39,126 nt of DNA. Origin: Saccoglossus kowalevskii (taxonomy: Eukaryota; Hemichordata; Enteropneusta; Harrimaniidae). A program made the translations under genes and the position numbers. Below are positions 1 to 39,126 of the stretch, one piece after another. Below the pieces are notes generated by a model. That model ran no database searches. It was not told the origin of the DNA and was given only the letters and a program-made list of their open reading frames with translations. Position 1 is the stretch's first letter. Every line of letters starts with the position of its first letter. Location: contig NW_003153267.1 of NCBI RefSeq assembly GCF_000003605.2, positions 46,382 through 85,507 of the forward strand. Direction: 5' to 3'.

Positions 1-299
1 TGTGAAGTATTCCGTACAATAATGAAGTCCACGAACATGCCACTGCTATTACCGCCCTAGATTTAACGGGCAGGCAGAAGCGACACCTGAATCTACGACT
101 GCTGTTCAAATAGTCTTGAAAGTCTCTTCCTTTGATACCATCTTGGATCATTGCGACAGTTTTATTATAGCTAATCGCAATCATGTTCATCGTGTGTCGA
201 GAGCAAATGTTTTTGAAGTGTTAAAGATATATCCTAACACAGGGTCGCCACTGGGGGCATCCTATATTCAGTTCGGACGTGGACCGACAATTATCAAAT

Positions 300-461
300 A
301 TGGCAGCCCCAACTACCCCTGTCATTGACTTCACTGCGTATGGTTTGCAGAGAGAGTCCCCGGACGAAGAATGTTTCCGGAAACTGGTAGATGAAGTACA
401 TTATGCATTGAAGACAATCGGTTTTCTTTATTTGACAAACCATGGTATTCCACAAACACTG
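300..461 (+). CDS. First coding exon of a 2-oxoglutarate/Fe(II)-dependent oxygenase (isopenicillin-N-synthase-like)
   Basis: The 54 codons from the ATG at 300 start MAAPTTPVIDFTAYGL and continue through KTIGFLYLTNHGIPQTL. This is the N-terminal half-domain (DIOX_N type) of non-haem iron oxygenases of the isopenicillin-N-synthase/flavanone-hydroxylase family: VIDF near the start and GFxYLxNHGI at the end. The exon ends in phase 0 at a strong donor (G|GTGAGT, 461/462). The ATG at 300 is chosen because family members begin a few residues before the VIDF strand; an in-frame ATG at 279 is also possible. The iron-binding HxD...H residues would lie in later exons, which I did not find. The gene is therefore either split by a very long intron, or this is an orphan exon left by duplication or rearrangement. 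Family assignment is firm; whether the gene is alive is not. Confidence 0.8.
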
Positions 462-3400
462 GTGAGTATAGATCGAATGCACGCGCCATTATCAAACACA
501 TCATCCGCCATTTTAGCCGTCAGTATAAAATCTAAATAAATATGGCCAGAATGTATTCGTTACGTTTTCGATGTGTATTGATTTGCAATATAATTCATCT
601 GGACTTTGAATGTGAAATTCGGCGACTAAATAGCACCCTGTGACGCTGGAAACCTAATCACGTCCGAATTTATGAAACTGTTGGTTGATGTTCTGTTCTG
701 TTCTCAATTTGTTACATTACACAACATATTTTTTTAGATATTTTAGACATTTGTGGATATAACAAGAAATAATTAGAAACGGTAATATTTGTCACAGATC
801 CGAGGATTGGCTAAGCACGCTGGAGTACACAATGAATGGTGATGACAAAGTGCATACAGTTAACTAATCTATTTTATTCTCTAAACCTCATCAACAGATA
901 TTCATACTCAGAAATTAACATGAAACTTGTGCACAAGAATTTATCACTAATAAATCACGTTAATCGACAAATCAACGACTTCAATCTATTATCCATTTAT
1001 GCGAAATACAACAATATGCTTAATACACAGTTACGTAAAACTAAGTTGAGCCATACAAGGCCTTCGGGTCAGGGAATTAAGGCAAAGCAAAACTTTGATA
1101 AAGTTACAGTATCAGTGTCTTATTGTAGTCCTGCAGTGTTCTGTTACGCTCCTCAAATCTTGGCATCGACAATACTTCAGCTACCATCCACATCAAGTCC
1201 ATAGAGCTTCTAACACTGCCTGTGCCACCAATAACTGATCCGGGTAGATATAATAGAAACCATTCACCACCACCAGTTGCCAATATTAACGTACGTCCAC
1301 ACGACCACGATTCACCAGTTCACAATTACCAAGCCAAGGTTGATATGCCGTCACTCCTCCCTGTTCCATTCAGCCAAGGACAGAACCACTGAAACCAACA
1401 ACTCGCCCTGTCTGTACACAGGTATGAACGTACCGCTGGTTGACTATTAGTCTGGTTCTGCAGCATGAGCAAGATGACGAAGAGCCTGAAATGCCCTTAC
1501 AAACTGCTGCTTGGCAGAGCTAAATACAGTGCTCACACTTTGACGGCTCGTGGTGTACTGACTGACGTCCACCACACAACTCACATAAATTTACATAACA
1601 AAGCCACCTGCAAGATGCATGCAACCTTACATTCCCATTCATACGCAAATACCCACATCATACGCTGTGCAAAGCAAATACAACACTTGGCTTGGTTAGG
1701 CTCGACCAATTTTATTTATAAATTTAGCTCGCATTTACATAGCAGAAAACTAGGCTGATTTTCCTACAACAGTATTGTTATATGTTGTATTTTTAAATTG
1801 AATTTTCCTGAAAATAAAAATTGAACTAATAGTTCGCAATATAAAAAAAACAACATCTGCATTGGTTTTTGATGACACAAAACGCGCGTACATGTTTGGG
1901 AACTGCGCATGCTCGGGTCTCTGCTTCAAAATATCCGCGTGGAGGATCGTGGCATTTTGCTATGGTGTTTCGATTTTCACAGGATTTAACCCGTTTTAGT
2001 TCGAATAAAGGTAATATAAGTCGATCGATAGTTTCTACCGATATCATGCTTGAGTTGTGTGAAGCTTATCGAAATATAATTTGGAAAATCGTGTTATTTT
2101 CAGACAATTTCGATGTCATGGTGTCAACGCTTTCCTACCTTGTGTTATTATATGAGTGGTAGGCGAATGTACCGGCGACTGACTTACTATACCGATCCTA
2201 CTTTAGGTCATTTGTTATTATCAAAGAAACGTTCCGAGCGCTTGTGACTCAATGCAGTTGTGTTCCTTTTTATTTGAAACTTCATTTAGAATATACTTTC
2301 GTTACCCCAAAAAAATAAAAAAAATAAAATCTCTCAGTCAATCTGAAACTCGGATTCACGCCTTCAGGGAAAGTCACGTTTGGACGCTCACATCGAATTA
2401 GTTTTTCGTTTGGCGGAAAACCAAAACTGGCCGATTTTTTTCGAATAAGAATCTGAATCTGAATATTGATTCTACCTCTTTCTTTTCACACCACGCATAA
2501 TGTAATGATAAACATTAGGAAAAAAACGCCGAGGAAATATTATGTTTGGTTTGCTAGCGAGCGAGAACTGATTTGAGAATAATTGCACATGCGCGTGATT
2601 GAATGAACTATGACCCGTACAATCTCGATTTGCATATTGTCAATCAAAGGTTCTGTTATTTGCTTAAGCATGCAAATTAGGCAACTGGACATAAACATTG
2701 CCACGTGTGAGTGTTTTTTTTTATTTTTAACCAGAAAATAACCAGCAATTTTAACGGTGTTCCAATAAGAATTCATTAATCAAATTTTCACAGAATGTTC
2801 TTTAGATAAAAATCAATATAAAAAGCGAAAAAAAAATATTTTTGATTGAAATTCACAAATAAACTGCATCTATACCTTAAATAATTGGACATACTATTAT
2901 TCATACTCAATATGATAATACAAGAAACACATTTATCTCATTGAGCTTAATTAACAATATTTGTGATATCATTATATAATGTCACCTAAGTTGAGTTGAT
3001 AACAATGACGCAATACAAAAAGGCTACGCTCTAGTCCCTGATTCTGTAACCTTTATGATGCGTCTGCCCCTTATTATTGGCGATGTTTGTATTGATTTTT
3101 CGGACATTTGTTATTCCTCTTGGTGAATGGGTACATTTGGTTGTATTTCGATCTCTAATTTTGATGTGTGATTTTTAGTTCTGGTAAAACTTGGACATAT
3201 CTGTAACTACTCTCGTCAACGACACTGTGGTTTCATACCTGTAATTAAATTCCATCCTTGCATTTTGTTTAAAAAGCACTATGAATACAGCATCAAATTC
3301 CCTGTGGGAATTAATTTCTGGAGAAGCAGTAACTTTTATTTTTTTTAGTGACCCAAAAGAGATAGTGGGACAATCAAATTTAAATGAGCGATGAGTTGCA

Positions 3401-5005
3401 ACTGTTTTTATATTCAATTGTTTTGTGTGCTCCAGTTGATAAAGTGCGCCCCCATTTCAAATGTGTCAATAAATGGACAATCTTCAGAAAAATCAGTTTA
3501 TCGAATAGTGAAATTATTTGACATCTATGAGATCTAGGTATTACGATGTCAGGAATTTGATAAGGTTGAATTTTGGCATTAATGTATTGCAATGTACATG
3601 TACTTTTGTGAGAGGTACAATTTAGGTATGCGACCGTGGGGCTTTTGAAATTCAATTGAAGGTTCCTTCAGCGGAAGTATGATTCATAAAAAAAACTATT
3701 TTGCCACAGTTAATGGTGGTGCCCATCATCCTGCAAACAAAATACATTGCAGTTTTTCACAAGAATCATTTACTTGACCACCCTAGTTTATATTGACAGT
3801 AGAGTTAAACGCCACTGACACTTTCGATTTCAGATTATTTGCAGATTATTTAAACTGCTCGAACATTGCCAACCTAGCCTTGGTTAACAAAGATTATGTT
3901 GCAGTGCAGTGAATGCACCAAGTAAAGTTGTTAAACTAAGCAACGTCTTGTCATTCATGATAACAAAGAGACGTGCGATGTTATCCTTGGTTTAAATTGC
4001 CAACATTGAAAAAATCCTTATTGTCCCGGTATGCATTCACGCCTATACAACATTTCTGGAACTAATTTTCGTACTTCAAGAGAAACCACTCCGCCATATC
4101 TCATTTTTGATTACAAGGTTTGCTAGGCACCATTATTCATTTAACTTGTACAACAATATACACTAGCTTTGTGTTCTTCAAACGAGTCTTTTTACTTTTA
4201 CTCTAATATCAAATAATATTACACTAATATAGTAGTAGAAGTATTGTTTATTAAAGTGACTGTGACAATTATATAGGAAAATATTCAATAAATACATAGC
4301 TTGAAAATAAAAATCTGTCACCCAGCCCAATGGGCTTACAAGTCACTGGAGTCATGTATATGTACTCACATATAGAGGGTGTATGTCAAATAAAGATATT
4401 GTATGTATTATTGCTTGTAAATAAACAACTATCAAACAAGATGTTCTACTGATGATGAACGTCCACATTCCTTCAATGGTCAAGAATTCTAAACACTAAG
4501 CACTTGAACAACGATCATATATTTATTTATTTACATTTTTCAGCCCTCATAGTTGCCTATAACGCAATTTTATCTTCAACTTTAGTGATGACTGTCGTAG
4601 AAATGTATATTTTTGTCGTCACTGTGTTTTCTCCCATCTACAGTATACTTTTTCCACATCTATTCTTTGGCAATGAATCATATTATATCGAAATTCAATG
4701 TAGAAATTTACAGCATTTGTAGCATTTCAATTTACACATGCATGTTATTGTTTTGTTTGTTTATGTATATTTTGTTCGGACAAGGATTCAACTGAAAACG
4801 CTATTACAATTATGATCATTATCATTTATTCTATAATAAATATTATTTTAATATTATTATTTGAAATGTAGTTCCATTTATTTCTGATCTGGTGAATACA
4901 AAAATCAAATTAAAATGAACCTCATGTTTTTTTTATTGTTATACAAATCATTATAGAAATAAAATAAGGTATTAAGATATTGATTCATTGATTTGTTACA
5001 AACAG
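462..5005. other. No supportable gene: oxygenase intron/intergenic DNA upstream of Gene A
   Basis: AT-rich DNA with no recognisable protein. About 1040-1460 is clearly less AT-rich and has short open stretches rich in Pro, His and Ser; I do not recognise them and they may be a degraded mobile element. About 4320-4345 holds a short palindrome (AGCCCAATGGGCTT), the kind of stem often found in dispersed repeats. The start-codon exon of Gene A should lie here or further upstream, but no convincing candidate was seen. A possible donor follows a short open segment at 1961-2008, but its phase (1) does not match the phase-0 acceptor at 5006. Confidence 0.5.
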
Positions 5006-5129
5006 AAACCATGGTATAAACAAAAGGACACTGTCATTCTGGCTACTATATTTGGAGCTGCAGTATTACTTGCCGCAACTTTGGTTGTCCTAGTAATCGT
5101 GCGTGTTGCTCGATACAAAGGTGAAATAG
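5006..5129 (+). CDS. Gene A transmembrane-anchor exon
   Basis: Acceptor AAACAG at 5000-5005, donor G|GTAATA at 5129/5130; phase 0 in, phase 1 out. It begins KPWYKQKDT and is followed by about 25 hydrophobic residues from VILATIFGAAVLL to VLVIV, then RVARYKGEI. It matches the Gene B exon at 34334, which has the same KPWY start, segment length, phases and ending (GEI versus SEI), so it is a real exon and not chance. With the kringles downstream this is a signal anchor. Charges are positive on both sides, so the topology (N-terminus inside) is inferred from the extracellular, disulfide-bonded kringles. The exon has no in-frame ATG, so at least one upstream exon is missing from the model. Confidence 0.8.
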
Positions 5130-5647
5130 GTAATAAACCATTTCTATACTTCGACCCCTCTAGCGAAGAAGTGATTACTTGATGTAAAAGGATGTCAGCA
5201 CCAATATGTGTTTTATCTGTATATTTTAAAAATGTTTTTTTAGCATTTTTTTGCACAAATTTACAACTAAAGGATATACATTCAAATCACTGTACTAACA
5301 TCCTTCTATGTCGTTTTGACGCCATGAACGTGTTGCCGCTAGAGGGTGCAATTTATAAGATGCGTGTATTGATTCGCATGAGCAAAAAGAAGCAGTATAC
5401 AAATATTCTCGAAAATTCTTCTTTCAATAAGTTATCCACTGGTATTATTATAATATAACTGCAACGGAGTTATCTTGAAAGTGAATTATTTTGTTGATTT
5501 ATTTCAAAATAGTTTTGAATAGTGTTGTGGATATCAAGACCGTTTCAACTTAAATTAAGTGTAAGATTTACGTGACTGATCACGCCATGCTGTTAGCGTC
5601 TGATAACATGTTAACTGCGGATCGTTTCAACTGAAACTAAATTTCAG

Positions 5648-5917
5648 ATTCAGACTTACGTGAGTGCTATGAAGAGATAGATGGTAGTGATTATAGAGGA
5701 TTTGTAAACATCACGGTGAGTGGCAAACAATGTGAAGTGTGGACGTCAATTATGCCACACGTGAACATGTCGATCTCAGATGACTATTCGTTCACGGGGA
5801 TTGCTGATCACAATTACTGTCGAAACCCCGATGGCAAAACAACGGCATGGTGTTATACTGTTGATTCCGATGTTCGTTGGGAAGACTGTGACATTGGAGA
5901 TCCTCAGGATGAATGCA
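5648..5917 (+). CDS. Gene A kringle domain 1 (A1)
   Basis: A single exon encodes one complete kringle, phase 1 at both ends (TTTCAG at 5642-5647; A|GTAAGT at 5917/5918). All six cysteines are present: ECYEE, KQCEVW, NYCRNPD, AWCYT, EDCDIG and DEC. The GSDYRG motif follows the first Cys. The usual YPxxGLGDHNYC loop reads FTGIADHNYC. In plasminogen kringle-4 numbering the acidic pair D55/D57 is D then K, so one arm of the lysine-binding site is lost, although the Trp before the fifth Cys (RWEDC) remains. It pairs with Gene B kringle B1: both have ECYEE after the anchor and the same position in the gene. Confidence 0.95.
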
Positions 5918-6121
5918 GTAAGTAATAACATGCGCCACCTAGAATATATTTAAACAATTTTCGGTTCCAAATGCTTGAAATTTTAACAATTATTCATTTT
6001 TTTATTTATACTTATGCTAGTGTAATTTATAGTAGTTTAATATTTAGTAATATTATTGAAAATTATATTATTAGATAATTGATGTTCATATATATTCTCA
6101 TACAATTAATTATCTCTACAG

Positions 6122-6193
6122 AAAACGTCACTGTTTCTCCCAGTTTGTCAACCGGGGAAACAACCGAATATACAACAATCGATTATGTCACAG
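6122..6193 (+). CDS. Gene A Thr/Ser-rich linker exon 1
   Basis: 72 nt, phase 1 in and out (CTACAG acceptor; ACAG|GTTTGT donor). Encodes NVTVSPSLSTGETTEYTTID and then YVT, with an N-glycosylation sequon (NVT) and dense Thr/Ser. Joins kringle A1 through a Lys codon (A|AA). Length is a multiple of three, as for every linker here. Confidence 0.8.
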
Positions 6194-8109
6194 GTTTGTA
6201 TATACTTCTATACTATACTTGTGCTAAAACAAAATATCGAAAAGACATTATATTTAACTGAGGAGAAATTCCATATTATCTCCGATGCGACTAATTGCTT
6301 GAAAATTACATGAAATTTAAAAAAGGTGTAAATATTGATTGTATTATAGTAGTGCGCATACGCATTTGCAGGTACTTTTGTACATTTTCTCATCCATCTG
6401 CACCAGATTCCACAAGTCTACTTTTTTATTTTATTTTTGGCTTACCTGTGACACACACTGTGAAATAGTTATGTGGATATATTTTTCGCCTGATTTGTGT
6501 ATTGATTCGTATTCATTGTTTTCTTTATCATGTATTTTGAACATGGTTGAAATAAAAACAATGACGCTGCAAGACTTATAATTTTCACATTAATTCGTTC
6601 AATCACATTTGGTTGTTTCTGGTGTACGGGCGTTTCCTATCAATACCCAGTGGGCAAGCGGAATATAACACGTCAACACTTATGATGATACAATCAGAGG
6701 ATGCACTATTAATAATTGTCTTCACGGTCTAATTATTTTATTTCAATACCTTTTTCTAGTTCTAGCTGATGTATTGTCATTGAACTTTATCAGAACAAAA
6801 CACAATGAATCTAAATCCTTTAATCTAACAAATAGACATAATAATAATACTTTATTTTTATAATCTATCCAAATTTTACCGTGCTGGTTCTTTGAAGTGC
6901 ATTCAAGACCCACGAGTCCCAGAAACAACTAAATGTCGCAGTGGTTTATATGCGCATCACATGCACCTAATCTGCAAAATCATCACATTTGATACTACAA
7001 ATTATTACATCAGGGTTTCATTGCCGAAAATCTTGAACAGTTATTCAAAACGTTACATGGCAGATACTACGATAAATAATGATCGCTTATTTCGAACATG
7101 ATTGTCTAGTTAAGATGTAATACTGTTACTGTGTGATTCATTTCTTGACAGATTTATGTATTTGTATGGATCCACTAGTTATCAAACTGTTTTTGTTATG
7201 TGCATAACAATTGGTACATGTTGAGGGTATGGAAACGGATCAGATTATGTTAATCCATTCAAAACTGTACAATTTACTTTGTTTTCAGGCGGTCAATGAC
7301 TCTCTTTCTAAATTGACGTATTGTGTTCATTACTTTTTTCAAATCTGCTTGTAGATTATGGTGTTGCTGGGTGTAATGACGTTGATTATTGTGATTCTAG
7401 TAATTTTGACACATAATCGATTCAGTTTATTACATAGTGCTGCTAGTGTTTAAAACAAAGTACATGTATGATAATTTATCATCTAAATTATCTATGTTAG
7501 TGTTGTAAATGGATTTTGCTTGTTGAAAATTTTGTAAATTATATGACGTCGCATGAATTTGAATTTGTAAGTCTTCAAATCGAATGTGATAGTTATTCTT
7601 CATATTAACGTTTTAATACCCTATTTGTTTTAAAATACTAATTGAGATTGAACATGGGTGTATTAACAGCCCACAAATTATACTTTTAATTTGTGTTTGG
7701 TAAAGGGAAATATATAAAAATCGCAGCAAAATGTCCCTATCTTTACCAACTAAACTAAAAACCTGTTGAAATTATTTATATGCTAATTTTACTATATTTT
7801 TAAAGTAGTCTAGTTTTATATAAGGCATTTAATTTGTCAATTTTTCGTTTTTCACAACATTGTAATTTGCTATGCTTGATTTGCATATTGCAAAAAATAA
7901 TATACTAAGGTTAAATACTAAGATTCCAAATTTCATATAATTTTATTTTGCGTTTGTCAGTAATTTTTCATGTTAAGATGTTGTCTGTCTGAGTGAAACT
8001 ATAACTTATTGCTGAATGAGAAATATATAAAACAAATTGTATTGGTGTATATATCCGTCGTCTATAATGTCATCCAACCAATTTTTATTTGTGTGTCTTT
8101 TTACTACAG
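6194..8109. other. Gene A intron, no further features
   Basis: Long AT-rich intron between two linker exons. Candidate acceptor/donor pairs, for example around 7288 and 7353, run into stops or give the wrong phase. Nothing recognisable on either strand. Confidence 0.5.
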
Positions 8110-8154
8110 ATGGAGTAACACCATCTGTTACACCCACATTTATGACCACAAGAG
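8110..8154 (+). CDS. Gene A Thr-rich linker exon 2
   Basis: 45 nt between TACTACAG and AGAG|GTATGA, phase 1 both sides. Encodes D then GVTPSVTPTFMTTR. A short Pro/Thr spacer of the same type and phase as its neighbours; supported by splice sites, phase and composition only. Confidence 0.72.
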
Positions 8155-8901
8155 GTATGATTTATATACACTAAACGCATTGGAATTTTATACATAACAG
8201 CTGTTCCTGGTGAATTATAATTTGATAACTTAATATGTGCTTCCGTTGGTAAAATTTAGTTTCTTGTAATCTGCTACATTATATATAGATGAGTGAGTGG
8301 CTCACCAAGTGGCTCACTGTTTTTTTATATAAATAGTTTAATTTGATCGCATTCGATAATAAATGGCCAGTTATATTAATAAGTCTTACTCTTCTTTATA
8401 TTCCATATGCATATGACAATGCATATACATGTTGAACATATGGACTTATATAGTATGCTTAGAGGATCACATCATATCTCAGAGATTGAAAACGTTCACT
8501 CGCAAGTTGATAAATGAATTTGACCCCCAAAATTATTTTAATCTGTGACATGCATTTAAATATTATCGGAGATTTTTAATCAACTGTTAATGTTTTCTCG
8601 AACGAAAAATGCTATTAAAAATTGTTCATAAAATAGATATATATATTGTCGTATTTACACAATAGGTAAGTTAATTTATGGTGATACTGAAGATTACATT
8701 TTTCAGATAATTCGATCGAAGTCATAGCCCGATATTTTAGATCACATTTCTATTAGATGTGATTAATTGAAAGACGTTAGAAAGATTACAAGTACATTAT
8801 AAAACAGTCTGTTCGTGGAATTTCACATAGTAGCCTCATCCTACAAAGCGTTATCCACATAGCCGATTAATACATCACTCATGTAACTTGTCTTATTACA
8901 G

Positions 8902-8946
8902 AAGAATCAATATCGACCACTGTACCTGTACTGAATGCAACATCAG
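8902..8946 (+). CDS. Gene A Thr/Ser-rich linker exon 3
   Basis: 45 nt between TTACAG and TCAG|GTATGG, phase 1 both sides. Encodes E then ESISTTVPVLNATS, which carries an NAT sequon. It lies 154 bp upstream of kringle A2 and joins it through a Gly codon (G|GA). Confidence 0.75.
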
Positions 8947-9100
8947 GTATGGCTAACACGATTTTTGCTATAGTCCTTGCATTCCAAATATCAAGTTTCA
9001 AGAAACATATTAAATTATTCTACAGATTCAATTGAAGTATATAATTAAAATGTCACAATAGTTATTAAAAAACCACATCTCTCCCTATTGACATTTTCAG

Positions 9101-9376
9101 GATATTCAGAATGCTTTGAAAAATACGGTGGTAGTGACTATCGTGGAACCATTGATATGACAAAGACAGGGGATGTATGTCTACCGTGGACGACAATGTT
9201 GTTCGAGCACCAATTTACAGAAACCAACTATCCAAATGCCGGCCTTGGAAACCACAGTTACTGTCGTAACCCAAATAAAAGAATGATGCCGTGGTGTTTC
9301 ATCACAACTCATCACTTTCACTCAACTGACCCTCAATGGCGTTATTGCGATGTTGGTTATCCTCAATTACAATGTG
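9101..9376 (+). CDS. Gene A kringle domain 2 (A2)
   Basis: Complete kringle in one exon, phase 1 both sides (TTTCAG; G|GTAAAA). Cysteines: ECFEK, DVCLPW, SYCRNP, PWCF, RYCDV and LQC. GSDYRG and YPNAGLGNHSYC are well kept. Two departures: the acidic pair of the lysine-binding site is replaced (NPNKRMM instead of NPDxD), and the loop between the fourth and fifth Cys is a few residues longer than usual with several His (TTHHFHSTDPQW). This kringle is therefore unlikely to bind lysine in the plasminogen manner. Confidence 0.95.
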
Positions 9377-9581
9377 GTAAAATTTTAATATACTGTTTTT
9401 GTACATGATTAAAACATACTCATAAGAGTGTGATGGTTCTGATACATCGGTATCATTGTTGATTTCTATTATTATGGTTGCCATGGACTACTAGCATCAA
9501 ACTCACCAATTGACATCTGCTTTACAGTTTATCAGAACATTAATCAGCTGTACAGTTTATGTTTATATATTTTATATTTAG

Positions 9582-9668
9582 GTGATTCTACTTCAACGGT
9601 TCAGCAAAAGATTCCATCAAGTGTAAAGACCACATCTACACCCATTGAAAGTACATTATCAATACCAG
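9582..9668 (+). CDS. Gene A Thr/Ser-rich linker exon 4
   Basis: 87 nt, phase 1 both sides (ATTTAG; CCAG|GTACCA). Encodes GDSTSTVQQKIPSSVKTTS and then TPIESTLSIP. Follows kringle A2 directly. Good splice sites and mucin-like composition. Confidence 0.78.
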
Positions 9669-11388
9669 GTACCATTTAACATAAACTGAACGCTCTGTGA
9701 AAAGTACTGCTTTTTAGATACGATACTGCATTTTCCGGCGTTTTGCTTATGTTACATGACTGCCCAGACATTATATGTATACACTAATTGTTGCTGTTGA
9801 CATTTTATCTATATTCCATTATGTTGAGATAATTGTATTTGATTATTTCTATTAATTGAGTATGTTTTTCTTGATCGAAAAAAAAAATTACTTTTTTAAT
9901 TTTATAAGTAGGATTGATATTACTATTTCTGAAAACTAGTATGCTGATTGGAACCTGGAGGATACCATATAAAACATTGATATAACATTTTATTTTTATT
10001 ACATTGATTGTCTGAGAACCGATCANNNNNNNNNNNNNNNNNNNNNNNNNNNNNNNNNNNNNNNNNNNNNNNNNNNNNNNNNNNNNNNNNNNNNNNNNNN
10101 NNNNNNNNNNNNNNNNNNNNNNNNNNNNNNNNNNNNNNNNNNNNNNNNNNNNNNNNNNNNNNNNNNNNNNNNNNNNNNNNNNNNNNNNNNNNNNNNNNNN
10201 NNNNNNACATTGATTGTCTGAGAACCGATCAATATCCAATTATAGTATAAAAAACACATCCCTATTCAGAACGGGGAAGGGATGGACAAAAGGCAATTTG
10301 GCATATCAGTACATTCGCGAAAATGCCAACGTTACAATGTCATCCACATTATGTGTTTGGTTTTTTTCAATACAAAAACAACCCCCCCCCCAAAAAAAAA
10401 GAAGTTTGTCACAGCACATCGAAAGTGAATCATCAGAAGTACCGATGACTTACGTGGGTCGAGTAAGGCATCTATATAGATGGGATGTAGTTTAAGTTAT
10501 TATCAGTTTTTAGTGCATTAGAGTAGTGTACCAAGATCCGTGAATCTACTTTTACATAATGGCAGTAGAAATATTTGTTGTGTTCAGTACACTCACAGAC
10601 TTCATTTACACTCAGTGACAAAAAGAAGATTCTCTGCATATGAGAGTTCTTATTTCCTCGACTCAATACCTTAACATGTATATGGTGCGCTTTTCTCTGT
10701 CCCTGGTTTTAGATATGAGCAAAATAGTGACAAAGAGAGTGCCTTTACATTTAGTCTGATTTTGTTAACTGTGGTACAAACACATTTTCAACATCGTCGC
10801 CAAATGTTTTGCACTTTGAGCTAACAATATATTTTGAGGATTCGCACTTGGCTTCCAGTCTTTAACCACATGGGAACTTAAATTGTTGTCCATCGTGCCC
10901 CGTGAGTTCATTTTTTCCAGACGTAATTGCTCATATGAGTAGGTTTAGTCCCTGTTCATGCATTCTTTGATATTTTTGCTTATAGAAAAAAAAATATTTA
11001 TTTTGTCCTGCATGCAAAATACAGCTTTGCAAAAAAGACGTGGCTAACTTTTGAAAGGATTAGTCCATGTCCATGCATTCCAAGACTTTTGTGCTTGTTT
11101 GTTGAACAGGCCTTTCTGGCGATGGTTGATGTTATTGGCTTGATGTTTGCCCTCAGTGGTTACAAATGTTATTACTACTGTTATTACAAACTGTCCAACT
11201 GCCAGGATTAAGTACAATCTGGATAATATAAACATCATGTTAATGCCACATTGTTTGGGTTTATCAGGAATTGGAATATACATATTATGATCCCATCAGA
11301 TTGTTCATCTTTATTTTTAAGCAATCATCGACTTACCTGCATTTAGCTGCTACTCAAATATAAGTTTATTGTTTATCTTATACCTAAG
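9669..11388. other. Gene A intron containing the N gap
   Basis: No exon found on either side of the gap. A run of C then A lies at 10382-10400. The last part, from about 11260, is similar to about 19045-19210 upstream of the TATH2 exon, for example around ATTATGATCCCATCAGATTG versus ATCATGATCGTATCAAATTG. It is the left margin of the TATH/STIG duplication unit. Confidence 0.6.
10026..10206. other. Assembly gap (181 N) bounded by the same 25 bases on both sides
   Basis: The 25 bases at 10001-10025 (starting ACATTGATTGTCTG) recur exactly at 10207-10231 on the other side of the Ns. Either the two contig ends overlap and the gap is not real, or a tandem repeat defeated assembly. The gap lies in the intron between linker exon 4 and the TATH1 exon; no exon is known to be missing. 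Confidence 0.95.
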
Positions 11389-11448
11389 GCACTGCAACAC
11401 ATCCAGTAACACAATCATTTGTCACAGCTAATGCTGTTACACCTCAAG
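11389..11448 (+). CDS. Gene A linker exon 'TATH1' (first copy of a duplicated exon)
   Basis: 60 nt, phase 1 both sides (CCTAAG acceptor; CAAG|GTGAGA donor). Encodes G then TATHPVTQSFVTANAVTPQ. The exon at 19211 is its duplicate (TATHSVTKSFVTAA), and the flanking introns are alignable by eye, including a shared segment around CGCGGTATTCCGC. This copy is 15 nt longer at its 3' end. Confidence 0.82.
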
Positions 11449-11631
11449 GTGAGAGTTGTATTTATTGATAATTCTCAGTCATCTCGCGGTATTCCGCCAC
11501 CCGTTATGACATTAATATTATTATTGTTCTACGTGCACTGATATACTGAGATTTGTTATGATAATATAGATGTAAAAATCATGGTATCTGCTGACTTGTT
11601 TTTATTCAGCAAAATATGGACACATTCCATA

Positions 11632-11992
11632 TAGGCGAGCGGTAGGGACCGGATTTGTTTTAATGCACCCCCGCTACACAGTAGCAAATCATACACCATT
11701 TTGAAGCATATTTCATTAGCTTTCAGAAAAGGTATGTTGTGGTAATGTAACTTGGTGCAATTTTTTGGAAAAACAGGGGTATATAAACATATACTATTTC
11801 ACTTTTTGTAATATTGTTTTCCAACTTTTTGTACAATGTATGCATGTTATTACTAATGATTTTCAAATATGTAGCTCTCATTTGTACTTATACTACATAC
11901 ATTCATCTGGGATGACATTGGTTATACTATTCCAACAAATTATGTTGATTTTTCACAAATTAGCGTATATTAGCATAAATTAAATATGGCTG
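11632..11992 (+). repeat. Left terminal inverted repeat of the DNA transposon
   Basis: Begins TAGGCGAGCGGT. Matches the right end inverted at several places at the same offset: the terminal 12 bp, a block around TAGCTTTCAGAAA near 11716, and GCATAAATTAAATATGGCTG at 11973-11992. Similarity is patchy between these blocks, suggesting an old insertion. Confidence 0.85.
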
Positions 11993-13019
11993 CCAATGTA
12001 TGTGGTTTTAGATGCATTACAAATTGTTTTGGGGTTACCACAATCAATGTTACAATTTTATATTGCAGTTTTTAATGGATTATGAGAATTGTTATGAGAA
12101 TTTTCAGTGACTGTTTTATATATTTATAGGAACGAGAAGATAAATATTTATTATTGCTGTAGCTGTATTGTATTTTTACAAGTCGGCGAGTGACCTTTCT
12201 GCACCAGTCTGAACAAAATGAAGTGATTTGCATGGTATATTATTTAACTTTTGATGTAATTGCATTTATTTATTTATAACTTAATAATAATAAGCATTAT
12301 TAAATTTTGTAATTGTTTACAGGTATACTCAATATAAATATTAATTCATTTTTTTTGACGTTTGAATTTCTTTGTTAATATTTTAATCATTTTTTTTTAT
12401 TTCCGAATTCTAGTTTAAAATAACTTAATTATTATATATATATGATTCATAAGAGAAGTAATTTGTTGTTATAATCAGGAGTTATTTAATCAAAATACCA
12501 TATGAATATTTAAAATGTATATTGATTTTATAAGTGATGTCACTTTTAATTGTAATTATTCAATACATTTATGTTTAACAAGTGACAACTTAAATTTAAC
12601 TTTAAGGAACAGGACGATAATCATAAACACTGAACCGTGTATCTTCATCGAATGATAACACGATTATTGAATAGTCTTTCAACCGAATCGATGAGTAACT
12701 AACTGGTATTCAGTAGATCAAACTCATTGCCAAGCAAATCGCTGTACAATCATTAAATAATTCTGTTTTGATCGTATATTCAATAATTGCATTTTGTAAT
12801 GACATATCGATATGCTGTTATGGTTGTATATTATATGTAAGATAGTATATTGATGCAGATGATGAGCATAATAACATATTTGATTTTATTTACCTCATAG
12901 AATTATTTGGTACGATCTGACTGGTAGTTGTATTGAGTAAGTGGTGATACAATGTTAGCACTACTAGTACAGTAGCCACATCAGATAAACACGAAGCAGT
13001 CGTATTATTTAACATAAAC

Positions 13020-16000
13020 ATGGATTCTCAACTAAGTCCATTAAAACTAAAAGTTCCTGCAAAGCGGAAAAGGGTTTTGATTAACTATAATAAATTTATC
13101 CTCTGCCAAACTCTAACCAAGGAGAAACTCAGTGAAGCACGTGAGGCTGGGAAAAGTACTTTGTTCAGGACATCTGAAGGAAGAAATGATGATGTTCTTG
13201 AGCGTCTCAGAGGAGTGGAAGGAACAATTGCAATGTACATCAGAGATATGTTGCTCTTCTAAGTAAACCAGTGATCAACCGGAGAATACAGTGTTGTACA
13301 ATAGAAGCTGTTATGCAAGCTACACGAGTAAAACTAATGTTGTCTACTGCAAAGCAGGAATGTCACGTCAGGACGCATCTCCAATTGATGCTTATAGTAC
13401 GCGCAAAAAAGAAAGATAGCTGCAACAGCATCCAATAAAGATGTATATATTATTTGCCTCAAGAAGTCATACAAACAAGATACAATATTATACAAAGTTG
13501 CAACAAAGGACAGAGAATTCAACCCAAGACAAGCTGCAAATGCAAGGGGTGATAGGGATATGTTACTTCGCATTGGTCCAGAAGATGGTCCTGATCTTGA
13601 TGATGGTCAGGATATATTATATGATGAGGCATTCAAAAAGTTGACCAACGAAATAAAAGATGATCTTCTTAAACATGGTAAAGCTTTTCAACTTTCCATG
13701 TTATTAGAGATGTATAAAGCGAATTTGCCAGAAAGTGTAACAAAGGAAAGTTATCGGTCAGACAAGCTGGAAAAGAGATTGGTGAAATATTATGGAGATA
13801 AAATTACTATTCAAAAAGAATATGGTCAGGGAAAGTCTAATTTGATATTTAGCAGTTCAGTTTCTCTTTGTGGTGCCATCAGAGTTACTTCCGAATTAAA
13901 ATAGAGATTGAAAGACAAAGAGCAAACATATCAGCCTATATATGAGACAAATGTATACAATATTCTCCATGAAGATGTCGGAGTTATTCATCAAGTCCTT
14001 AGCAGCATAACACGTTCAAATGAATATCCTGCTTGAAGTAGGCTTACATGCATCAGAAGAATGTGTCCTAAAATCATCAGATGATGCCTGAAAGTACCTA
14101 TCTTTATCCGAATGTGCACATTTATGACATATGCTGCAGAGGAACAAATGGATAATAATAGTGATGTTTACATTCCGCCAGAAATCACACCTACAACACA
14201 AGGTGGTGCATTAATACATGAAGGAGATGACATGAATGCTGAAAAGATTGATGAAAAAAACAAACACTTTCCACTCTATGTCAAGGGTTATCTTCCAGAA
14301 GCAGAATGTCAACTCTACCAGCAACATTCCAAGCGTGGTGATAACAAATCACTTATTCTAACAGAAGCAGGAAACTCATTGACTGAATGCAGATACCAAC
14401 ACATCGTCCTGTACCTCCAAGATTAGAAAACCTTTGGAAGTGCTGAAATCATGTCCAGTAATGGTAAGTTGATTATTAACAAATTATCTGTATAATTGTT
14501 AAATTAATATGATGGATATAGTGTATTGCCGAATTAAAAACCAACATTTATATAATTATATTTTTTTCGATAAATTATCATATTTCAGAAAAGGGAACAT
14601 TGTTGTTCATGATATTTCATGGGTATTTCTGAGAATGAGGAGTATTGCCTTTATATGCCGATGTACCAATGACCCAGGAAATCCCATTCTGGACTGGATA
14701 CAATACGCAGCTATCGGAGACCAGTGATACCTAAACAGCAGTGGCCTATGCACCAATAATAGATGCCAAGCCAGCAGATCAGATATGTCTAAAGTGTTTA
14801 CAACCATGGTCAAATGCAAAGAAATGACTAACCACGTGGGAATAGTAGTAACAATTCAAACCATGGATCAGCAACTCTTTGCCATTGCTCAACATATTAA
14901 ATGGGCAGAATCTCGTCTTTTCCATCATACAGTACTACGACTTGGTGGTTTTCACACAACAAGTACTTCATGGCAACACTAGGTAAGCTTCGGCTCACAG
15001 ATTCTGGGTTGTATGCAGCAGGCACAATCACGCAGATGCTTGAGGGAAAACAGAATAATCGTGCTGTTCGTGGAATCACTTTAGCATTTGAGGCTTTAAT
15101 GGCACACTATATTCAGGGTTTTGTTAAGTGGTGTCCAACTGCGCTTCCAACTGTAATATGTGAAAAACTAGAAACTGTACAATTTGAAGTTTCTACTGGC
15201 ATGTGATGTGAAGAATCTGTCACTGGCTTGGCTTCCAAATTTGAAAAGGTATGAAGAATGGGGCTCTACATAATCTCCTACCTTCAAGTTATGGGTAATG
15301 TTTCTTCATGCAGTATCAACATTGTTGATGAACATACGAGTTGAAAGAGAAGGTGATTGGTCCATGCACCTACAAGTGGATCGCATGCTGCCATATTTCT
15401 TTGCTTGTGACAGAGTTAACTATTCGAGATGGACACCGATTTACCTACTGAGCATGATAGAAATACCTGATAACATCAAGACCTCATTTGAAAATGGATA
15501 GTTTTCAGTGCGACAAATAGCATGTAGATTCAATGGCATCTGGTCAGACCTGGGCACAGAGAAAGCTATAATCCGTGATGCTAAAGGAAACAGTGGAAAA
15601 ATTGGACACACCAGAAAGAAGCCTGCTTTGGTTCGCTGGACCCTGACTCGTCACTTGCTAAGTGATTAGCCACTTATCTGACAGCATGATAAGCCCATTT
15701 GAGGTAGATAATTATCCTGAAAATGTCCTCATCAATATAGCCACAGGACTGCATGCAAGTGTTGATGTACAAGCATAATTACTAAATGCCACTGACAAAG
15801 GAGAAGAGAAATGTGCAACATTTATCCATTCATCACTCTCATCAACATCCAAGAAACAATATATGATGCCATCCCGAGGTATTGCCTTCTCACATGCTCT
15901 GATATGACCAAAATGATAAAGATCGCCTGCAAAGGAAAACAATATATATGTGAAAATAAATTCAGAGTTAATATTCCGTAAAGCTCTGTTCATAGCAAAG

Positions 16001-17501
16001 ACACGGGAGCTAACCATGGACTTTCTCCTACAATACCCAATAACAGCAATACCAACTTCACTATTCCATGAAGATGGTCAGATGCGCAAAACAAGAAAGG
16101 ATGATTTGGCTCACAAGCTAGAGGATAAGGTGAAGAGTGTAGTTAGCCTGCCACAACTGCCTGCTTGGGATACTGCGTATATAAGAGATGCAATGGCAAT
16201 TATCCAGTCTATGAATGGTAATCAATTCAAAACATTTGACGACTTGGCCAAGGTGTACCTCCATAGAATACAACAATGTTTCTCATAGGCAAACACTGTT
16301 GTAGATATGACAACCCAGAATCAGTTAAACAAGGAGAACGTGATAGACGACAAGCATTTGGACCAGAGGGAAGGCATTATCAAGTCATCGGTGGACGAGC
16401 AGTTCCACCATGGAGAAAATTTCTGAACAGTCTGAGTAATAAAGCAGCATTTGTGCCTTCTTGTTTCAGTATGTAGTAAATATATCATTAAATCATCTTA
16501 ATGAGAATCCGCAACACACCATGTATCTGGCTGGAGGTTTTACTGATGGCACTGTCACCAAATGTGTGAATGCCAAAAGCACACAAGATGCATTCCATCT
16601 TTTTTCTAGTCACGAGGAAGCAGACACTAGGATGCTGTTGCGTGCTATGCATGCTGTTCAGTTTTCCAAAGAAACAAAGTAATGGGAAATATTGTAGTGC
16701 AGGCATCTGATACCGATGTAATGGTTCTATTGGTACATTATTTCATTCAGATGAAGAGCACCTCACAAGTTTGGAGGCAACTGGGTCGCACCACTACTAT
16801 ATCTGACAAACGCCGCTATCTTCTTACCCATGAGGTTTCAACAGAAACTGGTGACACATTTTGCAAGATTCTCCCAGCTGGTCACTGTTTAACTGGATGT
16901 GATTCAGTATCTCCTTTTTTGAAGGAATTGGGAAGAAGAAGGTCGTTAAATTGATTGAAGACAAAGGATCTGATTGCTATTCCGATTTAGATCTTATTGG
17001 TAAAGATAGTAATAATGCAGGTTATGCAGCTGCAGAGTAGTTGGTGATGCATTTGTATGATACAAAATCCCGCCAGGATCAAACAAACCTTAGTAAAATG
17101 AGAGTAAAGCTGGCCCAAAGGAAGGAAAAGTCACTCAACAAACTACCACCAAGCAAACCTGGCTTTGAGCAGCATGTTTTACGGGTATCATGGCAAACCA
17201 GAGTGTGGGTGTCATCACATATTGCCAAACCAGATGTTGTATCTCCTGTTGGACATGGATGGGAGACGAATGAAGAAACTAGAAGTATTTTACCCATATT
17301 TTTTATGGGCCCATCTGCAGCAGAGATTATATATGATCTGCTCTACTTGTGTTCCAGGACGAGAGCACATGTGTAGAAGAGTGTACCTGTACACAAAGTG
17401 GTCTAGCCTGTACAGAACTGTGTCCATGCAATGCTAGTGATAGATGTGGAAATGTGATAGCTGACGATGGTGACTCAGATGATGTCATTACAGATGCTTG
17501 A
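13020..17501 (+). pseudogene. Decayed transposase of the DNA transposon (Academ-like), with XPG/PIN-like and CXC-like motifs
   Basis: The first block begins at the ATG at 13020 (MDSQLSPLKLKVPAKRKRVL). A block at 13560-13904 contains DEAFKKLTNEIKDDLLKHGK. A block near 14900-15206 contains RLGGFHTT and LTDSGLYAAGTITQMLEGKQ. One near 15300-15670 contains MLPYFFACDRVNYSRWTPIY and FSVRQIACRFNGIWSDLG. One near 16461-16954 contains SHEEADTRMLLRAMHA, ASDTDVMVLLVHY and GHCLTGCDSVSPFLKE. These blocks are familiar from a widespread invertebrate transposon protein. The EAD/DTD/GCD acidic triad resembles the XPG/PIN nuclease fold. The C-terminus (17370-17501) is a cysteine cluster, CVEECTCTQSGLACTELCPC, like a tesmin/TSO1 CXC motif, ending at TGA 17499. 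The blocks lie in different frames with many interrupting stops and frame changes, so no intact transposase is made. It may also once have contained introns. Confidence 0.75.
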
Positions 17502-18209
17502 GACAATTGTATATATAATCTCATCATATTGAAACGATCATGATATGATTGATACGGTTTTCATGTATAGTTGTCATTATATATTTCTAGTCTGTGGTTT
17601 GGGGAAACACAAGTTGGGGTTAAATATGGGGGAGTGAAATCCAAGGAGACATATCAGGAGATCCTTTATTTATGACACACGTAGTATAGTACAGTATATG
17701 TTGTTTCCCTGTATTGAATGATCGCATTAGTTATAATTTTGATTGCAAGGTCAGTATGAGACATGTCACACTGTTTATCTTAGGCTATAATTTGTTTTAT
17801 AAACTCATTTGTTACTTTGTTTCACGAAAAACACAGATTTACAAATGAGTTTAATTTTAAAATGCGTGATATAAGTGGTGCAGTTCTGAACTTCTCAATT
17901 ATTTTCCTACAATTGTGATGAGATTGTACTTTACTAACAAAAGCTATACAACCATTTTTGTATTTAACAATCAGTATTGAGTTTTGCTTTTATAACTGTA
18001 TATTGTCCACACACCTTTTTTCTACTTTTGTAAAATTGCACTTGTCATTATTGTATGCATATAATAATGATATATCATGTATTATAATTTAAATATTATT
18101 GATATTCCTTAATGATTATTTCTGTTGTTGACATTATTTATGAACCGATGTTGATGAAACTACTCAAGTGTATTGTTACTTTGTAAATGAGAACCGTTAC
18201 AGCCTATAT

Positions 18210-18583
18210 CAGCCATATTTAATTTATGCAAATATATGCAAATTGATATTTAATTGTCACTGTAGTTGTCACTTTATTCACTATAATAGATTATTTCAAA
18301 AAATCTAATGTTTGTTTCAAATAAATCACATCAAACCAGACGATTTACAGCATTTTACGACTAGAAAGGAGATTTTTACCAACATCATTTAACTAAAAAT
18401 GTGAAGTGACAGGGGGTTAGTTAGCCAGTTTTTCTGGAAAACGGCACCATATTTCAAAACCACATAACATTTCTGAAAGCTGATAAAATTTGCTTTAAAA
18501 TGATATATGTTGTGTGAGTGTGTATGAGGGGTGTATTCAACTTAAAAAAATAATGCCTTATTTTGGTATCCACCGCTCGCCTA
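18210..18583 (-). repeat. Right terminal inverted repeat of the DNA transposon
   Basis: Inverted match to 11632-11992: ends ACCGCTCGCCTA at 18583, with a TTTCTGAAAGCTGAT block near 18470 and CAGCCATATTTAATTTATGC at 18210-18229. The right copy is a few bases longer than the left. Confidence 0.85.
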
Positions 18584-18665
18584 ATATACATGACGACAGT
18601 CCATTTGTCAACAACACTGAACAATTTAAACATGCTTAATTCGATACTCGCGTCGTCCCTTTCAG

Positions 18666-18746
18666 GACAATCGACAATTGGAGTAGCAACATACCAAACA
18701 ACAGAAACACCAATGAAAACTGTATCTACTTTTGATACAACTGAAG
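18666..18746 (+). CDS. Gene A linker exon 'STIG1', with a shifted acceptor
   Basis: 81 nt, phase 1 both sides (CTTTCAG at 18659-18665; GAAG|GTGAGT). Encodes G then QSTIGVATYQTTETPMKTVS and TFDTTE. It is the first of four copies of the same exon (others at 19498, 20669 and 22721, each 99 nt). By alignment with STIG2, the ancestral acceptor TTAG has become TAC, so it is lost. A new TTTCAG exists exactly 18 nt further in, so the exon lost six codons but kept phase. The transposon ends 82 bp upstream. Confidence 0.85.
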
Positions 18747-19210
18747 GTGAGTGTTGTTATGAATCGCATTTGTAAAAACAAAACTTATATGGGAAACATT
18801 GTGTTACGGCATGTATAGGGTAGTTTTGTTGATTGGTATTGTTGATTTTATCAAATACCAACAACTGTTGCCATTCAAATAACTTTTTTTTGTGATCCTC
18901 CAATATGTATTAACGGTTTGTGAATTGCTTTTGATATTTCGCCAGTACATCAATTCATAAACTGTTAAAGTTTACTAACATGGCACTCTCTCTTAGTATA
19001 GTTATATCAATGAATATATATTATGTTCAACCCGCATATTATCAAGGAATTGCAATATCCATATCATGATCGTATCAAATTGTTCAGTTCTATTTCCTGC
19101 AATCACCTTCTTAGTTGCATTTAAAAAATGTAGTACGGTATTATATGTGTGACAACTCATAAGTGCTACTGAAATAATAGGGTAGTTTTTTTTTATTTTT
19201 TATACTTAAG

Positions 19211-19255
19211 GCACAGCAACACATTCAGTAACAAAATCATTCGTCACTGCTGCTG
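19211..19255 (+). CDS. Gene A linker exon 'TATH2'
   Basis: 45 nt, phase 1 both sides (CTTAAG; GCTG|GTGAGT). Encodes G then TATHSVTKSFVTAA. Duplicate of the exon at 11389. The following intron is alignable with that of TATH1 but has no transposon. Confidence 0.82.
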
Positions 19256-19497
19256 GTGAGTGCTGTAATTATTGATAATTCGCAATCATCACGCGGTATT
19301 CCGCGACACTTTGGGCCATTCATGCTATTACTTTTCTACATGCACTGAGATACTGCATTTGTTTATGTTCATATACATTTGAAATTCACAGCAACCGCTG
19401 ACTTGTTTTCATTTAGCACATTCCGAAAACATACATGATGGTAGTCCATTTGTGAACAACACTGACAAATAATATTTTAAAATGTTTAATTCCTTAG

Positions 19498-19596
19498 GCA
19501 CATCGTCCCTGCAACAACAATCGACAATTGGAGTGGCAACATACCAAGCAACAGAATCACCAATTACAATTCTTTCTACTTTTGATATAACTCAGG
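19498..19596 (+). CDS. Gene A linker exon 'STIG2'
   Basis: 99 nt, phase 1 both sides (CCTTAG; CAGG|GTGTGT). Encodes G then TSSLQQQSTIGVATYQATES and PITILSTFDITQ. The donor is GTGTGT where the other copies have GTGAGT or GTGCGT, so it may be a weaker site. The downstream intron remains closely similar to that of STIG1 for well over 100 bp. Confidence 0.85.
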
Positions 19597-20025
19597 GTGT
19601 GTGTTGTTATGAATCGCATTTGTAAAAACAAAACTTACATGAGAAACATTGTATTACAGTATGTATAGGGTAGTTAATATCGATTGATATTGTTGTTTTT
19701 ATCAAATACCAACAACTGTTGTTATGCCAGTCATTTTTTGCCAATCAATTAGTTTTCTTTACGCCAGAATTTCAATAAAATCACAAAAGTTTAATAGATT
19801 ACCAACATGGCACCCTGTATTCGTAGTTAGAATCAGTATGAAACTTACACATGGTTATACCAATCAATAAATATGTTCAACTCACATATTTTCTGCACAT
19901 ATATCTGCATTGCCTTATAAACCAATGTGTATTATCTAATCAAAATATCTTTTTTAATATATTCAAACTTGTTTACATATACGTGTAGCATATCGTTCTT
20001 ATCATAACCATAGGTAATGGTTGTG

Positions 20026-20062
20026 GTACCGCACCCAGAAACAGTCACATTTGTAACTGCTT
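20026..20062 (+). pseudogene. Relic of a third TATH linker exon
   Basis: The sequence from GGTACCGCACCC to GTCACATTTGTAACTGCTTG resembles TATH1/TATH2 (ACAGCAACACATTCAGTAACA...TTCGTCACTGCTG) but has lost a clean acceptor and reading frame. It sits where a TATH copy is expected, between STIG2 and STIG3. A later CGGTATTCCG segment near 20423 matches the intron of the other TATH copies. Confidence 0.5.
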
Positions 20063-20668
20063 GTTTTCGAACCTCAAATACTATCACATTTTTTTTTCTC
20101 ATCTTCATTATTGACTATCCATTGTCGATTTAAACATTATATGTGCTTATATGTAAATTTCAAATAAATGTGACCAAAAGATCGTGCTAGTGTCAGGTCA
20201 GAATTTTTTCACTAATACGATTAACTTGTACCATAGTTAAGGGATTAAAACTATTGACTCAGATATGTGAAATATATATCGAATGACACTTTACGTGTGT
20301 GTAAATATTATAGACATGATCAAACTATAAAATACAAACACCAATTTTTTTTTCATGGTCGTGGACTTTTTTCTATTTGTTTATGTGTATTTTAAATCCC
20401 GTATGTATTGGTAATTACCAGTCGGTATTCCGTCTCTTTTCCGATGACGATTTGTGTGATAATCAGCGAATGACCTTTTGAATTTCATACAAACAAAATC
20501 TTATATATGAGATAATAATACAAAATTGCAGTATAATATGGTCTTGCTCTTATACTCTGTGAATTTGTATTTGTTAGAAATCAGTACTGTACTGAACAAA
20601 TACAAAATACGTGACCCAAGTCTTTCTCTCAACAACACTTAAATATAATATTTTGCTTAATTGATTAG

Positions 20669-20767
20669 GTACATTGTCTATGCCACGACACTCAACAATT
20701 GGAGCTACAACTTCTCAAGTAACAGAAACACCAGTTACAACTTTACCTACTGTTGGTATAAATCAAG
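20669..20767 (+). CDS. Gene A linker exon 'STIG3'
   Basis: 99 nt, phase 1 both sides (GATTAG; CAAG|GTGCGT). Encodes G then TLSMPRHSTIGATTSQVTET and PVTTLPTVGINQ. Closer to STIG4 than to STIG1/2: both have TLS, P-R and QVTET. Its last base joins kringle A3 through a Glu codon (G|AG). Confidence 0.87.
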
Positions 20768-21296
20768 GTGCGTTTTGTAGTGAATTACATTAATTTTGTT
20801 AACAGTTAATTACATAATACATAATTTTACAGCATACGTGGAAGTTACGGTCGACTTCTCGATTGTTATTAATACTCGCACCTTTTTAAAAATAGTCAAA
20901 ATAGTTCACGAACACAGACTTGTCATGACTAAATATTTAAGGTACCCTAAGTTATTGCATATGATCTAAGATTTTTTTAAACATATTTGAAATATTTCAC
21001 TCCCTTTATGCCACACATACTCATTATTTTAAATGTACTTGCCAAGTTGGTTATAGATGAAAATTTTTAACTGCACATTATTTTTATATCATTTATTTGT
21101 AGTTGATAAGTCACTAAAATAAGTCTACTCGGTGATGTGCAGCAATTGTTTTTTAAATAATATGGAATGGCATCAAATAAATTATTGTATCTGCAAATAA
21201 ATGTAATCCATACTGCACAGATCCACACGGCAAAATGATGTTATAATTGTTTTTAACTAACTCGGAATACACCCAAAATCGTCGTTGCAATTGTAT

Positions 21297-21331
<35 letters not shown>

Positions 21332-21332
21332 C

Positions 21333-21368
<36 letters not shown>

Positions 21369-21492
21369 TTCGTTTGTGTGTTTGTCTTGTAAGTTTGCGT
21401 GTATATTAATTTAACTATTCACGATAAAGTGAAAACTATCATGCTACATTATAGTTTCATTTGAATTAAACATAATCAAAATGTTATTCTAG
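20768..21492. other. Gene A intron with a tetranucleotide microsatellite
   Basis: Intron between STIG3 and kringle A3. Its first half is similar to the intron after STIG4 (around 22840-23340), for example TGTACTTGCCAAGTT versus TGTACTGGCCAAGTT. It contains the microsatellite listed separately. Confidence 0.6.
21294..21367. repeat. (TTTA)n microsatellite
   Basis: About 18 units of TATT/TTTA with one interruption (TTACTTA) near the middle. Likely length-polymorphic. Confidence 0.95.
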
Positions 21493-21756
21493 AGGAATTT
21501 ACAGAATGTTATGAAGATCCGAAAGGCCGTGACTATCGTGGAATGATCAACATTTCAGAAAATGGTTATGACTGCCTTTATTGGAATGAGCTTGATGACC
21601 GTTACTGGGTAACCCCGGAAAAATTCCCAGATACTGGTCTCGGTGATCATAATTACTGCAGGAACCCAGATAACGACCTCACTCCATGGTGTTATGTTGA
21701 TAACAGTTCTATTGGATGGGATTTCTGTGATGTGTCAAACCCCCTCGAAGATTGCA
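21493..21756 (+). CDS. Gene A kringle domain 3 (A3), lysine-binding-type
   Basis: Complete kringle in one exon, phase 1 both sides (TTCTAG; A|GTATGT). Cysteines: ECYED, YDCLYW, NYCRNPD, PWCY, DFCDV and EDC. It carries GRDYRG and DTGLGDHNYC. NPDNDLTPWCY gives Asp at both D55 and D57 (plasminogen kringle-4 numbering), W62 and an aromatic at 64, and GWDFC gives the Trp at 72. This is the most complete lysine-binding site in Gene A. Ligand binding is a prediction from family knowledge. Confidence 0.95.
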
Positions 21757-21957
21757 GTATGTATCATCGTATATCATATCATCGTATACTCATGCATCTT
21801 TACGTCATCATTCCACTGTTAAATATGACTATTGTGTCAGTGCGTTAATAAATCAAATAGTAACACACACTGTATGTACATTATTAGAATAGGGTGGCCT
21901 ACTGCTCACCGACATTTATATGTAAGTTATATAATTCAGACAATTTATCGTTATCAG

Positions 21958-22017
21958 GTGTGACCACAGTTGCTCCAAGTGTAATTACACCAATTTCGGC
22001 TACTACGATTGTTTCAG
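21958..22017 (+). CDS. Gene A Thr-rich linker exon after kringle A3
   Basis: 60 nt, phase 1 both sides (TATCAG; TCAG|GTATGG). Encodes S then VTTVAPSVITPISATTIVS. Joined to A3 through A|GT. Confidence 0.8.
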
Positions 22018-22720
22018 GTATGGTTTTCAATTATCTGAAATTATTTATTTTGTTATAATGAAATAGAAAGCTCAGTGGAGTTCATCCAGACGCATAGAAA
22101 CCAAAGCTCGAGAAGGTGTCACGTTTGAATGATCTCTTCTGACTACTATCGCCCCAGGCACTGCACCTTTTGGCAAGGAGTTGCATCGTTTTATATTATT
22201 TTATAAAAGGTGAAATAGTATCAATACATTAAAATTGAAAAAACCCACTATACTATTATTATTTACAAACTTGGTTATGTTCACTATCAAGCCCTTCATT
22301 ATATAAGTCGTGTCTATGTTGTGTACAAATAACAATTATCAATCCAAATTTCACAGAGTTATCGTATGTTCAATGTCTTTGGGTGAAAGATGTATTTTCA
22401 TTTTCACAATAAGGACTATAGATAAACAGTAGATATTTATTATGTTCGATAATATGTAAATCGTGTATCAATGCACAAAAGGTAGACAGATAATCATTGT
22501 CATAAAAATGTGCACAAGTTTTTTTGTGTGATATTACAACAAGCGAGTAGTTGCACATTTGTATGTCACAGTCATAGCAAACATGTATTTAAGTTGAAAT
22601 TTGTTCTCTTTAACGCGCAAGACCTGTCAAGATTTTAAGGTCAAAGCGGACTGTCACGGGTATTCTTGTGACATTAATAATTGAATAACTATAATACTTC
22701 AAATTTGCTTAATTCGTTAG

Positions 22721-22819
22721 GCACATTGTCCGTTCCACGACAATCAACAATTGGAGCGTCATCTTACCAAGTAACAGAAACATCAGTTACAACGTCACCT
22801 GCTGTTGATACAAATCAGG
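22721..22819 (+). CDS. Gene A linker exon 'STIG4'
   Basis: 99 nt, phase 1 both sides (CGTTAG; CAGG|GTGAGT). Encodes G then TLSVPRQSTIGASSYQVTET and SVTTSPAVDTNQ. Fourth copy of the STIG exon, separated from the others by kringle A3, which shows that the duplicated block spans or has moved across the kringle exon. Confidence 0.87.
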
Positions 22820-23854
22820 GTGAGTATGGTTATGAATGGCATTTGTTAAACAGATACATGTAATACATTATGTTACAGCATGCACATGAAAGTTATTGTC
22901 GATTCTTGTCTGTGTTCACATCCAAACGACTGTTTAAGTTCATGGATTACCTTGAATATTTCGCCAATATACAATTCAATATAATGTATTCACATTTTTT
23001 TGGTCGTTCAAGTTATTTTACAACATGACACATTGTTTATGGTAGAGTCAATATAAAACTTGTCAGTCAACAGTCAAGTCTCAATAATTTCACTAGTATG
23101 ATGAGCTCATTCTATGATAATGTGATTCAATTACGTAAAATATAGTTTAGAATGATTCATTTTGTAATGAATGTTACGGTTATTTAGCATGTACGCGCGT
23201 GTAAAAACCAAAGGCATGATCACATTAAAAACTTTTTTTTATGGTCGTGGACGTTTTTATATTTTTTTATGTGCATTGTTTTAATGTACTGGCCAAGTTA
23301 TGGATTTATTTTGAGTTGATAAATCGCTAAAGTTGTGAATGCACTTTATCGCTACTACAAATAATAATTCTCCTAGGTCTTAGTAGAAGGCACATAATGC
23401 TAAGTATTGGAGTGGTTAGACGAATATGTTGCTGTTATTTCATTGGAAGGCGCGCACTTCAGCCTTTTACTAATACATCGCGTGCCCAGTTGACGGAATT
23501 TAATATACATTATAAAAAAAATATTGTAATTACAATACGCAATTATAATGCAAAAAGAAATAGTATTGCCTGTCGATGGTAAAGAGCGAACTACAATAAG
23601 GAACGTAGGATTCAATATACGTGGTTAAATGTATTTCATACAAATATATTTGATCATTTTGTGACACGTACTTGATTAAAAGTTTTTTTACTTCGCATGT
23701 AAAAAAAAAAAAAACAAATACATAATTTTAATTGGAGTATTGATAATTGCTCGAATAATAATTTAAAAAAAAACAGCCTAAATGTGTTATTGTTCGAAAA
23801 TTGTTATATATATTTAAATTGTACATATTAAATAAGTTATGCTGCTGATTTCAG
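22820..23854. other. Gene A intron, partly a copy of the intron after STIG3
   Basis: The stretch 23220-23340 repeats 20336-20400 and 21035-21120, with the landmark ATGGTCGTGGAC at 23241 and 20356. No exon found. Short A-runs near 23701 and 23766. Confidence 0.55.
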
Positions 23855-23935
23855 ATATAAGCACCGGAGATGTTTTCACAGAATATGCTACGACGGAAGC
23901 AATTGAAAAAACGCTTAGACCTTCGTTTGAGCCAG
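23855..23935 (+). CDS. Gene A linker exon 'DIS'
   Basis: 81 nt, phase 1 both sides (TTTCAG; CCAG|GTGAGT). Encodes D then ISTGDVFTEYATTEAIEKTL and RPSFEP. Less Thr-rich than its neighbours but with good splice sites and the right phase. Confidence 0.78.
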
Positions 23936-24748
23936 GTGAGTTTTACTTTGACTATAAATCGAACAATTTAAGTTTTTCGCAATTGGATAGGTATTTTTAT
24001 TTCACAAATATATAAATAGAGATATAATTTCACTATAAATAGAAACATGTGTATATTAGTTTATGCATGGTTTAACATTATTAGGTTTTAATTAAAGTGC
24101 GATTTTTTGAAACATGAAATCTGGACAATATATATGCAATCAGAATCATAAACTATTATGCCCCCCCCTAAGATAGAACACACCGAAAAGTAGATTAACA
24201 CAATTTGCAAACCAGAAAAACATACATACAAATGTGACCACACATACAACAGGTATCATAAACACTATTTATTCAACCGGTCTAATCAATGCAAATGATA
24301 TTGCATCTTTTACTGGATACTACCTGTGATTGTAATAAGACACTTGCATACAATTTAAAAAAAATGTCGGAAGATGTACATGTTGTTGCTTGTGGGGTTC
24401 TACTCAAAAGACGTGTTCTAAAATGTGAAATATGTTTACACTGTTATAAGAGTAGAATTCAATGACATACATGCAATACGTACATTTTCTATATTTAAAC
24501 ATTTTCTCATTAATATATTTCAGTATTTATGGAACACGTTTTATACAGTTAATTAATTGAAAGCTGTTTAGTAACCCCCAGAGGACTAAAAAAGCGTTTG
24601 TGTTGGTGATGTACACAACGTGTCAAAACGATTATCTCCTGTTGCAGATGAAGTTTGTTTGAATTTCACTAAAATACTTCCTATTACAAACTGTTTAAAG
24701 GTGTACTATGGCACTCTTGTAAATTATTATAATATTTACTATATTTAG

Positions 24749-24792
24749 AGTTAACTTCCATATCTGAAACAACAAAAGCCGTTATACCTTGA
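24749..24792 (+). pseudogene. Relic ELTS linker exon ending in a stop
   Basis: Behind a good acceptor (TATTTAG) it reads E then LTSISETTKAVIP and stop. It differs little from the live copies at 24887 and 25967, but the frame ends at TGA 24790 before any donor. By position in the 1.2-kb unit (offset 1218 to 25967) this is the true counterpart of ELTS2; the 24887 copy comes from the nested 138-bp duplication. If spliced in, it would truncate the protein before the lectin domain. Confidence 0.75.
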
Positions 24793-24886
24793 TAATATGT
24801 ATACTATTTCGAAAACAACCTACTGATCGTTGCATTAGGTGTACTATGCCACTTCTTTAAAATATTGTAATGTTTTTAATCTTTAG

Positions 24887-24970
24887 AGTTAACTTCCACA
24901 TCTGAAACAACACAAGCTGCGACCACAGACTTAAAAACCTCAAATGAATATGTAACTATAATGGAAAAAG
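24887..24970 (+). CDS. Gene A linker exon 'ELTS1'
   Basis: 84 nt, phase 1 both sides (CTTTAG; AAAG|GTAAAC). Encodes E then LTSTSETTQAATTDLKTSNE and YVTIMEK. Derived from the 138-bp nested duplication; it appears to replace the dead copy just upstream. Confidence 0.82.
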
Positions 24971-25084
24971 GTAAACTAGTATATTGTAAAGACTGTATAG
25001 TTTGGCCTTGCATTGAAAATTGCATTGAATCTAGACAGTTTTACAATTGTCAAACATATTGAGCTAATACTCTTTTATTTTTAG

Positions 25085-25168
25085 ATATAACTTCGGCAGC
25101 TGAAACTACATCATATGGTACAACAGACTCAGAAATAACAACTAAATATATGACCACATACACAACAG
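25085..25168 (+). CDS. Gene A linker exon 'DITS1'
   Basis: 84 nt, phase 1 both sides (TTTTAG; ACAG|GTAAAC). Encodes D then ITSAAETTSYGTTDSEITTK and YMTTYTT. Pairs with ELTS1; its duplicate is at 26154. Confidence 0.83.
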
Positions 25169-25966
25169 GTAAACCGGCCTACTCTTCTCTTGGTTCGTTA
25201 TTGTATTTTAAATGTTGTTTTTCTAGATATTTTGCACCGCGTTTCAAAAATATTGCAAAATCATTTGAGGAACACATACTACTAAAGAATCCGAGATACC
25301 ATGTGATATGCTCTGAGTAACTCAATATCAGTTTGTCGACGTTTCGTATATTTTATTTAAAAATGTGCACAAAAGGTTTATAATAGTAAACTCATAAACT
25401 ACCATGTTCTCGCTCACACCGCAAAGTAGCTTAACATAATTTACCAACCAGAAAAACATATATGCAATTGTGACCACACACACAGCAGGTAACTTATGTA
25501 CTATTAATTCAACTGCTCAATGAAAACAATATTGCAAATGTTTACTGGTTACTGCATGGCGTACTATTGTGATAAAAACACTTGCATGCTAGTTTTTTTT
25601 AAAAAAATGTCGGAAGATGTACATTCATATTGTTGTGCGTATGGTTGTACAGAAAATACGTGTTCCAAAGTATAAAACATATATTTTATGTCATACATAC
25701 AATATCATTACTGGTAAATATTTACTAGATTTAAATATTTTCTTATTAATATAATTCAGTATTTATGAAAAGCGTTTGTTTTATACAGTTAAATAATTTC
25801 TAAAAATACAGAACTAAAAAAATATTGTGTTGGTGATGTACAAAACGCATATCTTGTGTTGCAGATGAAGTTTGTTTGAATTTCACTAAAATTGCTTCCT
25901 ATTACAAACTGTTTAAAGGTGTACCATGGCACTTATGTAAAATATTATAATATTTACTATATTTAG

Positions 25967-26044
25967 AGTTAACGTCCATATCTGAAACAACAAAAGCTGG
26001 GACCACATACTCCAGAAATGAATTTGCAACCACAATCGAAAAAG
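25967..26044 (+). CDS. Gene A linker exon 'ELTS2'
   Basis: 78 nt, phase 1 both sides (ATTTAG; AAAG|GTAAAC). Encodes E then LTSISETTKAGTTYSRNEFA and TTIEK. Two codons shorter than ELTS1. Confidence 0.82.
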
Positions 26045-26153
26045 GTAAACTAGTTTATTGTTTATTGTATTTCATCTTGCATTGTAAATTGAATTAAATC
26101 TAGACAGTTTTATACCTGTCAACAATATTGAGATAATACCTTTTTATTTTCAG

Positions 26154-26234
26154 ATTTAACTTCGACAGATGAAATTACATCATATACAACATACTCAGAC
26201 CATACAACTAAACATATGACCTCATACAAAACAG
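26154..26234 (+). CDS. Gene A linker exon 'DITS2'
   Basis: 81 nt, phase 1 both sides (TTTCAG; ACAG|GTGAAG). Encodes D then LTSTDEITSYTTYSDHTTKH and MTSYKT. Second copy of DITS; one codon shorter than DITS1. Confidence 0.83.
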
Positions 26235-26580
26235 GTGAAGTGGGCTACTATATTCTTGGTTCGGTATTGTATTTTAAATGTTGTTTTCTAGACATTTTGA
26301 ACCACGTGTCGAAAATATTGGGAAATTATTTGTGGAACACATATAGTCTTGCAACTATTGTTTCGACAATATAATTCGTGCATTTGCATAAAAGTTGAAT
26401 AATTAATTTTGCCATTCAAGATATTTTAAATGATGACTCTAAAACACAATGTTTGTCTAAATTAAAATTTTTACTTTGTTGCCACGATAATAATTTCGTT
26501 ATTGCAATATAAGTATGACGAAGAAGCAGTTAACCACGTGAATTAAATGTTGTTGCACTGTATTATTAGAATATAGTTAG

Positions 26581-26640
26581 CAGATTCTCACTACAGACTA
26601 TATTACCTAGACTATTCTGTCTACCATAACAACAGTGTTA
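26581..26640 (+). pseudogene. Relic of the EQS linker exon
   Basis: The stretch CACTACAGACTATATTACC...CCATAACAACAG resembles the middle of the live exon at 27066 (CACTACAGACTATTTTACC...AAATAACAACAG) but has an in-frame stop and no clean donor. It suggests that this exon was also duplicated once and one copy died. Confidence 0.5.
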
Positions 26641-27065
26641 AATAATGCGATATTTTCTATTCTAAGAGTTAAGCAGATGACTACATCACATTTCATCACA
26701 TAATTCGAAACTGCAACTTAATATGTATTTATATACAACAGAGAAGGTGTCATATTGATACTTAGGATATAGGATATGCAAACATATGCGCAATCATCGT
26801 TGTTATATAATACTACTATGGGCTGTTATCATTAGAGAAGATTAATATAATACATATATTATCATATCTGATACGCATAATAGCAAAGCAAGACCGTTTC
26901 ATCAAGCGAACATATTTTTAAATAATACAACACCATATGTTAGTATATTATATATCTATATTACACATATTATAAAAACACAAGATATCCTAATTTTTAC
27001 GTTTTTTGGCATTGTAATATATTAAACTAGGATGAGTTGATTTTTTGTTTAAACTTTATTTTCAG

Positions 27066-27149
27066 AACAAAGCTCGGAGATTGGCACTACAGACTATTTT
27101 ACCACAGAATCCAAAATAACAACAGCTAGCACTGCTTCACCTGGACCAG
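27066..27149 (+). CDS. Gene A linker exon 'EQS', last before the lectin domain
   Basis: 84 nt, phase 1 both sides (TTTCAG; CCAG|GTAAAT). Encodes E then QSSEIGTTDYFTTESKITTA and STASPGP. Forms the stalk just before the C-type lectin domain. Confidence 0.82.
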
Positions 27150-27628
27150 GTAAATATACAAATACTCTTGTCAGTGCTTAGAGAAATTAAACCTGCAATA
27201 GTACCGTGACATAACACCCTTTAATAGTGTAAATATTTGAAAGCGAACTTTCTTATATACTATTTTGTATATACTATATGTCTGTGGCATACCCACTCAG
27301 AATGGGGGTCAACCACTGTCCATATTCAGCTTAAAGTAAGATTTGAACTAATTCGTACCAGTGTGTTTTGATGATCAACAATGATAATAATATGATGATA
27401 ATATAGCGCTTTAGAGATTGTCAACACTGGACACAAATTAACTTATAATACTTGGGTGGCATATCAGTGATATAATTGGCAAAGAAAAAATGGATTGTCC
27501 TCACGACAATTTATTTGTTCACCATCACCACCATATCCCGTCGTGTAATGTAATTGTGGATGAATCGCTATGTAACCGAATCTTTAACTTCAGTGTATTG
27601 TAATACGATGCTTTTTATTCTGCCTCAG

Positions 27629-27938
27629 ATCACCCTTATATCGATCATGGCTGTAGTCGTTATCATGTGTACACTAATAAGCTAAATTGGTTTGATTCAA
27701 AAATCCAATGCGAAAGAAATGATGGTGCGCTTGCCTCATTGTACTTAGAAGAAATATTCATAGCTGTTCGTTCATATATTATCAATGGTAACTTCAATCG
27801 TGGTGTAAAGGGTTATTGGATCGGGCTTACTGATAATAATAGTGACGGTCTATTCGAATGGCTGAATGACGAACCGCTTGGATGGACGAGTTGGTCATCA
27901 AGGAATCCAAACAATAGAGGAAACTGCGTACAGTTACG
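27629..27938 (+). CDS. Gene A C-type lectin domain, exon 1
   Basis: 310 nt, phase 1 in, phase 2 out (CCTCAG; ACG|GTGAGT). Begins DHPYIDHGCSRYHV. Lectin hallmarks in order: W-F-x(4)-IQC helix (LNWFDSKIQCERNDG), WIGLTDN, the SDGLFEWLNDEPLGWTSW loop, and NPN-N-RGNCVQL. In place of the sugar-specificity triplet EPN or QPD there is NPN, and the usual acidic residue after it is missing, so calcium and sugar binding cannot be assumed. The domain finishes in the exon at 28273. Confidence 0.93.
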
Positions 27939-28272
27939 GTGAGTTTTGTTTATTATCAATCAGTTGTGGTCGCAATAGCTATTAAATTAACTTCCCCAAA
28001 AATTGTTTTTATTGTTGCAACTGAATGTAATCTCAGAAATGTATATGTCTTGTCTCGATCCTTGAATTAATAGATAATCATATAATTTCTTCTGTTGTGC
28101 GAATCTCATGCGCATTTAATTTATAAATTTTGAATTTTCAAAACATGTCTTACTTATCACCTTATAGAGAGACCAAACGCCAATAACACTCGATACGACC
28201 CCCCCCCAAAAAAACAAACAAACAAACATTAAATGACACACACTTTTCAAAGCATTTTAAATTTTTCGACAG

Positions 28273-28338
28273 GAAACGTAAACATTATGATTGGGACGAC
28301 TTTAAATGTAATGCTGAAAGAGGATACATATGCCAAAC
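28273..28338 (+). CDS. Gene A C-type lectin domain, exon 2
   Basis: 66 nt, phase 2 in and out (CGACAG; AAC|GTAAGT). Encodes KRKHYDWDDFKCNAERGYIC after the split Arg codon, then Q and a split Thr. DWDDFKC is the equivalent of the WND-x(2)-C motif (Asn replaced by Asp) and GYIC supplies the last Cys. With exon 1 the domain is complete and has the two canonical disulfides plus one extra N-terminal Cys (HGC). Confidence 0.9.
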
Positions 28339-29069
28339 GTAAGTTTAAACTTCCCAAATCAATAATTATTAAAGTAAGCAAAGGCATTACGATTTATGTA
28401 CGCGTGTCAAAAAATGGGTCTATTATTATTTTTATCAATCCTCGAAGTATGTCATTATAAAATACTAGTACCCAAAAGTAATAGTCAATGTCCAGGTTAT
28501 TTGCAAAAATCCAAGTTTAAACTTTGTCCGGCGTAAGCAGAAGATGTCCCCAGGCACCATGTTTATCAATATTCTTAACATTTAGCAGATCTGTAACAAT
28601 CCCCACTAAATGTTCATATTAAAATACTTTGTATATTATTAATTCGTAATAAATTTAATTTCAAGGTTCGAATGCGTGATTTTATGCCGCAGTCCTGGCG
28701 CGTTTAAACCCTTGGGATATTTTACTATAATAGGATGTGTCTACATCGCGCGTTAAAATTTGCATATAACATTAGCGCGTAACTAAGATTGTGATAAAGA
28801 AAAGAGTGGTATAAAAAAAGATCAGTGATTACTTGAAATCGATTCCAGGAAGGCGGGGGGGGGGTAAAAGAAAAGTTATATAACATTTTATTATTTAATA
28901 ATTTATTAAAATACATAAGTATTACGTACTAGCAGTGGCCTAAAACGCCAGGGTAGATTTGTCGAAGAAAAGATCAATGGTTCGCCCCGGGTAACAGTAG
29001 CGATCGTACAAACGAAACATGTCGACAGACTTAATACGTATGAACTTTCTTTTCTGTCTATTATTACAG
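28339..29069. other. Gene A last intron
   Basis: No exon or RNA seen. Contains a short G-run at 28855-28863. The region 28680-29010 is somewhat richer in CG dinucleotides than its surroundings. Confidence 0.5.
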
Positions 29070-29094
29070 TGACTTGTCCAACTGCGCCGAATAG
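29070..29094 (+). CDS. Gene A terminal exon (probable)
   Basis: Behind the acceptor ATTACAG at 29063-29069. The incoming AC joins T to give Thr, then DLSNCAE and stop TAG at 29092-29094. The extra Cys (SNC) could pair with the extra N-terminal Cys of the lectin domain, as in long-form C-type lectins (inference). Another frame of the same exon reads TCPTAPNRYEEIYK before a stop, but its phase does not match the incoming phase 2. Phase arithmetic makes the whole chain divisible by three. Confidence 0.6.
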
Positions 29095-29470
29095 ATATGA
29101 AGAAATTTACAAATAATAGAACCAGTATTTGTAGTTTTGATGTATCACACGTGATTTTAGCAAGTCAACCAAACCAACATATTAATTGAATGATGAAGCT
29201 TATTACAAATTACAGGGCGTTATGCAATATAGATATAGTAGAGATATAATACACTAAAACAGGATAAATATTATTATTTGCTGTATATGTAACCTTTATT
29301 AGTTCACCTATTTCAGTATGTAGGATTGCTTCTTTTTAATATTGTTATCAACAATACCATTGATATTCTGTTGATTCATGGCGTATAAGGATTCAGTTTA
29401 TGTAAAATATTTATCTATGCTAGCATAGGTACGATCGCCGAACTTATTTACGTTCTTTCTGTGCATGTGC

Positions 29471-29476
29471 AATAAA
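29471..29476 (+). terminator. Candidate polyadenylation signal AATAAA of Gene A
   Basis: A canonical AATAAA lies about 375 bp after the stop; I saw no earlier one in the 3' region. The hexamer is common in AT-rich DNA, so this is only a candidate. Confidence 0.4.
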
Positions 29477-32400
29477 CAGTTTGGAAAAAAAACATGTCGT
29501 TGGCACCGAAGATAGTATAATAACGTTGTTCTCTGCCTTTTTATTCAAATATACATGTTTTCCTATTAATCAAACAACTTATGTTAATATAGTCACATCC
29601 GTTTGAAAGGCTTTGTTGATCAGTGGGTGACTTTGTATGCTGTTTGGCAAAAATGCAAAAAGTATACATCATAACTACATTCATTTTGAACATACATATT
29701 GCAATAATTGATGTAAAATGCATATTGGTTAAACAGTGTTATTAAACGGCTATGTTTATTCAATTTAATAATCGGTGTATGCATGTTCATTCTCTCGCGC
29801 AACATAGAGAGATTGGATTGAATTTCTTGAACTAGGGTTGGCCATTTATTTTCATCTCTGATTTCCAATCTAAGTATATACATTACTAGATTAAGAATAT
29901 TACAGTATGCAGGACAAGAGTAAATGTCATCGTTCAATTCAATACGATGTATTTCATCTAGTTTTTAATAATCTTTCAAACAGAATAAATGCACTAGCAG
30001 AAATATTATTCACGGTTTCGATTGTTCGCATGTACTACAGTAATATAAAAAAAACGATTTTCCACTTATACATGTTTCAGTTCGAAGATAAATAAATAGC
30101 ATTACTAAATTCTACTTTCACAATCTATTTTATTAGTTTATTTATCTGAAATACACACTACAGTACACGTGCCATCAATAGTGGTGTTTACTTACCAATT
30201 TTATAATACATTACAACATAGGCATACAAGATATCTCATAAGTGACTAGAAATTATTATTAAACTTATTATTAACTTATTATAAACAGACACTGTTGGTC
30301 GAGACTATCGTAATATATTTTTTATTACGCATATTCGTTTGACAGCTTGTAAAGTTTAAAAACTAATACAGTGATCGTGATTATCGAACGCTTATTCATA
30401 GACGTAAATCATAAACAACGATTAAGTAATATATTGTTTCCAAGAACAAAAGTTATTGTTGAACCACCACTATATTTATGGTTCTACGTGGAAATATTTA
30501 GAGTAAATTGCCACTTTTCTGCGTTGTCAAATTTTGAAATGACGTCTCAAATATATTCGATTTTATACAACACAGCTTATATCTGAAAAAAACAGATACA
30601 TTCAAAAAAATATCAATAAGAATCATTTTAAAAAAAAAGTGTGTGAAACAGCTAATGTAACAGTTCTGATAAACAGTTATGTTTGCAATGTCGAATCACA
30701 TTTTCGGTACTTCACTTACTTCTTATAGAAAATAATTACACTGATTTATTATACTGAGCTGCAAATATAAATATATATATATGATACATATTTTTATAAT
30801 ATGGCGTCACATTTAGAAAAATGTTAATGCTAAATAGCATATGTTGTCAGAACAATTATAATATGGTCGGAAATATTTTCGAATTGTAAAATGACTCACT
30901 GTATAAACTGCGTTTGAGAAGGATACGGCCACTCATTAGCGATGACGTCACACTCTTTGGAAAATTGAGGGACTATATGAAGGTATTTAATAAAATTTTA
31001 ATATTGGTAATAATTATAGAATGTTTGAATATTTCCAAGATTTACGGCGTATTTGCTGTATATATTATTTATGTATTCGTATATATAAAATTCAATTTAC
31101 GATATGGTATTCACAATTGTAAGATGTTCGAAAATGGTAAAATGAGGAATACACTGTCATCTTTCTTCGTACATGATAAACGTTCAGATAATATTGTTAG
31201 CACAATTTGCGAGAGGAGAGAGGATCATCCTATACAAGCCCAATGTGAATTGTCACATATAAATCTCCACCTGGTTACCATTTGTCCAAGTACTGCCAAA
31301 CTAGCATTAGTAATGAGCGTGGATGAGTATCAAGTATTATATATTATTATACATCTTACTGTCTTAGTGCATATATATATATAGCAGCTTTTACTGAACA
31401 CATATGACATGCGCAATGGTTAGTATCCATTTTCATTCAGAAATGAAATGTTGTGTCATTATGCTGTCTGCCGGAAATGTACACATTTAATGCACGTATA
31501 ATGTACACAGCGAACATTGTGCATTGTGCGAACATGCATTTCAAAAGTTAAGGTCACTACTACTTTTTAACATCAAATATTCATAATTCTAATATATGCA
31601 TTGAAAACGCAAGACTGGTTAATGCGTTTTCTCATACTTTGTTAAAACATATTGTACGTATATTAGGGAATGTTCGTGTGCAAAGAGTCGTTAGGCTCAT
31701 AAGGTGTACAGTTTCTCTGGAGCTCTCAAATCTTTGCATTGGATTAAACCTCCTAACAAGCTTTTATTGGTTTGTTTAGTTTATATTTATCAAACAAGAA
31801 TCTCGAAATCATAGAAATGCCCGGAGCATGATATTCATCTTCGTATTGTGTTTAACCGGTAGTGAATTCTAACGAGCGCGCTATGCAGAAACAATATGTT
31901 TCTCTGAAACTATGTGTAAGTTCACGCAGCGGGGGTAAATGATGTCTGGTGTTGAAAATATTGTGCCGTGTTATTGACACAACCGTTGAGAAAGTATATT
32001 GCAGCGATAGTCTGCACGTTACTAAAAAGAACACTCCCTCTAATCCAGACAACGTCACTCACTAGTCCGCCATTTTGCATGCACGTAGTACATGCATGTA
32101 CTGGTCACCGAAGGGAAACTCATTTGTAAGCAGGATAAGGTAAGTCAGATCGTTTCAATGATTATCTTTGACATACACAGAAAAAACAGTTATATACACA
32201 TAAACTAATAGTGGCAACTGATAAACAGCTGTATTGAACACGTCATGCGGAAATTGTAATCTAGTAGAAGCCATTGTACTAAGACTAAATAGGATAGGAG
32301 CGAGAGATCAAATTTAATGGCGCAGAAATAAAACGTCGAGTATTATATGTCGGCAATGATGCTTTATCATGTTAATGATAACAAATACGCTCATTATGAG

Positions 32401-33422
32401 TGTGCATTCAGAAGTAACAAAAAAGACACTAAACTGATACACAGTATCATAACTCATCACATTATTGTATGCATTTATTTTACTATTTATTAGTTTCTTC
32501 ATACTTATCATTTATACTCATATCGATGAACACTATTATTATAATTCAAACTATGTTGATCGACATATTGGTCATTGTATTCGTAAAACATTCAATGGAT
32601 TTTTTCGCTTCTATATCACTTCTCGATATGAGTAGATTATACATTTGTGAGAGGTTAATTACAAACGTCATTTATAAATGCATGTTCAGTAAATAATTAT
32701 GTGTCCCGGATAATGAACAACACATACTGTATTGCAGTATTATTTCTAACGCGTGAACCAAAAAGATACATTATTAACAGTATTAGTTTTATCACAATCC
32801 TGAGTGTTAAAAATACCTGCTGTAACGAGAAAACAGAATACATTCGTAGAAAGCATGGTACGATTTAGTAGTGCGCTGAATGCGTCCATGTAATCCTATG
32901 TTGTTTAACACCATGAAGTTACAAATAAAAACGGTCATTTATAATATTATATTAATGAATTTGCGAATATAAATATATTTCTTAGCAGAAACGTTTTTTT
33001 AATTATTTTGATTTCGTTAAACAAAGCATACAATAACACGGGATAATTTAGAAATTATGTTGAAAAAATAATGTGTGTTTAGTCAGATATTTATTTGTTA
33101 TGACCCCATTATGAACAGCTGTGCGACTAGCAGTGTTTTCCTGTCAATGAGATTATTACGTTCTACCAGAGGCATAATTTCTCGTTAAATCTCATCACAA
33201 TCCTCTGCAGGTAATATTAGTATATATTTCACAAGAAATCAAAAGATATATATTGTTCAAAATGAATATTCTGTATACCATACGACATAAATAATTCAAG
33301 TAATTACAGACATTACATGTTTGATAAATATTATCCAATATAAATATTCAATTGAATAGACATATATATTAATATAACTACCGTATTTTCATTGTTACTG
33401 ATACCAATATTCATCTTTGCAG
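29477..33422. other. Intergenic region between Gene A and Gene B; possible 5' end of Gene B
   Basis: Mostly AT-rich with no recognisable protein. An island at 30914-30975 is less AT-rich and contains the palindrome TGACGTCA (30940-30947), a CRE-type site. Around 32040-32139 a less AT-rich stretch ends in a strong donor (AAG|GTAAGT at 32139/32140) and could be a 5' untranslated exon of Gene B; the short frame from the ATG at 32092 does not fit the phase of the next exon. No tRNA or other RNA gene was recognised. Confidence 0.4.
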
Positions 33423-33454
33423 ACATTAACGCATACTCTCACATGGCAGGGTCG
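33423..33454 (+). CDS. Gene B candidate start exon
   Basis: A 32-nt exon between TTTGCAG (acceptor ending 33422) and TCG|GTAAGT. It has an ATG at 33443 giving MAGS in phase 0, which fits the phase-0 acceptor of the anchor exon at 34334. The protein would then start MAGSAKPWYYQSSNF, a short cytoplasmic tail as expected for a signal-anchored protein. Support is splice sites and phase only. No equivalent was found for Gene A. Confidence 0.45.
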
Positions 33455-34333
33455 GTAAGTGTGTTGGTTTATAGCTGATTTGTTTATACTATAACTCACA
33501 TGAGATACATCTATAGCATACAAAAAGTGAATTAAAATTTGCAATGGAGATATATGAGCATTTCGCATCTCAAATGTTAATGTCTCAAACCAGAGTCGAG
33601 TTTGTCCATAACATTTTTGATTTATTCAAAAATATATTTCTATTTCACATTAAGTAATAGTCTAGACTGTATCTGTCATAATATGCTGTGAATTTGTGTC
33701 AAGTACAGTAAAATAAATCATGCATCTATTCTGTATTTTGACTTGCCAAAAACTCTATGGTACTTTTCTAAAAAAATAATCAAACTATTTATCCAGATTA
33801 ATATTCCATGGTTTGGAAGGTTAACTAAAATAAAACGTCATGAATTCCATTGTTTTATAGCAGTTTTTATTTTATAGCACTCTACCCTGGCATTATTGTG
33901 TGACACAGTGTGGCCATGCCAAAATGTGGTATTCTTACTGTGCCGAGTTTCCAGTAAAACTCTCAGGCAACACAAATTTATCATTGTATTAATGAGCGCA
34001 GTTTTATTAGTAAGGGTATTCCCCGACAAGGATCTATCTACACAAATAAACCACCATATACTAATTTATGTTTCCCAAGTGTTTCATCTTATTACTTTGC
34101 AATTCAGTGCAGGTTGCTGACTGGCTGCTGTTTTTTCACTGTTTCACTAACTGAGCATAGTACATCATTAAGTAGACACGTAGCTTCGTGAGATTTGATA
34201 AAATATAGATAATAATTTGTAACACCATGGCTATTTTTTGCTGACCAATAATAAGACTTTACCATAGAACAGTTTAGGAAGCTTCTTCCATGCCATCTAC
34301 CTATATGCTCGACTTTTGTTTGTTAACAAACAG

Positions 34334-34466
34334 GCAAAACCCTGGTACTACCAATCCAGTAATTTTGGTGTTATTGGAATATGCATTGGGTCTGTTCTGC
34401 TCGCTTGTGCTTTAACGATATTTATATTGATACTGGTATTTACAGACAAAGATGTGTCTGAAATAG
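34334..34466 (+). CDS. Gene B transmembrane-anchor exon
   Basis: 133 nt, phase 0 in, phase 1 out (AACAAACAG; ATAG|GTACGT). Encodes AKPWYYQSSNFG, then a hydrophobic run VIGICIGSVLLACALTIFIL plus ILVF, then TDKDVSEI. Acidic residues dominate after the segment and a Lys precedes it, which fits N-terminus-in, type II topology by the positive-inside rule. Homologous to the Gene A exon at 5006. Confidence 0.82.
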
Positions 34467-34565
34467 GTACGTACGCACTTTCTTTAACATTTACTAGTAA
34501 ATAACACATCGCTGTCCCGCCTGGTTTGAACTGAAGCTTATAACATAAGTTCATTTTTTCACCAG

Positions 34566-34841
34566 AGCAAGTTGCCAATTTTACCGAGTGTTATGAAGAA
34601 GCGGATGGAAAAGATTACAGAGGTGTTGTTAACACGACGATGAATGGAGAAGAATGTGCAATTTGGACTTCTGACAACACGCACCAGCACGGGAAAACGC
34701 CCGAAAATTACCCGGATTCAGGACTCGGAGACCACAATTACTGCCGGAATCCAGACGGAGATATGGGGGCATGGTGTTACACAACGAATCTCGACATTCC
34801 TTGGGAGTTCTGTAACATTGGGCCTCCCCGAGAAGATTGTA
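34566..34841 (+). CDS. Gene B kringle domain 1 (B1), lysine-binding-type
   Basis: 276 nt, phase 1 both sides (CACCAG; A|GTAAGC). Begins EQVANFTECYEEADGKDYRG. Six cysteines: ECYEE, EECAIW, NYCRNPD, AWCY, EFCNIG and EDC. YPDSGLGDHNYC is canonical. NPDGDMGAWCY keeps Asp at D55 and D57 and W62, and PWEFC keeps the Trp at 72 (plasminogen kringle-4 numbering), so the lysine-binding site looks complete. An N-glycosylation sequon (NFT) lies just before the first Cys. Counterpart of A1, which has lost D57. Confidence 0.96.
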
Positions 34842-35607
34842 GTAAGCATACTTAAGTATATATTGTATATAATGTATTATCCCCTACTGAAATAATCGAT
34901 AAAATAGATAAATATCACCATACACTAAAATAATATGCTAGTTATAGTATGTTATAAGTATTACACAAAAAAACGTAAAAAACTAAACATTCTTATTTGT
35001 GACAATCTCAACGATCTTCTCAAAATCAGTAAGTGAAACATACTTTCTGCAAAAGAAATAGATGCTATAACAATATTATTAACAGGCACACACAAGCAAA
35101 TAAATGGATATTGATGTGAAAAGCATACAGCTTTGATGGTCATTTGACTGTTGTGTATGATTACATGCACGACAGCTGTTAGGTCAGGTGTTTATTTATT
35201 ATGTTATTCCAGCTAAGTATGCTTAATTCACCGGCGTGTTTTATATTCGCTGTAAATTACCGACGCTTGTCCTTTATATTATTTCATATGGTAGACGTTA
35301 ATGGTTGATGTGTTGTAATTGAATGTCAGTATATTGGCATGATCGCAACACACGTCTCCAAAAAATGGACAATTAACGATCGATTCGACTGAGTAAAGTG
35401 TCATAAACAAAATGTTGGAATCCAGGCTTACTTTCAACAATTTAGCGTAACGCCAGGTTTTGGATTGAGTGCTTTATTTCAACTGGTTCATTTGTTTTGA
35501 GTTTTATCGTATTTTCATGATACAATGATAATGATTTTAGCCACCGTTTATTTTTAATTCAAATTCAAATGTGAAGACTAACACATTGTTTGTCTATGTG
35601 AATACAG
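34842..35607. other. Gene B intron after kringle B1
   Basis: No exon or recognisable repeat seen on either strand. Confidence 0.5.
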
Positions 35608-35670
35608 GTGCAACGACAATTGAACCGAACGAGACAGCAATATTAACGACACCATATCGCACATTTTCTG
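35608..35670 (+). CDS. Gene B Thr-rich linker exon 1
   Basis: 63 nt, phase 1 both sides (ATACAG; TCTG|GTGAGT). Encodes S then ATTIEPNETAILTTPYRTFS, with an NET sequon. Confidence 0.8.
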
Positions 35671-35955
35671 GTGAGTTCAGCTATTCAATAATTAATTAAC
35701 TCAGTTTGTATCAGTAAATACATTAACTTCTTACACATTAGTACGAATTATTTCATGACGAACATTTCCGGCTGGGTAAAGGTAGATAGTAACTGGGTAA
35801 TGATATGAATTGTAAATACCTTTTTTGCGCTTTTAGTATTATCTTAGCGCAATGAAATGAAGGCTGCTGTAAGTTAGCATTTAGATGGTATAACTGACAG
35901 GCAAGAGAACAACACGCATTGTGATACTAATACATTGATTTTATCCTTCTCACAG

Positions 35956-36012
35956 GTGAAACAACATCATTGTCAGACGTGAATGTTAACACATCATCTC
36001 GAACAAATGCAG
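35956..36012 (+). CDS. Gene B Thr/Ser-rich linker exon 2
   Basis: 57 nt, phase 1 both sides (CTCACAG; GCAG|GTTAGA). Encodes G then ETTSLSDVNVNTSSRTNA, with an NTS sequon. Confidence 0.78.
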
Positions 36013-36247
36013 GTTAGAATTTGATACAAATTGAAATAAACATACATAGAAAATATCACAAAGTTATGGAACTACATGACACAATATCAAATAAGAAAGC
36101 TGTCTGACATGTGTTATATATAGTTATGTTAAATTTGAATATATAGTTGTTTTATCTGGAACAATCAGCAAGAAAATGTTAGCATACATGATTGTAAGCT
36201 AAGCATATCATTATCATAAATTAACACCTGCCAACTTGTTTCCACAG

Positions 36248-36343
36248 CAGAATATACAATTTCGCCAAGGATGTTTTCCACGAGAATGGGAGCCGTTGCC
36301 ACGACTGAAACTACAACGATGACAGCAACCACCTATTCACCCG
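36248..36343 (+). CDS. Gene B Thr-rich linker exon 3, with a tandem (NAGNAG) acceptor
   Basis: 96 nt from 36248, or 93 nt from 36251: the acceptor is CACAGCAG, so either AG can be used, and the protein reads A-E or just E at the junction. Encodes EYTISPRMFSTRMGAVATTE then TTTMTATTYSP. Donor CCCG|GTATGT. Phase 1 both sides with either acceptor. Confidence 0.82.
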
Positions 36344-36441
36344 GTATGTGCATGTAATATTACAGGCAGTCTGGAAGGTTAAAGCTAATTTATAAGTCAA
36401 CGTTTCCAACAGCCGATTTGATATATTTATTTTCTCAACAG

Positions 36442-36702
36442 AACATGAGTGTTACACACGTGCGGACGGAAGTGATTATCGCGGACTAGTCCATGTAACG
36501 TCCATGGGAATAAATTGTCAGAAATGGAGTTCTCAGAGTCCGCACCCGCACAACAGACTTCCTTACCTCTACCCAAATGCTGGTCTAGGAGATCATAATT
36601 ACTGCCGAAATCCCGACGGAGAAATGGGAGTATGGTGTTATACTATGAACCCTGATATTCGACGACAACAATGTTCAATTGGGAATTCTATGGAATCATG
36701 TG
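36442..36702 (+). CDS. Gene B kringle domain 2 (B2)
   Basis: 261 nt, phase 1 both sides (CAACAG; G|GTTAGT). Begins EHECYTRADGSDYRG. Cysteines: HECYT, INCQKW, NYCRNPD, VWCY, QQCSIG and ESC. YPNAGLGDHNYC and NPDGEMGVWCY are canonical, with Asp and Glu as the acidic pair. The Trp before the fifth Cys is replaced (IRRQQC), so lysine binding would be weakened. Closely similar to B3, for example QKW, PH(P/S)HN and GLGDHNYCRNPD. Confidence 0.96.
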
Positions 36703-37188
36703 GTTAGTTTTTATTGCGAACATAAATGCGGCCAGAAAACAACAAGAAATAAACAACAAATGCAACATGAAGATAAATACTAAAAATAAAACAATGTTTC
36801 TATAAATAATCTAATCAGTTAATCTGTATCAGAGCATGCACTTTATAATCCAGAAAACGTTTTTTTAACATGAACGTTACCATATGTTGATGTTCATTTA
36901 TTTACAGTACATTTACTATAAAATTGAATTTTGTAGTTAACGTCATATGCGTTAAAAGGGTGAATTAAAAATAAAGGTTGGATAAACCATCCTTCTGTGA
37001 ATATTTGTATTTTACAGGTTGTTGACCATATACAATATAATTTATTTTTGACATTGACGTTACTGTTATTTCTGAAATAGATGTAATATTTTCAAAATGA
37101 CAGTGTCAGTCCAATCGTTAACAACCTGAATATTTTCCATTTCTTGGTACTCCTGAGTGTAATTTATCCGTATATATTTTGTTCTCAG

Positions 37189-37452
37189 GGAACGGAGAAT
37201 GCTTCGTAGAAACTGATGGGAGTGATTATCGGGGGTTGATCCAGAAGACTGTTCATGGGAAATTGTGTCAGAAGTGGACTGCACAGTATCCCCATTCTCA
37301 CAACACGATCGATGTAAACTTCCCAAATTCTGGCCTGGGAGATCATAATTATTGTCGAAATCCTGATAGAGAAATTGGAGTTTGGTGTTATACCACTGAC
37401 GTGAATACACGCAAAGAGCTTTGTGACATTGGCGAACCAAGTGACACATGTG
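37189..37452 (+). CDS. Gene B kringle domain 3 (B3)
   Basis: 264 nt, phase 1 both sides (CTCAG; G|GTAGGT). Begins GNGECFVETDGSDYRG. Cysteines: ECFVE, KLCQKW, NYCRNPD, VWCY, ELCDIG and DTC. FPNSGLGDHNYC is canonical. The acidic pair is D then E (NPDREIG), and the Trp before the fifth Cys is Lys (RKELC). Its likeness to B2 and the direct joining of the two exons suggest a recent tandem duplication. Confidence 0.96.
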
Positions 37453-38577
37453 GTAGGTACAGACGCTGATATCAGACCCTTTCATGGAGTGTATAATGAA
37501 ATAATAATTACAAAACATTTCAAAAGGGATGACAATGGTATTGCGTGTGTATTGTATTGCAGAACCATTAGTTATGCCTGTTAATATGAGTAGATCATAC
37601 GCTAAAGGGTGAACTGGCCAACAGTTTAGATTACCAAAACACTATATGATACGAACATATAATTGTAACATCGTTTCAAACATAAACTAATGTTTGTGTG
37701 ACACAATGCGCTAATTAAAAAAATTGAAACAATACACATTTTGTCCTGATTGCAGGTATTTCCCCCAATAATAATGAAAGAAACAATGATCATTCGAAAT
37801 TAATGACGAAATGCGACAGTTCCGAACATTGAATGTCATTGTTGACTCTTCTGACTTTTTTGTATGTGCAAATTGCAAGTGCTATACTAGTGCTGACACT
37901 TAGCTTGGGACTACATGACATGGCTGTGCAATTTTAATGCTCTCTCCTGGCGACAACCAGTCTCGGTCGAATACAAGCACCTGCGGACCCTAACCAAGGC
38001 CCCCCAAAGTCGCATTAGTTTGGGAATGAATCTCGGCCAGTGGAATAGGCATTACCATTGAGTATGTGGCACACTCACCTAGGGTAAGGGGTGATGTTTT
38101 GATGTTCATCCTAATGTTAAGAAGATACCAGTACTTAATGCCATGAAATGAAATCAGCACCAAGCCACCGTTGAATTTCAATTTGACATATCTATAAATT
38201 CAAATTTTAGATCTATTTGTATCTGTTTGACAAGTTTACCACATGCGGGCGCCATTTCATTATTAGAAATTGATTGAACATTGAAACCGACAGAAGGCAT
38301 ATTATAATACACTCTGCAATACCGGCTTAGGTATTTTGTAAGAAATGTAATATGCATGACACGTTTATTTTGTAGGCAAAAACTACATAGGTATTAGGTA
38401 GCAAACGGCAACATTGCAACTATTTAATTTGCCGTTAGATAAAAAAATACACGAATATGTGTTATATTTATTTTGCAAATGCTAGTGAACCGCTTGCATG
38501 CAATATGTCAATTTTGGAAATAGTTTAAATAATGTTATTGTTGTTAAAGTTGTTATTACCTCCATTTTCCTCCTAAG
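37453..38577. other. Gene B intron with an unexplained, less AT-rich island
   Basis: 37896-38165 is compositionally unlike its surroundings and has no recognisable protein; it may be a SINE or other dispersed repeat. Behind an acceptor at 37755 a short open stretch (G then ISPNNNERNND...) reaches a stop with no donor before it. It could be an alternative terminal exon but more likely is chance. Confidence 0.45.
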
Positions 38578-38745
38578 GTACAACTATTCAACCGGGAATA
38601 ACTACAACTGCGATTCCATCAGATATAAGCACTGAGACCCAAGGGGAAGGAAGTACAACCATAATCCCGATGTTGAAAACATCCCCAATACCAAAAGAAA
38701 GTACCTCTGAAAGACCGAGCGACGTGGTAACAACTGCAAATGAAA
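38578..38745 (+). CDS. Gene B long Thr/Ser/Pro-rich linker exon
   Basis: 168 nt, phase 1 both sides (CCTAAG; A|GTAAGC). Encodes G then TTIQPGITTTAIPSDISTET, continuing through STTIIPMLKTSPIPKESTS to SDVVTTANE. It is the longest linker in the window and recalls Gene A linker exon 4 (PIESTLSIP versus PIPKEST). The gene continues after this exon. Confidence 0.85.
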
Positions 38746-39126
38746 GTAAGCAATATTTAATCGGACGTCATACAAGTTTGTGTTAAAGTAAATGCTCTTC
38801 TAGCTGGTACACGGAATTGTCAAAAGTATTGATGTATATCTTCACTGTTTTAAAACAAAACTTCCAAATCAGTATTATCAATCAATTAAATTGCATAAGT
38901 CGAAACATATGCAAATGATGTCAATAACGCATGCAATACATTAATTGTATTGATTATTTTGAGTAAAACAATATTAGTAAATTTTAAACTTTGCAAATAT
39001 CGGTGATGAAATGAAATATTAGATGAAAAAACATTGGCTTGCCGAAAGGGCGGTAGTCGTCGCGCCATGCATGCGCTAGATATGGGGGGGGGGTCATATA
39101 AACAAAGATGGCGACTTTGAATGTTG
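38746..39126. other. Gene B intron, to window end
   Basis: No exon recognised. A run of G lies near 39087-39094. Confidence 0.5.

Follow-up and report, generated by a model that had tools for sequence, protein, structure and literature searches.

Gene structure

The analysed window, a stretch of 39,126 nucleotides from Saccoglossus kowalevskii (contig NW_003153267.1, positions 46,382 to 85,507 of the forward strand), contains two neighbouring genes, A and B, in which a membrane-anchor exon is followed by kringles on Thr/Ser-rich linkers; this order, proposed in the first-pass annotation, was borne out by the coordinates, the exon phases and Pfam (Table 1). The rebuilt chain of gene A comprises 24 exons with a total of 2619 nt, or 873 codons if the TAG at 29092-29094 is counted; its phases are compatible throughout and it has no internal stop. 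All three kringle exons and all 17 linker exons are of phase 1-1. The annotated total of 873 codons without junction stops was thereby reproduced, although not fully independently, since an initial chain of 23 exons and 846 codons gained the linker at 23855-23935 on a second pass, after its mismatch with that total had led to the search for a 24th exon. Kringles 1 and 3 have weak acceptors (5648 and 21493), picked by eye, by phase and by likeness to the paralogue. Together, the linkers of gene A amount to 428 residues (26.6% Thr, 13.1% Ser).

No ATG exon with a phase-0 donor was accepted as the start of gene A within positions 1-5005; the sole such candidate whose donor scored higher than 3 lies at 300-461, encodes DIOX_N and was rejected as a member of a dioxygenase family that has 10 further genomic matches. 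Immediately before the window, i.e. upstream of gene A, the assembly has a run of N (positions 34554-46381 of the contig), and the 7.2-kb intron of this gene (11449-18665) holds a mobile-element-like stretch. In gene B, the longer alternative start exon scored better than the MAGS exon (donor 7.8 versus 4.9); the tiny start exons MAGS (gene B), MAVG (paralogue on contig C1416) and MTVK (paralogue on C4566) precede their anchors by 891, 381 and 558 bases, respectively. Gene B is cut by an assembly gap of 27,048 N that starts where the window ends (positions 85508-112555 of the contig); its visible model is in consequence incomplete, and a C-type lectin domain (CTLD) may or may not follow.

Table 1. 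Exons of genes A and B in the window (scan, exon-candidate scan; chain, spliced chain).
Feature	Position	Strand	Evidence and remarks
A, membrane anchor (KPWY...), phase 0-1	5006..5129	+	CAG acceptor, GTAATA donor
A, kringle 1, phase 1-1	5648..5917	+	Pfam Kringle; weak acceptor chosen by phase
A, linker 1 (Thr/Ser-rich)	6122..6193	+	scan, chain
A, linker 2	8110..8154	+	scan, chain
A, linker 3	8902..8946	+	scan, chain
A, kringle 2	9101..9376	+	Pfam Kringle
A, linker 4	9582..9668	+	scan, chain
A, linker 5	11389..11448	+	scan, chain
A, linker 6	18666..18746	+	one of four duplicated copies
A, linker 7	19211..19255	+	scan, chain
A, linker 8	19498..19596	+	duplicated copy
A, linker 9	20669..20767	+	duplicated copy
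A, kringle 3	21493..21756	+	weak acceptor chosen by phase
A, linker 10	21958..22017	+	scan, chain
A, linker 11	22721..22819	+	duplicated copy
A, linker 12	23855..23935	+	second-pass addition; acceptor 2.5, donor 9.3
A, linker 13	24887..24970	+	scan, chain
A, linker 14	25085..25168	+	scan, chain
A, linker 15	25967..26044	+	duplicate of 13
A, linker 16	26154..26234	+	duplicate of 14
A, linker 17	27066..27149	+	scan, chain
A, CTLD exon 1, phase 1-2	27629..27938	+	Pfam Lectin_C; PDB matches led by mannose-receptor family
A, CTLD exon 2, phase 2-2	28273..28338	+	
A, terminal exon (TDLSNCAE, TAG)	29070..29094	+	additional Cys, also present in exons that follow CTLDs of paralogues
B, longer alternative start exon	32092-32139		16 codons; 2242 bases upstream of anchor
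B, start (MAGS)	33443..33454	+	coding part of first exon; phase-0 donor
B, membrane anchor (AKPWY...), phase 0-1	34334..34466	+	
B, kringle 1	34566..34841	+	Pfam Kringle
B, linker 1	35608..35670	+	scan
B, linker 2	35956..36012	+	scan
B, linker 3	36248..36343	+	scan
B, kringle 2	36442..36702	+	Pfam Kringle
B, kringle 3	37189..37452	+	Pfam Kringle
B, linker 4	38578..38745	+	gene end not reached before assembly gap

The scan for linkers (phase 1-1 exon candidates of at least 12 residues with at least 30% Thr plus Ser) detected 33 distinct acceptors on the plus strand of the window and none on the minus strand, on which looser site thresholds and a Thr plus Ser limit of 25% gave 8 rows. Across five regions, among them the window contig (in all 223,094 known bases on each strand), 114 linker candidates were counted on the gene strand versus two on the opposite strand, and seven anchor-like exons in sense versus two in antisense orientation; a kringle begins no more than 0.6 kb beyond the end of each of the seven sense exons. 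Of the 114 sense linker candidates, one or more (C4317:47755, on the window contig) fall outside the genes. An Rfam scan of the window returned no family.

Kringle and C-type lectin domains

Pfam analysis of the spliced models, as the first-pass annotation had suggested, assigned three Kringle (PF00051) stretches each to gene A (E 6.7e-56) and gene B (E 2.9e-68), and one Lectin_C domain (PF00059, E 2.9e-14) to gene A; the latter, with 54.1 bits compared to a cut-off of 22.6 and coverage of profile positions 2-107 of 107, substantiates the annotated C-terminal CTLD. The six cysteine columns are invariant in all six kringles of the window. Protease or trypsin domains, likewise said to be missing, were found by Pfam in neither spliced model, the end of gene B lying beyond the gap.

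The main residues of the lysine-binding site, D55, D57, W62, F/Y64 and W72 of plasminogen kringle 4, are kept in two of the six kringles, namely the third of gene A (as D55, D57, W62, Y64 and W72) and the first of gene B, and reduced in the other four; R71 is replaced in both of the former. The structure predicted for the third kringle of gene A together with the six window kringles was too poor for a fold search (mean pLDDT 54.9).

Calcium-dependent sugar binding by CTLDs involves an EPN or QPD triplet and a WND motif. The gene A CTLD has NPN and WDD at these sites and lacks both motifs; the triplet of the eight CTLDs on C1416 is EPN (5/8) or QPN (3/8). Sugar binding by the gene A domain is therefore uncertain. 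Among all copies, the triplet varies between EPN, QPN, QPS and NPN.

Predicted membrane anchor

The uncharged hydrophobic run spans 22-27 residues in six of seven anchors (24 in gene A, KD19 2.81) and 16 in the seventh, with KD19 values of 2.8-3.9. The anchors are barely conserved in sequence (2 invariant of 44 alignment columns). The positive-inside rule was obeyed by one of the seven (gene B), the flanks of A, Z and C being equal and those of D, E and F more positive outside; A and F were scored for charge without their start exons. A cleavage site with small residues after the hydrophobic run was not seen by eye in gene A or B. Start exon aside, gene A matches the order of type II CTLD receptors (anchor, then C-terminal CTLD), its charges being ambiguous.

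Paralogues in the same genome

The two copies noted in the first-pass annotation are both present but belong to a larger family: the window contig alone carries at least four anchor-kringle genes, i.e. two besides A and B, and further relatives were detected elsewhere in the 572-Mb assembly. On C1416, a VKPWY anchor, kringles at 92231 and 114223 and then eight CTLDs (116244-162204) follow each other on the plus strand; a gap of 17,891 N, starting at 94203, between the first and the second kringle leaves the anchor without a physical tie to the CTLDs. On C4566, a kringle (247630) is followed by CTLDs at 242589 and 237232, all on the minus strand. All eight paralogue pieces tested exceeded the Pfam cut-offs. 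Of other families searched for in this genome, C1q gave 4 matches among 37 scored candidates, unlike the tandem-driven expansion of C1q reported for bivalves (PMC6835236), SRCR gave 51 matches, and mollusc haemocyanin gave none, with no match for its control either.

A candidate phase-1 donor (scores -0.6 to 2.9) was present after the last CTLD motif in all ten copies on C1416 and C4566; D2 and D6, two of the eight C1416 copies, also have a phase-2 exit candidate. A phase 2-to-1 continuation, suggested by the phase-2 exit of gene A, yielded nothing convincing on C1416, for which a phase-1 exit fits better. Of the six exons shown after CTLDs on C1416, five contain a Cys within their first two residues; gene A ends instead in a short exon that carries a Cys and the stop codon.

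Kringles occur on three of the six contigs with the best CTLD relatives (two of five if the window contig is excluded); C1739 and C4174 carry CTLD relatives and no kringle matches. Kringles were matched on 34 contigs and CTLDs on 54, with an overlap of six contigs versus 0.38 expected, a result that serves as support only, since the test weights contigs equally and 105 of its 106 CTLD rows were entered by hand. C3647 and C2733 each hold a kringle and a CTLD, which does not imply a shared gene. C4796, with kringles and a CTLD, was not counted as the same architecture because linker candidates were absent from both strands. In the CTLD tree (midpoint root only), the long branch of gene A joins the C1416 copies and is separate from those of C4566; the kringle tree, with a star on just 1 of its 20 inner branches, allowed no conclusion.

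Selection and exon duplication

Ka was lower than Ks in all nine unsaturated CTLD pairs and all seven unsaturated kringle pairs (three and two further pairs, respectively, were saturated), e.g. Ka/Ks of 0.026/0.19 for D2/D3, 0.162/0.448 for G1/G2 and 0.060/0.259 for F_K1/F_K2; the gene A CTLD compared with D8 gave Ka 0.346 and Ks 1.168. In the linkers, Ka exceeded Ks in four of eight pairs, each with 18-27 synonymous sites and six with members in common. Judged from these substitution ratios, the kringles and CTLDs are under purifying selection and the linkers drift near neutrality.

The view that the locus is still expanding is at odds with the A/B gene pair, because synonymous differences were saturated in both kringle pairs compared. 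Recent duplications were found at the level of single exons, among the gene A linkers, the C4566 kringles and the C1416 CTLDs. The D1 linker copies of gene A (18624-22898) lie on both sides of its kringle 3.

Comparison with known proteins

Type II C-type lectin receptors of the DC-SIGN and asialoglycoprotein-receptor type consist of a short tail, an anchor, a neck and a C-terminal CTLD. The predicted proteins would resemble them in the N-terminal tail and anchor, the extended neck and the C-terminal CTLD, and DC-SIGN was among the PDB matches; unlike the DC-SIGN type, the neck is a Thr/Ser-rich stalk with kringles, and the C1416 locus has eight CTLDs. Plasminogen, HGF and apolipoprotein(a), secreted proteins with a protease or protease-like domain, are similar in the sequence of their kringles and in some residues of the lysine site; no such domain was detected by Pfam in gene A or the visible part of gene B. 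The tie of kringles to secreted proteases, from which the first-pass annotation started, is in any case loosened by settings already known: Kremen and ROR, both among the PDB matches of the kringle, also carry it outside the membrane. These are type I proteins with WSC and CUB (Kremen) or Ig, Frizzled and kinase domains (ROR), none of which was found by Pfam in gene A or the incomplete gene B.

The mannose receptor, DEC-205 and PLA2R gave the top PDB matches of the gene A CTLD (whole-chain E-values summing several domains), and their family shares tandem CTLDs with C1416. According to the available passages of PMC12321717, its members are type I proteins with Cys-rich and fibronectin type II domains; both domains were missing from the Pfam results for genes A and B, the anchor of which lies at the N-terminus. 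The same passages list kringle, CTLD (1-14 per protein), transmembrane region and signal peptide for the Manila clam 'mannose receptor' genes RpMR1-13, a likeness at the level of a family-wide domain list that assigns the kringle to no particular gene or position. The pairing of kringle and CTLD is thus not wholly unseen. In the flatworm Theama mediterranea, Tmed-krg1 is described, in the accessible text of PMC9229212, as a membrane-bound protein the knock-down of which causes a non-adhesive phenotype; it is similar in its several extracellular kringles and differs in their number (six), in intracellular regions on both sides and in that no CTLD is reported there. In view of these two cases, the statement that no such family had been described was too strong. 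Even so, the order anchor, kringle, stalk and CTLD was not found in the literature searched, in which subscription journals are thinly covered; 'kringle' occurs 0 times in the main text of a bivalve CTLD survey (PMC10140915), and the searchable portion of PMC12549020 gave no matching passage. The kringle-stalk-CTLD combination recurs in the same genome and seems hardly to have been described before.

Proposed function and alternative explanations

The observation of the first-pass annotation is confirmed and its interpretation partly supported. From a domain order read at the level of the sequence, we infer topology, glycosylation and function as follows. Genes A and B probably encode type II surface receptors for capture or adhesion, with stalks that lengthen as exons duplicate. 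On the cytoplasmic side there would be a short tail (9-14 residues for gene B and two paralogues, given correct tiny start exons), then an uncleaved signal-anchor and an outside part with kringles along a Thr/Ser-rich, presumably O-glycosylated stalk, tipped in gene A by the CTLD, which the 428-residue stalk would keep far from the cell. The partners held by the kringles, near the membrane or along the stalk, may be lysine-bearing or polyanionic, and those captured by the CTLD may be glycans of microbes, cells or secreted matrix. No charged residue is present in the membrane runs and no signalling motif was seen by eye in the tails, which points to capture, adhesion or partner-dependent action rather than signalling of their own. 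Since the linkers are interchangeable, duplicating phase 1-1 exons, stalk length and domain spacing could change without loss of frame, and splicing could leave out any of these exons.

The predominance of the Thr/Ser stalk, the reduced lysine site in four of the six window kringles and the missing EPN of the gene A CTLD would also suit a structural glycocalyx or cell-adhesion protein without a recognition role, its domains being kept for spacing or matrix binding, as would the six-kringle flatworm membrane protein required for adhesion (available text of PMC9229212). Purifying selection on kringles and CTLDs but not on the stalk, and a triplet varying between CTLD copies (EPN, QPN, QPS, NPN) as expected of varied ligands, make this explanation possible yet somewhat unlikely.

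Usual signal peptides have a hydrophobic run shorter than 22-27 residues. The uncharged runs of this length in six of the seven anchors (KD19 2.8-3.9) and the lack, by eye, of a cleavage site with small residues behind this run in A and B render it unlikely that the segment is a cleaved signal peptide and that the products are secreted as mucin-like adhesives or shed decoys, even though only one of the seven anchors follows the positive-inside rule and CTLDs are frequent in adhesive proteins of aquatic animals (as stated in the accessible part of PMC9229212).

A division of gene A into two, one gene for an anchored stalk with kringles and, towards the 3' end, an independent CTLD gene, for which the mobile-element-like stretch in the 7.2-kb intron and the CTLD relatives on the two contigs without detected kringles could be adduced, is improbable: the phase 1-1 chain is unbroken, one duplicated linker kind flanks kringle 3, a second anchor-like exon inside the gene was not found at the thresholds used, the kringle-then-CTLD order is repeated on C1416 and C4566, and kringles accompany the best CTLD relatives on half of their contigs (two of five without the own contig). 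A decayed locus with pseudogene exons open by chance, to which the missing start exon of gene A and the two weak kringle acceptors might point, is scarcely credible given 24 exons open in one compatible chain and Ka below Ks in the family domains.

Beyond the reading of A and B as type II capture or adhesion receptors, it is tentatively suggested that the family may form a repertoire of giant modular surface receptors specific to its lineage. In these, a tiny start exon and a signal-anchor would precede kringles and mucin-like stalks that bear between one and eight CTLDs, the sugar triplets of which differ from copy to copy. Such a repertoire would have grown mainly by duplication of symmetric exons and not of whole genes; its role would be in recognition, possibly with splice variants of stalk and domains. 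If cDNA confirms the gene models, kringles would have a place among membrane-bound lectins, remote from blood clotting, and C1416 would represent a receptor growing by exon duplication, its domains under selection and its stalk drifting. The family would then offer a test case for the variation of recognition proteins in animals without antibodies and for the roles of kringles outside proteases.

Structure of the gene A and gene B models

The gene A model was assembled from splice sites within the window, animal DNA with a low G+C content of about 33% that occupies C4317:46382-85507 (genome size 572 Mb). A first chain of 23 exons and 846 codons was extended on a second pass by exon 23855-23935, which has strong sites and was sought because the first-pass annotation had claimed 873 codons without junction stops; the final chain (5006-29094; 24 exons, 873 codons including the stop, no internal stop) matches that claim. 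The anchor, a predicted membrane-spanning exon (phase 0-1), is the first exon found; downstream of it lie three kringle exons and 17 Thr/Ser-rich linker exons, each of phase 1-1, then a C-type lectin-like domain (CTLD) split over two exons, and a short terminal exon. The kringle acceptors at 5648 and 21493 are weak and were picked by eye. Pfam analysis of the gene A and B models identified in gene A the kringle domain three times (E 6.7e-56) and the C-type lectin domain once (E 2.9e-14), with scores well over the curated cut-offs; the domains proposed in the annotation were recovered, and no other was found in gene A up to E 0.1. The stalk comprises 428 linker residues (Thr+Ser 40%). The intron that separates linkers 4 and 5 contains a gap of 181 N (10026-10206), flanked on both edges by alike short translations, which suggests a tandem repeat.

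Gene B starts with the four-codon exon MAGS at 33443 (a longer, better-scoring alternative start exon lies at 32092-32139), continues with the anchor, a first kringle, three linkers, the second and third kringles and a fourth linker, and then runs into 27,048 N. Four-codon start exons were also present upstream of anchors in the C1416 gene (MAVG) and in a C4566 gene (MTVK), both on other contigs; given a background of 0.226 per kb, each is weak by itself. The two further genes on the window's contig, C4317, have the candidates MEDNL and either MVKD or M alone; no candidate was found upstream of the gene A anchor (1-5005) or within 2.3 kb upstream of the second C4566 gene.

As regards other elements of the window, no second exon of the dioxygenase-like gene was seen within 1-5005, and its first exon has 10 other genome matches (closest on C4144, 75%). 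One frame of the mobile-element-like protein has 31 genome matches, its own copy counted; Pfam assigned no family above cut-off to the frames tested.

Features in the window and in related regions of the genome
Feature	Location	Strand	Remarks
Isolated first exon of 2-oxoglutarate dioxygenase-like gene (MAAPTTPVIDFTAYG...)	window 300-461	+	Pfam DIOX_N E 6.2e-8; strong donor
Broken open frames, mobile-element-like protein	window 12948-17498	+	in largest intron of gene A
Anchor-kringle-linker gene	C4317:22404-29899		starts with anchor and kringle
Anchor-kringle-linker gene	C4317:116457-117680		starts with anchor and kringle
Apparent giant gene	C1416:91847-162472	one strand	KPWY anchor, two kringles, eight CTLDs, 67 candidate linker exons
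Kringle, linkers, CTLD, linkers, second CTLD	C4566	-	
Three near-alike kringle exons in tandem	C4566:126179-127477		short linkers between; Ks 0.15-0.34
Kringles and CTLD	C4796:97550-133721	same strand	no linker candidates
CTLD matches with identical scores	C4110:4320-36635	both	recurring every ~8 kb

Chance controls

Because the linkers have no profile, the opposite strand served as control. Phase 1-1 exons with Thr+Ser of at least 30% were opened by 33 acceptors on the plus strand of the window versus none on the minus strand; a looser filter yielded eight antisense rows. Across five regions (the window contig among them; 223,094 known bases per strand), 114 sense linker candidates, at least one of them outside the genes, stood against two antisense. 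Anchor-like exons, defined by phase and hydrophobicity, numbered seven sense versus two antisense, and all seven sense exons end no more than 0.6 kb upstream of a kringle.

Relatives in the genome

The genome search gave 86 kringle matches (77 over cut-off) on 34 contigs and, with gene A as query, 106 CTLD matches; kringle clusters also occur on C4132, C4732 and other contigs, and CTLD loci on C1739 and C4174. For both further C4317 genes, no end was found ahead of gap or contig end. The C1416 gene, which shares the KPWY anchor motif with genes A and B, reads anchor, kringle, linkers, 17,891 N, linkers, second kringle (with the histidine-rich insert HFHNNQYHHHH), linkers and the CTLDs up to 162 kb, its linker candidates being spread over 61,846 known bases; the gap after the first kringle leaves the anchor untied to the CTLDs. 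On C4566, another anchor-kringle gene lies further along. Based on this recurrence and on the Pfam confirmation of all eight paralogue pieces tested, the kringle-stalk-CTLD order is unlikely to be a chance feature of a single model, with the caveat of the C1416 gap. The C4796 locus is possibly a different type of kringle-CTLD gene, the C4110 matches were either duplicated in tandem recently or created by the assembly, and the tandem C4566 kringles represent a fairly recent exon duplication.

A phase-1 donor candidate of modest score (-0.6 to 2.9) follows the CTLD in all ten C1416 and C4566 copies; two copies also possess a phase-2 candidate, but no convincing phase 2-to-1 continuation was found after the C1416 CTLDs. 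Six following exons on C1416 were all Thr/Ser-rich by the linker scan, five with a Cys within the first two residues and the sixth with its scanned acceptor just past a Cys. On account of these donors and exons, the CTLDs of both contigs look internal to their genes; at the corresponding position, gene A has its last exon with Cys and stop.

Selection and age

Ka was below Ks in all unsaturated pairs, i.e. nine of CTLDs (e.g. Ka 0.026, Ks 0.19; Ka 0.162, Ks 0.448) and seven of kringles (e.g. Ka 0.060, Ks 0.259), with three and two more pairs saturated, respectively; the gene A CTLD and a C1416 copy gave Ka 0.346 and Ks 1.168. Among the gene A linker copies, Ka exceeded Ks in four of eight pairs, each with 18-27 synonymous sites and six of them not independent. 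In the duplicated linker pair unit, identity was 0.85 for exons, 0.83 for the intron between and 0.66 upstream. The domains are conserved; the stalk drifts in sequence but retains frame, phase and composition. Since both A/B kringle pairs compared were saturated at synonymous sites, genes A and B form an old pair.

Predicted topology and function

Uncharged runs of 22-27 residues occur in six of the seven anchors, but only one of the seven has a charge distribution in line with the orientation rule. Kringles and CTLDs need disulfides and should therefore be outside the cell. The sequence itself establishes domain order, exon phases, duplication and selection; a type II membrane topology, an O-glycosylated stalk and the function are predicted. 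In gene A, the 428 linker residues of the stalk would place the CTLD at a considerable distance from the cell. The plasminogen lysine-site residues D55, D57, W62, Y64 and W72 are kept in two of the six window kringles, where R71 is absent. As the gene A CTLD contains the triplet NPN, compared with EPN (5/8) or QPN (3/8) in the C1416 copies, its sugar binding is doubtful; that of the C1416 relatives is more likely.

Kringles in membrane proteins are already known from Kremen and ROR, both among the PDB hits of the kringles, and from a six-kringle flatworm protein; its knock-down is reported to abolish adhesion (PMC9229212). For the Manila clam, the domains given for 13 'mannose receptor' genes include kringle, CTLD, signal peptide and transmembrane region, and the consulted part of the study names neither the kringle bearer nor the domain order (PMC12321717). 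In the literature searched, at the level of titles and abstract starts, the order anchor-kringle-stalk-CTLD was not found. The anatomy by itself is highly probable; that the genes encode a receptor with this architecture that serves in capture or adhesion is the reading we moderately favor.
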